Positions 1 through 46,275 of a stretch of DNA of 46,275 bases are shown one piece after another. The DNA comes from a virus: positions 1 through 46,275 of the IMG/VR virus record IMGVR_UViG_3300018003_000003, one strand, 5' to 3'. Under the pieces are notes generated by a model. That model made no database searches, was not told where the DNA came from, and saw nothing but the letters and a program-made list of their open reading frames with translations. Position numbers and translations under genes: made by a program. Position 1 is the stretch's first letter; each line of letters starts with the position of its first letter.

Positions 1-1918
1 TAGCATAAATCGTTCTTGAAAGCACAATCGGCCTGCTGTACCATGCTACATAATCATTACTTTCTGGGTTAGCATTTCCTCCCGCCCGGTTTGTTGTGGC
101 CAAATTCGGGAAGATATGCACTCGCGGAACACCGCCAGTACCACCAGTCGCTTCGTACTTGGTCACGGTGTATAAACAATTATTACCATCAAGACTCGTC
201 GAACCCGAACCAATTAATATCTGGTCACCTGCTTGGAACCCCATGTCTGATACAATATCAATATAACCTTGCCCAGATACCGCAGCAGCATTAATCATCA
301 CATATGCATTGCTGTTTGCAGAACCCGTTGTTGGATACCAACCCTGTATCGAATGGCTCGGGCCCGTGGCGCCTATATACCCGCTCGTGCTTGATGCACC
401 GTGCCAATTCATCACCGCCTGTGGAATCTGCTGCTGAACTACGTACGCACCCGCGGAGGTCGTGTACGAATTTTGCAGGTTGCTATTCACCGTAAGGGTT
501 CCCGCGCCAGCATTTATGCTCGCGATAACCGCAGTTTCACGTAACGATGTTGACGGCGACCCGCTTTCTGCACCATTAACTAGATAAATCACGCCACTTG
601 AACCGATACACACATAACCTCCGTGAGCAGAGGTATATGTGTAAAGTAGGTTCATCTGCATCGTAAGCGCATTTGAATTAATAGATGCGATTACGTTTGT
701 CTCGTTTTGTGATGAGTCTCCGATTGTTACGATTTGCCCTGCCGTGAACAATGCGCCATTGGTTACGTTTACTACCTTCTGTCCCGACGCTGCACTCGTT
801 CCCGTAATAAGTGACGGCGAACTGGCTGCTATGAACTGAGAGGTGTTCCCGGCACCAACCGTGACAGTGGTTTGCCCGGAGTTTGCGTTTGAAGACAGTG
901 CTTCTGTAACCGCTGCCGGTCGCTGTATCATCGGACCTTCGTACCTATTGCGGTCGGCATTGTAATTTGTAGTCATCTCAGCATCAGTAAGGCACCGACT
1001 GTGCAATCTGAACAAGAACGCCATGCCTATAATCGGACTCGTTGCAGCGGACCTACTGAAGATATACATATCCGAGCCACTATCATCTTTCCAAGCGGTC
1101 GTCGTTCCTGACGTGGTCGGCGTTAAAGTTACCAATAAATTGTTTACCTTCGCTACGGGTGTGTTTGTAACCGTCGAGCAATCCCACGATATTTGAACGG
1201 CGTAAAAACCCCCACTATAAAACGTATTTGATGGCGAAGTCCACGTTTTATATGCGCTTCCGCCTGTGTCGTATCGCGTTATGACAAGCTGCCCGGTCGA
1301 AGAGATTGAGATTACATAATACGTGTTTTTTGCCATCAGGTAGGTCGTTGATGCCGTCGATGATATGTAAAAGAAAAACTCAAGCGTGTGCGTGGTTAGG
1401 TTGTTCACCGCTGCGCCTTTAGGGACATCTATCGTATCGGTTGAGTTTGCTTGTGTCTGAGCAGTTGAGCCTGACTGGTAAGCTCTATATTCATTAACTG
1501 CTAATGTTGCATTATATGAAGAGCCTGCTAATCCACTGTTGGTGACTGCAACGCCGCTCGATGGCCATGTTCCATATTTGACCTGACACGCATCTTCAAC
1601 AGGTGAAGTTGTAGGACCGCCACCGCCGATTCTTACATTGGTTTGTGTGCCGCTAATCGTGGTGCCAGTTTTCATCTGTAGCCAGACAGCACCATTACCA
1701 GTCGTCGGCGTTGCATTATATGCAAACATCAACACCGAACCAGTGCCACCTGAGATACCATTTATTCCCGTCGCGAATCCCGATTGGTCTACGTCAAATA
1801 ACACAGTGATACCGGCAGCTATCGCAACGCTCTGACCGTCCGTTGGAACCGCAGAGCCGCCCCACGTTGCAGTATTCGACCAGTTTCCGCTGACTGACGC
1901 AGTACAATCGGTAGTCAT
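1..1918 (-). CDS. Large virion/fibre-like protein with LamG-like region, partial at left edge
   Basis: An open frame starts at an ATG (1918-1916) and runs off the left edge without a stop, so at least 639 residues are present and the C-terminus is missing. The N-terminus is rich in Gly, Ser and Thr, like beta-structured virion proteins. About residues 130-330 hold aromatic beta-strand blocks ending in a 'CLTDAEM' segment typical of concanavalin/LamG-like folds. The remainder continues as Ser/Thr/Gly-rich beta-repeat sequence. It is the last visible gene of the structural block, one base after the preceding small virion gene, which fits a tail fibre or host-binding protein. The LamG assignment rests on pattern recognition only. 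A host-range role is inferred from position. Confidence 0.72.
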   Translation of the reverse strand, partial: MTTDCTASVSGNWSNTATWGGSAVPTDGQSVAIAAGITVLFDVDQSGFATGINGISGGTGSVLMFAYNATPTTGNGAVWLQMKTGTTISGTQTNVRIGGGGPTTSPVEDACQVKYGTWPSSGVAVTNSGLAGSSYNATLAVNEYRAYQSGSTAQTQANSTDTIDVPKGAAVNNLTTHTLEFFFYISSTASTTYLMAKNTYYVISISSTGQLVITRYDTGGSAYKTWTSPSNTFYSGGFYAVQISWDCSTVTNTPVAKVNNLLVTLTPTTSGTTTAWKDDSGSDMYIFSRSAATSPIIGMAFLFRLHSRCLTDAEMTTNYNADRNRYEGPMIQRPAAVTEALSSNANSGQTTVTVGAGNTSQFIAASSPSLITGTSAASGQKVVNVTNGALFTAGQIVTIGDSSQNETNVIASINSNALTMQMNLLYTYTSAHGGYVCIGSSGVIYLVNGAESGSPSTSLRETAVIASINAGAGTLTVNSNLQNSYTTSAGAYVVQQQIPQAVMNWHGASSTSGYIGATGPSHSIQGWYPTTGSANSNAYVMINAAAVSGQGYIDIVSDMGFQAGDQILIGSGSTSLDGNNCLYTVTKYEATGGTGGVPRVHIFPNLATTNRAGGNANPESNDYVAWYSRPIVLSRTIYA

Positions 1919-2224
1919 TTATTTACACTCTTCCCTCTTTAGGTATGACGCACTCGAAACAGCAGCAAAATAAAACGTCACGGTGCTTCCGGTATCACAC
2001 GCGTACACTATTGAGTCCCCAACAGGCAGCGTAATATAGTTCATATTCGTGTGGCAGTCCGCGTTATTAGAGAGATAAATGTCCTGTGTGCTTTCGTTTC
2101 TAAATGTAACTACGCCTCTACCGCTTAACTGAGAGGTTTCAGCTTGCGGAGATGTAAGCGTTCCAGTTATCGAGATAGCGGTATAAGTCGGTGAGGTAGT
2201 TAACGCCATCTGCTGCGTAACCAT
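1919..2224 (-). CDS. Small structural protein, unknown
   Basis: A 101-residue protein with no recognised family. It has a Thr/Ser-rich beta-type composition ('TAISITGTLTSPQ') and two cysteines (in 'NADCHT' and 'VYACDT'). It begins one base after the 149-residue gene upstream and ends directly before the long fibre-like gene, so it belongs to the virion operon. A small head-tail or fibre accessory protein is an inference from location. Confidence 0.7.
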   Translation of the reverse strand: MVTQQMALTTSPTYTAISITGTLTSPQAETSQLSGRGVVTFRNESTQDIYLSNNADCHTNMNYITLPVGDSIVYACDTGSTVTFYFAAVSSASYLKREECK

Positions 2225-2225
2225 C

Positions 2226-2675
2226 TTAGCTCACCTGCTGCTCGAACCATCCTGCCGTCGGACACGGAACGCTAAACGCCCCACCCTGTGCAGCTTTTGG
2301 GGACGCCCAAGCGATATAGCCTAAAACGTAATTCTGCGTTCCCGCGTAGTAGATTACCGCGCCGTTAACACCTGTAAAGGTACACGGCCCCGGCCACGTT
2401 ACGGTTGCAGACGAGAGAATTATGTTCGTGCTCGAATAAACCGAAGGCGCTGTGACACTCGTAAGTTGTTGACCGCTAGTTGTGTAACCTAGACCTACGC
2501 CGCTTACTTCTGTACAAGTAGAACCCCACGTTCCGAGTATCTCATCGGTTATTTGTGTCGGCGTAAACGTCGTATATAACGCCATATAGAGATTTGTATT
2601 ACCGGCAGACCATTTCGCGTCACCCGCGAGGATGTGTTCGACGCCTTTATAATACCATTTTGCTGAGTCTGTCAT
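2226..2675 (-). CDS. Virion-block protein of tail/fibre-associated type
   Basis: A 149-residue protein. The N-terminus ('AKWYYKGVEHILAGDAKW', then 'LYMALYTTF') follows the pattern of phage proteins that open with a residue group like 'W...a...l.g.idw..d.ikv.L', usually found near tail fibre genes. The rest is Thr/Gly-rich beta sequence. The start has a clear ribosome site (GAGGTG, 5 nt before ATG). It sits between two other structural genes. The exact virion role is unknown. Confidence 0.72.
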   Translation of the reverse strand: MTDSAKWYYKGVEHILAGDAKWSAGNTNLYMALYTTFTPTQITDEILGTWGSTCTEVSGVGLGYTTSGQQLTSVTAPSVYSSTNIILSSATVTWPGPCTFTGVNGAVIYYAGTQNYVLGYIAWASPKAAQGGAFSVPCPTAGWFEQQVS

Positions 2676-2683
2676 TTTTCACC

Positions 2684-3199
2684 TCACGCAGTTGTTATGT
2701 AGTAAATCTTATCGCCGCTGTGTTGAAACTGATAGTAGAGGTTCGTTAAATCGGAACACGCGAGGTCAACGTAGTTACCCGCGTATAGCGGAAAGTGTGG
2801 TGTGCTCGTGTTACCGATTAAAACGCCTGCTGCGTTATTGCTTGCATCAGCGACGACTCTAATTCTAGCGCCGCACGGTGTTGAAGAACCAGCGAACTTA
2901 TGTGCGAGTAAATCCGCTTCCGTAATCGCTCCGTCGACCTTAGCCGTAGGTGCGATAATCGTTATCGGAATTGTACCGTTAACGGGAGTAACACCAGAAA
3001 CACCAAAGTCTTCGAGCGTTAGCCCTGTGCATATAACGTTTATCGCGGGCGTACTACTATCTGGTAATGTCGTAAACAGACTGTTAAATAAGTCCGCCCA
3101 CTGAATAATCTCTGTGCCTTCTGCGTTATACGCGCCACCGCTGAAATCGCCGGCTGTGTCCATTCCGACTCGTATGCCCTGACTGTTCGTTGGAAACAT
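2684..3199 (-). CDS. Structural-block protein, unknown
   Basis: A 171-residue protein of mixed hydrophobic/Thr composition without a recognised domain. It contains 'GIRVGMDTAGDFSGGAY' near the start and a C-terminal segment 'LYYQFQHSGDKIYYI' that looks like a beta-hairpin. It lies in the uninterrupted virion operon between two genes of similar style, with 8-9 bp spacing, so a small virion or head-completion role is inferred. Confidence 0.7.
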   Translation of the reverse strand: MFPTNSQGIRVGMDTAGDFSGGAYNAEGTEIIQWADLFNSLFTTLPDSSTPAINVICTGLTLEDFGVSGVTPVNGTIPITIIAPTAKVDGAITEADLLAHKFAGSSTPCGARIRVVADASNNAAGVLIGNTSTPHFPLYAGNYVDLACSDLTNLYYQFQHSGDKIYYITTA

Positions 3200-3208
3200 T
3201 TTCGTGCC

Positions 3209-3826
3209 TCACTGAGTCTGGATATAGAACAACATTATATCGGTTGAGCCGTGTGCTGCACCAGTTCCGGGAGTCACGTATGCGTTAACTACTGTCTGGC
3301 TGGTGTAAAACTTAAACTTCGGATGTCCCCACGTCGTTACGGCTTCTGAATCGTTCTGAACGCCACTCACCCACGTATCTGCCGCGTAACTAACTGCTGT
3401 ATCGTCGCCAGCTTCAGCACCACTTACGATAGAAACCGAGCCGCCGTCAAAGATATTCCCAGCGCCGCCGGTATATCCAACTGAAATAGACGCGTCTGTG
3501 CCGTCCCAACTTGTATTACACATTGAAATAGCACTAATAAGAAGAGACTTAGCCGGTAACGTTCCTATTGCTTGCGTAGCGCCACCGTTATACGTCACGG
3601 TCTTTTTTATCATCTGAAGCGTTCCGATGCCTAATGCGGCACCAGTGACAGCGCCGGCAGCTAGATTTCCGGTTTCTACGGCCCCAGAAGCGAGTAGTGA
3701 ATTTACTATCGAGCCGGGAGCGAGTACTGTTATCTCGTCGTCCGCGAAATCTTCTTGCTTCAGTTTTCCGGTTAACAGTGTATGTAAGCACCCCGCCGAG
3801 TCTGCGCTAATGTAAATGTCTGTCAT
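3209..3826 (-). CDS. Structural-block protein, possible decoration/tail protein
   Basis: A 205-residue protein. Residues 40-80 are a Gly/Ala-rich stretch ('GAVETGNLAAGAVTGAALG') typical of repeat-like phage virion proteins. After about residue 80 comes a beta-rich domain with Gly and Thr clusters. No family was recognised. Location between the capsid genes and the fibre-like gene supports a virion role. Confidence 0.72.
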   Translation of the reverse strand: MTDIYISADSAGCLHTLLTGKLKQEDFADDEITVLAPGSIVNSLLASGAVETGNLAAGAVTGAALGIGTLQMIKKTVTYNGGATQAIGTLPAKSLLISAISMCNTSWDGTDASISVGYTGGAGNIFDGGSVSIVSGAEAGDDTAVSYAADTWVSGVQNDSEAVTTWGHPKFKFYTSQTVVNAYVTPGTGAAHGSTDIMLFYIQTQ

Positions 3827-3878
3827 TTCTTAGCCTCCTTCTTAAAAAGGGAGGTGAGAAGGGCGAATCGCCCTTTCT

Positions 3879-4061
3879 CTACTTTTTCTTTACTTCGCTT
3901 GGTCGCACCATCTTGTCTTCTGGCGGGGCGGATACGTTTTTTAGTTCGGTGTAGACCGCTGCGTGAATCTCAACGTATCTAGCTGCCCGAACGTCGTCGA
4001 ACGTAGCTACTTCGCCAATGTTATAAGGTGGCACTTTTCCAATGAATTTTATTTCTTTCAT
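3879..4061 (-). CDS. Small basic protein in capsid operon
   Basis: A 60-residue protein starting 'MKEIKFIGKVPPYNIGEVATF', with a Lys-rich tail. The 'F.G..PPYN.GEVA.f' opening resembles very small phage head-tail connector-region proteins that begin with a short beta-hairpin. It starts 5 bp after the 223-residue gene and has a 52-bp gap to the next gene. Function is not assigned. Confidence 0.6.
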   Translation of the reverse strand: MKEIKFIGKVPPYNIGEVATFDDVRAARYVEIHAAVYTELKNVSAPPEDKMVRPSEVKKK

Positions 4062-4066
4062 CGGGG

Positions 4067-4738
4067 TTACTGTCCCTGCGAGTAGTAAGGTACATACGTG
4101 CTCGTTGGCTGAGCGCCGCTGCTCACTATCACTGGCATAGTGTCGCCAGCTCCTAGAAGCAGGTTAACATCCATCAACATAGCCGAGTCGTAGCTGGTTG
4201 AAACAGGCGTGTCGACCACAGTTATGATAGGCGCGACGTAGTTACCGACCACATTAGCGTCTCTGAAACTACCGAAGAATCGGGCTTCTATGAGCGTTGG
4301 TGTGCTCGACGCGAGCGTAGGTGCGGTGTACACATACGGCTGGTCGACGAAACCTGCTGGAATAGCGGTGACGTGCGTTGCCGATGGCTCAGCGTTAAGA
4401 TAGAGCTGCTTGTACAGTGGGCTCTGTTCGACTTTCGTCGAGTCTGTGCTAGTGAATGGCGTCCACGTAGACCCGTCTGGCGAAGCTGCCATAACAGCTT
4501 CTAGAGAAACTGTGTTGCCAGCATCCATATCGAGTCCGAGAACCATCTGTAACATCCACGACCAGTACCCCATTCTGTCAAAAGAATTAAGCGTGGTGGC
4601 CGCACTCGTAGGCGAAGCTCCTGTTGGAGCCACGACCGTAGTCTTAGCTGTTGCAGAAACGCTTGGCGCTGGAATTGCCACAGAGTGTCCGAGGTTCACA
4701 ACCTGAACGCGACTTGAAATATCGTAATATCTAACCAT
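4067..4738 (-). CDS. Capsid-adjacent structural protein (decoration/head protein candidate)
   Basis: A 223-residue Ala/Thr/Ser/Val-rich protein without a recognised motif. It starts 13 bp after the major capsid gene, the usual place for a head decoration, head-tail adaptor or minor capsid protein. Composition and lack of charged catalytic clusters argue for a structural rather than enzymatic role. Which structural role cannot be told from the sequence alone. Confidence 0.72.
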   Translation of the reverse strand: MVRYYDISSRVQVVNLGHSVAIPAPSVSATAKTTVVAPTGASPTSAATTLNSFDRMGYWSWMLQMVLGLDMDAGNTVSLEAVMAASPDGSTWTPFTSTDSTKVEQSPLYKQLYLNAEPSATHVTAIPAGFVDQPYVYTAPTLASSTPTLIEARFFGSFRDANVVGNYVAPIITVVDTPVSTSYDSAMLMDVNLLLGAGDTMPVIVSSGAQPTSTYVPYYSQGQ

Positions 4739-4751
4739 TTTTCTTCACTCC

Positions 4752-5966
4752 TTACGCGACGTTAACGCCCCATCCAGCTACCTCATTCATAACAGCGCCG
4801 GCGTAGTCGTACCTCATAATGAAGTCGTGCATCGAAATCGCGCGTATGATAGTTTGGTCTTCTGAAAAGGTTGCCACTACCTGTTGCCCATCGTAATAGG
4901 CCGCCGTGTTGGAGACGTCTATGCGAACCTGCATCGTATCGCCAATGAAACAGTCATCGAAGTTCACAAAGTAAATTTCTGAACAGTTGGTGACTTCACC
5001 AGTCGTCAGGTTCACAGGGATTTGCGTGGTGACGCTGTACGGGAAGCCAAGAAGCTTTCCGGTGCTCATCTCAGGTCTAAATGCGTAGTTACCGAGAGAG
5101 TCCCTCAACGTCGACAGGAAGTACTCAATCTGCGGAGCGATTATCCAACCACAATTTGTCATTGGAATGTTGGCCTCACGCAGTTTTAAGATACAAGTCG
5201 CTAGGTCGTTCGTAGCGTTCTGAAGGGTCGTCATTCCAGACGTTACCGTAGTAGCGGGGAATATGTTATTCGAGTTAACCCAGTTCAGAATACCTTTAGG
5301 CGTGTTCTGCGTCCCGTCGCCTCGAATAAAGGCGAGGTCTTCACGCTGAGCCATAGCTTTAACCAAGTCCTGACGGACGATTTGGTCAGCAGCGATAGTA
5401 TTAACTTGCAGAAGTTCATTCGAGATTGGCACGAGCGCGGCTAGTTTCTTAGCCACAAGTGTCAACTGGCCGAACTCCTGTTGAGTTGCCTGTATGTTAA
5501 CGTTTTCACCCACGTAGGTTGCATTTGCACCAGCGGTCACTTTTGGAATACTCATCTGATAGTTTACAAGCGGCATAACACGAGCGCCCATTGCACGGAC
5601 GACGGAAGCCGGCCTCAGAAATTCTATGATTTCTGTCGACAAAACCTCTGGGATAAGAAAACCACCAGTGACGTCTACTGACGCACTCAGAGCCTTCGTG
5701 ATTTTAGACTCGTCACCAAAAGTACTCTTTGCGAACCGATACGCACGGTCTGGGTCGCCTCGCGCCATAACGAGCGCTTTTATGAACCCACCGACCGACT
5801 CGGTCGTGTCCTTTGGTTCTTGAGTAGTTCCCTGACCACCGAGCATCGCGCGAGTTTGTAGATTATCGCGCTGTGCGACAGCCTGACGGATGTCGTCGAC
5901 CTCTGGGCCGAGAATCTCTGCTATGAGCCCCTTTATTGCATCGCGGCTCAATTCTGTTTTCTCCAT
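4752..5966 (-). CDS. Major capsid protein, HK97 fold
   Basis: A 404-residue protein with the layout of HK97-family capsid proteins. The first ~80 residues are charged and helical (delta/scaffold-like). A 'DVTGGFLIPEVLSTEIIEFLRP' block at about 98-120 is characteristic of the phage_capsid family. N-arm/E-loop-like sequence follows, then P-domain segments ('QREDLAFIRGDGTQNTPKGIL', 'GWIIAPQIEYFLSTLRD', 'GKLLGFPYSVT') and a C-terminal 'ISMHDFIMRYDYAGAV'. The maturation cleavage site is not visible with certainty, but the fused protease gene directly upstream would cut the N-terminal region. This is the best-recognised virion gene in the window. Confidence 0.93.
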   Translation of the reverse strand: MEKTELSRDAIKGLIAEILGPEVDDIRQAVAQRDNLQTRAMLGGQGTTQEPKDTTESVGGFIKALVMARGDPDRAYRFAKSTFGDESKITKALSASVDVTGGFLIPEVLSTEIIEFLRPASVVRAMGARVMPLVNYQMSIPKVTAGANATYVGENVNIQATQQEFGQLTLVAKKLAALVPISNELLQVNTIAADQIVRQDLVKAMAQREDLAFIRGDGTQNTPKGILNWVNSNNIFPATTVTSGMTTLQNATNDLATCILKLREANIPMTNCGWIIAPQIEYFLSTLRDSLGNYAFRPEMSTGKLLGFPYSVTTQIPVNLTTGEVTNCSEIYFVNFDDCFIGDTMQVRIDVSNTAAYYDGQQVVATFSEDQTIIRAISMHDFIMRYDYAGAVMNEVAGWGVNVA

Positions 5967-6023
5967 AAATAATACCTCTTTTTGGTTAAGCTGCGCTGTC
6001 TTTCGTAACGACGCGCAGTTTAG

Positions 6024-8633
6024 TTACTTTCCAATAGCTTTTCGGAATTCAGAGACGGTTTCTTTCATCACGTCTTTGAATTCGTCAATGTCAATAACGT
6101 AAACCTCTTCGATGTCTTCAGCTCCCGCACCCTTAGCTTGGGGCTGGTTCGAGCCCGGCTCTTGCGGAGCTGGCTGTCCCGGCGTAGGTGGTTCGACGTC
6201 TTCAGGCATTGTGCTCTGGTCGTCTTCGCCCCCTTCTTCTTTACCGAGAACTGTTTTAATCTTCGAGATTCCGTCCTTATAGCATTTCATAGCTTTCTCG
6301 TGAGCATCAGCGGCCTTAGCGTGATTCTTCGTCACCGCTTCGTGAGCTTTCATAGCCTCAGCGTGAGCTTGGAAGCCTTCACTGAAGTTACCGAGAGCCT
6401 CGTTAAGCGCTCCCACATTAGAAGCCGAAAGCGTTCGACCAATCTTGGTAGTAACAGCTTTCTTAGCTAAGTCCATCATAGTCTCATACTCTTTCTCTTC
6501 AGCACTCTTGCCGTCGGTGTCGGGCTCCCACGGAGCTTTATCGCCGAATTCGTGATAGTGCTTTTCGAGGTGAGCTTTTATGCCGGGCAAGTCTCCCGAA
6601 GGAACCTGTAAAGGACTTCGAGCGCCTTGTACAGCGCCACCACAGCCACGAACGCCAGCGAGAACGCACGAGTGTTGACCGCCAGCCATGTGATGTGGAA
6701 GTTTATAGCTACCCTTAGAGTCTGGGTCGCCGCTAGAATCCACCCACGTACACATAACCTTTAAGTCATCGGGCGTTGCAGCCGCGATTTGTCCGGGGCC
6801 GTCCCACGATTGGTCTTCTGGCGCGAGAGGCGTTTTCTTATAGCCGATAACGCCCTTATTCTCAGCGACGTCCTCGACGTCTTTCTTCTCGCTCTTCTGG
6901 CACGGTGGGTTCTTACCGTCTTCGCACGAGTCGTCTTTATAATTCGGACAACCGTCGCACATAGCGTCATTAGGCGAAGCTTTTCCACAGTGTGTCGGCG
7001 CTTTCTCGTCTGAGCACTCGCCGTCTGAGAAGCTCTTACACTTACCACACGCGTCAGCGTTTGGCCCCATAGCTTTCTTTTCAGTCTTCGTCGACTTCCC
7101 GCACTTATTAGGCGTTGAGTCTTCTGAACACTTGCCGTCGCCGACATAGCTCTTGCAGTCAGTACAGAATTCATCCTTCGGGCCGACTACGGCTCCACCA
7201 GTAGCGTCGTCGCCGGCGCTTTCTGCCTTAACCGCGACCTTAGATTCATCAGTTCTACCGCACGTCGCGGGGAACTTAGTCTCTTGACAGTTCGTTCCGT
7301 CATTGTCGAAGCTCGCGCACTTACTACACGTCCCAACTGCCGGAAGAACTGGAACAGGACACGTCGCGGGGTCTGAGCCAAGCTCACAACCAGCTTCGCT
7401 ACTATCTCCACTGCCGGGAGCTGAGAAGTTCTTACAACTGCCGCAAATCTTAGCCTGTGGCTTAATCATCGGTTCGGTCTGTGGCTGTGCTTTAGTTTCT
7501 GATTTCGCTGTGCCGGGCTGACCGGGAGTAGAAGCGTCCCACATCTGCGGGAGCGGTTCGTTAAACTCGGTAATGTGCTGTTGCATGTGAGCAGCGACTA
7601 CAGCGTTATCGTTATTCGTAAAACCATAATGGTCTACGTCACCGCTCGAAGTCGCGCTATACGTGCCGTCTGTGCCAGCGTCTTTAATCATCTGACCGTT
7701 TTCGTCTTGGTCGGGCGTCATCATAAGCGACGCAGCTTTAAACGCTCGCTTTACGGCCTTAAGGTTCACTTCGTGAGGCGGTGTGCCTTTGTGATGTGGA
7801 TACACGTAAGCACTCTTATCGTTCTCATCGTCGCCGGTGAATCCTGCATGCATGATTTTAAAATGCTCTGCCTTCGTAGCAGCCGCACGTTCTTTTGCAG
7901 CGTTCCACTTGGCGTCTTTCGCGGAGAGCGGTGTGCCGTCTGGGTGTGCATCCTTATAGGATATTGCACCTGCTTTAACCATAGTTAAATCTCCTGTGTT
8001 TGCTTTAACGGGACAAGAGCATAGTTTCTGAGCCGTCTCGACCCATTTCGCCATCTCCGCCCTCATCGCTTTAATTTCATTATCAGAGAATCCCTTCGTG
8101 CCAACTCCGGGAAGCTGTAACGCGTCGGGGTTACTTGGGACGGGAACCGCAGAATACTCTATTAAATCCTGTTTCATAAAGTGCGTCCCTCCCAAAATGC
8201 CGGGGCCGTCTGGCTGTTTGCTCATCGCTTCCCAGTCGATAGGGTAGAAACCAGCAGACACGGCGTTAAGAAATCCATTTAAGTAGAATCTGAAAACTGT
8301 AGAACCACGTAGTCCGTGGTAGTTATCGTCGTACAGTTCGTCTGGCGTAAATTCACATACGCTTTTTAGACTAGTACCATCAATCCACGTCTTTATCGCG
8401 CGGGCTATCGGTAATTTTGTATAATCGTGAGCCCACATAACGACGGGGTTTTTAGTGAAGTTATCGAGCGTCCAGCCCCCCGCGTCGAGTGAGTCTCCGT
8501 CGCGGTCGACTATTTCATCTGAAACAGTGAACGCGAGACGCATAGCGGTAGGCGTCGAGACGTCTTTAACCTCAGTCAGTTTAAGCGTCCTGTAAATTGG
8601 CTTGCCCTGTACAACATTATCCGCAAGCGTCAT
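6024..8633 (-). CDS. Giant prohead protease fused to a five-repeat cysteine array
   Basis: An 869-residue protein, about four times the normal length of HK97 prohead proteases. Residues ~20-175 match an S78-type capsid maturation protease ('DRDGDSLDAGGW', 'MWAHDY' His, 'AVSAGFYP' Ser, 'AVPVPSNPDAL'). Two related domains follow, marked by 'YVYPHH' and 'YKLPHH', each ending in an 'HxxxHxxEF'-like helix. Between them lie five repeats of the form CxxC-K-x-[FY]...C...P..C (about residues 390-600), probably metal knuckles. The C-terminal ~140 residues form an Ala/His/Lys helix (possible internal scaffold) and an acidic, Pro-rich linker. It sits between portal and capsid as expected. It may be protease, scaffold and metal-binding core protein in one chain, which is inference. 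Confidence 0.88.
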   Translation of the reverse strand: MTLADNVVQGKPIYRTLKLTEVKDVSTPTAMRLAFTVSDEIVDRDGDSLDAGGWTLDNFTKNPVVMWAHDYTKLPIARAIKTWIDGTSLKSVCEFTPDELYDDNYHGLRGSTVFRFYLNGFLNAVSAGFYPIDWEAMSKQPDGPGILGGTHFMKQDLIEYSAVPVPSNPDALQLPGVGTKGFSDNEIKAMRAEMAKWVETAQKLCSCPVKANTGDLTMVKAGAISYKDAHPDGTPLSAKDAKWNAAKERAAATKAEHFKIMHAGFTGDDENDKSAYVYPHHKGTPPHEVNLKAVKRAFKAASLMMTPDQDENGQMIKDAGTDGTYSATSSGDVDHYGFTNNDNAVVAAHMQQHITEFNEPLPQMWDASTPGQPGTAKSETKAQPQTEPMIKPQAKICGSCKNFSAPGSGDSSEAGCELGSDPATCPVPVLPAVGTCSKCASFDNDGTNCQETKFPATCGRTDESKVAVKAESAGDDATGGAVVGPKDEFCTDCKSYVGDGKCSEDSTPNKCGKSTKTEKKAMGPNADACGKCKSFSDGECSDEKAPTHCGKASPNDAMCDGCPNYKDDSCEDGKNPPCQKSEKKDVEDVAENKGVIGYKKTPLAPEDQSWDGPGQIAAATPDDLKVMCTWVDSSGDPDSKGSYKLPHHMAGGQHSCVLAGVRGCGGAVQGARSPLQVPSGDLPGIKAHLEKHYHEFGDKAPWEPDTDGKSAEEKEYETMMDLAKKAVTTKIGRTLSASNVGALNEALGNFSEGFQAHAEAMKAHEAVTKNHAKAADAHEKAMKCYKDGISKIKTVLGKEEGGEDDQSTMPEDVEPPTPGQPAPQEPGSNQPQAKGAGAEDIEEVYVIDIDEFKDVMKETVSEFRKAIGK

Positions 8634-8645
8634 TCTCTCACCTTC

Positions 8646-8873
8646 TTAGTCTCCGTTAGGTCGAATCTTAACGTCGACTAACTTTCTTCTCTCTAGCGCT
8701 TTCAGTTCCATTGCGTGTTGTTTTCTGAAGCAGCTATTACAGAGCCAGACACAATGTTCTGGTGTGCCAAATAGCGTAAATCGTTCTGCTTTGTCGTCAG
8801 CGTCCCACGCTTTTTTACAGTCGGCGCAGTGTTCGGGGGGCATTAAAGTGATAACCGGAAGTCTAGCTGTCAT
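8646..8873 (-). CDS. Small zinc-finger protein
   Basis: A 75-residue protein with a Cys4 layout: 'HCADCKKAW', then about 20 residues later 'CVWLCNSCFRKQH'. This is a treble-clef or zinc-ribbon-like arrangement. A basic C-terminal tail (KALERRKLVDVKIR) could contact nucleic acid. It lies between portal and protease genes and is probably co-translated with them. The specific role is unknown. Confidence 0.7.
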   Translation of the reverse strand: MTARLPVITLMPPEHCADCKKAWDADDKAERFTLFGTPEHCVWLCNSCFRKQHAMELKALERRKLVDVKIRPNGD

Positions 8874-8888
8874 TTTTAGTCACCGACG

Positions 8889-10352
8889 TTATTCGTCGTA
8901 ATACGCGCGTGATTTAAAGTCGTCGTCTTCTCGATTCTTTTTAACTTCTTTACGAACGTAGCGCTCTAAATCACGTATTCTCTTTGTCTTACGTCCCTTT
9001 AGCGTTCCGTGGGGCGTCTTCAGCTCGCCGTATGCCGCTTGTCCGGCGTCTTTCGGAGGCGCACCCATTGGAGCGGCTGCCGGGACGTCTATTTTACCTG
9101 ATTTAAGATTCGATAATACCTGAACGTTAATCGGCACTACGAAACACTGGCCGTCGCCGTCGTCGAGTGGCGGGTATTCCATAAGCTCGCGCCATTCGTC
9201 TATCATCAGCGCAGACGGCATAAATCGAGCAGCTTTTAGGATGGTGTCTTTATCTTTCTGCACCGGGTTAACGTAGAGCATAACAAGCGTTCCGGTGTCA
9301 TCAAATCGCGGGATAAGCTGCTTGTTAAGTGTCTCCTGTAGGTAGTCAAGTCGAGGCTTCAGCGTGTATCTACTGAAGAACAGGTCTGCCGCGTCTATCG
9401 TAGCTCGATTCGACGCTTGAAGTATTCCCAGTATCTCAGGCGGAACGCCTATAACTGAGGCGGTTACGTCTCTCTGGTGCTGCCGTAGATTAACAATATC
9501 CGTGCCTTCGAATTTCTGAGATAGTTCTTTTATTTCGACCTTTCGGCTTAAGAATCGCGCCTTACCAGCGTTCCAGAATCCCTGATGCTGCAAGTTCCAA
9601 TCGTCTTCTAGCTGGCGTACGCGCTCAGCATTAAGCCCTTCACCGTAGATTAACAGCGGAGGTCTGGCGTTATTATTAAAGTAGGATAATACATATCTCG
9701 ATGCCGCGTCGTCTGTGTCGAGGTCGTGACTTAAGCTCTGTGCTAACCCTACGCCGCGACTGTACGGGTCTGCGGGGTCTGGCTGTGTAAACCAAATCAT
9801 ATCGCTCATCGCGACTCTGAACTCGCCTTGCGGGCCAGAAACCGTGAAGAACGGCTCTTCGGGCGAGGGTACGCGAACGACTTTACCCGGCGAGACGGGA
9901 TACGCTTGTACGACGCCGGCGATGGGAACCATCCACCAGAACGCCTCGCCTACAAGTTCCAGATACGCCTGAGTGAGCCAAATTATCTGCTGAAAGCTGA
10001 AGTTTAGATTTGGATTGTTTATAAATGTCTGAAGCGGTATTTCTTCAGTCGGCTCTTGCTCTAAAATTCGGCTGTCGCCGTTTTTATCCGTCTCGCGAAT
10101 GACATAGAGTATTTCCCAGTCGTTCGAAGCGGTGGAGTTAGCTACCTTAGTGACTGACGCGCGTAACCACGGCAACTCTGAGAACGCCTTTAAATACGCT
10201 GCGGTGTCTCTCTTTATAGAAGCGGTCGCTTGGTCGCCGATGATATGAACAAGAACTTCTTGGTCAGTCTGAGGATTTACATTTACACCTGAACGCCCTC
10301 GCAAAGAATCAGTGAATCTCTTAAAAAGCGTACGCTGTTCAGCTTGCGGCAC
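8889..10352 (-). CDS. Portal protein
   Basis: A 487-residue protein of the HK97-type phage portal family. Supporting segments are 'FINNPNLNFSFQQIIWLTQAYLELVGEAFWWM', 'MIWFTQPDPADPYSRGVGLAQSL', 'YVLSYFNNNARPPLLI', and the typical 'VIGVPPEILGI' followed by 'ANRATIDAADLFFSRYTLKPRLDYLQETLNKQLIPRF'. The last helices and basic tail are usual. The start is GTG at 10352-10350: an in-frame TAA lies two codons upstream, so no earlier start is possible. It forms the DNA-entry ring and docks the terminase. Confidence 0.93.
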   Translation of the reverse strand: MPQAEQRTLFKRFTDSLRGRSGVNVNPQTDQEVLVHIIGDQATASIKRDTAAYLKAFSELPWLRASVTKVANSTASNDWEILYVIRETDKNGDSRILEQEPTEEIPLQTFINNPNLNFSFQQIIWLTQAYLELVGEAFWWMVPIAGVVQAYPVSPGKVVRVPSPEEPFFTVSGPQGEFRVAMSDMIWFTQPDPADPYSRGVGLAQSLSHDLDTDDAASRYVLSYFNNNARPPLLIYGEGLNAERVRQLEDDWNLQHQGFWNAGKARFLSRKVEIKELSQKFEGTDIVNLRQHQRDVTASVIGVPPEILGILQASNRATIDAADLFFSRYTLKPRLDYLQETLNKQLIPRFDDTGTLVMLYVNPVQKDKDTILKAARFMPSALMIDEWRELMEYPPLDDGDGQCFVVPINVQVLSNLKSGKIDVPAAAPMGAPPKDAGQAAYGELKTPHGTLKGRKTKRIRDLERYVRKEVKKNREDDDFKSRAYYDE

Positions 10353-10413
10353 CGCTTAAAAGAAGATTGCGAGAGCTAATAAGCTCGCCGGTAGACTTGT
10401 AGCAAGTCCGAAG

Positions 10414-10524
10414 CTAAAAAAAGTCAGATATGCCGAACAGCATATCAAGAATCATATAAAGCCCGCACACGTCGCCTATGGCTAGTGAGATAATAATAAG
10501 AGGGGTAATAATCGCGTCGAGCAT
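10414..10524 (-). CDS. 36-residue membrane peptide, possibly truncated by a T7 slip
   Basis: ATG at 10524 overlaps the stop of the mini-ORF upstream (TAATG). The product is a 36-residue hydrophobic peptide with one membrane segment ('TPLIIISLAIGDVCGLYMIL'). It stops at TAG directly after a T7 run (A7 on the + strand at 10416-10422). Skipping one T would extend it with a second hydrophobic helix ending at TAA 10356-10358, giving about 55 residues with two membrane spans. A holin-like role is possible but not shown. Confidence 0.55.
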   Translation of the reverse strand: MLDAIITPLIIISLAIGDVCGLYMILDMLFGISDFF

Positions 10525-10629
10525 TACCGTAGAAGGTACGCTATTAAAATAATCATAGCGCCCATAGCCGCACCGAGCATTACCGTAGAAGGTACGCTAT
10601 TAAAATAATCATAGCGCCCATAGCCGCAC
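10518..10629. repeat. Perfect 56-bp tandem duplication
   Basis: Copies at 10518-10573 and 10574-10629 appear identical. The unit spans the end of a membrane-protein gene and the start of the next. Its length (56) preserves the TAATG stop/start overlap at both junctions, so no gene is broken and an extra coupled reading frame appears. Confidence 0.93.
10524..10580 (-). other. 18-residue mini-ORF created by a tandem duplication
   Basis: ATG at 10580 overlaps the stop of the 55-residue membrane gene (TAATG). The frame reads 18 codons, all derived from the duplicated 56-bp unit, then stops in a TAATG with the next gene. It repeats the last hydrophobic helix of the gene upstream ('MGAMIILIAYLLR'). 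It may be translated by coupling. Whether the peptide matters is unknown. Confidence 0.35.
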
Positions 10630-10747
10630 GTGCGTAGCGCTCACCGTCGAACCAGAAGTTATGATACTGGCCGTTCTGAATAAAGACGCGGCCTATGCCG
10701 TCTATGAAGATAAGAGCGCCTATCAGCGCGAGAATAAGAAGAATCAT
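10580..10747 (-). CDS. Small two-span membrane protein
   Basis: A 55-residue protein beginning 'MILLILALIGALIFIDGIG' (membrane span) and ending 'AAMGAMIILIAYLLR' (second span), with a charged aromatic middle ('QYHNFWFDGERYAR'). Its ATG overlaps the stop of the upstream 42-residue gene (ATGA). Its end lies in the second copy of the 56-bp duplication. Size, two spans and position before the portal gene are compatible with a holin or a small envelope protein. Neither is proven. Confidence 0.65.
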   Translation of the reverse strand: MILLILALIGALIFIDGIGRVFIQNGQYHNFWFDGERYARAAMGAMIILIAYLLR

Positions 10748-10872
10748 TTCTCGTCCTCTGGTTCATAAAACGAAAACGCCTGTTTACCGATTCGATACAC
10801 GCACTTTCCGTTCTCTAAATAACGACCGTGACAATCCCAGCCCCATTTACATTTAGAACAGTCGTCTGTCAT
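10744..10872 (-). CDS. Cysteine-rich miniprotein
   Basis: A 42-residue protein with CxxC, then WDC and KC ('CSKCKWGWDCHGRYLENGKC'), a compact four-Cys knuckle, followed by an acidic tail. The start has AAAAATG after a GAGCTG site, and the stop overlaps the next ATG. It belongs to the recurring CxxC miniprotein class of this window. No function is assigned. Confidence 0.62.
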   Translation of the reverse strand: MTDDCSKCKWGWDCHGRYLENGKCVYRIGKQAFSFYEPEDEK

Positions 10873-10875
10873 TTT

Positions 10876-11034
10876 TCAGCTCACTTCTTCTTCTCCGTCG
10901 TAATTATAAAATTTATCCGCATAGATACAGTAGGTACACACAGCACACGGCCCCTTATAATTACAGTAGGGAATATTTGGTACTTCGTCGCATAAATCTA
11001 CAGCCTCAGTACAACGATAGCAAAATACTCTAAT
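10876..11034 (-). CDS. Cysteine-rich miniprotein with probable ATT start
   Basis: A 52-residue frame with nine cysteines ('FCYRC', 'LCDE', 'YCNYKGPCAVCTYC'). No ATG, GTG or TTG fits: an in-frame TGA lies two codons before the ATT at 11034. The leader GGGGTTTGAAAAATT matches the leader GGGGTTTGAAAAATG of the neighbouring gene at 11174 except in the start codon, so initiation at ATT is the simplest reading. The cysteine density suggests one or two bound metals. Confidence 0.55.
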   Translation of the reverse strand: MRVFCYRCTEAVDLCDEVPNIPYCNYKGPCAVCTYCIYADKFYNYDGEEEVS

Positions 11035-11048
11035 TTTTCAAACCCCCT

Positions 11049-11174
11049 TCACTTTTCTTCTTCTTTCTCGTAGTATGTTCCGCGCCGTATCTGCCTTATT
11101 ACGTCTAACGTTTCTGCTAATGAGGCTTCAATCTCAAGTAAATCTTCATATTTTATTTTTATTATTTTACTCAT
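11049..11174 (-). CDS. Charged 41-residue miniprotein
   Basis: A charged helical peptide starting 'MSKIIKIKYEDLLEIEASL' with a Glu/Lys tail. A strong ribosome site (GGGG, 8-9 nt before ATG) is present. Spacing to neighbours is under 20 bp. No family was recognised. Confidence 0.55.
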   Translation of the reverse strand: MSKIIKIKYEDLLEIEASLAETLDVIRQIRRGTYYEKEEEK

Positions 11175-11177
11175 TTT

Positions 11178-11276
11178 TCAAACCCCACCCCAGTGATACG
11201 CTAACCAAATCGCCACTATCAGCCACCCAATTATCGTACCAATGAGAAACCAAGATATTGTTTCACCTATCAGCAT
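11178..11276 (-). CDS. 32-residue single-span membrane peptide
   Basis: The peptide is mostly one membrane span ('WFLIGTIIGWLIVAIWLAY') with a short Gly tail. Its start overlaps the stop of the 61-residue gene upstream. It is one of many tiny membrane proteins in the window. Role unknown. Confidence 0.55.
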   Translation of the reverse strand: MLIGETISWFLIGTIIGWLIVAIWLAYHWGGV

Positions 11277-11455
11277 TTTTCACTCTCCATTTCTTTCTCT
11301 ATTCTTTCAAGTTCAGCTTTTACTCTTTCGAACAGTTCTTTATTCTCTTCCGCCCACTCAGCTAGAGCGACGAACGCATTAATAACCGAGTCCATAAATG
11401 GTTTAAATGCCTCGTTTAGTTTTTCTGTTAGTTCTATCGCTTCTTCCGGCGTCAT
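11270..11455 (-). CDS. Coiled-coil/helical protein
   Basis: A 61-residue, strongly helical, acidic protein ('EEAIELTEKLNEAFK' and 'LFERVKAELERIEKEME') with heptad-like Leu/Ile spacing. It overlaps its upstream neighbour by one base and its downstream neighbour by 7. Possibly an oligomerisation or adaptor peptide. No family was recognised. Confidence 0.65.
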   Translation of the reverse strand: MTPEEAIELTEKLNEAFKPFMDSVINAFVALAEWAEENKELFERVKAELERIEKEMESEKC

Positions 11456-11700
11456 TAGTAAATCTGTCCTTTTAGTAAAACTGGCGAATCTATATAGTCG
11501 TACTCTCTGAAGCCTTTTTCGCGGGCTAGTGCGAGAAGGCCGATAAGGCGAGTACAGAATCGCCTTTGCGCCTCGTTCTCCTGTTCTAGTTTATCTATCT
11601 GTTCTTTATATTGCTTTTCACATTCAGCACAATCGTCCTCGCAGACCCGGTCACAGTCGCCACAAAAGGCGTCCATCGCGTCAAAGCTGCTTTCGTTCAT
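11455..11700 (-). CDS. Cys-rich N-terminus plus coiled coil
   Basis: An 81-residue protein. Residues 13-28 hold 'CGDCDRVCEDDCAEC', a dense five-Cys motif likely to bind metal. The rest is a helix with heptads ('YKEQIDKLEQENEAQRR'). The same finger-plus-coil layout recurs at 27501-27860 and 22423-22560. No function is assigned. Confidence 0.65.
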   Translation of the reverse strand: MNESSFDAMDAFCGDCDRVCEDDCAECEKQYKEQIDKLEQENEAQRRFCTRLIGLLALAREKGFREYDYIDSPVLLKGQIY

Positions 11701-11701
11701 T

Positions 11702-11926
11702 TCAGTTCTCCGTAGCGTCTACTAGGTGAAATCGTTCCCAAGTTTCTCGTAGCTCAGCTTTACATTCAATTTCGGCTGCGCTCATCGGTTCAGCTACGTC
11801 CTCGTCGTCATCGCCGGCTAATACCCATAAGCGTTTCTCATCGCGGGCTAACCGCCATAATAAGCTTATAGCAACGATACCCATTCCGACGATTCCGACA
11901 GCGCCGATAATGTTTATAATCATCAC
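11702..11926 (-). CDS. Small N-terminally anchored membrane protein
   Basis: A 74-residue protein with one membrane span at residues 3-27 ('IINIIGAVGIVGMGIVAISLLW') and an acidic cytoplasmic-looking tail. Its start overlaps the stop of the 84-residue gene upstream by 4 bp. No family was recognised. Confidence 0.65.
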   Translation of the reverse strand: MMIINIIGAVGIVGMGIVAISLLWRLARDEKRLWVLAGDDDEDVAEPMSAAEIECKAELRETWERFHLVDATEN

Positions 11927-12177
11927 GTACCCCCCCCTGCGATAAGCTTCTTAAGTTTGCCTATCTGCTCGGTTATGTAGTCGAGCGCGTCCCGCTCTGT
12001 GAGCCCGCGACACTCGACACAGTCATTCGACTGCATATTGTATCTGTGCGGACAGCTTCGCTCCTGTAACTTGCACCAGTCGCTTCTGAGGTCTGCGTCG
12101 CGTTCGCTGTAGTTCTTAAGCCGTCTTCGCTTCTCGTCGTCTTCGACTACGTCGTCGTCATAATCGCTTAAGCTCAT
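11923..12177 (-). CDS. Acidic/basic zinc-type miniprotein
   Basis: An 84-residue protein with an acidic N-terminus, then 'CKLQERSCPHRYNMQSNDCVEC', a Cys4/His arrangement suggesting a small zinc site, and a C-terminal helix. The ATG overlaps the stop of the ribbon-helix-helix gene (ATGA). Possibly a partner of that DNA-binding protein. Inference only. Confidence 0.6.
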   Translation of the reverse strand: MSLSDYDDDVVEDDEKRRRLKNYSERDADLRSDWCKLQERSCPHRYNMQSNDCVECRGLTERDALDYITEQIGKLKKLIAGGGT

Positions 12178-12347
12178 TCTTTCTCCGTCCTCTTTCGCCG
12201 GCTCCTTTCGTCGAGCGCGAGCGCGTGTCGTATAACTTCGTCGAATGTTCTCATCACTCTGTGCTCAGAGTAGTAACTAAGTTTAGCTTCGACTAACGAC
12301 TGATACGTGTCCTCGTGAATCGCTATCTGTCTCTGTTTTTTTCTCAT
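12174..12347 (-). CDS. Ribbon-helix-helix-like DNA-binding protein
   Basis: A 57-residue protein. Residues 4-11 form a basic beta strand ('KQRQIAIHEDTY'), followed by a helix-turn-helix of the MetJ/Arc kind ending 'RTFDEVIRHALALDERS', the usual signature of RHH regulators ('tfdeVIr.lL'). It overlaps both neighbours by 4 bp. Likely a dimeric repressor. The target is unknown. Confidence 0.65.
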   Translation of the reverse strand: MRKKQRQIAIHEDTYQSLVEAKLSYYSEHRVMRTFDEVIRHALALDERSRRKRTEKE

Positions 12348-12553
12348 CTCTTTACCACGCTTAGAATCCTGTTACCTTTAACTGTCAGCGCGAATTCGCG
12401 AATCTCGTTACGATAGAACGTAAGCCGCGCGACGAAATCGTTTTTATCTTGTATGACTTCGATGTTCTTGGCCCACGGGTACTCTTCGCGCATATACGCG
12501 ACTATTCGCTCACTCATCGTCGACGTTGGCGCTGGCTTTTTCTTTTTCTTCAT
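12344..12553 (-). CDS. Small basic protein, unknown
   Basis: A 69-residue protein with a very basic N-terminus (MKKKKKP), then a beta/alpha sequence ('NIEVIQDKNDFVARLTFYRNEIREFALTVKGNRILSVVKR') that looks like a small all-beta domain. Its first 44 bp overlap the preceding gene in another frame. Nucleic-acid binding is plausible but unproven. Confidence 0.58.
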   Translation of the reverse strand: MKKKKKPAPTSTMSERIVAYMREEYPWAKNIEVIQDKNDFVARLTFYRNEIREFALTVKGNRILSVVKR

Positions 12554-12689
12554 AGTTAAGATAAAGAATTGAAGTTAACGGTACGTAACATTTCACGCCT
12601 TCGGTTCTCATCATAAGTCCCGTAGAATCTATGCCGATAATCTTACCGCGCTTGTAGCTTTTATCTATTAAGTAAATCTCAGCTCTCAT
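12510..12689 (-). CDS. Small beta-barrel-like protein
   Basis: A 59-residue protein not visible at a 60-residue cut-off. 'YLIDKSYKRGKIIGIDSTGLMMRTEGVKCYVPLTSILYL' alternates strand-like hydrophobics in an Sm/Hfq or translation-barrel style. The tail reads through the start of the next gene. The ribosome site is AGGAG 7 nt before ATG. A 19-codon frame at 12692-12751 ends just before it and could be a coupled leader. That is weak. Confidence 0.5.
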   Translation of the reverse strand: MRAEIYLIDKSYKRGKIIGIDSTGLMMRTEGVKCYVPLTSILYLNYEEKEKASANVDDE

Positions 12690-12845
12690 TTTTATTCTCC
12701 TGTAGGAATAGACGGACGCGAGACAGTGGCAATACCTCCTATCTGACGCATTTCTTGGTTTTTTGGAGGTGTTTATCAGCGACGATAGGCAGGTTTACGG
12801 TAGGGGTTCCAACCTCCGTAATTACCGCATCGCGTCTTTCGTCTC

Positions 12846-13025
12846 CTACTTCTTACGATACACTTCCCACGCACCTCTTCGTGTGGTATAGTCTATTTCT
12901 TTTCGCGGGTCGACGCTGGCGAGAGTGCATAGCTTAAGTGTGCAGTCCCGCCAGCAGTGAAGGTTTTCGTCTCTCGGTGAGATAACGAAGCACTTCTCTA
13001 GGTCTAACTCGCCGCTTACATGCAT
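12846..13025 (-). CDS. Cys-containing miniprotein
   Basis: A 59-residue protein, 'LEKCFVISPRDENLHCWRDCTLKLC', with four cysteines spaced as a possible metal site, and a basic C-terminus (RRGAWEVYRKK). Two adjacent ATG codons exist; the first is used here. Between this gene's end and 12690 there is no convincing larger gene. Confidence 0.5.
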   Translation of the reverse strand: MHVSGELDLEKCFVISPRDENLHCWRDCTLKLCTLASVDPRKEIDYTTRRGAWEVYRKK

Positions 13026-13036
13026 TGTACTACTCT

Positions 13037-13228
13037 CTACTCACATACTCCGTCTAGAATTTCCATTTCGCGGGTTAATATGTCGAGCACGTCGACCGTC
13101 AGGCCGAGGTTCGCGTTCGAATTCCCCCACTGCACACGCTGACGCTGTGAGTTTATACAGAACTTCGTCGTGGTTCCGTCGTCTAATTCGAATGTTCCTT
13201 CTAATGTTATAACTTTTACCATTTTCAT
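13037..13228 (-). CDS. Unknown 63-residue protein
   Basis: A strand-rich N-terminus ('MVKVITLEGTFELDDGTTTKFCINSQRQRVQW') followed by a helix. The start overlaps the stop of the upstream gene (ATGA). It looks like a small beta-sandwich or beta-hairpin plus helix. No family was recognised. Confidence 0.58.
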   Translation of the reverse strand: MKMVKVITLEGTFELDDGTTTKFCINSQRQRVQWGNSNANLGLTVDVLDILTREMEILDGVCE

Positions 13229-13395
13229 AATACCCCTACTTTCGTTAAGTCGTTTTTCAGATTCTTAAGACCCATAACAGTCTCCGACCATATCATCGGG
13301 CTTACCTCGCGCGTGGTCAGAAATTCAAGCCACGCGAAATCTTTCGCTATTCGCTCATCGAGTGTCGGTTCTTCACGCACGAAACACGCGTTCAT
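13225..13395 (-). CDS. Unknown 56-residue helical protein
   Basis: Starts 'MNACFVREEPTLDERIAKDFAW' and is helical and amphipathic throughout. Both ends overlap neighbouring genes by 4 bp (ATGA), which supports translation. No family was recognised. Confidence 0.52.
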   Translation of the reverse strand: MNACFVREEPTLDERIAKDFAWLEFLTTREVSPMIWSETVMGLKNLKNDLTKVGVL

Positions 13396-13550
13396 ACCGG
13401 CCTCACGCCTCTTCGAGCGTCGTCTAGCTGTTGTTCCTTTACGATACAGTGTCCTTCGTGCTTACACGTAGAGCACTTCTCGCGAACGAATCTCTCGTAC
13501 GCGGCGACTCGAATCTTATCGAGCGTCTCTCTAGCTATTTTTATCTCCAT
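13392..13550 (-). CDS. CxxC miniprotein, paralogue A
   Basis: A 52-residue protein. 'AAYERFVREKCSTCKHEGHC' pairs with 'DAYERFAREKCATCFIDSKE' in the next gene upstream, so the two are tandem paralogues. A helix is followed by a CxxC-H-C knuckle. Possible metal binding. Function unknown. Confidence 0.58.
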   Translation of the reverse strand: MEIKIARETLDKIRVAAYERFVREKCSTCKHEGHCIVKEQQLDDARRGVRPV

Positions 13551-13725
13551 CGTCGTTCACCTCTTTAGAGTCTATAAAGCACGTCGCACACTTCTCGCGG
13601 GCGAACCGCTCGTATGCGTCCGCGCGACTCTTTAGTTCGTCCATCTCGTCAGCGTCTAGGAAGACGAACGTGCGTCCGTCTTTCCTGTAGACGTGTGACC
13701 CTTCTAGTTCTAGCTCTGTCGTCAT
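13531..13725 (-). CDS. CxxC miniprotein, paralogue B
   Basis: A 64-residue protein. The N-terminal half has beta/basic character ('GRTFVFLDADEMDELKSR'). The C-terminal half carries 'YERFAREKCATCFID', shared with the downstream paralogue. It overlaps that gene by 20 bp. A recent duplication of the finger-bearing part is inferred. Confidence 0.6.
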   Translation of the reverse strand: MTTELELEGSHVYRKDGRTFVFLDADEMDELKSRADAYERFAREKCATCFIDSKEVNDDGDKNS

Positions 13726-13727
13726 CG

Positions 13728-13871
13728 CTACTCACTCGCCAGCTTCTCGCGTAGTACCGCCAGTCTGTAGGTAGTGTTCTCGACCCGGTTCCAGTCCTGA
13801 GCTTCTATGGCTGCTCTGAAGTCGGTAATAAGCCACATCAGCGCCATTGTAGTAAATTCATCATTTGTCAT
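13728..13871 (-). CDS. 47-residue helical protein
   Basis: A strongly helical frame ('DEFTTMALMWLITDFRAAIEAQDWNRVENTTYRLAVLREKL') with an amphipathic pattern, probably a helical hairpin. It starts 1 bp after the upstream gene's end. No family was recognised. Confidence 0.5.
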   Translation of the reverse strand: MTNDEFTTMALMWLITDFRAAIEAQDWNRVENTTYRLAVLREKLASE

Positions 13872-13872
13872 T

Positions 13873-14085
13873 TTACTTCGGCTCCTTATGAACAGTTAAC
13901 CCGCCGTCGCTACAGCAGCGCGTGTCGTCGTATAGGTCTGGTTCGAATTCAGGACACGCGATACAGTTCGTGGGGCAGTACTCGCTACATTCCGAGTCGA
14001 AGACCCACTCTTGCCCAGTCGTGGGGCAGTACTGTTCGGTGTGAAGAACCCATCGTTCTCTACATTCGATAGGCATTTTACTCAT
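13873..14085 (-). CDS. Cysteine-rich protein (nine Cys)
   Basis: A 70-residue protein with 'ECRERW', 'EQYCP', 'DSECSEYCPTNCIACPEFEP' and 'TRCC'. The spacing suggests one or two metal sites of knuckle type. The start overlaps the upstream gene by 8 bp. Function unknown. Confidence 0.6.
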   Translation of the reverse strand: MSKMPIECRERWVLHTEQYCPTTGQEWVFDSECSEYCPTNCIACPEFEPDLYDDTRCCSDGGLTVHKEPK

Positions 14086-14290
14086 CCTCCATCTTTCGAA
14101 GCTGGCTCCCTATTCGAAATACTGCGTTTTCTAGAATCGCCTCGACTTCGCGGCTGTGATTATAGTTCCCGCTCGAAAACGGGATTGGATTATTAATCAG
14201 CTCGTGAAGCTCTTCCATCTTAAGAAGAATGTCGTCTCTGATTTCAGAGACGAGCATCTTCGACTGTCTGATAGCTTCTTTCGGCTCCAT
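14078..14290 (-). CDS. Helical miniprotein
   Basis: A 70-residue protein of two helices ('KEAIRQSKMLVSEIRDDILLKMEELHELI' and 'REVEAILENAVFRIGSQLRKMED'), probably a helical hairpin or coiled-coil dimer. One-base overlap with the gene upstream. No family was recognised. Confidence 0.58.
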   Translation of the reverse strand: MEPKEAIRQSKMLVSEIRDDILLKMEELHELINNPIPFSSGNYNHSREVEAILENAVFRIGSQLRKMEDE

Positions 14291-14592
14291 TATAGCTCAA
14301 CTCCGTGTGCGTGAAACTGCTGGCGCTCTATCTCAGCGTCGGTCGCGTCGTCTTGTGCTATCTGAGCTTCTCGGCACTCGTATGAACAGAAGTCCTCGGT
14401 GTCGCACTCAGGTTCGAAGAGCTGACCACAGAAGTCGCACTCTTTAAGAATTACTATCTCGCCCGCGAGCGAAAGCATCTCATCCAGAAGGCGGCGGTTC
14501 TCTGCGTCGTGTGACTTTCCGAGAAGGTCACAGATTTTATCTTTTAGCTCTGTGACCTCGTTAACCTTAACGTGATACTCAGTTACTCTCAT
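14290..14592 (-). CDS. Protein with C-terminal FCS-type zinc finger
   Basis: A 100-residue protein. A helical N-terminus (1-48) precedes 'CDFCGQLFEPECDTEDFCSYECREAQ', a CxxC...CxxxC finger with the 'FCS.EC' signature of MYM/FCS-like domains. The same finger type occurs in the next gene upstream and in the 38.9 and 44.1-44.5 kb genes. Likely protein or nucleic-acid binding. Confidence 0.68.
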   Translation of the reverse strand: MRVTEYHVKVNEVTELKDKICDLLGKSHDAENRRLLDEMLSLAGEIVILKECDFCGQLFEPECDTEDFCSYECREAQIAQDDATDAEIERQQFHAHGVEL

Positions 14593-14813
14593 AGTTCGTA
14601 CATCTCCTGAGCGTCGAGGTTAAGTGTGAATTCGTTCTCGGTCTGAAACTCTGGCCGCTCTAGGTACTCGTCACCGACTACTATCTGGCCGATGTGTCGA
14701 GCGAAATCGTCGTCGTTACACTTCTGCTCGTAACAGTAGCTAGAGCAGTAGAACTGACCTTCGCGAGCGACTATGAAGTTTCGCCCACAGTTTAGACATT
14801 TTCGGGTTTGCAT
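14589..14813 (-). CDS. Zinc-finger protein at operon head
   Basis: A 74-residue protein with 'CLNCGRNFIVAREGQFYCSSYCYEQKC' at its N-terminus, a CxxC...CxxxC finger. The C-terminal half is acidic. It is the first gene after the 14.8-15.05 kb intergenic region, so that region's TATA-like box and repeats probably control it and the genes to its left. Confidence 0.68.
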   Translation of the reverse strand: MQTRKCLNCGRNFIVAREGQFYCSSYCYEQKCNDDDFARHIGQIVVGDEYLERPEFQTENEFTLNLDAQEMYEL

Positions 14814-15051
14814 TGTTAGTCACCTGTGCGTTATTGCACGAATATACATATCACACATATCATATATATACCTATGTTTTGAAATAACGGAAGCTAAGGT
14901 AACGATTAGTAACGAAAAGGTAACGATTAACACGCATTAACAACTTTATTATAAAGAAGCTGTAAACGCATTAACAGCCTGCTTATATATGTTCTGTTGC
15001 TTTTATATATGTTCGGAAAAAACGAACGTATTTAAACTGAAGCGAACATAT
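14814..15051. promoter_or_regulatory. Intergenic control region with ordered repeats
   Basis: 238 bp, AT-rich, without a gene. A TATA-like run (14861-14872) sits about 50 bp upstream of the leftward gene at 14813. Four related 12-mers follow at about 20-bp steps: TTATATATGTTC at 14983 and 15003, then the inverted form GAAC(G/A)TATTTAA at 15024 and 15044. Two further direct repeats are present: AAGGTAACGATTA at 14896 and 14917, and ACGCATTAACA at 14932 and 14966. A degenerate TTAACA dyad is at 14928-14941. This looks like a compound operator or an origin. Which of these is not decided by the sequence. Confidence 0.6.
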
Positions 15052-15252
15052 TTAAGGCACGTAAGGATTCTTTTCTCGACTCTTCTTCTTAGAGCGATAC
15101 TTCGGAATCTGCTTAAAGTAGCAATTAGGGCATACGAAGTTTTCGAGGTCGGCTACTTTAAAAGAATAATTGCACTTAGGACACTTCATTTCTTTTAGGT
15201 TGTTCGGTGCTTTCTTCTTAGCGTCTTTCTTAGGCTTGCGAGTGTTCTTCAT
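15052..15252 (-). CDS. Basic zinc-ribbon protein
   Basis: A 66-residue protein starting MKNTRKPKKDAKKK. A zinc ribbon 'MKCPKCNYSFKVADLENFVCPNCYFKQ' sits between two Lys/Arg-rich ends, so nucleic-acid binding is likely. A longer frame begins at 15300, but that ATG lies inside the tRNA-like element. The ATG at 15252 has a GGTG site 4-5 nt upstream and is preferred. Confidence 0.68.
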   Translation of the reverse strand: MKNTRKPKKDAKKKAPNNLKEMKCPKCNYSFKVADLENFVCPNCYFKQIPKYRSKKKSREKNPYVP

Positions 15253-15261
15253 AGTCACCTT

Positions 15262-15376
15262 AATGTGGTGGGTGGGAATTGAACCCACGACACAGCTCAT
15301 GTTGGCAGCGCTTTTTTTATAACGTTACTTACCAAGCAATCATCGTAGAGACTTCCGCTGTCCTACTCACCACATT
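15262..15376 (-). tRNA. tRNA-like element, possibly intron-containing or degenerate
   Basis: The minus strand has a canonical T-arm (GTGGG-TTCAATT-CCCAC) followed by an acceptor-like 3' strand. The outer ends (15262-15270 and 15368-15376) form a perfect 9-bp helix. Near the 5' end is a D-arm-like hairpin GGAC-AGCGGAA-GTCT preceded by TA, as in positions 8-9 of tRNAs. At about 115 nt it is too long for a plain tRNA, and no clean anticodon arm could be drawn. An intron, a degraded tRNA, or a captured host tRNA end used as an attachment site are all possible. Confidence 0.5.
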
Positions 15377-15557
15377 CAGTTTCATTATCGTAGAACTTAA
15401 TATACTTATCTAGTCTCGGACTATGTTTTGATACTGTCACCCATAGGGTTTCGCGGGTAGTGTAAAAACGGAGTGCTACACGTCGTCTAATCGTCGAAAT
15501 GACAGGCTCTAATAGCCTCGATTTTAGCCCTTTCGCGCACTCAGCGCGTCCAGACAT
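15363..15557 (-). CDS. Basic 64-residue protein overlapping tRNA-like element
   Basis: The frame encodes a basic protein ('RRRVALRFYTTRETLWVTVSKHSPRLDKYIKFYDNE'). It overlaps the nuclease gene upstream by 34 bp and its last codons enter the tRNA-like element. The composition looks genuine, but no family was recognised and the overlaps lower confidence. Confidence 0.42.
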   Translation of the reverse strand: MSGRAECAKGLKSRLLEPVISTIRRRVALRFYTTRETLWVTVSKHSPRLDKYIKFYDNETECGE

Positions 15558-16015
15558 TCATCGAAGTTAAAGACGCCCTTAACCCGCCTGAACTGCGGCC
15601 ACTCACGAACGGTCTCGAATTCTATGCCTTTAACGTGGCTATAATAAATATCTGAGACAACTTGCCACGGCACGAACCTCGTCTCGAAGTGCTTATCGTC
15701 GTGGAGTTCTATCGCGCAGATTCCCTGTCGACCGCTGTCGTGAAGGAATTCGTCTATGCGTACTATCTGATGTACGCCCTTCGCGTCAGTCGTGAAGTAC
15801 TCACTGAAATAAATTTTCTTTGTCGCGGGCTCAGTTACGCTCTTACATTCTATGCCTATATAGTGACCGGGGCCGTCGACGAGAATATCAATATGCTGGT
15901 AGCCTTTACTTCCCTGTTGTGGTCTGAGTCGGTAAGCTATGCCTGTTGTGCTCGTGTCTTTAAACCATCCGTTTAACTGCCTCACCAGCTTAGGCTCGAA
16001 TCGCTGTTTCCTCAT
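15524..16015 (-). CDS. PD-(D/E)XK nuclease, Holliday-junction-resolvase-like
   Basis: A 163-residue protein. After a helical basic N-terminus comes the core 'HIDILVDGPGHYIGIECKS', giving D43 and E56-x-K58 of the PD-(D/E)XK fold. Flanking strands and a later 'GICAIELHDDKHFETRFVPW' are typical for small RecU/Hjc-like enzymes. Such nucleases resolve recombination or replication branches before packaging. The start overlaps the preceding stop by 4 bp. The nuclease fold is well supported. The resolvase activity is inferred. Confidence 0.72.
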   Translation of the reverse strand: MRKQRFEPKLVRQLNGWFKDTSTTGIAYRLRPQQGSKGYQHIDILVDGPGHYIGIECKSVTEPATKKIYFSEYFTTDAKGVHQIVRIDEFLHDSGRQGICAIELHDDKHFETRFVPWQVVSDIYYSHVKGIEFETVREWPQFRRVKGVFNFDECLDALSARKG

Positions 16016-16194
16016 TCTTCTTTCTGCTCGAATAGCGTTCCGTGGTCGCTGAATGACTTATTATGTATAACGTAGTTCATCCAGATAGCCAGCGGAATAC
16101 CGTCGGGGAACGCGTCGCATCCGTATAGACCGTACTCGTTCGGTTCTTCTTTAAAATGTTTGCAGTGAAAACACTGCGGGTCAACTGTCGTCAT
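16012..16194 (-). CDS. Phage CxHC/'AFPxGIP' small protein
   Basis: A 60-residue protein: 'CFHCKHFKEEPNEYGLYGC' then 'DAFPDGIPLAIW' and an acidic tail. This Cys-plus-'FPdGIP' layout is a recurring small protein next to MuF-type head genes in many phages, and here it directly follows the MuF-like gene. It probably binds a metal. The molecular role is unknown. Confidence 0.72.
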   Translation of the reverse strand: MTTVDPQCFHCKHFKEEPNEYGLYGCDAFPDGIPLAIWMNYVIHNKSFSDHGTLFEQKEE

Positions 16195-16196
16195 TT

Positions 16197-18308
16197 TTAC
16201 CTACTCGCGATTGTCGCGTTTATCTGCATTAATCTCTTCGGGTTCCAGTTAAAGTCTGTCACGTCTTCTGGCGCGTTGTTCGCTTCCATCCAGTCCTGTA
16301 CCGCCTGTGGGAGATAGTCACCGTTGCCGCTCGCCCAGTAACTATACGACTCAGCGAAGCCCTCGGCATACTGACCGTACGCTGAGTAGTACGGTGTGCC
16401 TAGATAGTCAGTCGTGGCGTACATACTGATTGACCGTTGTTCGCCTGAGCTTAAGTCGCCGAACATCTCGCCCCAACTGTCGCGTACGGCTGCCGACTGA
16501 GCGCTCTCCCAAATGTGACCGATTTCGTGAAGCGTCGTCGCTGATTCGACGTCGTTAGCTTCAAAGGTACCTACAGCGTTACCGACCGCGCCTATGCCTC
16601 TACTGCCGCCCGCTCTACTCCAAAAGCCCGCGAAGTCTGCCGCTGAGTCGTATTTACCGATAAGCGTGATATTACCGCCCGCCTGACCCATCCCCCCCGC
16701 CATAACCGCTTGTCGAGTCGCGTCGTAGGTTATGCTCGGTAAGAAGTCGTCTGCAACTTCTGGGGACATTTCATAATTAAAGAGAGTACCCATAACGTCT
16801 TTAAGCACTTCTGGGTCGTAGTTTTTATAGCCTATCGTGTTGCTCAGTCGCGCGACATTATACGTGTCGTTCCATTCTGATATGTCCTTAAAGTTCTTAG
16901 CATTATCTAAGTCCCCAAGTGCTTGAGCTTTCGCGTTCTCTAAGAGAAGCCCCTGAGCCTGTTCTGTGGTGTAGGTCTCATAAGCGAACGAATCAGTCTG
17001 CGCGTCGTAAACCATTCCGGGGTGAGCTGCCGCGTATGCTGAAATCTGTTCTTCAAGGTCAGCGTCCGGCCCAAGCTCTGTAACTGACGGGTCTGCCATC
17101 CACGACGTAGCGACTCCTGTGGCTTCGACTCCTGTTTCAGCGCCAGTCGTCGTAACCGCTTCGCCACCGCTTAAGATGCTCTGTATTTGTGAAGTTAAAA
17201 ATGAAATCTGTTCGTCGCTCAGAGCGCCGGTTCCCTGACTGAGCTGGCTTATTAAATCTGAAAGCTGACTGTTCTGGTCGTCCGTTAGCCCGCTTAAGTT
17301 GGTCACGCCGCCAGCGCCTTCTTCGCCTTCTTCTGTGCCTTCGGCCTGACCGCTACTCTCGGGGTTCTCATACCCTATCGAGCACATACAATTAATGATA
17401 TTATCAGCAGAACCGTCAGGGTCGCCGGGGTAGTCTAACTCGTCGTCGCCGACTTCGAAAGGCTCATCGAGCGGTATTCCCGAGCCGGTTCCATAATCAG
17501 AATCAGCGTCCATGTGTGCTTCGCGCGAGTTCATAAATGAGCACATCCATATTTTATTCATATTCGGCGCTGACGTCTGTGCAGTCAGTAGAGAAGAATA
17601 ATTACAAGCCGCACACGTTTCTGTTCGCGCAATAGTTTCGCCTCTGTTCGCCCACGAGTCGGTAAGATTAGACTCGACACTTGCCGCTATGGTTTTTATA
17701 TCGTCACCGTTAGCGGTGCCGGCCTGTATGTCGCTCTGAATACTCGCCCACGTTGTGTCTGATACGCCGCTTAAACGATTATCAGCGCCGGCTAGGTAGC
17801 TGTCGACAGCAGATTCCCATTGGTCGCTCGCGTCTGCCGTGGCTTTATACTCGACGTCGCCTAGCCACGTTTTAATAATCATCTCGGGCTCTTTCTCGAA
17901 GAAGTTAAACTCAGGGATTGGAGCCCACTCATCGTCTTCGAAGTCGACGACTTCTACCTCTTCGCCGTCGAGTTCTTTAATGTATGATACGCTACCTTTA
18001 CCTACTAAGTAAGCCGAATAAAGCTGAATAGAGTTTTGACCGACCGTGCTCCACACGTCGTGAATAGCGTTTTTCCATATCGCGGGCGAGACTGTTCTAA
18101 AATGAATATTTAACTCGCGTGTAACATGTTCTATGTTATTCGTCTTCGCGAACGCCGACCGAACGTAGCCGATGTCTTTTTCAATCGCGTCGTTAATGTA
18201 GTTCTTCGCGATTCTGAGTTGCACTAACTTAAAGTTATGGAGTAACGTACCTAACTGTTGGTGACGCTTCTCCTGTTCGGGAGTACGCTTCGAAGACGTC
18301 GGCGGCAT
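16197..18308 (-). CDS. MuF-like minor head protein fused to a zincin-type peptidase domain
   Basis: 703 residues. The N-terminal ~200 form the helical part common to phage head morphogenesis proteins. The MuF core (about 215-325) shows 'RGETIARTETCAACN', 'KIWMCSFMNSREAHMDAD' and the closing 'LDYPGDPDGSADNIINCMCSIGY'. A Gln/Ser/Ala linker follows. The C-terminal domain has HEIGH at 594-598 and downstream glutamates in 'AEGFAESYSYW' (649-653), the layout of an HExxH metallopeptidase with a distal Glu ligand. MuF proteins are known to carry C-terminal toxin or enzyme domains that may be injected. A packaged peptidase is therefore an attractive inference. Confidence 0.85.
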   Translation of the reverse strand: MPPTSSKRTPEQEKRHQQLGTLLHNFKLVQLRIAKNYINDAIEKDIGYVRSAFAKTNNIEHVTRELNIHFRTVSPAIWKNAIHDVWSTVGQNSIQLYSAYLVGKGSVSYIKELDGEEVEVVDFEDDEWAPIPEFNFFEKEPEMIIKTWLGDVEYKATADASDQWESAVDSYLAGADNRLSGVSDTTWASIQSDIQAGTANGDDIKTIAASVESNLTDSWANRGETIARTETCAACNYSSLLTAQTSAPNMNKIWMCSFMNSREAHMDADSDYGTGSGIPLDEPFEVGDDELDYPGDPDGSADNIINCMCSIGYENPESSGQAEGTEEGEEGAGGVTNLSGLTDDQNSQLSDLISQLSQGTGALSDEQISFLTSQIQSILSGGEAVTTTGAETGVEATGVATSWMADPSVTELGPDADLEEQISAYAAAHPGMVYDAQTDSFAYETYTTEQAQGLLLENAKAQALGDLDNAKNFKDISEWNDTYNVARLSNTIGYKNYDPEVLKDVMGTLFNYEMSPEVADDFLPSITYDATRQAVMAGGMGQAGGNITLIGKYDSAADFAGFWSRAGGSRGIGAVGNAVGTFEANDVESATTLHEIGHIWESAQSAAVRDSWGEMFGDLSSGEQRSISMYATTDYLGTPYYSAYGQYAEGFAESYSYWASGNGDYLPQAVQDWMEANNAPEDVTDFNWNPKRLMQINATIASR

Positions 18309-18311
18309 TAG

Positions 18312-18614
18312 TTACTTTTTCATAGGGTGCGGTGGAAGTCCTGCTTTCTCGCGCTCTTCGTCGACGAGTATCGCATACAGCGCGGGGTGTAACGGGTACG
18401 CGACTTCGATTATGTCTTTAGCCTCTTCTACCGCGCCAGCGTCGAAGATGGTTAGTCTAAAAATATAGTACCCGCTAAAGTCGCCGTCCGCGTCGCGGTC
18501 GACTGAAAACTTACGGAATTGAAAGAGGCTTTTATCGAGTTCCTTCGCCTTTGCGAAGTCGTTTAACAGCACGTTCGTCAGGTCTTCTAAGACCATGTGT
18601 AGATAATTTTCCAT
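18312..18614 (-). CDS. Unknown 100-residue protein
   Basis: A mixed alpha/beta protein: a helical N-terminus, a strand block 'FRKFSVDRDADGDFSGYYIFRLTIFDAG', then helices and a basic tail. A GGAG site lies 5-6 nt before the ATG. Sits 3 bp upstream of the MuF-like gene and may be co-expressed. No family was recognised. Confidence 0.66.
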   Translation of the reverse strand: MENYLHMVLEDLTNVLLNDFAKAKELDKSLFQFRKFSVDRDADGDFSGYYIFRLTIFDAGAVEEAKDIIEVAYPLHPALYAILVDEEREKAGLPPHPMKK

Positions 18615-18622
18615 TTAATCTC

Positions 18623-18856
18623 CTAGATTATATGCCAGATATACTGACTCATCAGACCAAGTAAAAACGTTAACGCAAGAATGAAAGCAAAAACTAAGTA
18701 CGATTTACGGTTATCTTCTGGCTCGAAACAGTCATTCTCAGGTTCGATAACATAACGAACGACCTGTGGCCCGTCGTGAATCGTAAAGTGGAGGGTACTT
18801 AAATCGTTCGGGACGTCTGAGCCGTCGACTGGTTTTATAACGTCGTCGTCACTCAT
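18623..18856 (-). CDS. C-terminally anchored membrane protein
   Basis: 77 residues from the ATG at 18856 (GGAG 9 nt upstream). A longer frame from 18889 is less likely because the shorter start overlaps the preceding stop. An acidic N-terminal domain is followed by one C-terminal span ('YLVFAFILALTFLLGLMSQYIW'). No family was recognised. Confidence 0.62.
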   Translation of the reverse strand: MSDDDVIKPVDGSDVPNDLSTLHFTIHDGPQVVRYVIEPENDCFEPEDNRKSYLVFAFILALTFLLGLMSQYIWHII

Positions 18857-19067
18857 CGCAGCGGTCTCCGTGACACTGTTGGTTAGCAATTCGCTCCCAG
18901 TAGATTTTATCTTTTATATCAAGCATGTCTTTTCGAATGTTTTCAAGCTCGACTTCTATGGCTAAACATCGGTTGCTCAGCGTGACGAAGCCGTGTCCTA
19001 TCGCTGATTGTATCAGTCGTTCTTTCTCTTTTTTTGGCAGCTCCGCGAATAAATCGTCTTTTTCCAT
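18849..19067 (-). CDS. Helical protein with coiled coil
   Basis: A 72-residue charged helical protein ('EKDDLFAELPKKEKERLIQSAIGHGFVTLSNRCLAIEVELENIRKDM'). The start has the AAAAATG form frequent in this window. It overlaps the C-terminal part of the 114-residue gene (other frame) by 125 bp, one of the longest same-strand overlaps here. Confidence 0.58.
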   Translation of the reverse strand: MEKDDLFAELPKKEKERLIQSAIGHGFVTLSNRCLAIEVELENIRKDMLDIKDKIYWERIANQQCHGDRCDE

Positions 19068-19287
19068 TTTTAGGTACCCTTTTCCGTCGTTTACGCTTCT
19101 GTTGCCCCTCTGGAAGTTTGCTGTCGACGAGGTCTTGCAGCTCGGGGTTCGATTCTACTTCTACAACGGGTAGATAATGTTTCTCAACACAGAAGGTACA
19201 TAATAAATAAAGAGTGTTGTCCGAGTCAATCAGAGGCTCTAATTTTATCGGACGTCCACATTTTTCACAGTGTATCGCAGGTTCCAA
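18943..19287 (-). CDS. Zinc-ribbon protein with basic tail
   Basis: 114 residues. The N-terminus is a clear ribbon: 'CEKCGRPIKLEPLIDSDNTLYLLCTFCVEKH'. From about residue 68 the sequence is extremely basic ('KRKRRKRVPKNGKRR'). The last ~40 residues run out of frame through the next gene, so the natural C-terminus may be shorter, and a frameshift in this lineage is possible. Confidence 0.58.
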   Translation of the reverse strand: MEPAIHCEKCGRPIKLEPLIDSDNTLYLLCTFCVEKHYLPVVEVESNPELQDLVDSKLPEGQQKRKRRKRVPKNGKRRFIRGAAKKRERTTDTISDRTRLRHAEQPMFSHRSRA

Positions 19288-19328
19288 CGTTGTATAGAAA
19301 GACGGGGACTCGCCCGCCCTCTACTCGT

Positions 19329-20585
19329 TTAGTTCGTCTCAATACCTAGCGTCTGCCACTTACTAATCGCGCCGGTCGTCGTGTCTATCGTCAGAACATA
19401 AACGCCTGTGTTAGCGCCACGAACAGCGACTTCGATAGTAGTTCCGTTAAGAACAGCGGTAGGTGCTGATGTTGCTATGCCGTCGAGGTCTACCCACGTG
19501 CCGACGAGAGTTCGATAATACGTCGACTCTTTATCAGCGCCTCGCGCGAAGACATACGCGTTACTGCCGACACCGACAGCCGCGACGCCCTCGGTAAGAA
19601 TACCGCCTAGAGATGTACCCGCACCTTTTCCAGAAACAGGTCTGTACCAGACTGCGTTATCTGTACCCCTGTAGAAGATGTTCATAACGCCATTAACCAT
19701 CGCCAGAGCCGGGACAGAGCCTTCAGCAGCGACAGGAGCAGGCCCGTTTGGTACGACTGGAAAGTCAGACTGTTTTATCATCGCCCACGTGTCGCCGAAA
19801 GCGTCGTCTGTATCCGTTATGTAAGCATACGGCATATAGAAAATACCAGTCGGGAATCCGTAGGCTGTAGCGCCCCACTGACCCCACGAGTTAAGAACAA
19901 TCATCGCGCCCTTACTGCCGTCGAGGTTCACGTGGTTATCGTCCCAACCGAAGAACATCGTCGAGTGACCGCCTATCGCGTTACCTGATGGCATAGGAAG
20001 GTTCCCGCTCGAATCAACCTCGTCTATACCTTCGTAGCACGTGAAACCGCTCTGAACTGGATAGTTATTATAAATAGCCGCCTTCATATTAGCGATAGTA
20101 ACGGTTTCGTCTGTAGCGTCGAGCTGCTGAGGCGTGAGAGTTTTATCAACCTCAGCGCTTGCTATCTGTGCTGCGGTTGGTGGCGTGTTTAGAAGACTCG
20201 TGTCTGGGTCAAGTGCGCCGTGAGCCACGCCGTAGGTCTGACCTACCCAAAAAGCCGACGTGATACTCGAACCGACGTCGCCCTGTGAGAGTGTCCCGTC
20301 GTGCTCGCGCTCCCAGTAGTACTGACAGTTTAAATCGCCATCGAAGTAGCTGCCTGTAACGAACTGAGACCGCATCTTATTAACGCCAACGAAGGCGCAG
20401 GCGGTACAGCATCCCTCGCCGTCTTGGTCTATGACGTCTACGACTGCTGGAATAACGTAGCTGGCCGGTAGCGCAGCTTCTTGTTTCTTACTTATTAGTC
20501 GTCGCGCGTCGGGGTGCTTCGGCGAACGAATATACCCGAGTACGTGACCTTTCGGTGTTACTGGTAACTTCATTTTATCTTTCAT
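19329..20585 (-). CDS. Papain-like (C1) cysteine peptidase with lectin-like propeller domain
   Basis: 418 residues. The catalytic domain (about 40-270) has Q54 and C60 in 'QDGEGCCTACAF', H207 in 'GGHSTMFFGWDD' and N232 in 'LNSWGQWGATAYG', the Q/C/H/N order of C1 peptidases. A Pro-Ala linker leads to a C-terminal domain (about 285-418) with propeller-type blades ('IFYRGTDNAVWYR', 'AYVFARGADKESTYYRT', 'VAVRGANTGVYVL'), resembling fucolectin/DUF346-like repeats also seen at 40.5 kb. No signal peptide is obvious. A role in attack on the host S-layer or envelope, at entry or lysis, is inferred. Confidence 0.85.
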   Translation of the reverse strand: MKDKMKLPVTPKGHVLGYIRSPKHPDARRLISKKQEAALPASYVIPAVVDVIDQDGEGCCTACAFVGVNKMRSQFVTGSYFDGDLNCQYYWEREHDGTLSQGDVGSSITSAFWVGQTYGVAHGALDPDTSLLNTPPTAAQIASAEVDKTLTPQQLDATDETVTIANMKAAIYNNYPVQSGFTCYEGIDEVDSSGNLPMPSGNAIGGHSTMFFGWDDNHVNLDGSKGAMIVLNSWGQWGATAYGFPTGIFYMPYAYITDTDDAFGDTWAMIKQSDFPVVPNGPAPVAAEGSVPALAMVNGVMNIFYRGTDNAVWYRPVSGKGAGTSLGGILTEGVAAVGVGSNAYVFARGADKESTYYRTLVGTWVDLDGIATSAPTAVLNGTTIEVAVRGANTGVYVLTIDTTTGAISKWQTLGIETN

Positions 20586-20587
20586 TC

Positions 20588-20857
20588 TTAATTCTCCTGT
20601 TTCATCGCGGGCTTATTCAGAGCCACGCGTCCGGTTAAAAGTAGTTCAGCGAACTTCTTGCCCAACGGGGTAAGATACGCTACATATCCTTTCCGATAGA
20701 CGAGCCCCTGCTTTTCAAGTCGCTTAAATACTGCGGCTTCTTGGCTTGGCTCGTGGTCAAAGTCGGCTATGACTTTATCACCATCGAAATAATAATTAAT
20801 GTCCGCTATGCTATTCGCGGGGCCAATAGTCTCGTGTTTATGCTTATGATGTGTCAT
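20588..20857 (-). CDS. Winged-helix-like regulator
   Basis: 89 residues. After a His/Lys-rich start comes 'GPANSIADIN' (shared at DNA level with the 35.5 kb gene), then a winged-helix pattern 'SQEAAVFKRLEKQGLVYRKGYVAYLTPLGKKFAELLL', as in small archaeal MarR-like or phage regulators. It lies 2 bp upstream of the peptidase gene and may control or accompany it. Confidence 0.65.
   Translation of the reverse strand: MTHHKHKHETIGPANSIADINYYFDGDKVIADFDHEPSQEAAVFKRLEKQGLVYRKGYVAYLTPLGKKFAELLLTGRVALNKPAMKQEN
20795..20823 (-). repeat. 29-nt repeat, copy 1 (second copy 35509-35537)
   Basis: Appears identical to 35509-35537 over 29 nt. Both copies are near the 5' ends of otherwise unrelated genes and encode PANSIADIN in the same frame. 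Each copy ends with the TCGCGGGG motif on the + strand. Confidence 0.9.
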
Positions 20858-20860
20858 TTC

Positions 20861-21064
20861 TCACCTGTGAGCGGACGGCGTCACCGTTGGCTCTAGGCCG
20901 CTCTTGCTCATCTCGCATATAACGCCGAACATATCGTACGCGTCTTTCACGAATCCGTAACCGTGCTGATACTTGCATTTACTACACGCATCAGCGGGAA
21001 CGTATTCGCTTATATGCTCACAATACACCGCCTTCTTAATCGGTGCGACGTTATGTTTACTCAT
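20861..21064 (-). CDS. Cysteine-containing miniprotein
   Basis: 67 residues: 'KAVYCEHISEYVPADACSKCKYQHGYGFVKDAYDMFGVICEM', a four-Cys/His layout compatible with a small zinc site. ATG overlaps the preceding stop. No family was recognised. Confidence 0.62.
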   Translation of the reverse strand: MSKHNVAPIKKAVYCEHISEYVPADACSKCKYQHGYGFVKDAYDMFGVICEMSKSGLEPTVTPSAHR

Positions 21065-21252
21065 TCACTACTCCCACCCTCGCTTCTCAACTCCTTTAGA
21101 ATCGCGAGCAGCATTTCAGCGGTCATCTCTCCGTCGGTCAAGTCACCGATTTTTTTAAGTAGAGCATTAAGAGCCGCCTGTGCAACGGTGAGTTCTAAGT
21201 CGCGAAGCTGATGTTCGCGCACGTACATATCCTTTAACTCAAATTCTTCCAT
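21061..21252 (-). CDS. Helical miniprotein
   Basis: 63 residues from the ATG at 21252. The longer frame from 21309 would overlap the upstream gene and lacks a ribosome site, so the shorter start is preferred. Heptad-like helices ('QLRDLELTVAQAALNALLKKIGDL'). No family was recognised. Confidence 0.58.
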   Translation of the reverse strand: MEEFELKDMYVREHQLRDLELTVAQAALNALLKKIGDLTDGEMTAEMLLAILKELRSEGGSSE

Positions 21253-21257
21253 TTCTT

Positions 21258-21428
21258 CTAAACTCCTAGCATCTTTCGTAAAGTACACTTGCTCAGCTCG
21301 ACATAGCAAACAGGCTTCAGACCGTCGGTAACGAAAACTCTAATCGTGTCGCCGTCGGGTCGGTCTTCGAAGTTTAATTCGAGCCGCTTATATCTTTTAT
21401 TCATCCACTTAACGTTAACGTCATTCAC
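21258..21428 (-). CDS. Small beta-type protein with GTG start
   Basis: 56 residues from a GTG at 21428 that overlaps the upstream TGA and has GGTGG 8 nt before it. The sequence ('RLELNFEDRPDGDTIRVFVTDGLKPVCYVELSKCTL') looks like a small beta sandwich. No family was recognised. Confidence 0.52.
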   Translation of the reverse strand: MNDVNVKWMNKRYKRLELNFEDRPDGDTIRVFVTDGLKPVCYVELSKCTLRKMLGV

Positions 21429-21643
21429 GACAGGTGCCACCTTTCTTGCATCCACGCATCGTTTTCCCATTCTTTTATTTCGCGGGCTTTGCAGCAGTTA
21501 TGAACTTTAAATTCAGTGACGAAGAACAATCCGTGGCCTCTACCGAAGGCGCTACCGTATGCCCACTTTCTGAGCGTTACTGTCTTTAAGACGGCGTATC
21601 CTGACGACGGCCTGAGCCGCGCTCCACAGATTGAACATAACAT
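21425..21643 (-). CDS. Zinc-ribbon-like protein
   Basis: 72 residues: 'LCSICGARLRPSSGY' at the N-terminus and 'HNCCKAREI' later give a CxxC...CC metal site. Between them is a beta-rich segment with 'FGRGHGLFFV'. It starts directly after the HNH gene. No family was recognised. Confidence 0.6.
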   Translation of the reverse strand: MLCSICGARLRPSSGYAVLKTVTLRKWAYGSAFGRGHGLFFVTEFKVHNCCKAREIKEWENDAWMQERWHLS

Positions 21644-22015
21644 TTAGAATCCTACGGTGTCATACTGTCGTTGTTTAAGCTTAGTCCACCACATCTTAGC
21701 ATCAAGAATAACATTAGGATTAAAGCTTCGCCAGTCTTCGAGATGTCCGACCATAAAGTGATGATTCGTACTACTATTCTCGCATAACGTGATTAAGTTC
21801 GCGGGGTCGAGTTCAAGCGCGGGGAACAGGTGAAACGGTTTCATGTGGTGTACCTGTAGTTTCTTGGTCGACTCGCACACGACACACACAGGGTTAGCCT
21901 TTAAGAAAGCCGCCCTGACTTCAGGCCATTTAGTACTTCTCGACTCGCCAGCCTTCAGTTTTCCCGCAAGTCGGTCGCTAATGTAGCTCATATTAGTTTT
22001 AACTAAAGTTTTCAT
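21644..22015 (-). CDS. HNH endonuclease
   Basis: 123 residues with 'VCVVCESTKKLQVHHMKPFHLFPALELDPANLITLCENS': CxxC, the HH of the HNH core, a conserved Asn and 'TLC', followed by 'HHFMVGHLEDWRSFNPNV'. It is closely similar in layout to the gene at 35037-35366 ('CEFCGVRN...AHHVVPYW...LFALCEEHHFTFGHFCNWKKFNP'). Could be a homing nuclease or a packaging-linked HNH protein. Not adjacent to the terminase genes. Confidence 0.82.
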   Translation of the reverse strand: MKTLVKTNMSYISDRLAGKLKAGESRSTKWPEVRAAFLKANPVCVVCESTKKLQVHHMKPFHLFPALELDPANLITLCENSSTNHHFMVGHLEDWRSFNPNVILDAKMWWTKLKQRQYDTVGF

Positions 22016-22221
22016 AATACGTTGTACTCACTTCGAAGCTCTTCGGATATTCTGTCTACTCTACTCTTAAGAACCGCTACACTTGCGCGGACGTTCTTAG
22101 CCGCCTTCTCGTGTTTCTCCGCCCACGACTCTAGCTTTTCAAGTCGCTGAATGATGTCGATTAGTAACTCGGCGAGGTCTTCGTTCGTGCAGATTAGAAA
22201 GACGTTCTGAGCTTCAACCAT
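22012..22221 (-). CDS. Coiled-coil protein
   Basis: 69 residues, almost entirely helical with heptads ('DLAELLIDIIQRLEKLESWAEKHEKAAKNVRASVAVLKSRVDRI'). It overlaps the neighbours at both ends by 4-8 bp. Probably an oligomerising partner protein. No family was recognised. Confidence 0.6.
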   Translation of the reverse strand: MVEAQNVFLICTNEDLAELLIDIIQRLEKLESWAEKHEKAAKNVRASVAVLKSRVDRISEELRSEYNVL

Positions 22222-22426
22222 ATTTCGCTACTCGTTTAACCTTGTGAAACTCTATCTCGTACAGTTCGTCTTTCTCGATGTCCTGTTTTACCATTTCGAC
22301 GACGTCCTCGTAGGCTTTACAGTCTGGCTCGCACGTCTTCAGCCAGCAGCCCTCGACGATTTTACCGTCTAACGTGAAAACATCGTCCCAGTTAACGCAG
22401 GACTTACACTGTTCTTCCATTTTCAT
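22214..22426 (-). CDS. CxxC miniprotein of the 'C-x2-C-x-[NH]-[WF]' class
   Basis: 70 residues: 'QCKSCVNWDDVFTLDGKIVEGCWLKTCEPDCKAY', a CxxC...C...C...C knuckle resembling the repeats inside the giant protease. The C-terminal half is helical. Function unknown. Confidence 0.6.
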   Translation of the reverse strand: MKMEEQCKSCVNWDDVFTLDGKIVEGCWLKTCEPDCKAYEDVVEMVKQDIEKDELYEIEFHKVKRVAKYG

Positions 22427-22560
22427 TTTAAGTCCTTAATCGGCTTATCGAGCTGAGCATTAACGCGCTTTAAATTTTCTTCGAGCGCTTTCACTCGTCG
22501 CTCTAAGTTATCTATCTGACTCTGTTCGTCGACGTAACAGCCGTTTTCATCTATCTTCAT
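22423..22560 (-). CDS. 45-residue coiled-coil peptide
   Basis: 'QSQIDNLERRVKALEENLKRVNAQLDK' is a regular heptad pattern. Start and stop overlap neighbouring genes (ATGA downstream). It resembles the short coiled-coil tails of other proteins in this block. Confidence 0.55.
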   Translation of the reverse strand: MKIDENGCYVDEQSQIDNLERRVKALEENLKRVNAQLDKPIKDLK

Positions 22561-22804
22561 CCTTCCTCCATTGTTCACCGCGCGGCCAGTAGATTGAATC
22601 TCTTATGTACGCGCAGACTTTCTCATCGCACCATTCGCGATGTATTATTCCTATTTCGCTCACGTCGCGGGACGGTTCGAGGTTCAGTTTACACTTGTAA
22701 AGTGCTGAGATGCTAACGTGTTCGCAGGTCATATCGAGCTTAATGCTGTCATTATCGAGATAAAAGTTCGAACAGTCGCGGCATAGTTCTCTGTTATCGT
22801 GCAT
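22547..22804 (-). CDS. Cysteine-rich CRDC-type protein
   Basis: 85 residues: 'ELCRDCSNFYLDNDSIKLDMTCEHVSISALYKC', then 'WCDEKVCAYIRD'. A CxxC-x-[NS]-[FY] start is shared with many small genes here. It probably binds zinc. Overlaps both neighbours. Confidence 0.6.
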   Translation of the reverse strand: MHDNRELCRDCSNFYLDNDSIKLDMTCEHVSISALYKCKLNLEPSRDVSEIGIIHREWCDEKVCAYIRDSIYWPRGEQWRKDEDR

Positions 22805-23132
22805 TTTTCTTAGCTTCCCTCTTAAGTCGCTCGTCGACTTGTTTATCCAACGGGATTAACTCGACGACTTCGCCTGTTTTTTTATCGTAGAATGTCCGGT
22901 TTTTCATCTCGACCTCATCAGTCGAGCGGCCGAGCGCTGGCAGCCAGAGACCGCCTTCGACACGCGCTGGTGCTTTTTTACCCTCGATGATTTCGGTTGT
23001 TATATCTCGCGGGTGATAACAGACGCCTACCTTATCGGTGTGCTTACACGACATACAAGCGCTTGACCTACTTTTACCGAGCGGACATTCGCCTTCGAAG
23101 CCGTTTTCGAACGTTATTTTTAGTATCGTCAT
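22794..23132 (-). CDS. Cysteine-containing protein, unknown
   Basis: 112 residues. Residues 15-42: 'CPLGKSRSSACMSCKHTDKVGVCYHP', a metal-site-like cluster. Then a longer helical, basic region ('IPLDKQVDERLKREAKKNAR'). Its ATG overlaps the stop of the 40-residue membrane gene. No family was recognised. Confidence 0.62.
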   Translation of the reverse strand: MTILKITFENGFEGECPLGKSRSSACMSCKHTDKVGVCYHPRDITTEIIEGKKAPARVEGGLWLPALGRSTDEVEMKNRTFYDKKTGEVVELIPLDKQVDERLKREAKKNAR

Positions 23133-23251
23133 CTAGACCCTACATACCCTACCGCGAAGACCAGCAGCATAAACAGCACAAACAGAACGAATAGCCACCA
23201 CTCTTCGCCGAGAATACGCCATAAAACTAAGCGAAGTCGTAAGCTGTTCAT
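23129..23251 (-). CDS. Tryptophan-rich single-span membrane peptide
   Basis: 40 residues: basic start 'MNSLRLRLVLWRILGEEWW' and one span 'LFVLFVLFMLLVFAVGYVG'. Start AAAAATG and an ATGA overlap with the next gene support it over a competing 69-residue frame across the same DNA (23133-23342). Role unknown. Confidence 0.58.
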   Translation of the reverse strand: MNSLRLRLVLWRILGEEWWLFVLFVLFMLLVFAVGYVGSR

Positions 23252-23253
23252 TT

Positions 23254-23424
23254 TTAAGCGTAGATTGGCGCGACTTCAGTAACGTTCCCACGTATGTAGC
23301 CGAGTAGCTGCATAAGCCCGTTAAAGCAAAGCGATTTTGCATTAGCGTCCATAGTAGCCGCCATCACCATACCGAGCATCATAAAGATACTGTTCTGTAG
23401 AATCTCGATGTCGTTCTCTGCCAT
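23254..23424 (-). CDS. 56-residue protein with hydrophobic helix
   Basis: 'NDIEILQNSIFMMLGMVMAATMDANAKSLCFNGLMQLLGYIRG' contains one Met-rich hydrophobic helix. The stop is 2 bp before the next start (TAAAAATG). The reading frame explains the DNA better than the overlapping longer frame. Role unknown. Confidence 0.52.
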   Translation of the reverse strand: MAENDIEILQNSIFMMLGMVMAATMDANAKSLCFNGLMQLLGYIRGNVTEVAPIYA

Positions 23425-23426
23425 TG

Positions 23427-23723
23427 TTACTCCTTCTTAATACTCCCGTTTTCGTAGCGGATTATGTGTAGTAGCGGGCATACGCCGCCGCGTTCTCGCA
23501 TATCATTATATAGTCCACAATACGTCGTGTCTCTAATCTTTCGCGGGGCGACTATCGTAGCGAAAGTATGACTAAACTTACACTCTGTACAATCCTCAGT
23601 CATAAAGTCTGGCCGCGTTCGCTCGACTACTTTATAAATCTTCAGTTCTTTCTTCGCTTGTGTGGTGGTGCAGGCATAAGAACAGCCTGAACCGAAGTAT
23701 TCATTAAAAAGTTCTGGTTTCAT
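23427..23723 (-). CDS. Cysteine-containing protein, unknown
   Basis: 98 residues with 'GSGCSYACTTTQAKKELK', 'EDCTECKFSH', 'TTYCGLYND' and 'GVCPLLH'. Seven cysteines suggest a metal or Fe-S site. A compact single domain. The start overlaps the preceding stop by 4 bp. No family was recognised. Confidence 0.62.
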   Translation of the reverse strand: MKPELFNEYFGSGCSYACTTTQAKKELKIYKVVERTRPDFMTEDCTECKFSHTFATIVAPRKIRDTTYCGLYNDMRERGGVCPLLHIIRYENGSIKKE

Positions 23724-23971
23724 ACTTTAACTCCAAATAGTCTTTCTCTTATGGTCGAGTGCTGAATAATCATCGCCTTAAACTCCTTCGTGAATCTGTT
23801 CGGGACAGTTACCCAGAAGCTATCGCAGCCTGTACATTCGGTGTACGTGATAGCGTTTTTAAACGTGTTACTCACCTTAAGCGGACTGTGACAATAGGGA
23901 CATTTAATCGGCTGTTCTGATAGAAACTTCTCGACGTTCTTAGCGTCGATTATCGGCGCTTCTTCTGTCAT
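23720..23971 (-). CDS. Zinc-ribbon protein
   Basis: 83 residues with a clear ribbon 'IKCPYCHSPLKVSNTFKNAITYTECTGCDSFWV' (two CxxC knuckles, 22 residues apart). Typical of archaeal viral transcription-associated ribbons. The C-terminal part is amphipathic. Overlaps both neighbours by 4 bp. Confidence 0.66.
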   Translation of the reverse strand: MTEEAPIIDAKNVEKFLSEQPIKCPYCHSPLKVSNTFKNAITYTECTGCDSFWVTVPNRFTKEFKAMIIQHSTIRERLFGVKV

Positions 23972-24198
23972 TTTAGCATCCTGTTAATGTCGCTAATCGT
24001 CAGCCAGTTAGGGGCCATTCGAATCAGATGCGGCGGCGCTCTTAGGTTATTCATAGCTTCCCAGTAGATAAATAAAAAATCACTGAAGTAGTCTTCTCCG
24101 AAGTCGAACCCGGCTTCGCGGTCGGTCTCTGCGAGCGAAATCGCACAACAAAGGCAATGAAGTTCTAGCTGTCTGGAAACTATTGTACAGACTCCCAT
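23968..24198 (-). CDS. Unknown 76-residue protein
   Basis: Starts 'MGVCTIVSRQLELHCLCCAISLAETDREAGFDFGEDYFSDFLFIYWEAMNN'. An N-terminal Cys cluster and a helical C-terminal part. Overlaps the CxxC gene upstream by 19 bp. No family was recognised. Confidence 0.58.
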   Translation of the reverse strand: MGVCTIVSRQLELHCLCCAISLAETDREAGFDFGEDYFSDFLFIYWEAMNNLRAPPHLIRMAPNWLTISDINRMLK

Positions 24199-24368
24199 TC
24201 GCTGCCTCGTCTTAGGTTAATCTCATAGTCGCAGTTGCCTTTATGCGGGTGGTGCTCTAGTCGACAAATGTAGTGCTTACCGTGTATCAGCATTAACCCG
24301 CCGTTATAGTGCAGGCACGTCTGGCATATCGCTATCTGCGTCGTTGTCTTCGTCGTCTTCGCTGTCAA
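24180..24368 (-). CDS. CxxC-H miniprotein
   Basis: 62 residues: Thr/Lys-rich start, then 'ICQTCLHYNGGLMLIHGKHYICRLEHHPHKGNC', a CxxC-H...C...C arrangement with extra histidines. Its first 65 bp overlap the 101-residue gene in another frame, and the finger itself needs that part, so the overlap is probably real. Confidence 0.52.
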   Translation of the reverse strand: MTAKTTKTTTQIAICQTCLHYNGGLMLIHGKHYICRLEHHPHKGNCDYEINLRRGSEWESVQ

Positions 24369-24609
24369 TCACTACCGCCTTTACCTTTTCATCAGCCGCC
24401 TGTGCGACCAGCCCGTTTATGAGTGCTTCGAGAGACGCTGGTTCTGGTGAGTCCATTTCTATGAGGTTCTTATCGGCGCGTGTGAACATCAGCTTCGCGC
24501 CTTTATACTCTACCTCGTAAGACTTGCCAATCTCCATTTTCTTAATGCGCAGGCGTACGCGCCGGTTTTCGACGTAGACGACAGGCATTTTTTTGTCTAT
24601 CGCGGTCAT
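24304..24609 (-). CDS. Unknown 101-residue protein with acidic tail
   Basis: A strand-rich N-terminal half ('MPVVYVENRRVRLRIKKMEIGKSYEVEYKGAKLMF'), then helices and an acidic tail (EDDEDNDADSD). Possibly a small beta-barrel DNA or RNA protein, as charge separation suggests. Overlaps neighbours at both ends. Confidence 0.62.
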   Translation of the reverse strand: MTAIDKKMPVVYVENRRVRLRIKKMEIGKSYEVEYKGAKLMFTRADKNLIEMDSPEPASLEALINGLVAQAADEKVKAVVIDSEDDEDNDADSDMPDVPAL

Positions 24610-24818
24610 TCTACGTCCTCGTTCTCGCTCTCATCGTCGTCGATGAACCTAACACTGGTTAGGTTATCGCGCTCGATGGTCATAGCCACTCTGAACTGCG
24701 ACTCACATATCGGACATTGCGCCCGCGCGTCGAACGTTATCTCAAGCGCTCGAATGACGTTACCGTCAAAGAGAACCTGATTCGTCTGGCAGCTCGGACA
24801 AGTAACTGTTACTCTCAT
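24606..24818 (-). CDS. Zinc-ribbon protein
   Basis: 70 residues from the ATG at 24818, which has AGGAG 4 nt upstream. A GTG at 24836 is possible but lies in the preceding gene. Ribbon: 'VTCPSCQTNQVLFDGNVIRALEITFDARAQCPICESQF'. Acidic C-terminus. A likely transcription- or replication-linked ribbon. Confidence 0.64.
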   Translation of the reverse strand: MRVTVTCPSCQTNQVLFDGNVIRALEITFDARAQCPICESQFRVAMTIERDNLTSVRFIDDDESENEDVE

Positions 24819-24916
24819 CTTACTCCTGTTAACCACGAACCATAGATGCCGATTATAATAATAATCATCAACATCATTTCAACGCGAAGTAGAAACGCCT
24901 CTTCGCGAGCGCTCAT
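24815..24916 (-). CDS. 33-residue single-span membrane peptide
   Basis: Charged start 'MSAREEAFLLRVE', then one span 'MMLMIIIIIGIYGSWL'. Its stop overlaps the next ATG (ATGA). Role unknown. Confidence 0.52.
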   Translation of the reverse strand: MSAREEAFLLRVEMMLMIIIIIGIYGSWLTGVR

Positions 24917-24933
24917 TTGTTTACTTAAGAACG

Positions 24934-25149
24934 TCACTTCTGGTCGCCCACTCTCTGCGCTATGACGCCGGGAATTAAAATGATAAACCCGAGTAGCACA
25001 TACAGAATAAATAATCCTACCCCCGCATAAATGAAAGAGAGTGGCGTCGTCGGCAGTATGTAGTGCGTTAGCATATACCAGTTCGCTATAATCATCGCTG
25101 GTAAGCCAATAATTATCTGCGCGATTAGCGCTTTATACGCCGAGGGCAT
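24934..25149 (-). CDS. Two-span membrane protein
   Basis: 71 residues with spans at about 5-28 and 38-63 ('LSFIYAGVGLFILYVLLGFIILIPGVI') and short charged ends. The size would fit a holin or small transporter-like protein. No family was recognised. The upstream stop is 1 bp away. Confidence 0.62.
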   Translation of the reverse strand: MPSAYKALIAQIIIGLPAMIIANWYMLTHYILPTTPLSFIYAGVGLFILYVLLGFIILIPGVIAQRVGDQK

Positions 25150-25305
25150 TTAGTTTATCCGATTAGGCTTTTCCTTTCCCGTTACGGCGATGCTAAACTC
25201 GTCGTAGACGGCCATGTTCGCCAGACGGTTCTTAACATCGTCGAGAGCCTCTGACAGCTCATCTATTTCCAGTTTCTTGTACGACAGTCTGATTTCTTTA
25301 ACCAT
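25150..25305 (-). CDS. 51-residue coiled-coil-like protein
   Basis: A helical heptad run 'VKEIRLSYKKLEIDELSEALDDVKNRLANM' and a short basic tail. It overlaps the upstream GTG-start gene by 8 bp. No family was recognised. Confidence 0.52.
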   Translation of the reverse strand: MVKEIRLSYKKLEIDELSEALDDVKNRLANMAVYDEFSIAVTGKEKPNRIN

Positions 25306-25444
25306 CTTTTACTCCCACGACGCACCAGTATCCTTTCGAGTCGCATCTGAGATGTTCGCACCTGACACAACGCTTCGGCACGACACCCGCAACATTAGCG
25401 AATAGAACAGTACTTTTGTCTATCGGGCAACGTCGCTCAAACAC
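25298..25444 (-). CDS. 48-residue cysteine-rich protein with GTG start
   Basis: Starts at GTG with GAGGA 5 nt upstream. 'RRCPIDKSTVLFANVAGVVPKRCVRCEHLRCDSKGYWC' shows six cysteines in a knuckle layout. Below the usual ORF length cut-off. Assignment as a gene rests on the ribosome site and cysteine pattern. Confidence 0.5.
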   Translation of the reverse strand: MFERRCPIDKSTVLFANVAGVVPKRCVRCEHLRCDSKGYWCVVGVKDG

Positions 25445-25475
25445 AGTTATCCTCTATACTCTTACCTTAATTACT

Positions 25476-25727
25476 TTACCCAGGTACGGCCTCTTTAAGA
25501 TTCGTTCGCTTACCGCCGATAGCGTAGACGCTCGCGGGGTAAATGCAGTCGATAAACTCGTCCGGCTTGCTCAGGTCGGGTCTGTGTATGCCCTTATGAT
25601 GATTGCACGTCATACACAGCGTTACGTACATGTAGTTCACTGTCCCAACGAGGGGGCAGTCCTCGACGTATTTCTCGCCGACTATTTGCCGCGTGTACGT
25701 CTTCTGGTTTATTTTTCTTAGTGTCAT
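25476..25727 (-). CDS. Small Cys/His protein
   Basis: 83 residues: 'VGEKYVEDCPLVGTVNYMYVTLCMTCNHHKGIHRPDL' (C, CxxC, HH), probably zinc-binding, with a beta-type C-terminus. Located 3 bp after the HNH-like gene. No family was recognised. Confidence 0.58.
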   Translation of the reverse strand: MTLRKINQKTYTRQIVGEKYVEDCPLVGTVNYMYVTLCMTCNHHKGIHRPDLSKPDEFIDCIYPASVYAIGGKRTNLKEAVPG

Positions 25728-25730
25728 AAT

Positions 25731-26138
25731 TTAGAATTTCTCTCCATATTTTTTAACTATCTCTTCCCACGTGAAGCCGAATGTCATAGCGTTTGAAACT
25801 CTACTATGGTGAACATAACATAGATGCACAAATTCCGAGGCTCTCCACGGTTCGTCACGTAAGATACGCACCGCCCCTTTTTCGTGACCGTTACCTGACT
25901 TCTCGTGTGCTTCTAATCCACCCCTACAGTCGTTAGTCTCGTGAAAGAAGCACGTGTCGCCGAGAAGTTTAAACTTATTCTCATTAAGTTTCTGTCTATA
26001 TTTCTTATTATCTTTCCTTTTACGAGCTTTACCCTTCGGCGACTGCTCAAATTTCTTTTTACGAGCTTTACCTTTCGGCGACTTCTCAAATTTCTTTTTA
26101 CTAGCTTTACTCCCGAGCGACTGGTTACTCTTTTGCAC
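25731..26138 (-). CDS. HNH-like protein with basic 13-residue repeats
   Basis: 135 residues from a GTG at 26138. The N-terminal part consists of basic 13-residue repeats ('KKFEKSPKGKARK' type). The C-terminal part has 'LLGDTCFFHETNDCRGGLEAHEKSGNGHEKGAVRIL' and 'HLCYVHHSRV', an HNH/treble-clef layout. The same frame stays coding-like for about 30 codons upstream of this GTG, including another repeat unit, but no standard start is present there. The true start may be non-canonical. The repeats probably hold DNA. Confidence 0.66.
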   Translation of the reverse strand: MQKSNQSLGSKASKKKFEKSPKGKARKKKFEQSPKGKARKRKDNKKYRQKLNENKFKLLGDTCFFHETNDCRGGLEAHEKSGNGHEKGAVRILRDEPWRASEFVHLCYVHHSRVSNAMTFGFTWEEIVKKYGEKF

Positions 26139-26177
26139 AGAGGCTTTACCACTCGGCGTCTTTCTCCACGTGCGGTT
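26022..26177. repeat. Four 39-bp tandem repeats
   Basis: Units at 26022, 26061, 26100 and 26139, each 39 bp (13 codons). The first two are nearly identical and the last two are diverged. They encode the basic Lys/Ser/Pro repeats of the HNH-like protein and continue upstream of its listed start. Confidence 0.8.
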
Positions 26178-26238
26178 ATACTCGCGCTGACGAGCTAGAT
26201 AGTCTTCTCTACTTTCGCCTTTACGCTGACTTGGCGTG

Positions 26239-27087
26239 TTAGCTCATCTCTTCGCTTAATCTACGTTTTGTCATTTCGACATACTTAGCGTTCACGTCGA
26301 TGCCAATATACCCGCGACCCAGTCTTCTCGCTACGAGGCACGTCGTTCCGCTGCCGACGAACGGGTCTAGTACCGTTCCATTCTCGGGACAGCCGGCGAG
26401 TATCATCGGTTCTACGAGCGCCTCGGGGAACACGGCGAAATGTTCTTCTGTGTTAGCGCGAGGGGGGTTAATGCTCCACACGCAGCGCTTATTTCGCCCG
26501 CGCTCTGGGTCGATAGACTCGATAATTCGGCGTTTAGTGTCACTCGGGTTCTGCGCTTTAGCACTCGAATAGTCCTTCTGTGCTCGCCCCCCGTATGCTT
26601 TCTGCTTTAGCGTTATCTCGGCATACGGCTCAAAAATCTGGTTCCAGTAGTAGTCTTTCGACTTTACGAAGTGATAGACATACTCAAAATCCAGAGTGAA
26701 ATCGTCCTTCACGCTCTGCGGAAGGCAGCTCGGCTTATGCCAGATGATTGTTCTTCGCTTTAGCCACGTGTAACGACAGTAAAAGTCCATAGCAAAACGC
26801 ATAGCCAGCGCGAACTGTTCTGGAATCATTAGGTCGCTCTTATTATAAAACGTAGTTCCAATAACGACAAAAACGTTTCCGGTGTCCTTCAGTACCTTAT
26901 GAACTTCGCTGAAGATGCTCATTAGATTTTTAATATACTCAGCTACCGAAAGCTCGGTTCCCAACCTGCTACCATATTCGCGTAGGTTATAGTAGGGTGG
27001 AGATGTGACGACGCAGTCGACTGACCCGGGTTTTAGCGTTTTTAGGACGTCTTTAGCATCGCCGTGAATCGCTTCTCTGATTAACAT
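26239..27087 (-). CDS. DNA methyltransferase, N4-cytosine/N6-adenine type, beta-class order
   Basis: 282 residues. The catalytic motif comes first (S29-P-P-Y32 in 'VVTSPPYYNLREYG') and the S-adenosylmethionine motif last ('LDPFVGSGTTCLVARRLGRGYIGIDVN'), the beta-class order. The SPPY form is common in N4-cytosine enzymes, though N6-adenine cannot be excluded. No matching restriction gene is adjacent, so it is an orphan enzyme, probably protecting viral DNA or altering expression. A TTAACA-N2-TGTTAA dyad covers its start codon. Confidence 0.88.
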   Translation of the reverse strand: MLIREAIHGDAKDVLKTLKPGSVDCVVTSPPYYNLREYGSRLGTELSVAEYIKNLMSIFSEVHKVLKDTGNVFVVIGTTFYNKSDLMIPEQFALAMRFAMDFYCRYTWLKRRTIIWHKPSCLPQSVKDDFTLDFEYVYHFVKSKDYYWNQIFEPYAEITLKQKAYGGRAQKDYSSAKAQNPSDTKRRIIESIDPERGRNKRCVWSINPPRANTEEHFAVFPEALVEPMILAGCPENGTVLDPFVGSGTTCLVARRLGRGYIGIDVNAKYVEMTKRRLSEEMS

Positions 27088-27094
27088 GTGTTAA
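27081..27094. promoter_or_regulatory. Operator-like dyad at methyltransferase start codon
   Basis: TTAACATGTGTTAA. The ATG of the methyltransferase lies inside it (27085-27087). The same 14 bp occur at 45701-45714. Confidence 0.65.
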
Positions 27095-27399
27095 CTTTTT
27101 TTATTATATTTTGCTTCGGGGTGTAGTCGATGATACCGCGCTCTGTCCTTCTCACGCTGCCGCTCTTTCACTTCGGGACGCTGGCTGTACTTGGCATAAT
27201 ACGCCTTCCGCTTGCTTTCCTTCTCTTCAGCCGACATTAGTACTCTCTCTTTTCGCGGGAACCACGTATTATAAACGTCTACGAGCGGGCCGTTCCAGTT
27301 ATTAATCTGAATCGTCCTGTCGGAACCGAAGCACTTACGTCTAGCCTTGACTCGAATTTCGTTCTCGATAGATACGTTGGTATAATCTGTTTCGTTCAC
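27091..27399 (-). CDS. Basic protein with 'RPEVKERQREKDRARY' repeat type
   Basis: 102 residues, very rich in Lys/Arg. The C-terminal half has phage HNH-associated repeats ('SKRKAYYAKYSQRPEVKERQREKDRARY'). The N-terminal half is 'CFGSDRTIQINNWNGPLVDVYNTWFPRKERVL'. Probably DNA-associated. Overlaps the next gene by 59 bp. Confidence 0.6.
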   Translation of the reverse strand: MNETDYTNVSIENEIRVKARRKCFGSDRTIQINNWNGPLVDVYNTWFPRKERVLMSAEEKESKRKAYYAKYSQRPEVKERQREKDRARYHRLHPEAKYNKKS

Positions 27400-27529
27400 G
27401 TTTTCTCAAGTCCAGTCGTCTTTTCAGTTTAAATTCAGCGGTCTGTTCGCGGGCTCGACGTCTGGCTTTCACGTCTGGTCGAGCGTGGTATTCTCTGTCC
27501 TTAAGCTTTCTTCGCTCGTCGTCGCTCAT
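27341..27529 (-). CDS. Basic repeat protein
   Basis: 62 residues, over 40% Lys/Arg/Glu: 'DREYHARPDVKARRRAREQTAEFKLKRRLDLRKRERNR'. Related to its downstream neighbour by the 'RP[DE]VKxR' motif, so the two may be diverged halves or duplicates. Overlaps both neighbours. Confidence 0.55.
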   Translation of the reverse strand: MSDDERRKLKDREYHARPDVKARRRAREQTAEFKLKRRLDLRKRERNRLYQRIYRERNSSQG

Positions 27530-27860
27530 TTCTGATTTCTACGGTTTCTTCTTCAGTGAACGGTGATTCTTCGGTGTCGGTGTCTGATTTAATATGAAGA
27601 GCAATAAGATAATCTACCCTATCCATCAGTTGATTTACTTTAGATTTTAGCGCGTCGATTTCTATTTCGTGTAGGAGAAGTCGTTCTTCACGGTCAGGCT
27701 CATAGCGCGAACAGCACCTTGCGAGGTCTTCGTTGTCCCCGAAGCGAACTTTACCTAGTCTATCACACTTAACCCTGTAGTCCAATCCTGAGTGTTTCAG
27801 TTTAAGGCAGTTGTCGCACGATTCACATTTACACGTCTGCATTTTAAATCCCAGTTTCAT
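27501..27860 (-). CDS. Cysteine-rich finger plus coiled coil
   Basis: 119 residues. Residues 9-50: 'CKCESCDNCLKLKHSGLDYRVKC' and 'RCCSRYEP', a CxC..C..C type cluster shared with archaeal viral finger proteins. Residues 55-90 form a coiled coil ('LLHEIEIDALKSKVNQLMDRVDYLI'). An internal ATG (residue 7) is an alternative start. First gene after the GC-rich island, so a promoter upstream is likely. Confidence 0.65.
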   Translation of the reverse strand: MKLGFKMQTCKCESCDNCLKLKHSGLDYRVKCDRLGKVRFGDNEDLARCCSRYEPDREERLLLHEIEIDALKSKVNQLMDRVDYLIALHIKSDTDTEESPFTEEETVEIRNERRRAKKA

Positions 27861-27894
27861 TAGTTAGTCGTTAGTAAGTAAGCGTTCGACAAAT

Positions 27895-27902
27895 GTTATA
27901 AA
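27895..27902 (-). promoter_or_regulatory. TATA-like box upstream of 27860 gene
   Basis: TTTATAAC on the minus strand about 35-42 nt before the ATG, with a purine-rich BRE-like stretch upstream. Position and sequence fit an archaeal promoter. Confidence 0.4.
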
Positions 27903-28969
27903 CATATCCACCGTTTCCCCGAGAAAGACGTGTCCGGACTGTAAGCGTTCGACGATTTAGTCTGAAGTTGTTTGAATTCCGGGAGTGAGCACCCCCTGTT
28001 GGCCACATCCGCCGGGCGGTTGAGACTCATTTTTTCCAACCGGACATTCCTAGCCGCACAATCGAGCCCCCGTTTGCGCCCCCGCTTCCGAGGTAGGGTG
28101 CTCCCTACCCCGCCCTATCGCTAGGGCTCTAGAAGCCAAGTATACTTGCCGAACCCCGGCCAGAACAGCGGACTGCTTCTAGCAACGTCCGGCTTCTCCG
28201 GCTTTGTCCGATTGGGTTGTCCGGCTGAAGATTTCTTTCTGCTCTGAGATGTCTCGGCTTAGAACTGAAGTCGTCGCTTCGCTACGCATTGCCTGTTCGC
28301 ACGTCTCGTCTTAGCCTGTTCGCTTCTATCCTACTGAGTGTGTCTTTAGTAGTGTAGTCCTCATCTCTTCGCGGGGCGAAGCCGGACAAGCAGAGTCACC
28401 ACGACGCTTCTATAGCCCATCGGCCTGACATACCTCGCCCTAGCCCTCGAGTCCTAGTCCCACTGAGTTATCTGGTCTAGCCGGACACTTCTTTCTCGCG
28501 TCTCGCGCTGAGTCCTCGAGTCCGGGTCTGACTGAGTCGGGTCTCGTCTCGTCTTCGTCTGGGTCTTCGTCTGTCTACTATAGCAACAATCCACTGAGTT
28601 ATACACTGGCTCATCGCGGGCCGATGCCGGGCCACTGCTATCAATCCGGCGATACCTCCTTCACCAATCGAGCAACCGGGAAGGCGGCATTGGCGGGGTA
28701 ACTAACCGACATAGTAGAAGGGTGCGGTGTTATCGGTGTGCTGTCGAAGCCGAGGCTGAAGTGGCTGAGTGGCTGAAGGCCGTAGGCCGCTTAGGCCGCT
28801 GAGCCGCACCTTCCCGAGCAACTTGCCAGCCCTACCAACGGCTACCCCGATTGGCTTTTGGTGGTTTGGTTTGTCCGGCCAACTTGGTTACCTATTGATT
28901 ACGCCACCCTATCAGTTGGAGCATCTTAAACTATCACCGAGAGGGTAGTATATAAAGGACTAAAGAGCC

Positions 28970-29320
28970 TTTCTGAGTAACTTAACGGCCTGAGTGTTGC
29001 CCTGTCGCTCGTGAACATAGATATGTTGCTTTAGACTGAGACACGCCAAGTTGGTGATGTCGTTATTCATCGGGTCGCCGTCGATGTGGTGAATATGCCT
29101 TATGCTTTATCCAGACTTGTCTTGCTTTGCGGCTGTCCCTCGGCTTTCTTTTCCTACTTGGTAGGCTAACAACAATTTGAATAAACTTCGGCCATTGTTT
29201 TACCTTATACCGAGGCGTTGGTCTTGGTGGTAGTGCCACTTTTGGCTTTAACCAAAGACCGAAATCCTCGAATTCGGGCTTCTGAGCATACTGCCGCATA
29301 CCCCAGTTATCACTCATCAC
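28970..29320 (-). pseudogene. Frameshifted HNH endonuclease
   Basis: Frame 1 starts at ATG 29320 and gives a basic N-terminal part ending 'RKARQVWIK'. A +1 shift there continues as 'SIRHIHHIDGDPMNNDITNLACLSLKQH', the typical core of HNH homing endonucleases, and ends at the TAG 28970-28972. In frame 1 the protein instead ends after 85 residues with no HNH core. The gene is therefore probably inactive, unless a sequencing error or recoding is involved. It sits inside the GC-rich island. Confidence 0.7.
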
Positions 29321-29763
29321 TCGAATTCAGGTGATAGAACGTATAAGTCTAGCGAAGACGGCCGGACATTCGATGTCTTCACTCAGAAGATGCCACCTAA
29401 TGCCATCCGTTACCTGCCCGGCTTTAATCCTTTTACTTCACTCATCAAACCTTTTAGCAACCCTCATCAAACCTTTTCGCGGGACGGGCCTAGGCAATCC
29501 GAGGCCAGAATCAACGTCCGTTTCGCTAACGGAAGATGCCGGACAGGTGGATTCTCTAGGCCGGCATTGGATTGACAAGAGGCCAAGCGCCCCTAAAGGC
29601 CCCTTTTCGGTGGCTTGGTGCGGCTAACTGAACCGAGGCGCTGGCGTGTCCGGATTAGCGAATGGTAGGGCGTCGGGGTTCTGGCTGCCGAAGGGCGCCC
29701 GTAGGGAGCCCGGGCTCTTAACCGGACGTTCTAAACCGCACATTCGAGCTATTTTAACTGTAC

Positions 29764-29794
29764 TAACGAAAGCCGTAGCAAGCTTCTTTCGTTA
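29764..29794. terminator. Strong 9-bp hairpin
   Basis: TAACGAAAG and CTTTCGTTA separated by 13 nt form a perfect stem, followed on the + strand by AAAAT. It lies between the island and the next leftward gene's 3' end. It could end the transcript coming from 30.2 kb, but archaeal termination does not require hairpins, so its function is open. Confidence 0.4.
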
Positions 29795-29822
29795 AAATGA
29801 AGCCCTACCTGAGCTTTTCAAT

Positions 29823-29883
29823 ACCGAAAATATTTTTAGCTTTTTTTAGAGCTTTTTTCTATTTCCGTATGTTTATTTTCGGT
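29823..29883. promoter_or_regulatory. AT-rich dyad, possible DNA unwinding or control element
   Basis: ACCGAAAATA (29823-29832) and TATTTTCGGT (29874-29883) form a 10-bp inverted repeat around a very AT-rich, T-tract-bearing spacer, with further AT-rich DNA to 29930. It is the lowest-GC stretch next to the GC-rich island. An origin or regulatory role is a guess. Confidence 0.35.
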
Positions 29884-30013
29884 TATTTATAGTTATTCTG
29901 AATATTCTAAGTAAAAAAATGTTAAGAGGGGTGGATATTCTCGCACTTGAGAAACGGAAGTTTCGAACATCGAACTTAAGTTATCAGTGAGAGGTTCATA
30001 TAGGTATCAGTGT

Positions 30014-30181
30014 TTACTTACATAACTCATCTTTATCTTTTCGCGGGGCGGTTTCTTCGCGGGGCGCATAGCCGGGACAGTCGGGTACGTTACCGTTTAG
30101 AAAAATAGCCTTCAGCTCGCACCCGTAGCCTAAACGATATTCCCATAAACAGTTTTTATAATATACTAGCTTATCGTTCAT
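30014..30181 (-). CDS. 55-residue Cys-containing protein
   Basis: 'NCLWEYRLGYGCELKAIFLNGNVPDCPGYAPREE' with four cysteines, then a charged tail containing two copies of the APR/PRK coding form of the TCGCGGGG motif. Stop TAA at 30014-30016. Last gene before the island. Confidence 0.52.
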   Translation of the reverse strand: MNDKLVYYKNCLWEYRLGYGCELKAIFLNGNVPDCPGYAPREETAPRKDKDELCK

Positions 30182-30317
30182 TTCGCGGGGCGACTTTTAA
30201 AATGTCTTTCTTTCGTTGCATCCAACAGCTTGAACACGTGTAAACCGGCTGGCGGTCTACGTAAGTGATTAAATAAATTTCTTCGTCTATCTCAGCATCG
30301 CACGTGTTACAGTTCAT
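30171..30317 (-). CDS. 48-residue zinc-knuckle protein
   Basis: Uses the ATG at 30317, which overlaps the terminase-nuclease stop (TAATG). A longer frame from 30362 is not needed. 'MNCNTCDAEIDEEIYLITYVDRQPVYTCSSCWMQRKKD' is a two-CxxC ribbon. Confidence 0.6.
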   Translation of the reverse strand: MNCNTCDAEIDEEIYLITYVDRQPVYTCSSCWMQRKKDILKVAPRNER

Positions 30318-31126
30318 TAGAACAGCCTCAGAGGGCCAAGTCCGGCTTCCCGCTCTAACCACCAGATAGCCAGCATTAACGCCGAGACTGCGTCGTCGTG
30401 ATGTCCCGTGCCAGCTTCGTATTTATCCCATCCGCTTTCCTGTACGCGCATTTGGAAATTATCTATCTCGGCCTTTAAGAGCTTCATTCCTTCGTTAAAT
30501 CTACCTGTTATGAGCCGTCCTTCGAATCTGATACGGTCGTCTTCGAGGACTTTTTTAAGGGTATTTACCAGTTCGGGCTTAGGGATGTTCCTTTCGTAGT
30601 CGCTGACGTGTGCTCGACGTCCTGATGTTACGTACATCCGATATATGTCTGCATGAGGCATTGCTTCGTCGATAACGTCGACCATCGGGTCGGCTCCGCC
30701 CGAGTCTATGCAATAAATGACTTCCTTAACGTTTTTCTTTTTCCTGAGTATGCCATCAAGCCGGACGATTGCCCTTGCTATGTCGGTATACGGCGTTCCA
30801 AGCGCCACAGGCACGACTTTATGAACAAGATACGTAGGTGAGTTATTCATATCCGAAGGTTCTACTACTACCATCACCGTAGCATCGCTTTGTTTGCCGA
30901 GGTCTATGCCTACTACCATTTGTCCTATGCCAGATAGTCGTTTCTTTTCTTTTTTCTCTTCGCGGGCCGATTTCTGAGCTTCAGTCGGCATTTTCTGACC
31001 CGGACGTCCGAACTTCTTTAGTTCTTCATTCGATACTTCTCTTTCTAACCCCCAGATATACGAGCCTTCTCTAGGCTTCGCGTCTGGTATGTTGTTCAGA
31101 GGGCGCTCGTCGTGAGTGAATCTCAT
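30317..31126 (-). CDS. Terminase large subunit, nuclease half
   Basis: 269 residues. After a charged linker (1-66), the RNase H-like nuclease core shows D75 ('VVGIDLGKQSDAT'), D141 ('YCIDSGGADP') and 'GHHDDAVSALMLAIWWLE' (D244/D245), the acidic triad of large terminases. No ATPase motifs are present; those are in the gene at 31472-32320. Both proteins probably act together in DNA packaging, translocation and genome cutting. Confidence 0.86.
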   Translation of the reverse strand: MRFTHDERPLNNIPDAKPREGSYIWGLEREVSNEELKKFGRPGQKMPTEAQKSAREEKKEKKRLSGIGQMVVGIDLGKQSDATVMVVVEPSDMNNSPTYLVHKVVPVALGTPYTDIARAIVRLDGILRKKKNVKEVIYCIDSGGADPMVDVIDEAMPHADIYRMYVTSGRRAHVSDYERNIPKPELVNTLKKVLEDDRIRFEGRLITGRFNEGMKLLKAEIDNFQMRVQESGWDKYEAGTGHHDDAVSALMLAIWWLEREAGLGPLRLF

Positions 31127-31272
31127 TTATTCTCCTTAGCGAAAAATCGTCTTTTTTTCTCATCTTCGCATCGCGGGCATAATGCCATACCAACGGTATA
31201 TCTGACGATTTCCGGCCACGTTGCCTTAATAGATTTTTCGACTATATTTTCTGTTTTCCCATTATCAGTCAT
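31123..31272 (-). CDS. 49-residue zinc-type protein between terminase halves
   Basis: 'TWPEIVRYTVGMALCPRCEDEKKRRFF': a single CxxC near a basic C-terminus. The stop overlaps the start of the terminase nuclease gene (ATGA), so it is translated with it. Role unknown. Confidence 0.55.
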   Translation of the reverse strand: MTDNGKTENIVEKSIKATWPEIVRYTVGMALCPRCEDEKKRRFFAKENK

Positions 31273-31439
31273 ACGTAACACTTCTTTTCTGTTGGTAAGT
31301 CTATCACTTCAAGTTTCTTTTCGCCGGCCCATTCTATGCGTGAGTGCTTACAGATAATGTAAAACTCGACGCTAACCAGTTGCCGATTATGACAGTCGCG
31401 CTCGACACACTGTTTATTATTCAGCTTACAGATTATCAT
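31269..31439 (-). CDS. 56-residue Cys-rich protein between terminase halves
   Basis: 'ICKLNNKQCVERDCHNRQLVSVEFYIICKHSRIEW' has a CKLNxxxCxxxxC layout. Another Cys is near the end. Overlaps the next gene (ATGA). Role unknown. Confidence 0.55.
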   Translation of the reverse strand: MIICKLNNKQCVERDCHNRQLVSVEFYIICKHSRIEWAGEKKLEVIDLPTEKKCYV

Positions 31440-31471
31440 TTCTTTCTGTGAATCTCTTTTTTACTTCTCAT

Positions 31472-32320
31472 CTATACCCCTATGTCGAAGTCCCAATCGT
31501 CGTTTTCATCAGTCCACGCGTCGTCTGAGTATTGGAATATATTAGAAATATTTTCTATAAACTCACAATGATATTCCTGTTCGAACTTCCAGCTCACCAT
31601 TCGGTCTTTCTCTTCCTGTAAGAATTCCGATGTTATTCGCGGGCAGTCTTCGGCTTTAACGCTGAACCATCGCCAGCCCGGTTTATTATCTTCGTGAGCT
31701 TCAGTCCACGCCTCGAAGAAGAAACCACGCTTACCGTGCGGGGTGGAGAGTAGCATAATTTTAGTTTCCATCCCCATACCCTCCGATACGGCAAGCATTG
31801 GGCGAACAAAATCATAAGCGTCTTCCTCTACCATAGAGGCTTCGTCTACTATAAGAAGTGTAAGTTTTGACCACCCTCTGAGCGAATCCGGCTGGCGGCC
31901 AGTCATCGCCATAATTCTAGCTTTATTAGCGAACTCGACCTCGAAGACTGTATCTTTTAACGTGCCGATTCTGTCGGGAACGTGACCGTAGAACTCCATT
32001 ATCTTTCTGAAGGTTTCCTTCGCTTGCTTTTCGGTGTTAGAAATGATAATTACTAACGCTTTGGGCGTGTGTAGCGCGTGATGTAACGCCATTAGCGCGG
32101 TTATCGTCGATTTACCAGACTGCCGACAGCAGTTCAGAATAATCCGTCGAGAATCCGAGCGTAGAACCTCTTTCTGCCATTCGTCTAGCTCGACTGGTTT
32201 TCCCAAGTCACGGCTGAGAACGTCATTAGCGAAAACAACCGGGTTCTGATAGGCAATAGCCTGTATCTCTTTTTTAGTTAAGCCGGTTCCTAACGGCTTC
32301 TTCTTCGGTTTTCTACCCAT
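31472..32320 (-). CDS. Terminase large subunit, ATPase half
   Basis: 282 residues. Walker A is at 63-72 ('NCCRQSGKST', the deviant form of phage terminases), Walker B at about 154-160 ('LLIVDEASMVEE'), and the coupling motif at 192-194 ('LSTPHG'). The chain ends at an acidic tail ('DDAWTDENDDWDFDIGV') with no nuclease domain. The stop is followed by a tiny ATG frame (11 codons). It powers DNA translocation and pairs with the nuclease gene at 30317-31126. Confidence 0.9.
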   Translation of the reverse strand: MGRKPKKKPLGTGLTKKEIQAIAYQNPVVFANDVLSRDLGKPVELDEWQKEVLRSDSRRIILNCCRQSGKSTITALMALHHALHTPKALVIIISNTEKQAKETFRKIMEFYGHVPDRIGTLKDTVFEVEFANKARIMAMTGRQPDSLRGWSKLTLLIVDEASMVEEDAYDFVRPMLAVSEGMGMETKIMLLSTPHGKRGFFFEAWTEAHEDNKPGWRWFSVKAEDCPRITSEFLQEEKDRMVSWKFEQEYHCEFIENISNIFQYSDDAWTDENDDWDFDIGV

Positions 32321-32323
32321 AGT

Positions 32324-32340
32324 TTAACACGACGTGTTAA
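32324..32340. promoter_or_regulatory. Operator-like dyad upstream of terminase ATPase
   Basis: TTAACA-N5-TGTTAA, four bases before the terminase ATG. The + strand TTA at 32324-32326 is also the stop codon of the 39-residue gene. Confidence 0.5.
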
Positions 32341-32443
32341 TGAACCTGTAAAACAAAAATATACCTCTCAGCGTGTCAGCTAATCTCAGAGGGTAAACAA
32401 CTGAAATTACGTGATGCTTCTTTATTTTACTATTCCCTTTCAT
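32324..32443 (-). CDS. 39-residue basic peptide in terminase operon
   Basis: 'MKGNSKIKKHHVISVVYPLRLADTLRGIFLFYRFINTSC', basic then hydrophobic. GGAG lies about 8 nt before the ATG. Its upstream operator is at 32458-32471 and its stop codon lies in the next operator. Role unknown. Confidence 0.5.
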   Translation of the reverse strand: MKGNSKIKKHHVISVVYPLRLADTLRGIFLFYRFINTSC

Positions 32444-32457
32444 TTTTAATCTCCTGT

Positions 32458-32471
32458 TTAACACGTGTTAA
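32458..32471. promoter_or_regulatory. Operator-like perfect palindrome
   Basis: TTAACACGTGTTAA, a perfect 14-bp palindrome at the end of the small terminase gene (it contains that gene's stop codon) and 15 bp before the 39-residue gene's ATG. The same 14 bp occur at 42329-42342. Confidence 0.65.
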
Positions 32472-33016
32472 TTCTGTGACATTTCAAGTAACGTAGTCAT
32501 ATACTCTTCTTGTTTCGCGGGGTCGTTCGGGAAGATAACCTTAAGCTTCTTCGCGACGTCCTTCGGGTCTTTAATGTCTATCTGTATAGGCTCTTGCGGG
32601 ACGATTCCTATAGATTGAGCTGCCTGTAGCTTTCTGAACGTGATTTCCTTAAGCTCAGCGGCAGCTCTTTGGCGTTCTCGCATATCGGGAAGTTTAAACG
32701 GCCACATCGGTCGCCCTTCTTCAGTGAGTAACATCCCGTTTGAATCTGTCCTGTCAGGCGAGGCGTCGATGATTAGCCAGTTCCGACGAATCAGTTCGTC
32801 TAGCTCGAAGAGTGTGTCTTTTATCATTTTGTCCTTATCAGGCTCTTCGACTATGTCCCACTCGTTTCGCTTCTTCCAGTCGCGATAAAGCTGTTGTTTA
32901 CCAACGTGATAAATCTTAGCGATTTTATTAACGGCTTCAGACTTTCGGGCTCCGTGAGCCATTAAAAGATAAAAGTCCATTCGACGTTTTTGAATCTCTT
33001 CTTGTTTTTTTGTCAT
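32468..33016 (-). CDS. Small terminase subunit
   Basis: 182 residues from the ATG at 33016, which overlaps the preceding stop (ATGA). The N-terminal frame extension is not used. A helix-turn-helix at about 12-50 ('GARKSEAVNKIAKIYHVGKQQLYRDW') binds DNA. The middle is helical, for oligomerisation, and the C-terminal 'IDIKDPKDVAKKLKVIFPNDPAKQEEYMTTLLEM' may contact the large subunit. It recognises the packaging site. Confidence 0.82.
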   Translation of the reverse strand: MTKKQEEIQKRRMDFYLLMAHGARKSEAVNKIAKIYHVGKQQLYRDWKKRNEWDIVEEPDKDKMIKDTLFELDELIRRNWLIIDASPDRTDSNGMLLTEEGRPMWPFKLPDMRERQRAAAELKEITFRKLQAAQSIGIVPQEPIQIDIKDPKDVAKKLKVIFPNDPAKQEEYMTTLLEMSQN

Positions 33017-33141
33017 CGTGAAAGCAACTCCCCTAGAGCGCAGTACAAACAACCGATGTCATCCTGATTTGCCCTTCTGTCGGGGCTCCTACACTTTCGG
33101 TTTTTTGACCACTGACATACTATCTTTTCATTATCGTTCAT
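33013..33141 (-). CDS. 42-residue cysteine protein at terminase operon head
   Basis: 'IVCQWSKNRKCRSPDRRANQDDIGCLYC', four cysteines in a CxxxxxxxxC/CxxC arrangement with a basic middle, suggesting a small DNA- or RNA-binding finger. First gene after a TATA-like box and overlapping the small terminase start by 4 bp. Confidence 0.6.
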   Translation of the reverse strand: MNDNEKIVCQWSKNRKCRSPDRRANQDDIGCLYCALGELLSR

Positions 33142-33159
33142 AGTATTGTAATCGCGGGG

Positions 33160-33174
33160 TGAGTTTATATAAAT
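33160..33174 (-). promoter_or_regulatory. Promoter of the terminase operon
   Basis: The minus-strand TATA box ATTTATATAAAC has a purine-rich GCGAAA before it and lies about 25-30 nt before the ATG at 33141, the expected archaeal distance for a leaderless or short-leader transcript. It overlaps the end of the GNAT gene. Confidence 0.6.
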
Positions 33175-33818
33175 TTCGCACCTTTCATCTTTTTACGGTC
33201 GAGTAAGTAGTATCTCATCACCGCCAGTTTACTCTGCGCTTGTGTCTCTGACCTGACTTTACCGCCTTTAGCCTCATAAAGCCACGTGTGCGGATTCACT
33301 CTAGAACGAACGCCTCGGTTGCCTATTAAGGTAGACTTCTGCTTTCGTTTGTTCGACTTACCGCCTATGGCAACGGTTCCGCCTATGGTGTCACTTAGAG
33401 TTTGGCCGTAGTCGATGAAACCAGCCTTTTTCCAGAAGAGGTTTACCTTACCCATCGAGGCTATTAGCTCCACGTATCGCACGTCTACCAAATCGTCATA
33501 CAGGCACACTGCCGCAACGAAATCAGAAGCTATCCCACATCCTCTATAGCGTGGGTCGATAACGACGCGACTAAGATTAATGAACTTGGCATTTGTTAGT
33601 TTCGCTCCTTTCGTGGTCATCTTCTTAGAAATCTTACCGCCGAAGACCTTATTACGAACCGAGTTTGCCAGACCCGGCGGACTGAAGCTGATAAACGCGA
33701 TGGGTTCGCCGTTATGAATAAGAGTGTAGGCGCATCTTATGAATCCGATTTCTGAGCCTCGATAGTGCCACTTACTGAATCTGTTCCAATCGCTTCGAGA
33801 GCCTCGTGCAATGAACAA
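33165..33818 (-). CDS. GNAT-fold, Mom-like acyltransferase (possible C-terminal half of COG2401-type protein)
   Basis: 217 residues from TTG. An N-terminal block 'ARGSRSDWNRFSKWHYRGSEIGF' precedes acyl-CoA-type motif A 'SRVVIDPRYRGCGIASDFV' and 'FWKKAGFIDYGQT', then a basic tail. This resembles the GNAT part of COG2401 proteins (ABC-type ATPase fused to an acetyltransferase domain) and, more distantly, Mu Mom, which modifies adenine in DNA. It overlaps the ATPase gene by 82 bp. Slippage at an A9 run would join them in one chain. DNA modification is inferred. Confidence 0.72.
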   Translation of the reverse strand: MFIARGSRSDWNRFSKWHYRGSEIGFIRCAYTLIHNGEPIAFISFSPPGLANSVRNKVFGGKISKKMTTKGAKLTNAKFINLSRVVIDPRYRGCGIASDFVAAVCLYDDLVDVRYVELIASMGKVNLFWKKAGFIDYGQTLSDTIGGTVAIGGKSNKRKQKSTLIGNRGVRSRVNPHTWLYEAKGGKVRSETQAQSKLAVMRYYLLDRKKMKGAKFI

Positions 33819-34468
33819 ATCGTCATAAAAGCTAATTTTTTTTTAATTTCGTTCTGATGTGAGACTTCCGCACCCTCGGCGCCGAAGGTAACTATAATGT
33901 CAGGATATAAGTCTTCTAGGATGTCCTCGTGTGTCGTCGCGACAGCGAGAATCTTATCTGTTTTTCTAATCGCTTTTCCTATGCTGAAGGCGATAGTCTT
34001 CGCTGAGATTCTGTCTAACGTTGCAAGAAATTCGTCGCACACTACCACAGAATTTTTGCTTGATAACCCCAACGCCAGCTTAAACCGATAGCGCTGGCCG
34101 TCGGATAACTCTTGAGGGTATCGAACAAGAAGTTGAGCTTCTGCCAGCCCCGCGATTGAAAGATTCTTCAGGGCTTCGTCATAATCGGCGAAGTGTTCTA
34201 TGACGGTTTTCTCCGGCTCGAAGACTATCTCGCGAAGGTCGTAGGCTTCTGTTTGCGCCTTAAGCTGCTCTAGGCACGTAGTTTTTCCGGTTCCAGATAT
34301 GCCTACAAAAGCGATTATCTGTCCGGGCTTGGCCTCGATTGTAAAGGGAGCTACGTAGACGCGTTTGCCCTGTTCGGCGTCTAGGCCGAAGCTGCCATAG
34401 ACACGGCCAGCCTGTAGACTTGGTCTTTTAGGTTTCAGCTCGTACTCCACGGAACATTTTACTTTCAT
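33737..34468 (-). CDS. ABC-type ATPase (N-terminal half of COG2401-like protein)
   Basis: 243 residues from the ATG at 34468 (overlaps the preceding stop). Walker A 'GISGTGKTT' at 56-64, signature 'LSDGQRYRFKLAL' at 121-133, Walker B 'VVVCDEFLATLD' at about 141-152, H-loop 'TTHED' at 179-183. The signature and Walker motifs are those of soluble ABC ATPases. No membrane domain is nearby. The last ~35 residues after the A9 run differ from the expected fusion. Confidence 0.82.
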   Translation of the reverse strand: MKVKCSVEYELKPKRPSLQAGRVYGSFGLDAEQGKRVYVAPFTIEAKPGQIIAFVGISGTGKTTCLEQLKAQTEAYDLREIVFEPEKTVIEHFADYDEALKNLSIAGLAEAQLLVRYPQELSDGQRYRFKLALGLSSKNSVVVCDEFLATLDRISAKTIAFSIGKAIRKTDKILAVATTHEDILEDLYPDIIVTFGAEGAEVSHQNEIKKKLAFMTICSLHEALEAIGTDSVSGTIEAQKSDS

Positions 34469-34614
34469 TTTAACTCTCGCTCTTTTCGGTCTATCTGGTT
34501 CTGAATAATCTCTCGCCATAAGTCAGGGTATAGATACACAATAGACATAGGGAATAACTCATCTGGAAAGACTGTCATCCAGCGCTTCATTAACTTAACG
34601 TCTTCTTCGGTCAT
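34465..34614 (-). CDS. 49-residue helical protein
   Basis: 'EDVKLMKRWMTVFPDELFPMSIVYLYPDLWREIIQNQIDRKEREL', helical and acidic/basic. Starts with the GTCAT-type ATG after the PQ-loop gene and overlaps the ATPase start (ATGA). Probably part of the same operon. Role unknown. Confidence 0.5.
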   Translation of the reverse strand: MTEEDVKLMKRWMTVFPDELFPMSIVYLYPDLWREIIQNQIDRKERELK

Positions 34615-34615
34615 C

Positions 34616-34873
34616 TTATATCACCTTCTTTATTACCAGAATAGAAAGTATGAGTAACATAACCCACGCACCGACGTCGATTAAATCGCCGGTCACGGCC
34701 AGCCACAGCCCCAGACTCGCATAGATGAAACATAATAATGATAACGCACCTGCTGTCGTGATACACGTTATGAGGTTTAACGCCTGTTTTTTTCTGTATA
34801 CGTCGAATATTTGCGGGACGAGCAGAAACCCGAATATCAGGTTAACGCCGAGTAGCGCTACGTCTTGCCACAT
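34616..34873 (-). CDS. PQ-loop/SemiSWEET-like membrane protein
   Basis: 85 residues from the ATG at 34873, which overlaps the upstream TAA. Three membrane spans: 'VALLGVNLIFGFLLVPQIFDVY', 'LITCITTAGALSLLCFIYASLGLWLAV' and 'VGAWVMLLILSILVI'. 'LVPQIFDVYRKK' contains the Pro-Gln motif of PQ-loop transporters. The ~85-residue, three-span size equals that of bacterial SemiSWEET half-transporters. Function in a virus is unknown. Confidence 0.66.
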   Translation of the reverse strand: MWQDVALLGVNLIFGFLLVPQIFDVYRKKQALNLITCITTAGALSLLCFIYASLGLWLAVTGDLIDVGAWVMLLILSILVIKKVI

Positions 34874-35049
34874 TATAAACCACACATCTTAAGCTCAGCT
34901 TCGCTCATTTCAGATTTAGGAATAGTTACCCACGAGAAGCTGCACTTCGGACACGTCGAGAGAATGACGTCCAGAGAGAGAATAAATTCTGGAACAATCT
35001 CTAGGCACGCGCCCTTACACCACGGACAGAGTATCTTTATGGTTTCCAC
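34873..35049 (-). CDS. Zinc-ribbon protein with GTG start
   Basis: 58 residues: 'ILCPWCKGACLEIVPEFILSLDVILSTCPKCSFSWV', two CxxC knuckles. It overlaps the HNH gene (upstream) by 13 bp and the PQ-loop gene's ATG by one base. Role unknown. Confidence 0.6.
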   Translation of the reverse strand: METIKILCPWCKGACLEIVPEFILSLDVILSTCPKCSFSWVTIPKSEMSEAELKMCGL

Positions 35050-35366
35050 GTCTTCGCTTCCTTTGCTCGTGCTCTGAATAGCTCAGCGTCTTCTCTTATT
35101 CGCGGGTTGAATTTCTTCCAGTTACAGAAATGCCCGAAGGTGAAATGATGCTCTTCGCAAAGAGCGAACAGATTCTCGACGTCTAGCTCCTTAGTCCGGT
35201 CGACCCAGTAGGGTACGACGTGATGTGCGACTAAGGTTTTTACGCCTCGGTTACGAACGCCACAGAACTCGCACTTATCGTGTAGCTTAAGGAACTGCCT
35301 TCTTAGCCTGTCCCATTCAGAGTTGCGGGTGATTCGCGCCAGTTCAAGCGGTTCTTTGTGTTGCAT
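35037..35366 (-). CDS. HNH endonuclease (second copy type)
   Basis: 109 residues: 'LRRQFLKLHDKCEFCGVRN' (CxxC), 'TLVAHHVVPYWVDRTKELDVENLFALCEEHHFTFGHFCNWKKF' (AHH, Asn, 'LC..HH..FGH'). The C-terminal layout is closely parallel to the 21.6-kb HNH protein, suggesting an ancient duplication. Typical of phage HNH packaging nucleases or homing enzymes. Adjacent to neither terminase gene. Confidence 0.8.
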   Translation of the reverse strand: MQHKEPLELARITRNSEWDRLRRQFLKLHDKCEFCGVRNRGVKTLVAHHVVPYWVDRTKELDVENLFALCEEHHFTFGHFCNWKKFNPRIREDAELFRARAKEAKTWKP

Positions 35367-35571
35367 CGAGACGTTTAAGCTTCATATTAACTACGTGCAA
35401 CGTGTTCGCGGCGGTTTCTACTTCTACGTAGGCATAAACGACATTAGCCCGTCTGTACATATCCTTCGATATTTCTCGAAGAGTATTCACTACTATGTCC
35501 AACTGCTCATTAATGTCCGCTATGCTATTCGCGGGGCTAAGAGAGTCTACATAATGTTGTGTTCCGTTCAT
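35344..35571 (-). CDS. Helical protein sharing a PANSIADIN peptide with 20.6-kb gene
   Basis: 75 residues: 'LSPANSIADINEQLDIVVNTLREISKDMYRRANVVYAYVEVETAANTLHVV'. After the shared N-terminal peptide the rest is an amphipathic helix unrelated to the 20.6-kb winged-helix protein. It overlaps the HNH gene by 23 bp and its upstream gene by 4 bp. Role unknown. Confidence 0.58.
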   Translation of the reverse strand: MNGTQHYVDSLSPANSIADINEQLDIVVNTLREISKDMYRRANVVYAYVEVETAANTLHVVNMKLKRLDATQRTA

Positions 35572-36218
35572 TCTTTCGCGTCCTCTTTTATTCTCTTAAT
35601 CACGTCGAGCTGATTTTCGCCTAACTCCCACTTACCGCATCCTGTCATCGGCGATTCACCGTCTAACTCGCAATAGACATACACGTCGCCTAACAATCGT
35701 TTTTCATCCTCGCGGGACTCATTAAACCGCACACCATACGGCGCTAAATGCGAGCAATGGGCGCACCACGTCTTAACATCCATTATGCTCTTCAGTCTGA
35801 GCTTCCCGTGGTTCTCTCTGTGCATCATCCACCGGCGTATCTGCCAGCCCATTATCAGCTCATACGGTTCGATAGGCGTAGTTAGCTTAGGCCAGTGGTG
35901 AGCTTTACACTGCTGACGCATCGGCCACGATACCGCCTTACAGGCGGGCATATAGTTTAGACACGTCTCTGGTTTAACAGCTTCAATCGCGCAGAGTCCC
36001 GTCGTGTGGAACGGACACGGCTTCTGGTAGATTGTGCCTTCGTAGACTTGCTTACCGTCGACTTTATAGCGCCAGTTCTCGGGGTAGGTGAAACAGTACA
36101 GTTCTCGGAACTTCTCTTCTGAAATGCCAAGATACTCAGCTATCCGCTCTGGTTCGCCCGGTCTAAAAGAAATATGGCTAAAGGACGAGCAACATAACCC
36201 ATAACAGTTCGCGCTCAT
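35568..36218 (-). CDS. YkgJ-type Cys-rich metal-binding protein
   Basis: 216 residues from the ATG at 36218 (a longer frame from 36293 overlaps the preceding membrane gene). 'SANCYGLCCSSFSHISF' at the start, then 'CPFHTTGLCAIEAVKPETCLNYMPAC', the CxxxCC...C...GxCxI..vkP..C pattern of YkgJ-like zinc/iron-chelating proteins. A second Cys set follows ('CAHCSH', 'YCELDG'). Family function is not well defined. Confidence 0.7.
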   Translation of the reverse strand: MSANCYGLCCSSFSHISFRPGEPERIAEYLGISEEKFRELYCFTYPENWRYKVDGKQVYEGTIYQKPCPFHTTGLCAIEAVKPETCLNYMPACKAVSWPMRQQCKAHHWPKLTTPIEPYELIMGWQIRRWMMHRENHGKLRLKSIMDVKTWCAHCSHLAPYGVRFNESREDEKRLLGDVYVYCELDGESPMTGCGKWELGENQLDVIKRIKEDAKE

Positions 36219-36220
36219 AG

Positions 36221-36316
36221 CTATCTTACTATTAAATACGTCACGTATGACAGAATACACACCATAGCGCAGACTGCCATCACGTAGATACAATAGAAAT
36301 CGTATTTACCAGCCAT
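36221..36316 (-). CDS. 31-residue single-span membrane peptide
   Basis: 'AGKYDFYCIYVMAVCAMVCILSYVTYLIVR': one membrane span with three cysteines. Its TAG is 2 bp before the YkgJ-like ATG. AAAATG start with GGTG upstream. Role unknown. Confidence 0.52.
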   Translation of the reverse strand: MAGKYDFYCIYVMAVCAMVCILSYVTYLIVR

Positions 36317-36322
36317 TTTACC

Positions 36323-36601
36323 TCACCAGTGGGGCTTAAGCCGCCCCTCGCTTTTCGCTCTGTCGACGTCGGCCTCAGCACACTCGTCGCATAGAACAAG
36401 TATCCGCGACGGCGCTTTAACTGAGTACCAGTCGTCTTTCTCCATATTAAACATCGAACCGCACCCGTCGCAGTGCATAACAGGTTTCTCCTTAGTGCTT
36501 TTCCACGCGGGGTCGTTTAGGTGCTCAGGGTTAATCGGTTTAATTCTATCGCGGGCGAACCCGCGCTGGTTTTTAACTTTAGGCCACTTATACGTCGGCA
36601 T
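36323..36601 (-). CDS. Basic zinc-ribbon protein
   Basis: 92 residues from the ATG at 36601; the longer frame from 36661 runs back into the previous gene. Basic N-terminus 'PTYKWPKVKNQRGFARDRIKPINPE', then 'MHCDGCGSMFNMEKDDWYSVKAPSRILVLCDECAEADV', a two-knuckle ribbon. Probably DNA-binding. Confidence 0.66.
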   Translation of the reverse strand: MPTYKWPKVKNQRGFARDRIKPINPEHLNDPAWKSTKEKPVMHCDGCGSMFNMEKDDWYSVKAPSRILVLCDECAEADVDRAKSEGRLKPHW

Positions 36602-36602
36602 T

Positions 36603-37475
36603 TTAGTACCTTTTATCGTATATCTCGCACGTAGTCCAATGCCACAATGCCTGTGCTCCATTCGAGCCGTCTGCTGCTACGGGCGCTGGTGGTGTTGGCG
36701 TCGGAGTTGGCGAACCGCCAGCCCATAATACAACATCGTCAGCCCAGTTACCGCCGGCCGAGAGGTCGAGAACTGTATCATCCTCGCGCCACGAGTAGAG
36801 ATACGCTCCGCACGGAAATCCTGTTACTGCCGCATCAGCACACGGCGCTCCGCTTTCTATGCAGTTACCGATAGCGTAATTACCCGCGCTCGCCCACTGA
36901 CTCGCGTCGGGAAGGTTTACTGAAACTTGGAAATAATAGTTCGTGTTAAGCTGAAGATTATAGTCGAAAACCCAGTATATACGTCCCTCATCAGCGCAAC
37001 CGGCTAGTGGTATCGAAACTGGTTTAGCGCTTCCTACGCCTAGCCAGAACTGAACGCTGTTATCATTATAGCTCGGTGATTCGTTATAGGCAATCTCAAC
37101 AGTGAAGTTATAGGTACTTGCTACGCCTGAAAGACAGCCGTCAGACACGCCGTGAAGGTAGCCATAATAGAGGTCGTTTCCAGCGCTCCACAGCTTACCG
37201 TCGTTACCATCCTGAATACCGCCTTCACAGCCAGCGCCCGGCCACCACTGGTTTATGTTTAAACCGGCTTGCCACGTGTGGTTGTACGGGCTGTTTATGC
37301 CGGGTACGTTAATCCCGTCTGTGTTAGCCGTCAACGGCCCCCACATCGGATTTCCTAGCGAGTTTTTCTGAAACTGTGCTCTGACCGCTTGACCGTTATA
37401 CGCTGAACCGCCCGCGCCCTGATTAAGTATGCTCTTCGAGTTTTGTGCAAAGTTATAATGTAGATATTGCGTCAT
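36603..37475 (-). CDS. Virion surface-type protein with Pro-Thr linker and vestigial propeller
   Basis: 290 residues. A beta-rich N-terminal ~255 residues with many aromatics and cysteines ('GAGCEGGIQDGNDGKLW', 'YGYLHGVSDGCLSG') suggests a carbohydrate-binding or glycoside-hydrolase-like fold. It ends in 'PTPTPTPPAPVAADGS' followed by only ~18 residues. The same linker-plus-'PVxADG' introduces full lectin-like propellers in the 19.3 and 40.5-kb proteins, so this C-terminus looks truncated. Likely an adhesin or entry protein. Confidence 0.68.
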   Translation of the reverse strand: MTQYLHYNFAQNSKSILNQGAGGSAYNGQAVRAQFQKNSLGNPMWGPLTANTDGINVPGINSPYNHTWQAGLNINQWWPGAGCEGGIQDGNDGKLWSAGNDLYYGYLHGVSDGCLSGVASTYNFTVEIAYNESPSYNDNSVQFWLGVGSAKPVSIPLAGCADEGRIYWVFDYNLQLNTNYYFQVSVNLPDASQWASAGNYAIGNCIESGAPCADAAVTGFPCGAYLYSWREDDTVLDLSAGGNWADDVVLWAGGSPTPTPTPPAPVAADGSNGAQALWHWTTCEIYDKRY

Positions 37476-37479
37476 TTTA

Positions 37480-38058
37480 TCATACCTGTTGAATATGCGG
37501 AGTTAAGTTCGTTATCGAAATGAACTGCTCTATCGAATCCTTGTTATTCTCATATTCGGGCTTGCTCATTCTGAACGATATAATAATAAAGTCCTTCTCT
37601 TCGCTCATTTCGCCGTCGAAGCTCGGCTCAGCGGTTAGTGGTTCAGCGAGAATCTCATCACGTTCGTTAATGTTAAACGCCGTGATGTCCAGATTTACTC
37701 CCGCATCGCGCAAGTCATCGAACATATCTATTAATTCGGCGTTATCCCACTCGCTCATCTCGGATAACTTATTATCCGCTATAAGATACGCTTCGTCGAG
37801 GTGCTCGGGGAATTTAAATATCCTGACAGGGAATGTCTTTAGTCCCGCGCGTTTAGCGGCCTTAAGTCGAGCGTGTCCGGCTATGATGTTATAGTCCTCG
37901 TCGACTATCATAGGCACGGTCGTACCGAAGTTATTAAAGCTCTCGATTAAGCGTTTTATCTCATCTTCTGAGTGTACTCTAGGATTTCGCGGGTTGCCTT
38001 TCAGCTTATCCAGCGGAACCTCTTCGTCGCGAATGAAGTACGGTGAATTATTCGTCAT
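37480..38058 (-). CDS. ParB/Srx-fold protein
   Basis: 192 residues. 'VPLDKLKGNPRNPRVHSEDEIKRLIESFNNFG' and 'VDEDYNIIAGHARLKAAKRAGLKTFPVRI' are the core of ParB-like nuclease/NTP-binding domains. The C-terminal part is helical. In phages such proteins often sit with DNA methyltransferases or replication genes. Here the methyltransferase is 10 kb away. Segregation or DNA modification are both possible. Confidence 0.8.
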   Translation of the reverse strand: MTNNSPYFIRDEEVPLDKLKGNPRNPRVHSEDEIKRLIESFNNFGTTVPMIVDEDYNIIAGHARLKAAKRAGLKTFPVRIFKFPEHLDEAYLIADNKLSEMSEWDNAELIDMFDDLRDAGVNLDITAFNINERDEILAEPLTAEPSFDGEMSEEKDFIIISFRMSKPEYENNKDSIEQFISITNLTPHIQQV

Positions 38059-38240
38059 TTTTCACGACCCCATATCCCCCCTCTGTAGTGACTACACTTG
38101 CCGTATCGTCTGAAGAGTAGGTATACATGGTTTAACGGATACGGGCATGTCGTCGTACACGACCGGCACGTTTTTCTTTGCAAGTCGGTGCGTTTCAGCT
38201 GGTCGGGCACGTTCTTACGTTCGTCATCTTCGCGGGTCAT
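38055..38240 (-). CDS. Small Cys/His protein
   Basis: 61 residues: 'TDLQRKTCRSCTTTCPYPLNHVYLLFRRYGKCSHYRGGIWG', four cysteines in a CxxC...C...C pattern resembling the CxxC miniproteins elsewhere. Overlaps both neighbours by 4 bp. Role unknown. Confidence 0.58.
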   Translation of the reverse strand: MTREDDERKNVPDQLKRTDLQRKTCRSCTTTCPYPLNHVYLLFRRYGKCSHYRGGIWGREK

Positions 38241-38485
38241 TTTAACTCCTGTAAAATCTCGTCTTTAACGGCCCCACTCTCGTTAAATATCTGGTTATAA
38301 ACGTAGAACGTATTATTAATCTGTAATACTGGCGCTACTACCGTAAAAACACCAGCCATTAGCAGTTTCGTCTTTGTCTCTGGTGTGTCTAAATCCTTTT
38401 CTTCGAATTCTATGTCGCGGCCTTTAAGTGTGTTCTTTAACACGTTACAGTTCGGGCATATCGGAAGTGAGTAGACAGTTATCAT
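38237..38485 (-). CDS. Glutaredoxin-like protein
   Basis: 82 residues. 'MITVYSLPICPNCNVLKNTLKGRDIEFEEKDLD' gives a CPNC active site after the first strand, and 'VAPVLQINNTFYVYNQI' contains the conserved V-P loop (here APV). This is the length and order of a small glutaredoxin or NrdH-type protein. No ribonucleotide reductase gene is visible. It could keep the many Cys proteins of the virus reduced. Confidence 0.8.
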   Translation of the reverse strand: MITVYSLPICPNCNVLKNTLKGRDIEFEEKDLDTPETKTKLLMAGVFTVVAPVLQINNTFYVYNQIFNESGAVKDEILQELK

Positions 38486-38488
38486 TTT

Positions 38489-38575
38489 TCACCGTTTCGT
38501 GAGAAGATACACAAATGCGAGATAGCCTATAACGACAATTCCGACAAGTAAAAACCACGCTGTAGTAACATCCAT
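38489..38575 (-). CDS. 28-residue single-span membrane peptide
   Basis: 'DVTTAWFLLVGIVVIGYLAFVYLLTKR', one span with a basic end. GAGG before the ATG. Role unknown. Confidence 0.5.
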   Translation of the reverse strand: MDVTTAWFLLVGIVVIGYLAFVYLLTKR

Positions 38576-38586
38576 TTTTTTAAACC

Positions 38587-38799
38587 TCACTCTTCGTTCT
38601 CAGTAAGTTTTTCTATGAGTTTTTTACCGATTCCCCGGTCGCCTCGTAGCTTAAACTTATCACAGATGTCAGCGAACGGGCTAACCCACGTCTTTGAGAC
38701 TTCACACTTCAGCTCTGAGCGTCGCATCTTGGAGTCATCGTGAACGCGAACGCCCCTCGTGCAATCGCGACACATATAGTCTTTAGGATTACTTGACAA
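38587..38799 (-). CDS. Cys-rich helical miniprotein
   Basis: 70 residues: 'YMCRDCTRGVRVHDDSKMRRSELKCEVSKTWVSPFADICDKF', a CxxC...C...C knuckle of the same style as those in the giant protease. GGTG site upstream. Role unknown. Confidence 0.6.
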   Translation of the reverse strand: MSSNPKDYMCRDCTRGVRVHDDSKMRRSELKCEVSKTWVSPFADICDKFKLRGDRGIGKKLIEKLTENEE

Positions 38800-38807
38800 T
38801 TTCTCAC

Positions 38808-38918
38808 CTACAGGACGTCCATCATAGTGAATCTATACTCTATGGCGTCGAGTAGTAAACAAATCCCGTCTTCGACGTCGTTCCATTGCCCACAGAAGAT
38901 TCTATACATTAGTATCAT
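38808..38918 (-). CDS. 36-residue miniprotein
   Basis: 'MILMYRIFCGQWNDVEDGICLLLDAIEYRFTMMDVL'. The start overlaps the gene upstream by 17 bp. Composition is acceptable for a protein, but no motif supports it. Tentative. Confidence 0.38.
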   Translation of the reverse strand: MILMYRIFCGQWNDVEDGICLLLDAIEYRFTMMDVL

Positions 38919-39093
38919 AAGGTTTAAATCTAAATCGGGGAATCGTGTTTTTTCTCTTAATCGCGGGGCGGCCAGTCTTCTTAACTCTCATTCGACCGTC
39001 CCAGTGTGAAATGACGTATCGAAACTCTTTACCGCATACGACGCAGTTGTACGGGTCGCTCAGCTTATCCTGCTTAGTCCAGACTACACCCAT
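38902..39093 (-). CDS. Half of an FCS-type zinc finger protein
   Basis: 63 residues: 'CVVCGKEFRYVISHWDGRMRVKKTGRPAIKRKN' matches the first half of the fingers at 44.1 and 44.4 kb ('CKWCGTEFTPVLAHWERKQLIKHTKANER') but lacks the second 'YCS.KC' pair. It may be a degraded member of that family or bind metal with a partner. Confidence 0.55.
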   Translation of the reverse strand: MGVVWTKQDKLSDPYNCVVCGKEFRYVISHWDGRMRVKKTGRPAIKRKNTIPRFRFKPYDTNV

Positions 39094-39095
39094 AG

Positions 39096-39260
39096 CTATA
39101 GGTACATCTTAAGATTCTTACGGGCGTTAAAGTGCTCGCACTTATTTATGAACTCTTCGTTCGGTATCTGTCGGTCTATCGCTGTACAGTAGAACATACT
39201 GTTATTCGTCGTGGCTTCTGCCTTCGTGCAGTTCGCGCAGGGTTTATAGTGTGCGGGCAT
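39096..39260 (-). CDS. CxxC miniprotein
   Basis: 54 residues: 'HYKPCANCTKAEATTNNSMFYCTAIDRQIPNEEFINKCEHF', a C-x2-C-...-C-...-C finger of the recurrent class. Its start overlaps the 23-residue peptide by 17 bp. Confidence 0.56.
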   Translation of the reverse strand: MPAHYKPCANCTKAEATTNNSMFYCTAIDRQIPNEEFINKCEHFNARKNLKMYL

Positions 39261-39315
39261 TTTTCTTCTTCGCTCTCTTTTTCTTAAGTTTATTTCGCTT
39301 TCGTAGCTGTGCCAT
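39244..39315 (-). CDS. 23-residue highly basic peptide
   Basis: 'MAQLRKRNKLKKKRAKKKNART': over half Lys/Arg. ATG overlaps the preceding stop (TAATG). Could bind nucleic acid. Too small to be sure it is a gene. Confidence 0.35.
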   Translation of the reverse strand: MAQLRKRNKLKKKRAKKKNARTL

Positions 39316-39545
39316 TATCCGTAATTTCTCTGTAGCTCCTGACCCCGAGCGCCCCCGAAGTCACGCATAAGATTAACGCAGAACCCCCACGTTTCGAGTA
39401 ACTGTCTAACTAACATATCGGCACATCGCGGGCAGAAGTACTGTCCTTCTATCATCGTCACGCTTGGCATACGGCACGTCGGGACAGAACAGTAGCCTAT
39501 AGCCACCTGTTTCTTCTCGCCGAGATAATATTCTGGCATTACCAT
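39315..39545 (-). CDS. Zinc-ribbon protein
   Basis: 76 residues: 'YCSVPTCRMPSVTMIEGQYFCPRCADMLVRQLLETWGFCVNLM', C...C...CxxC knuckles then a helix. Overlaps the 132-residue gene by 7 bp. Role unknown. Confidence 0.6.
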   Translation of the reverse strand: MVMPEYYLGEKKQVAIGYCSVPTCRMPSVTMIEGQYFCPRCADMLVRQLLETWGFCVNLMRDFGGARGQELQRNYG

Positions 39546-39937
39546 ATTTTCACCGTACTGATATGTTCTTTAACGAGCGTCTCCATCACGTCGTTTCTGT
39601 GCATACCTTTAACTTTAGCGACCGATTCTATTTCCTTAACGAACTGCTTCTTAACGTTAATCGTGTTCGGGTACAGCCGGACAGATGCTTTTACCTTAGT
39701 TACCCTGCGCTGTTTACGGGTCTTAGTTCTGTATGTCCCGCGCTGCTGTCTACACGTATCGCATATAGCCGTGCCTCGCGTGGCTGGTTTACCGCACGAA
39801 CATAACCCTTGCGCTTTAAGTCTCTCGCGGCGTTTCTTACCTAGTTCGCGACAATGCTCTCGACAATGCTCACACTGTCTATGATAGTCATTATCCGGTA
39901 TGAGCCGGTGACACGCACCATGTGAACACTCTCTCAT
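39539..39937 (-). CDS. Zinc-knuckle and RHH-like DNA-binding protein
   Basis: 132 residues. Residues 4-60 hold two cysteine sets ('CSHGACHRLIPDNDYHRQCEHC', 'LCSCGKPATRGTAICDTC'). The C-terminal part is basic, then 'TINVKKQFVKEIESVAKVKGMHRNDVMETLVKEHI', a ribbon-helix-helix pattern. Its ATG overlaps the RHH gene upstream (TAATGA). A likely DNA-binding regulator. Confidence 0.66.
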   Translation of the reverse strand: MRECSHGACHRLIPDNDYHRQCEHCREHCRELGKKRRERLKAQGLCSCGKPATRGTAICDTCRQQRGTYRTKTRKQRRVTKVKASVRLYPNTINVKKQFVKEIESVAKVKGMHRNDVMETLVKEHISTVKIW

Positions 39938-40077
39938 TATACCTCACCGAGATACTGTTCGATTAGTTTCTCAGCTACCATAGAAATTGTCGCTTTCTCT
40001 TCGTGAGCTTTTCCAAGAACCGCTTTATACGATTCTTCGCTCAGTGTTATTCTGACGTATGTTTCTGTGTTACTCAT
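39937..40077 (-). CDS. Ribbon-helix-helix DNA-binding protein
   Basis: 46 residues: 'TETYVRITLSEESYKAVLGKAHEEKATISMVAEKLIEQYL', a strand plus two helices of CopG/Arc type. TAATG overlap with the downstream finger/RHH gene suggests a small regulatory pair. Confidence 0.66.
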   Translation of the reverse strand: MSNTETYVRITLSEESYKAVLGKAHEEKATISMVAEKLIEQYLGEV

Positions 40078-40236
40078 TCATCGCGCCTTAGACAAAAACT
40101 CAGGACACGTATGTCCAATACCCCACCACACGCCGTCTATGTTACAGTAAATGAACTCGTTACCGTCGTCCATCACTAAAACACCACTTGCTACGTCGAC
40201 TTTAGCGCAGAACTCACATCTACACGGAGTCATCAT
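40078..40236 (-). CDS. Cys/Trp miniprotein
   Basis: 52 residues from the ATG pair at 40236/40233; a longer frame from 40320 lies inside the upstream gene. 'CRCEFCAKVDVASGVLVMDDGNEFIYCNIDGVWWGIGHTC', a CxC..C...C...C metal-site layout. The ribosome site is not clear. Confidence 0.55.
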   Translation of the reverse strand: MMTPCRCEFCAKVDVASGVLVMDDGNEFIYCNIDGVWWGIGHTCPEFLSKAR

Positions 40237-40387
40237 TAACGATATTTTCTGCGTCGGGGCCGTTGTAGAGTGGTCGGTAGTTTCCACTTGGTTCTTGCTC
40301 GTCGGTTTCGTCATCTTCATCCTCCGAATGGAGGGGAACGCGCCGGTAGCGTATTCCCTCTTTCGTATAATAGATTTCAGTCGACAT
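40220..40387 (-). CDS. 55-residue acidic protein
   Basis: 'MSTEIYYTKEGIRYRRVPLHSEDEDDETDEQEPSGNYRPLYNGPDAENIVND'. A basic/strand start and an acidic tail. It competes with the longer frame of its downstream neighbour. Coding appearance is good. Confidence 0.5.
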   Translation of the reverse strand: MSTEIYYTKEGIRYRRVPLHSEDEDDETDEQEPSGNYRPLYNGPDAENIVNDDSV

Positions 40388-40502
40388 GTTTTCTCGCAGC
40401 GAGTTTAGCGCGTATCGCGTCTTTCATAAGAACCTCATAATAGTTCTTACGTGTATTACGATACATCGGTTCGCGCTTGCACATCTCTTCGAGAACTTTC
40501 AT
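40377..40502 (-). CDS. 41-residue basic helical peptide
   Basis: 'KVLEEMCKREPMYRNTRKNYYEVLMKDAIRAKLAARKHVD', basic and helical. Overlaps the next gene by 11 bp and starts 8 bp after the surface-type gene. Role unknown. Confidence 0.48.
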   Translation of the reverse strand: MKVLEEMCKREPMYRNTRKNYYEVLMKDAIRAKLAARKHVD

Positions 40503-40509
40503 ACTTCAC

Positions 40510-41745
40510 CTACGCGAGTTGTCCGCCAAGTGAAACCCACTTTGCCCACGTGCCGGTCGCCATGTCTAGATTCTTCTGGTAAACTGCTTTATCGTTACCT
40601 CTGACTTCGACGACAAGTACCGGATGCGTCGGTGCGACTGTCGGGGTAAACGCTAGTGATGGCGCACTTCGAGCAGTTCCACCTATGTTAACCCACGCTG
40701 GATTATTCAGAAGCGTTCGGTAGTAAAGCGTCTGTTGATTCGCTCCACGAACGACTATATGAATATCGTTACCGTCGCTTGCCACTGCCGGGGCCGCTGT
40801 AAGCTGACCGCCGAGTGCTTGCCACTTACCAGCGCCTTCCTGACAATACAGTCGATTGTCTACCCCACAGGCGAACGAGTACAGCGTCCCGTTTAAGAAG
40901 ACCGGAGCTGGTGCTGTGCCGTCTGCGATAAGAACTGGTGGCGTTGGTGTAGGTGTAGGCGTTACGCCGCTTGCTCGTTGCGTTATCGGCGTCATATCTG
41001 GTTCGTATGTCTGCATTAATTCGGTGAACAGACTTGGAACTGAGAACTCGCCGGTCTCTTCATACCAATAATCAAATTTACGGCAGACGACACCATTAGC
41101 GGCCATAGCGTTAACCATATCTATGTACGTCTGCGCGTTAGCACCATAATCGCCTTCGGCCCAGCTACCTATACAGAGCCCCACTTCGAAGCAGCCAGCT
41201 TGTTTGTTAATGAGTGCTTCTTGAGCTATCTCAGCGGCTCCTATCATCGAGCTTGAAGTATACGTCTCTAGAATAGCTGCGATGCCGTATTTACCGACGC
41301 CAGAGGGTGTAAACGTGTTTCCAGACCATATATCGTTATTGCCGGTTGGCCCGCCTGTTCCCTCACCGCCGTATGTGTAGGCGATAAGATTCGCCATAAT
41401 AGCGTCCATCTCAGCGCCGGATTCGGATTCTCCACCGACAGCATTAACGCCCATCGCGGCCATCTGTGCATAATACGCGTCTGACCAGTTTGAACTCGTG
41501 CCGTCGTTTGAATTATTAACTAGACAGCTACGTCCAGCGGCCTTACACGCGTTAACGAAGCTTTGGTCGGGATACGAGCCATCTCCTGTTACGACGTTAT
41601 AATCTTCTATTCCTGCTAGGGTTACGTTCGTTCCGCCGCTTGCCGATATACAGTACACCATCTTATTCGGTGGTGCTACTTTTCGCGGGGCGACCATCAT
41701 AGGCGCTACTTGTCGAGCGCCGCTCATTATTTCAATACTACTCAT
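40510..41745 (-). CDS. Surface enzyme-like protein with Pro-Thr linker and lectin-like propeller
   Basis: 411 residues. Residues 1-265 look like an alpha/beta barrel: 'PNKMVYCISASGGTNVTLAGIEDYNVVTGDG', 'AMGVNAVGGESESGAEMDAIMANLIAYTYGGEG', 'GVVCRKFDYWYEETGEF'. Acidic residues are suitably placed for a glycoside-hydrolase-like catalyst. A linker of TP repeats (about 265-280) leads to a propeller-type domain ('LYSFACGVDNRLYC', 'IHIVVRGANQQTLYYRT', 'LVVEVRGNDKAVYQ') like that of the 19.3-kb peptidase. Catalytic identity is not established. Confidence 0.72.
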   Translation of the reverse strand: MSSIEIMSGARQVAPMMVAPRKVAPPNKMVYCISASGGTNVTLAGIEDYNVVTGDGSYPDQSFVNACKAAGRSCLVNNSNDGTSSNWSDAYYAQMAAMGVNAVGGESESGAEMDAIMANLIAYTYGGEGTGGPTGNNDIWSGNTFTPSGVGKYGIAAILETYTSSSMIGAAEIAQEALINKQAGCFEVGLCIGSWAEGDYGANAQTYIDMVNAMAANGVVCRKFDYWYEETGEFSVPSLFTELMQTYEPDMTPITQRASGVTPTPTPTPPVLIADGTAPAPVFLNGTLYSFACGVDNRLYCQEGAGKWQALGGQLTAAPAVASDGNDIHIVVRGANQQTLYYRTLLNNPAWVNIGGTARSAPSLAFTPTVAPTHPVLVVEVRGNDKAVYQKNLDMATGTWAKWVSLGGQLA

Positions 41746-42024
41746 TTAGGCTCCTTTATATGTCCGTCGGTCGAGCGCTACAGCGAGACGAAGGCGTTTA
41801 TTTTCTTCTTCCAGCTCGTAGACTTTATCAGCCTCGTATTCGAGCTGAATCCGAAGCGTAGCGACCTGCTCTTCCAGCTTCTCGACTTTTTTCCTAGCGG
41901 CCTGATACTCGCCGCCTATAAGTTCAACGTCGTCTTCGAGCGTGGCTATTGTACACTTAAGTTGCTCGCGCTCGCTTAATATGTAGTTAACATAGTTAGC
42001 AACGTCTAGACTATCGCGCTTCAT
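41746..42024 (-). CDS. Coiled-coil protein
   Basis: 92 residues: regular heptads over 'EREQLKCTIATLEDDVELIGGEYQAARKKVEKLEEQVATLRIQLEYEADKVYELEEENKRL'. Overlaps the 47-residue gene upstream by 4 bp. A structural or tail-measure-like role is possible, but it is short. Confidence 0.62.
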   Translation of the reverse strand: MKRDSLDVANYVNYILSEREQLKCTIATLEDDVELIGGEYQAARKKVEKLEEQVATLRIQLEYEADKVYELEEENKRLRLAVALDRRTYKGA

Positions 42025-42164
42025 TTCTTCTCTCTCTCTGCCCGAGTGCCTCTCATTTCAAGCTCATCGAGGATATAGCGAATTACCGCTCTGTCTCCGC
42101 TGCGATACGGGTTAAGCTCCTGATAGAGCTTTCTTATCTGATAATCTTCCCAACCGTAGAACAT
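42021..42164 (-). CDS. 47-residue helical protein
   Basis: 'FYGWEDYQIRKLYQELNPYRSGDRAVIRYILDELEMRGTRAE', helical. TGA overlaps the next ATG. It starts 1 bp after the zinc gene's stop. No family was recognised. Confidence 0.5.
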   Translation of the reverse strand: MFYGWEDYQIRKLYQELNPYRSGDRAVIRYILDELEMRGTRAEREKK

Positions 42165-42165
42165 C

Positions 42166-42306
42166 TTAAATTTTCATCCTCCGCCGACAGTCGTTGCATA
42201 TCAGCTTCGGGTTGCCGGTCAGCTCGATAGGCTTCTGCTTCCCACAGCCGATACATAGCCCAACCATCTTAGGTATGTCCTTCTTTTTCTTTTCGTACTT
42301 CGCCAT
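42166..42306 (-). CDS. 46-residue zinc-ribbon peptide downstream of an operator
   Basis: 'GLCIGCGKQKPIELTGNPKLICNDCRRRMKI': one ribbon with basic ends. It begins 23 bp after the palindrome TTAACACGTGTTAA, so it heads a candidate operon (42306 leftward). Confidence 0.6.
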   Translation of the reverse strand: MAKYEKKKKDIPKMVGLCIGCGKQKPIELTGNPKLICNDCRRRMKI

Positions 42307-42328
42307 TAACGCATCAGTCCGACGCCAC

Positions 42329-42342
42329 TTAACACGTGTTAA
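42329..42342. promoter_or_regulatory. Operator-like perfect palindrome
   Basis: TTAACACGTGTTAA, identical to 32458-32471, in the intergenic gap between the PD-(D/E)XK gene and the 46-residue zinc gene. Confidence 0.65.
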
Positions 42343-42372
42343 TCATAGCTACGACGTAATATACTTTAGTAA

Positions 42373-43173
42373 TTACCAACTCCGCCATTCGTTCTTACTA
42401 TCCACGCGCCACTTCCACAGCTCTAAGGTTCTGATGTAGTGTTCAAACAGATACGATAAGTCATCATAATACATGTGCATCTGCTCACCGACTGAGCCCG
42501 CGTCGACGTCGATTTTAAGGAAGTACGCAACAGCCGGACGAACGAAGTACAGCTCTTCGTACGCGAGCGCGTAGGCCGCTAGTTGTAGAAGCTGGTCTTT
42601 TTGCATAGAGCCAGTCTTAAAGTCGACAAGTACGAGCTGTTTCGAGCCGCCTTTAATCTTCTGTTTCGCGACGAGGTCGACCGTACCGGCGTAACCGTGT
42701 GTAGGTGAGCATAGATAATGTTCTACCTTAACCGGCGTGAGGCCGGTCTTAGCCATCCACGTCTTAAAGTTCGTTAATACTTTTTCAGCTCGCGGGTCGT
42801 TTTCGAGATAATAACTTAACGGTTTTACCTTATTAACTGGCTGTAAGTAGGTTTCAATCATACTGTGAATATACGTGCCTGTGTCGCCCTTTGCGTCTCT
42901 GTAGGCGTTAGGCGCACCTAATGACTGTTTATAAATAGCGTAAACCGTCGGCCTGTCGACGTATTCTCTCACGTTCTCAGGTAGATGTTCACAGAACGCT
43001 TCGAACCGCTTAACGAAGCTCTCTTCGCGTATCTTATCTTGCCATTTCGCTAAGAATGGGCCTTTCGCTAAGGTTGCGTTAATTATAGTGGTTACCGATG
43101 GGTATTCATCGCCCGTTTCGCTATCTACATAGACGCGCCCTAAGCCACGCTTATACTTTCTTTCCAGTGTCAT
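42373..43173 (-). CDS. RecB/Cas4-like PD-(D/E)XK exonuclease
   Basis: 266 residues. H103 ('GTYIHSMIE'), D166 ('GYAGTVDLV'), D184-F-K186 ('VLVDFKTGS') and the following Gln/Tyr helix ('QKDQLLQLAAYALAYEEL') are the ordered motifs of the RecB/AddB/Cas4-like nuclease branch. The iron-sulfur cysteines of Cas4 are not apparent. Likely a viral recombination or DNA-processing nuclease. No single-strand annealing protein was recognised next to it. Confidence 0.8.
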   Translation of the reverse strand: MTLERKYKRGLGRVYVDSETGDEYPSVTTIINATLAKGPFLAKWQDKIREESFVKRFEAFCEHLPENVREYVDRPTVYAIYKQSLGAPNAYRDAKGDTGTYIHSMIETYLQPVNKVKPLSYYLENDPRAEKVLTNFKTWMAKTGLTPVKVEHYLCSPTHGYAGTVDLVAKQKIKGGSKQLVLVDFKTGSMQKDQLLQLAAYALAYEELYFVRPAVAYFLKIDVDAGSVGEQMHMYYDDLSYLFEHYIRTLELWKWRVDSKNEWRSW

Positions 43174-43323
43174 TTAACATCCTCGATTAGATTCTTCTTT
43201 AACACACGCACGACAATGTAGTCGTCTTATGCCAGCGATTTGACGTTCGTGCCGGACGGTAAACCCCTTTATACAGAGGTCTCCGCGATGTCGGCTATTC
43301 TTACACTCACATTTAATTATCAT
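43174..43323 (-). CDS. 49-residue Cys-rich protein, tandem paralogue 1
   Basis: 'IIKCECKNSRHRGDLCIKGFTVRHERQIAGIRRLHCRACVKE' aligns with the upstream gene 'IKCGCAKSRNHGYICVHGFTAQHERDGILRYCRKCVED'. CxC...C...CxxC likely binds zinc. TAAATG overlap with the PD-(D/E)XK start. Confidence 0.6.
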   Translation of the reverse strand: MIIKCECKNSRHRGDLCIKGFTVRHERQIAGIRRLHCRACVKEESNRGC

Positions 43324-43448
43324 GTCTCGTCTTCGACACACTTACGACAGTATCGTAGTATGCCATCGCGTTCGTGCTGAGCGGTGAAACCGTGTACACA
43401 GATATAACCGTGATTTCGGGACTTCGCGCAGCCGCATTTAATTCTCAT
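43320..43448 (-). CDS. 42-residue Cys-rich protein, tandem paralogue 2
   Basis: 'MRIKCGCAKSRNHGYICVHGFTAQHERDGILRYCRKCVEDET'. Same CxC...C...CxxC layout as its downstream paralogue. Overlaps both neighbours by 4 bp. Confidence 0.6.
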   Translation of the reverse strand: MRIKCGCAKSRNHGYICVHGFTAQHERDGILRYCRKCVEDET

Positions 43449-43657
43449 ATCTCTTTTTGCTTTAGAACGCATAAAATCACCACTTTAGTTCGACCGGCGT
43501 AGTTTTTGCAGTAGTAACACCGCCGGATTGTTCTACCGCGCGAAGGCTGCCAGACGTTCTTAGGGCAAAAGACGCGACCGATGTTACCTTTTGCACCGCC
43601 CCACGTAATCTGAACCTGACGCGGCTCTTCGTGTCGTATTAATACTTGTTCTTGCAT
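43445..43657 (-). CDS. Cys-containing basic protein
   Basis: 70 residues: 'VLIRHEEPRQVQITWGGAKGNIGRVFCPKNVWQPSRGRTIRRCYYCKNYAGRTKVVILC', basic with four cysteines. Possibly a small nucleic-acid-binding protein. No family was recognised. Confidence 0.56.
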   Translation of the reverse strand: MQEQVLIRHEEPRQVQITWGGAKGNIGRVFCPKNVWQPSRGRTIRRCYYCKNYAGRTKVVILCVLKQKEI

Positions 43658-44056
43658 TTACCAGTCTCCGCACGTGTAGGCGGGGTTATCGAGCGGCGGT
43701 AGTGGTTCGTCGAAATGAAAATCATAGTCCTCGACGTAACCTGTGCGCAGCCCAACTACTTCGAGCGCATTTTCTCTCGATATTTCGTTTACGTTCCCTC
43801 TACCTGACACTTGAATATAAAACGTGTCAGAATCAACGCCGGCGTCTAACGTTCGAATAACGTAGACGTGATGGTTAACAAGATGGTAAATACGCGATTC
43901 GATAACCCCGCCTTCGTGGCGAGTGGCGTCTATCTTCCACAGCGGCCCCTCTAAGAAACGAACTTGCGTATCCTTATCCTCTTTCATAAGTCGAATACAC
44001 TCAAAGATGCTCTCGTTAAGCGGTAGCTTAACTAGATTCTTACCCATTACCTGCAT
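43658..44056 (-). CDS. Unknown 132-residue beta-rich protein
   Basis: Alternating strands ('VRFLEGPLWKIDATRHEGGVIESRIYHLVNHHVYVIRTLDAGVDSDTFYIQVS') and an acidic Pro-rich end. Start ATG at 44056 has GAGG 4 nt upstream. No family was recognised. Confidence 0.62.
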   Translation of the reverse strand: MQVMGKNLVKLPLNESIFECIRLMKEDKDTQVRFLEGPLWKIDATRHEGGVIESRIYHLVNHHVYVIRTLDAGVDSDTFYIQVSGRGNVNEISRENALEVVGLRTGYVEDYDFHFDEPLPPLDNPAYTCGDW

Positions 44057-44285
44057 TTAGCCTCGCTTCTCGACGACGATTAACGCTTATTGCGTTATAG
44101 TATGCTTTTTTGCACTTCTCGCTGCAATACTGTCGCTCATTCGCTTTAGTGTGCTTAATCAGTTGTTTTCTTTCCCAGTGTGCTAATACTGGTGTAAACT
44201 CAGTTCCACACCATTTACAGTTTCGCGGGGCGGCTAGCTTATCCGGTCGAGGATGTACCTCTAGTCTTTGAATACCTAGCGGCAC
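44040..44285 (-). CDS. FCS-type zinc-finger protein, paralogue 1
   Basis: 81 residues: 'NCKWCGTEFTPVLAHWERKQLIKHTKANERQYCSEKCKKAYYNAI' (CxxC...YCSEKC). The same fold occurs in the next gene, in the half-finger at 38.9 kb, and more distantly at 14.3-14.8 kb. Confidence 0.66.
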   Translation of the reverse strand: MPLGIQRLEVHPRPDKLAAPRNCKWCGTEFTPVLAHWERKQLIKHTKANERQYCSEKCKKAYYNAISVNRRREARLNAGNG

Positions 44286-44512
44286 GTATTCACCTTAAAA
44301 CGAGTCCACGCTTTATTGCACTCTTTACTACAGTAGACTCTATTTTTCGCTCGCGTGAGCTTAACCTGCTGCATACCGACCCAGTAGCCAACTAAAGGAC
44401 TGAACTCTTTACCGCACCATTTACAGTTTCGCGGCATAGCGTATCGTGGGTTATGCGCGTTCGTGTGACCTTCGTATTCGAGCTGTAAAGTTCTGTTCGT
44501 GTGAACTGTCAT
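44276..44512 (-). CDS. FCS-type zinc-finger protein, paralogue 2
   Basis: 78 residues: 'NCKWCGKEFSPLVGYWVGMQQVKLTRAKNRVYCSKECNKAWTRF', paralogous to the downstream gene, with which it overlaps 10 bp. Probably DNA- or protein-binding. Confidence 0.66.
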   Translation of the reverse strand: MTVHTNRTLQLEYEGHTNAHNPRYAMPRNCKWCGKEFSPLVGYWVGMQQVKLTRAKNRVYCSKECNKAWTRFKVNTCR

Positions 44513-44593
44513 CTAGTACATCTCGTTTCTACAGTCGAACGGGGTACAGTTACGGCAGACTGTCCTACCGTAGCGAATCCACAGAGTTTTTCC

Positions 44594-44713
44594 TCATATC
44601 ACACATTTACGTAATACAAACATGCTTTTCACGGTTTCATCGCGGGCCAGTTTTGGAAGCTCTGATTCTTCGCACTCGCCTTCATTGAAGGAATTCCATT
44701 TAACGATTGTCAA
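44594..44713 (-). CDS. Short protein with TTG start, uncertain
   Basis: 39 residues from a TTG at 44713: 'TIVKWNSFNEGECEESELPKLARDETVKSMFVLRKCVI'. The longer frame from 44821 lies inside the upstream gene and looks like a shadow. The same frame continues after the TGA (44594-44596) with a Cys-rich stretch 'VCRNCTPFDC' to TAG 44513-44515. This could be an unrelated short frame (CTG start) or readthrough. Confidence 0.4.
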   Translation of the reverse strand: MTIVKWNSFNEGECEESELPKLARDETVKSMFVLRKCVI

Positions 44714-45317
44714 CTTCGGTTCCGGTTCTGACGTGCGTATACACTGACGCCTCTGCCATCGCTTGCGACAGCACTGGTTTCGGTATGAGAATAACGACTG
44801 ACGTCCAGCCAGTATTCTCAACGTCTATCTCAGGGTACGTATCGCGCCACTCTTTTTCATTCAGCGCCCACGCTCGTTGCAGCATAGGTCTATCCAGCAT
44901 GTGAGTAACGCCATTTATAAAGTGATAGGCGATATAGTTCGCTCTACTCGTGTAGAGCCAGCCCTTTCTCGTATTAAAAACAGACCATAGCTCTAGGGTA
45001 ATATTACCTGTTTTATAGTACCTGTCGCGCTTTTCTTCGATTCTGAAGTACTGGTCTGTGTCTTCCAGCTTAATCTCTCTGTCGTAGCCTTTAAACTGCT
45101 CGACGATATTCTCAACATAACGAATAGTAAGATTATCGGTTCCGAAGAACTCTCTATAAAAAACATCCATCTCGTCGAGGTATTTAGGCTCCTGACTGAA
45201 GGCCAGCGCGTCCTTAAACGATTCTGTTGTCATAATGATGGTGGGCGCTGAGCCTGCACCACACAGGTCTGCGAAGGGATTTGCCACTTTACTAAGAATT
45301 GACTCAGCGCCTTTCAC
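44700..45317 (-). CDS. Possible PD-(D/E)XK-like protein
   Basis: 205 residues from a GTG at 45317. An ATG at 45233 is an alternative. 'DRYYKTGNITLELWSVFNTRKGWLYTSRANYIAYHF' fits the pattern of PD-(D/E)XK-type phage proteins with 'tGNi.iE' followed by 'GW...a.yi.Y', but the second catalytic lysine is not obvious. It directly follows the winged-helix regulator and may be an early nuclease or inhibitor. Confidence 0.55.
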   Translation of the reverse strand: MKGAESILSKVANPFADLCGAGSAPTIIMTTESFKDALAFSQEPKYLDEMDVFYREFFGTDNLTIRYVENIVEQFKGYDREIKLEDTDQYFRIEEKRDRYYKTGNITLELWSVFNTRKGWLYTSRANYIAYHFINGVTHMLDRPMLQRAWALNEKEWRDTYPEIDVENTGWTSVVILIPKPVLSQAMAEASVYTHVRTGTEVDNR

Positions 45318-45318
45318 C

Positions 45319-45693
45319 TCACAGGTTATTTAAACTTTCTAGTTTCTCAGTCGCGTAGTACACAAATCTTCGATTCTTCTTTCGTTCGGCGATGATGTAG
45401 CCGTGTCTCGCCAGTCGTTGCATCTTTCGTAGTATCGTAGAATATGAAGGGGGTACTTCTCGCGGGTTAGTCGGCGTAAATGATTCGAGTAACTCATTCG
45501 AGGTGCAACGAGACTGCGAGAGTACCTTATTAAGAATCCGTCGGTCGATTAAGTCAAGTGGTAGAGACGTCTCACTCTCGTTATAATGATAGCCTAGATT
45601 ATAGTGTCTGCCGCAGTCTGAACAGATAAGAACTACCTTATGAGCTACGCTTTCGTAGTGCAGCTTACCATCACACGCACATTTCTTAATCAT
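45319..45693 (-). CDS. Zinc-ribbon winged-helix transcription regulator
   Basis: 124 residues. N-terminal zinc ribbon 'KKCACDGKLHYESVAHKVVLICSDCGRH' (C5, C7, C24, C27) and a winged helix over about 45-118 ('DLIDRRILNKVLSQSRCTSNELLESF...YSTILRKMQRLARHGYIIAERKKNRRFVYYAT'). A TTAACA-N2-TGTTAA dyad and a TGTTAATTAACA palindrome lie directly before its ATG, as expected for self-control. It is the best candidate to bind the same dyad at 27.08, 32.32, 32.46 and 42.33 kb. This is inference from position. Confidence 0.8.
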   Translation of the reverse strand: MIKKCACDGKLHYESVAHKVVLICSDCGRHYNLGYHYNESETSLPLDLIDRRILNKVLSQSRCTSNELLESFTPTNPREVPPSYSTILRKMQRLARHGYIIAERKKNRRFVYYATEKLESLNNL

Positions 45694-45694
45694 C

Positions 45695-45714
45695 TGTTAA
45701 TTAACATGTGTTAA
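45695..45714. promoter_or_regulatory. Double operator-like site upstream of regulator
   Basis: TGTTAATTAACA (45695-45706, perfect palindrome) overlaps TTAACATGTGTTAA (45701-45714). It begins 2 bp before the regulator's ATG, in the 5' untranslated region or promoter. Confidence 0.6.
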
Positions 45715-45717
45715 AAG

Positions 45718-45790
45718 GCCGCCGGCGGGTTATGAGGTGACTAACGAACATAAATCACCGGCGGCTGTGTCATCGCGGGGCTACCCGCGA
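45718..45790. promoter_or_regulatory. Two inverted repeats, one built from the TCGCGGG motif
   Basis: GCCGCCGG (45718-45725) pairs with CCGGCGGC (45758-45765). TCGCGGG (45773-45779) with CCCGCGA (45784-45790) forms a 7-bp palindrome separated by 4 nt. Both lie between the regulator and the leftmost end of the 96-residue gene. Could be a terminator for that gene or a binding site. Confidence 0.5.
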
Positions 45791-45797
45791 ATAACTA

Positions 45798-46088
45798 TTA
45801 ATGTACTGTTACCTGTTCTATATATTCTTTCACTTTCTGATGATACGGGCAGAATTTACAGTTTCCTTCTTCTCGTAAGTCGCGAATTCTCGTCGCCTCT
45901 TCGAACGCTGTATAGAGTTTATCTAGGGCGTCGTTTTGCTCGCGAATCTCTTCCCACTGATTACTTCGTTCAGTCAGGCCAGATTCATACTGCTGTTGCA
46001 TCATCGTTAGCGCAGTTTCGAGTTGTGCCACTCGCTTATTCAGTTTATCTAGTTCGCTGGCCCCTGCTTCGTTGCTTGATGATGTCAT
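45798..46088 (-). CDS. Coiled-coil protein with C-terminal Cys motif
   Basis: 96 residues: heptads over 'ELDKLNKRVAQLETALTMMQQQYESGLTERSNQWEEIREQNDALDKLYTAFEEATRIRDL', then 'EEGNCKFCPYHQKVKEYIEQV', a CxxC plus His that may bind metal. First gene on the right, with its own promoter-like box at about 46129. Role unknown. Confidence 0.62.
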   Translation of the reverse strand: MTSSSNEAGASELDKLNKRVAQLETALTMMQQQYESGLTERSNQWEEIREQNDALDKLYTAFEEATRIRDLREEGNCKFCPYHQKVKEYIEQVTVH

Positions 46089-46128
46089 CGCATATATCTT
46101 TAGGCTTCTTCCTAATAAAGTTATTCAA

Positions 46129-46138
46129 TTATATAAAC
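46129..46138 (-). promoter_or_regulatory. TATA-like box of the rightmost gene
   Basis: TTTATATAA on the minus strand, about 40-50 nt before the ATG at 46088, in an AT-rich region. The position is compatible with an archaeal promoter. Confidence 0.45.
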
Positions 46139-46149
46139 TTTAACATTTA

Positions 46150-46210
46150 GGCGGCTTTGTTGCATAACTCCCTTCTGTTGCAAAAGTCAGAGTTGTGTTG
46201 CAAAAGTCCC
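46150..46210. repeat. GTTGCA-containing direct repeats, transposon-end-like
   Basis: Three related units: GGCTTTGTTGCATAACTC (near 46153), then CTGTTGCAAAAGTC and GTGTTGCAAAAGTC (46175 and 46195, 20 bp apart). 'GGC...TGTTGCA' resembles terminal repeats of IS6-like and some archaeal insertion sequences. The rest of any element would lie beyond 46275. Confidence 0.4.
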
Positions 46211-46275
46211 CAAGAAATTGCTATTACTTTTTCCTGCTTGAATATCTAGCGAAAAAAATAATATATATCAAATAA

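Follow-up and report, generated by a model that had tools for sequence, protein, structure and literature searches.

Dispersed palindromic sites in a lineage of tailed viruses of probable archaeal hosts: probable operators of a regulator encoded by the viruses

The window analysed here (the whole stretch of 46,275 nt from record IMGVR_UViG_3300018003_000003, a fragment) carries dispersed copies of the inverted repeat TTAACA-N2-TGTTAA (type 1), and comparison with related viruses suggests that these dyads are probably the operator set of a regulator encoded by a lineage of archaeal tailed viruses. Four exact copies occur in the window, each where the preliminary description of this DNA had placed it (Table 1), where base composition predicts 0.0037 and first-order Markov sequences give 0.005, and 0 of 100 dinucleotide shuffles of the window contained any exact dyad. 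An unbiased dyad scan returned the same word as the top outlier, and among the 253 distinct perfect 6+6 dyads with gaps of 0-20 it was the only one present in more than two copies. The additional palindrome described at the winged-helix gene is also present (TGTTAATTAACA, 45695-45706) and overlaps the 45701 dyad. Relaxing the word to TTWACA-N2-TGTWAA added the two intragenic window copies at 2365 and 22688; position 3 of the half-site is mostly A and at times T.

Table 1. Type-1 sites and the genes associated with them in the window.
Feature	Positions	Strand	Remarks
Exact dyad TTAACATGTGTTAA	27081..27094		Spans the methyltransferase ATG (start codon on minus strand)
Exact dyad TTAACACGTGTTAA	32458..32471		Overlaps TerS-like stop codon; 15-28 bp ahead of the 39-codon ATG
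Exact dyad TTAACACGTGTTAA	42329..42342		Between exonuclease gene and 46-aa zinc-ribbon ORF, 23-36 bp before the latter
Exact dyad TTAACATGTGTTAA	45701..45714		8-21 bp before the winged-helix ATG
17-bp palindrome TTAACACGTCGTGTTAA (N5), TTAACACG-T-CGTGTTAA	32324..32340		Begins 4 bp before the TerL ATG
Relaxed site TTAACACCTGTAAA	2365..2378		Within 149-aa gene
Relaxed site TTTACACTTGTAAA	22688..22701		Within 85-aa gene
Degenerate copy, two mismatches	14927..14940		Before small-gene operon; weak alone
Degenerate copy, three mismatches	24649..24662		Near 3' end of conserved 76-aa gene
Winged-helix gene, 124 aa	45319..45693	-	N-terminal Cys zinc ribbon and MecI-like winged helix; candidate binder
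N6/N4 DNA methyltransferase	26239..27087	-	PF01555
Terminase large subunit (TerL), ATPase part	31472..32320	-	
39-46 codon ORF	32324..32464	-	Stretch between TerS-like gene and TerL; stretch missing in G015
TerS-like gene	32468..33052	-	Assigned from its position plus an HTH match under the cut-off; G015 counterpart 41% identical
Zinc-ribbon ORF, 46 aa	42166..42306	-	

The dyad, described as dispersed in the window, is conserved in relatives and dispersed there too: G015, a genome collinear with the window, holds eight exact copies, spread along it and variable in N2. Exact type-1 copies were found in seven records, the window and G015-G020, which amount to three types since G015-G018 are near-duplicates of one another, as are G019-G020. 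Across three orthologous site pairs, changes affected 0 of 36 half-site positions, 4 of 6 N2 positions and 20 of 90 flanking positions, a count that is biased because both members of each pair were picked by motif matching. The 42329 dyad is syntenic with a one-mismatch G015 copy at 49427, and the neighbourhood of the degenerate copy at 14927 also has sites at G015 77801, G014 47453 and G001 49874. The copy at 24649 occupies the same place as G015 66602, G014 37612 and G001 41987, but it may instead reflect the conserved peptide L-T-x-V. Of the five half-site pairs originally claimed, the N5 palindrome is present, but it amounts to an N2 site in which CGT is tandemly duplicated. Since TTAACA/TGTTAA pairs in G015 lie at a gap of 2 (eight) or -8 (two, overlapping), with none at any other gap between -40 and +40, the N5 copy should not be counted as an equal fifth site. 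Besides, the description of this DNA as a phage gives way to that of an archaeal virus, as G015 encodes Orc1/Cdc6, and these tailed viruses probably infect archaea.

G014 and G001, more distant relatives of the window than G015, carry a second spelling, TTRACC-AS-TGTYAA (type 2, for example TTAACCAGTGTCAA), with eight copies in G014 (0.007 expected) and five in G001 (0.006 expected). The word is slightly asymmetric and both orientations occur in both genomes. A consensus derived from the eight G014 copies alone yields the same word, which makes G001 a separate confirmation, and four pairs of copies share the same place in G014/G001 (47453/49874, 33956/37143, 37612/41987 and 22550/28376). Perfect-dyad scans of the two genomes returned no comparable motif, being blind to a word that is not a perfect dyad. 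Type 2 had no copy in the other seven records examined, the window and G015 among the places without it, and among 139 loci it was found only in the stretches of G014 and G001. Two-mismatch type-1 copies were in excess in the window (8 vs 2.08 expected) and not in G015 (4 vs 5.24), and numbered 13 in G014 (4.96 expected) and 8 in G001 (3.85 expected).

Twelve of the 13 loci of TerL relatives, together with L018, were checked for sites and for the winged helix, and none had a type-1 site when up to one mismatch was allowed; the only winged-helix homologue among them was that in G001. In the capsid-protein scan (best 80 of 524), 16 relatives were scanned as whole records with up to one mismatch and the remaining ones as stretches for exact copies, and 111 of 132 loci had no match in the exact-copy scan of stretches. 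The ABC-ATPase relatives L134 and L135 carried neither sites nor the winged helix. As sole query, the winged-helix protein retrieved nothing from viral contigs and at best a 27% match (E 0.7) from phage records, and genome contigs gave no relative by capsid-protein or winged-helix alignment.

The sites had been described as confined to gene starts. With gene calls that come from greedy ORF choice and not from a trained gene finder, this holds for all four exact window copies, where a start codon within the dyad is partly expected because both strands of the dyad contain NTG, but not for the relaxed window copies (0/2) or for most sites of G015 (1/8), G014 (3/8) and G001 (1/5). Several sites lie inside genes in the window (the relaxed copies), G015, G014 and G001, and many others are non-coding; in three viruses the copies at the front of several operons adjoin TATA boxes, and a TATA-like box stands 18.5 bp ahead of the centre of the 27081 dyad. 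L-T-x-V-N is the in-frame reading of the G015 copy at 1980 and of the 66602/37612/41987 group. Two intragenic sites sit on this conserved peptide, which could by itself give rise to such a word. Among the proposed targets, the terminase region again has a site in G014, directly ahead of TerL, and in G001, ahead of the gene that precedes TerL; both sites adjoin a GGTATATAAAC box. In this region G015 lacks an exact copy and has just one with a single mismatch, within TerS (55024). The methyltransferase could not be retained as a conserved target, G015 having just a 36% partial match to it.

The zinc-ribbon winged-helix protein, previously put forward as the regulator, appears to be the best candidate binder, given that the operator spelling switches with a changed recognition helix and that the fold and the Pfam match point to the BlaI/MecI class. 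A site at its own gene, present in the window, recurs inside the gene, exactly in G014 and with one mismatch in G001, but the G015 gene has none (best, three mismatches). The window protein scores 24.8 bits against PF03965 (cut-off 22.6), the match covering positions 6-67 of 115, while the G015 homologue falls under the cut-off (18.8 bits) and the G014 and G001 homologues have no PF03965 match. With the window protein, the top five Foldseek matches were all MecI, and VIA-align gave MecI a Z of 10.1 (best 11.2), level with many winged helices, MarR/ArsR-type chains among them. Sequence profiles weakly matched Lrp, AspA and MecI chains, and a two-sequence profile matched nothing useful. The recognition helix is identical between window and G015 at 12 of 14 residues, against 55 of 105 elsewhere (p 0.016, only indicative since the helix was picked from the model and has 14 residues); it shares 6 of 14 residues with G014 and 7 of 14 with G001, which agree with each other at 13 of 14. 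Operator spelling and recognition helix differ together between window/G015 and G014/G001, a switch that is one event on the tree, so that any other protein changed there would fit equally well.

Taking this protein as the binder, a dimer of the 124-aa chain would most likely read half-sites 8 bp apart, as MecI and BlaI read TACA-N2-TGTA. The operator of the window/G015 sub-group would be TTWACA-N2-TGTWAA and that of the G014/G001 sub-group TTRACC-AS-TGTYAA, the recognition helix having changed alongside. Promoter copies, often beside a TATA box, may block or modulate initiation, and intragenic copies might act as secondary silencing or roadblock sites.

It is rather unlikely that the sites belong to another DNA-binding protein, whether a viral one of the ribbon-helix-helix (RHH) class or a host regulator whose sites the viruses would carry. 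A 57-aa RHH-like protein of the window (12174-12347) has homologues in G015 and G017-G020; in G017-G020 a dyad precedes the gene by about 400 bp within one run of ORFs, and in G015 the gene follows the site at 77801. However, no homologue was detected in G014 or G001, though both carry operators, the 750 bp upstream of the window gene hold no site (best, four mismatches), and the protein has no Pfam match. A second protein, with a zinc ribbon and an RHH-like part (39539-39937), is conserved across all four viruses. RHH_1 matches were under the cut-off. Moreover, the type-1 palindrome of 14 bp (four exact copies in the window, eight in G015) is the same as the PrfA box tTAACanntGTtAa, bound by a Crp/Fnr regulator (PMC5359189), which indicates that other HTH classes can read this word. 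The host of PrfA is unrelated, and the Crp-type HTH (PF13545) was found in none of three viruses (window, G015 and G017), with only sub-cut-off matches in G014 and G001; the identity of the two words is likely convergent.

Less likely still, the words could mainly be genome-maintenance sites (centromere-like, packaging or origin-related), with effects on transcription secondary. Other comparisons weighed were Orc1/Cdc6 origin boxes, KorB operators and N15 centromeres. The sites are spread along the genomes and partly intragenic, the Orc1/Cdc6 gene of G015 has one copy some 300 bp ahead of it, and ParB-type proteins are encoded in these viruses, a ParB_N protein being 65% conserved between window and G015 and a fuller ParB occurring in G001. 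AspA of pNOB8, a small archaeal winged-helix protein that binds a palindrome and acts in centromere binding, is among the fold and profile matches. However, the palindrome bound by AspA is 23 bp long and lies upstream of the AspA gene (PMC5120986). That system also shows spreading and has overlapping ParB and ParA genes, whereas the window ParB_N gene (37480-38058) lies about 7 kb from the winged-helix gene and is not adjacent, and no ParA was noticed among the genes examined; the copies beside TATA boxes at operon fronts also argue against a maintenance role. That chance or composition made the word, through stop/start junctions (TAA-CAC-RTG-TTAA, as at two window copies), A/T-rich promoters, or L-T-x-V-N peptides, is next to impossible, although TTAACA is somewhat over-represented (39 vs 24.5). 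Many copies are non-coding, and the 4, 8, 8 and 5 copies in the four viruses face expectations of 0.004-0.01; as a general account, chance, which the preliminary description had already held to be very unlikely, is ruled out by the G015, G014 and G001 counts.

Operators read by the winged-helix protein would most resemble those of BlaI, MecI and CopY, whose operator core is TACA-N2-TGTA (family operator TACANNTGTA, CopY RNYKACANNTGTMRNY; PMC7253601). The window protein shares with them the PF03965 winged helix, and type 1 shares the core ACA-N2-TGT with identical spacing. The protein differs in its N-terminal zinc ribbon and in the absence of the C-terminal dimerisation region, where the model shows one 7-residue helix after the wing. 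The viral half-sites have an outer TT, type 2 has ACC in one half, and five to ten dispersed sites with archaeal-type promoters and a second spelling in sister viruses contrast with the one or two sites at one operon of the known systems. With putative repressor sites spread over promoters and other parts of a viral genome, the set recalls the stoperators of Cluster A mycobacteriophages. Those are 13-bp, asymmetric, orientation-dependent, monomer-bound sites in short intergenic spaces, with more than 20 per genome (PMC9283540), whereas the viral words are palindromic or nearly so, fewer and in some cases intragenic. An asymmetry aligned with transcription was not found, type 1 being a perfect palindrome and type 2 occurring in both orientations. 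A fuller version, in which one MecI-like zinc-ribbon repressor with a BlaI-class reading head would govern five to ten promoter and coding sites as an immunity-like genome-wide network, split into two specificity groups by joint change of the helix and all sites as in mycobacteriophage heteroimmune groups, is possible but doubtful.

Little is known of how operators and repressors work together in uncultured archaeal tailed viruses, or of what they look like; in this lineage the sequences reveal two operator spellings along with variants of one candidate regulator that match them. Swapping the protein between the sub-groups is predicted to swap the preferred operator spelling. Besides, if the intragenic copies work, genome-wide repressor sites would not be just a habit of mycobacteriophages.

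The palindrome TTAACA-N2-TGTTAA (type 1) occurs exactly at 27081, 32458, 42329 and 45701 in the 46,275 bp window and nowhere else, against 0.0037 copies expected from composition and 0.005 from a first-order Markov model (200 simulations), and the reversed control pattern gave no match there. Among the 259 perfect 6+6 dyads with gaps of 0-20 in the window (253 kinds), type 1 alone exceeded two copies; an N5 palindrome and an overlapping TGTTAATTAACA are also present. These counts, and the occurrence of the dyad in related virus records, indicate that the signal noted in the preliminary description is genuine and conserved. The window has further repeated sequences, including CCCGCGA (47 on the coding, minus strand and seven on the other) and the octamer CCCGCGAA (24 against 0.64 expected). 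Their excess is not codon-driven, since they occur between genes and in each of the three reading frames; it was not seen in the related records G015, G014 and G001. They may be a DNA or RNA signal that is skewed to one strand and specific to the window. Tandem direct repeats were located at 26013-26129 (39 nt, three copies, coding region) and 10492-10603 (56 nt, two copies).

Gene order in the window, an IMG/VR virus record, is collinear with that of G015 (IMGVR_UViG_3300046673_000114; 80,483 bp) and, more distantly, with those of G001 (86,814 bp) and G014 (102,175 bp). G016-G018 are near G015 and have portal and capsid genes for which G015 gave no match, and G019 and G020 form a sister type, almost identical to one another. 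Allowing one mismatch, type 1 was matched in seven of the 18 records of one search set. G015 has eight exact and four one-mismatch copies, G016 to G020 have 1, 2, 1, 1 and 1 exact copies, respectively, plus one one-mismatch copy in G020, and the same search gave two one-mismatch copies in G014. The 13 records of a second search set, G001 among them, had no type-1 match, and two further records had none for TTWACANNTGTWAA. Type 1 also ranked first among the dyads of G015 (eight copies, every other kind at most two), where TTAACA/TGTTAA pairs occur at a gap of 2 (eight) or overlapping at -8 (two) and at no other gap. N2 varied over 17 type-1 sites (CG 4, AG 3, TA 3, CT 2, TG 2, and CC, GG and AC 1 each), A3 was changed to T in four of six one-mismatch copies (window, G015, G020), and the relaxed form TTWACA-N2-TGTWAA reached six copies in the window and ten in G015 (0.04 and 0.025 expected). 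In three alignable orthologous pairs, changes affected 0/36 half-site, 4/6 N2 and 20/90 flanking positions, which is supportive rather than a clean test, since motif matching found both members of each pair. A conserved relaxed site lies in a promoter region that is followed in G015 by an RHH-like plus MUG113/T5orf172-type gene (stretch L124, 17878-18252) and in G020 by another gene (L120, near 11951).

Scans for perfect dyads in G014 and G001 gave none of note. Two-mismatch type-1 copies were in excess in both (13 against 4.96, P 0.002, and 8 against 3.85, P 0.04), and the word common to them is TTRACC-AS-TGTYAA (type 2), which retains the half-site TGTYAA and the N2 spacing of type 1, with TTRACC as second half. 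On both strands, type 2 occurs eight times in G014 and five in G001 (0.007 and 0.006 expected), a consensus derived from the genomes in which it was counted; since the eight G014 copies alone yield it, G001 provides confirmation in a related but separate virus. No copy was found in the window, G015 or G016-G020, and among 139 loci type 2 was present in stretches of G014 and G001 only. A GGTGAAAAATGAC-like word, GGTGAAAAATG, also stands out in G014 (L126-L130), with 16 copies where 0.06 are expected; it seems to combine a fixed ribosome-binding site with the start codon.

The dyads had been described as confined to gene starts, which fails in the relatives: all four exact window sites lie -10 to +40 bp from a start codon (11.8% of positions), compared with 1/8 in G015 (10.8%), 3/8 in G014 (7.8%) and 1/5 in G001 (8.4%). 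Outside all called ORFs of at least 40 aa lie 3/8 sites in G015 (12.3% of sequence), 3/8 in G014 (7.9%) and 3/5 in G001 (7.8%); sites are thus enriched in non-coding DNA, yet not confined there. TATA-like boxes occur in G015 24.5 bp before the centre of 35441, about 23-25 bp off on both sides of 63377 and about 30 bp beyond 77801, and, judged by eye, beside window 42329, G014 7637 and 33956, and G001 21623 and 37143; dyad position relative to the presumed promoter is not constant. G015 has two IS605-type TnpB genes (L122, 7345-8454 and 16902-18020), and the non-coding DNA beside each has a dyad (27046, 38202).

Putative operator sites at corresponding places and orthologous type-1 pairs compared
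Place	Record	Site	Remark
Terminase	Window	32458 and N5 copy	between TerS-like gene and TerL
Terminase	G014	33956	66 bp before TerL; then GGTATATAAAC
Terminase	G001	37143	56 bp before gene preceding TerL; then GGTATATAAAC
After orthologue of window 15524-16015	G014, G001, G015; window	47453, 49874, 77801; 14927	before/near small-gene operon; window two mismatches
3' end of orthologue of window 24606-24836	G015, G014, G001; window	66602, 37612, 41987; 24649	window three mismatches
Regulator gene	Window	45701	upstream
Regulator gene	G014, G001	22550, 28376	inside gene; exact, one mismatch
Between exonuclease and 92-aa gene	Window, G015	42329, 49427	
Orthologous pair	G015/G017	1980/8158	
Orthologous pair	G017/G019	20842/20648	
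Orthologous pair	G015/G020	77801/11951	

The proposed link to the terminase genes stands in the window, G014 and G001 but not in G015, where the sole copy of the region has one mismatch and lies within TerS (55024). There the TerS-like gene (54658-55272) overlaps TerL (55256-56134); in the window about 148 bp (32324-32471) separate the two, with a 39-codon ORF within, an insert absent from G015 and bracketed by the near-identical dyads TTAACACGTGTTAA and TTAACACGTCGTGTTAA. TTAACACGTCGTGTTAA equals TTAACACGTGTTAA with CGT repeated, and we read this N5 copy as a second putative site copy altered by slippage. The window packaging region (33165-38058) also carries GNAT, ABC-type ATPase (71% identity in G015, no match in G014 or G001) and ParB_N genes, which may be a DNA-modification module. 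The candidate regulator gene itself carries a site in the window, G014 and G001, at matching codons (INTGQ) in the latter two, but has none in G015, and the methyltransferase does not hold as a conserved target. Coding constraint may explain the 3'-end sites, since the peptide L-T-x-V is common to them. Strong predicted hairpins lie immediately 5' of the regulator gene in the window (45715-45800, minus) and G015 (L123, 2400-2500), sharing TTAGTCACCTC, which resembles the anti-Shine-Dalgarno sequence; leader control of the regulator is possible.

The zinc-ribbon winged-helix protein proposed as regulator is the best candidate binder. Encoded at 45319-45693, it is 124 aa long, pairs a CxC...CxxC N-terminus with a winged helix, and scored 24.8 bits against PF03965 (cut-off 22.6). 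With its AlphaFold2 model (pLDDT 77, 4 sequences), the five best Foldseek chains were MecI (E 1e-4 to 1e-3), AspA, PadR, BlaI and MarR followed closely, and VIA-align put MecI level with many winged helices. TACA/TGTA is recognised by BlaI and MecI, and RNYKACANNTGTMRNY by CopY, according to PMC7253601; the type-1 core ACA-N2-TGT has the spacing of BlaI/MecI operators and would be expected to be what such a MecI-like protein reads. The window protein is not classed in the MecI/BlaI family because it is without their dimerisation region.

Between the window and G015, both type 1, 12/14 positions of the predicted recognition helix (residues 84-97) are identical, and between the two type-2 viruses, G014 and G001, 13/14; the window shares 6/14 and 7/14 with G014 and G001, whose homologues have 34-39% identity to the window protein. 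Operator spelling and helix therefore differ along one common split and, this being a single split, some other protein could have changed there too. A Crp/Fnr protein binds the PrfA box (PMC5359189), and the type-1 palindrome is identical to that box, so that the binder cannot be named from sequence alone; the window, G015 and G017 gave no Crp-type HTH. No homologue of a 57-aa RHH-like protein turned up in G014 or G001, an argument against its being the binder shared by these viruses.

Listings from searches of open-licence texts for the type-1 word and for archaeal-virus operators gave no account of such a site set; cluster A mycobacteriophages are known to have dispersed repressor sites (PMC9283540). 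The hosts of these viruses are most likely archaea, given the Orc1/Cdc6 protein of G015 (match to Cdc6 lid, E 2.3e-19).

Follow-up and report, generated by a model that had tools for sequence, protein, structure and literature searches.

Does a gene whose ATPase and acyltransferase domains lie in different reading frames, on either side of a run of nine adenines (A9), still give rise to a joined protein? The question is raised by a locus on the minus strand of a 46,275-base virus record, which was analysed over its whole length and is referred to here as the window. A preliminary description of the same DNA had named a sequencing or replication slip, or programmed slippage giving both short and fused proteins, as explanations of its state. 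From a comparison across the family, we assign a probability of about 0.88 to A9 being a programmed recoding site, through which a single gene would supply a short ATPase and a long ATPase–GNAT protein.

The ATPase/GNAT junction in the window

The ATPase frame (33737–34468, minus strand) starts with an ATG at 34468, stops at 33737–33739 and encodes 243 amino acids; with an alternative in-frame ATG at 34519, the ATPase would have 260. Its assignment as an ABC-type ATPase is based on Pfam (ABC_tran, 7.9e-11) and PHROG (phrog_11143, 1e-27), and the sequence contains a Walker A motif (GISGTGKT), an LSxGQ-type signature (ELSDGQ) and a Walker B motif (VVVCDEF). The slippery run lies at 33836–33844 (ATT AAA AAA AAA TTA, minus strand). 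Directly after it, C-terminal to the ATPase and in the −1 frame relative to it, comes the GNAT acyltransferase domain (33165–33835, minus strand), whose frame ends at 33165; relatives show the same order in frame. The GNAT domain is recognized from Pfam GNAT matches below cut-off, from phrog_886 (4.8e-16), with phrog_11143 also matched, from the GNAT fold in the core of an AlphaFold model and from a frame check. The exact coordinates and the frame check confirm the earlier observation that a −1 shift at A9 leads from the ATPase into the GNAT domain.

A TAA directly 5′ of the run shuts the GNAT frame, and the two domains can therefore be joined only inside the run. The stretch at 33737–33835 (minus strand) is read doubly, once as the end of the short product (a 32-codon tail and its stop) and once as the beginning of the GNAT domain. 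The long product (33165–34468, minus strand), predicted from the frames and from the in-frame fusions of relatives, would arise by a one-base slip at A9 and comprise 434 amino acids, in which 211 codons are followed by ISFYDDLFIARGSRSDWNRFSKWHYRG after an extra A in the mRNA or a −1 slip. A9 is the sole A/T run of at least eight bases in the record; the chance that all three lysine codons are AAA is about 0.14 in the window, with the codons considered alone.

The claim that A9 sits at a natural junction between ABC ATPase and GNAT is supported by the predicted structure of a fused relative, L066 (pLDDT 88, pTM 0.81). The ABC domain of this model comprises residues 1–203 and the GNAT domain residues 207–362, and the codons of its A10 run correspond to residues 202–204, in the inter-domain linker. 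The family of such fusions (phrog_11143) goes by the annotation “MK0520, COG2401”; for a relative in phage Cyrano, the label reads MK0520, with an ABC-type ATPase that is fused to a predicted acetyltransferase domain. The window had no match among phage records in a nucleotide search, an Rfam scan of it returned nothing, and PADLOC gave only weak mad3 and mad8 matches, which are taken to be general ATPase similarity.

The nearest relative (L001, in the 80,483-base virus record G001) has an ATPase 73% identical and a GNAT domain 68% identical in amino acid sequence to those of the window. This record contains exactly one A9, at codons homologous to those of the window and with the same −1 relation, and a stop codon again shuts the GNAT frame immediately before the run. 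That the run is unique in both records and sits at homologous codons speaks for more than chance. Lysine is encoded by AAA in 26 of 36 cases in L001. Conservation of A9 in the window's own lineage thus refers to two sequences, the window and the one near relative known. For the window lineage, synonymous reshuffling gives probabilities of 0.54 and 0.38 that the ATPase frame is open past the run, which is not improbable.

Probable recoding signals across the family

For the family survey, 435 loci with an ATPase of the ABC ATPase–GNAT family were collected from viral contigs, isolated phages, plasmids and bacterial genomes, and all counts refer to loci that are not phylogenetically independent. 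Where a GNAT domain adjoins the ATPase, 350 loci are in-frame fusions and 28 are frame-split. Every one of the 28 splits is −1 and none is +1; random breakage would yield both frames.

Poly-A junctions are found in several parts of the family. In a second clade, whose ATPases are ~32% identical to that of the window, 129 loci carry A10 at the same junction with the GNAT domain in frame, and A10 is invariant among them although the flanks differ; the clade also includes five contigs with A9 and the GNAT domain at −1. Across the family, A9 occurs in nine loci, all with the GNAT domain at −1. A third poly-A lineage (L274) combines A10 with a GNAT domain at −1. The family tree, a quick build with long branches in which the exact placement is unsure, sets these clades far from the window lineage, and poly-A sites probably arose independently at least three times.

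Isolated phages of Firmicutes have a −1 split with a different sequence in place of the A run: A_AAA_AAG in Enterococcus phage 9184, A_AAG_GGC in Oenococcus phage Vinitor-27 and a G5 run in Thomasclavelia phage TR-TP2. Phages of Streptococcus and Lactococcus carry a conserved T-rich site, CAGGTTTTTC or CAAGTTTTTC, followed by a stem-loop with z values of about −1.7 to −4.3. The stem of L194 and L196 has sequences unlike those of the P335 and Javan phages and an identical position; the occurrence of different stem sequences at the same place is good evidence for a working structure. A C5 run was also considered as the slip site of the Streptococcus and Lactococcus phages and rejected, as it is absent from L194 and L196 and forms one arm of the stem. 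In most frame-split clades, the short product ends at a homologous stop codon; that of the window lineage extends about nine codons further.

In-frame fusions that lack an A run mostly carry a further signal at the junction, NGG[A/G]GG-N3-CTT (SD-N3-CTT), which is a feature of these relatives and not of the window. It was found in 150 distinct ATPase–GNAT genes, from phages and from bacterial genome contigs of Planctomycetota, Nonomuraea, Endozoicomonas and others. The leucine at this site is encoded by CTT in 104/104 non-redundant genes, compared with 14.5 expected from their own codon usage. CTT is never swapped for another leucine codon, even in genomes near 70% GC, and the amino acid of the N3 codon varies. 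In 104 of 108 matches, SD and CTT are separated by 3 nt; at the 49,833 remaining codon positions in these genes, the motif does not occur once. A minority of members have GTT, GAA, CCC or CAC/CAA at the CTT position, and the SD hexamer is missing in 13. The A-site codon is CGG, AGG, CAA, TGG or CGA, and no stop codon occurs there.

The frame entered by a +1 shift has a characteristic layout. It is open for at least 24 codons and stopped by codon 31 in 134 of 137 non-redundant genes with this signal (52 expected), and the A10 class shows the same open-then-stop pattern in 23/23 (4.2 expected), the expected counts coming from synonymous codon reshuffling, a simple null in which the amino acids are held fixed. 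The +1-frame stop typically lies 25–26 codons past the SD-N3-CTT signal and falls within the codons of the GNAT motif HYL-[SKTDN]. The short product of most frame-split clades terminates at this same stop, so that different clades would yield one pair of proteins, an ATPase with a short tail and an ATPase–GNAT protein. In these genes, in-frame reading gives the fusion, and it is the short product that a +1 shift would give. Two other origins of the motif were considered. It encodes a partly conserved peptide, R-[GR]-x-L-x-R-R-P, but its interpretation as a by-product of that peptide is rejected by the codon tests with amino acids held fixed, and a role as internal start site of the GNAT domain is rejected because most members have no start codon at the right distance.

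The signal closely resembles that of prfB (RF2), in which +1 frameshifting is directed by AGGGGG-N3-CTT-TGA-C with the same 3-nt spacing (PMC12421855). Unlike prfB, the family sites have no A-site stop codon, and the shift would shorten the product. prfB genes that lack the stop codon lose the motif (PMC12421855), and prfB accounts for every CUU-type +1 site in RECODE (PMC10885494). Judged from the sequences, what is conserved in the family is thus the predicted two-product output and not the signal, which may be A9, A10, A_AAA_AAG, A_AAG_GGC, G5, a T-rich site with a stem-loop, or SD-N3-CTT.

Some loci show other arrangements. L033 and L165 encode a 574-aa in-frame fusion (2923–4644) that has an additional C-terminal region and lacks a recoding signal. 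In L048, a family ATPase (2962–3678) has no GNAT domain found nearby, and a long ORF follows in the same frame. In L182 (Tenacibaculum phage pT24, 2357–3529), ATPase and GNAT lie in the same frame with one in-frame stop codon between them, and the two parts are annotated as two ABC genes.

Mechanism and alternative explanations

At the window locus, standard decoding would produce the 243-aa ABC ATPase with a 32-aa tail past the run. An extra A in the mRNA, or a −1 slip of the ribosome on A_AAA_AAA, would move translation into the −1 frame and produce the 434-aa ATPase–GNAT protein, and we infer that both products are made. Of the two routes, transcriptional slippage is the likeliest and can be considered quite likely, because the run is kept at nine adenines although ribosomal slippage would need just seven, and because no downstream structure is common to the window, L001, L051 and L066 (z is −1.9 in the window and +1.1 in L001). 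The pattern by which slippage genes are recognized, an A/T run of about nine whose length and place are conserved among homologs (PMC1088944), is found here. In the same work, conserved run length among homologs is regarded as a sign of purposeful slippage, and A/T runs are reported to be selected against from length 9 in many bacterial genomes (Baranov 2005, PMC1088944).

The precedent for slippage at such a run is dnaX of Thermus thermophilus, which resembles the window in that one gene with A9 yields long and short ATPase-containing products, about half of the product being short (PMC1088944). In E. coli, dnaX gives the same products by ribosomal frameshifting instead of transcriptional slippage (PMC1088944), so that two lengths of one ATPase made by recoding are already known. 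The differences are that dnaX encodes a DNA polymerase subunit and no modification enzyme, and that in the window it is standard decoding that would yield the short form.

A −1 ribosomal frameshift on A_AAA_AAA is a variant of the recoding view with the same products, and a doubtful one for the window. The slippery heptamer is present in phase within the run, and family members elsewhere use A_AAA_AAG, A_AAG_GGC and the structured T-rich site; against it stand the run length of 9–10, beyond the seven that would do, and the lack of a consistent downstream stem-loop in the four loci compared above.

Two separately expressed genes, with the GNAT domain translated from its own TTG (33816–33818) and translationally coupled to the ATPase gene, are improbable. 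The window does have this TTG, but no ribosome-binding sequence lies 5′ of it, and the GNAT frame opens exactly at the run. L001 has CTC at the corresponding place and no ATG, GTG or TTG near the domain start in the GNAT frame, where the first start codon lies deep inside the domain. The preliminary description had looked to relatives with clearly separate genes and no conserved A run as evidence against a recoded gene. Such relatives exist: Nickievirus, SSU5, RHEph10 and similar phages have plain separate ATPase and GNAT genes, with homologous ABC and GNAT domains and a ParB-like neighbour as in the window family. Unlike the window, they have at least one gene between the two domains and no slip site, and neither the nearest relative nor most of the family is organized in this way.

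It is very unlikely that the gene is broken or that A9 arose in a formerly in-frame fusion through a sequencing or assembly error. Homopolymers are error-prone and relatives do have true in-frame fusions, but the same run and frame recur in L001 and in the five contigs of another clade, the frame-split loci are uniformly −1, and isolates with quite different junctions are likewise split in this direction. Since L001 keeps A9 and the −1 frame without a GNAT start, error, decay and an independent GNAT start all become unlikely. Of the explanations put forward in the preliminary description, breakage and a sequencing or replication slip are thus disfavoured, and programmed slippage giving short and fused proteins gains support from the recurrence of A9 with the −1 frame and from the other signals that replace it elsewhere. 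Phase variation, in which run-length changes in the DNA would toggle the GNAT domain between phages, would suit the tendency of poly-A tracts to mutate by slippage and the presence of both A9 (−1) and A10 (in frame) in one clade, but is hardly credible when none of the 139 loci with A9 or A10 has an A11 or A12 allele and nearly every A9/A10 group has a single fixed run length.

Predicted function and implications

The ATPase–GNAT gene is situated between a ParB-like gene and the packaging genes. The ParB-like gene (37480–38058, minus strand; Pfam ParB_N 9.8e-11; phrog_620) is upstream of the ATPase gene, and the packaging region (30317–33052, minus strand) is downstream. The latter includes a possible small terminase (32468–33052, minus strand), proposed from its position, and the ATPase half (31472–32320, minus strand) and nuclease half (30317–31126, minus strand) of the terminase large subunit (TerL). 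In many relatives, a ParB-like gene adjoins the ATPase gene and terminase genes are near. The two TerL halves of the window are separate genes with two tiny ORFs between them; those of G001 (55298–56122 and 63919–64665) are 7.8 kb apart, and the ATPase/GNAT gene lies between them. The window also encodes a DNA methyltransferase (26239–27087) and an HNH endonuclease (35037–35366).

The AlphaFold model of the window GNAT domain has a pLDDT of 71 overall and of 76–95 for most of the core. The domain had been called Mom-like, and phage Mu Mom is indeed its best structural match (Foldseek rank 1, E 1.7e-5; Z 13.2, rmsd 3.3, 152 aligned residues), but other GNATs are tied with it (Z 12.9 and 12.8) and no match of the window GNAT to the Mom family was found by sequence. 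The resemblance in the model can therefore be taken as a hint. To our knowledge, Mu Mom is not fused to an ATPase.

A function has been proposed for this pair of domains. In the passages of PMC7824862 that concern the ABC ATPase–GNAT system, the ATPase-coupled GNAT is predicted to acylate a DNA base and phage pT24 is named. The base-acylation system of Iyer et al. 2013, as presented in these passages, has the same domain pair and phage context and includes pT24, and recoding is not described in them. Following this published genome-context prediction, we slightly favour the view that the long form would acylate a base of the phage DNA together with a ParB-like partner. In three loci (L177, L181 and L184, from Porphyromonas and Pseudomonas phages and a Delftia plasmid), a formyltransferase-like gene lies 3′ of the ATPase–GNAT gene, which perhaps hints at the donor chemistry.

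ABC domains function as dimers. Short and long forms that share the ATPase could form mixed dimers with zero, one or two acyltransferase domains, and the frequency of slippage would set the ratio of short to long form and hence the number of GNAT domains per dimer.

A term search of the GeneTack, Atkins 2016 and PRFect papers found no mention of the ABC ATPase–GNAT family. As far as the open literature was searched, recoding in this family, the repeated replacement of its signal and a stop-less prfB-type +1 site outside prfB are new. We consider it fairly probable that ABC ATPase–GNAT is the first large family besides prfB with a conserved, stop-less SD-N3-CTT +1 frameshift, here leading to a shorter product, that poly-A and several −1 sites replaced this signal repeatedly, and that a fixed mixture of ATPase and ATPase–GNAT is an old and obligatory part of a DNA-modifying complex of phages and bacteria.

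A two-product output that is kept under selection while its recoding signal is repeatedly swapped would represent a natural experiment on the evolution of recoding signals, and the family points to an occurrence of the RF2 signal beyond prfB. For annotation pipelines, the consequence is that an ATPase–GNAT gene may be called as two genes or that one form may be missed. The two-product output seems to matter to the ABC ATPase–GNAT system; its active form is probably a mixed complex, and expressing one protein alone may fail. The family also gives a testable handle on a predicted and uncharacterised DNA-modification system.
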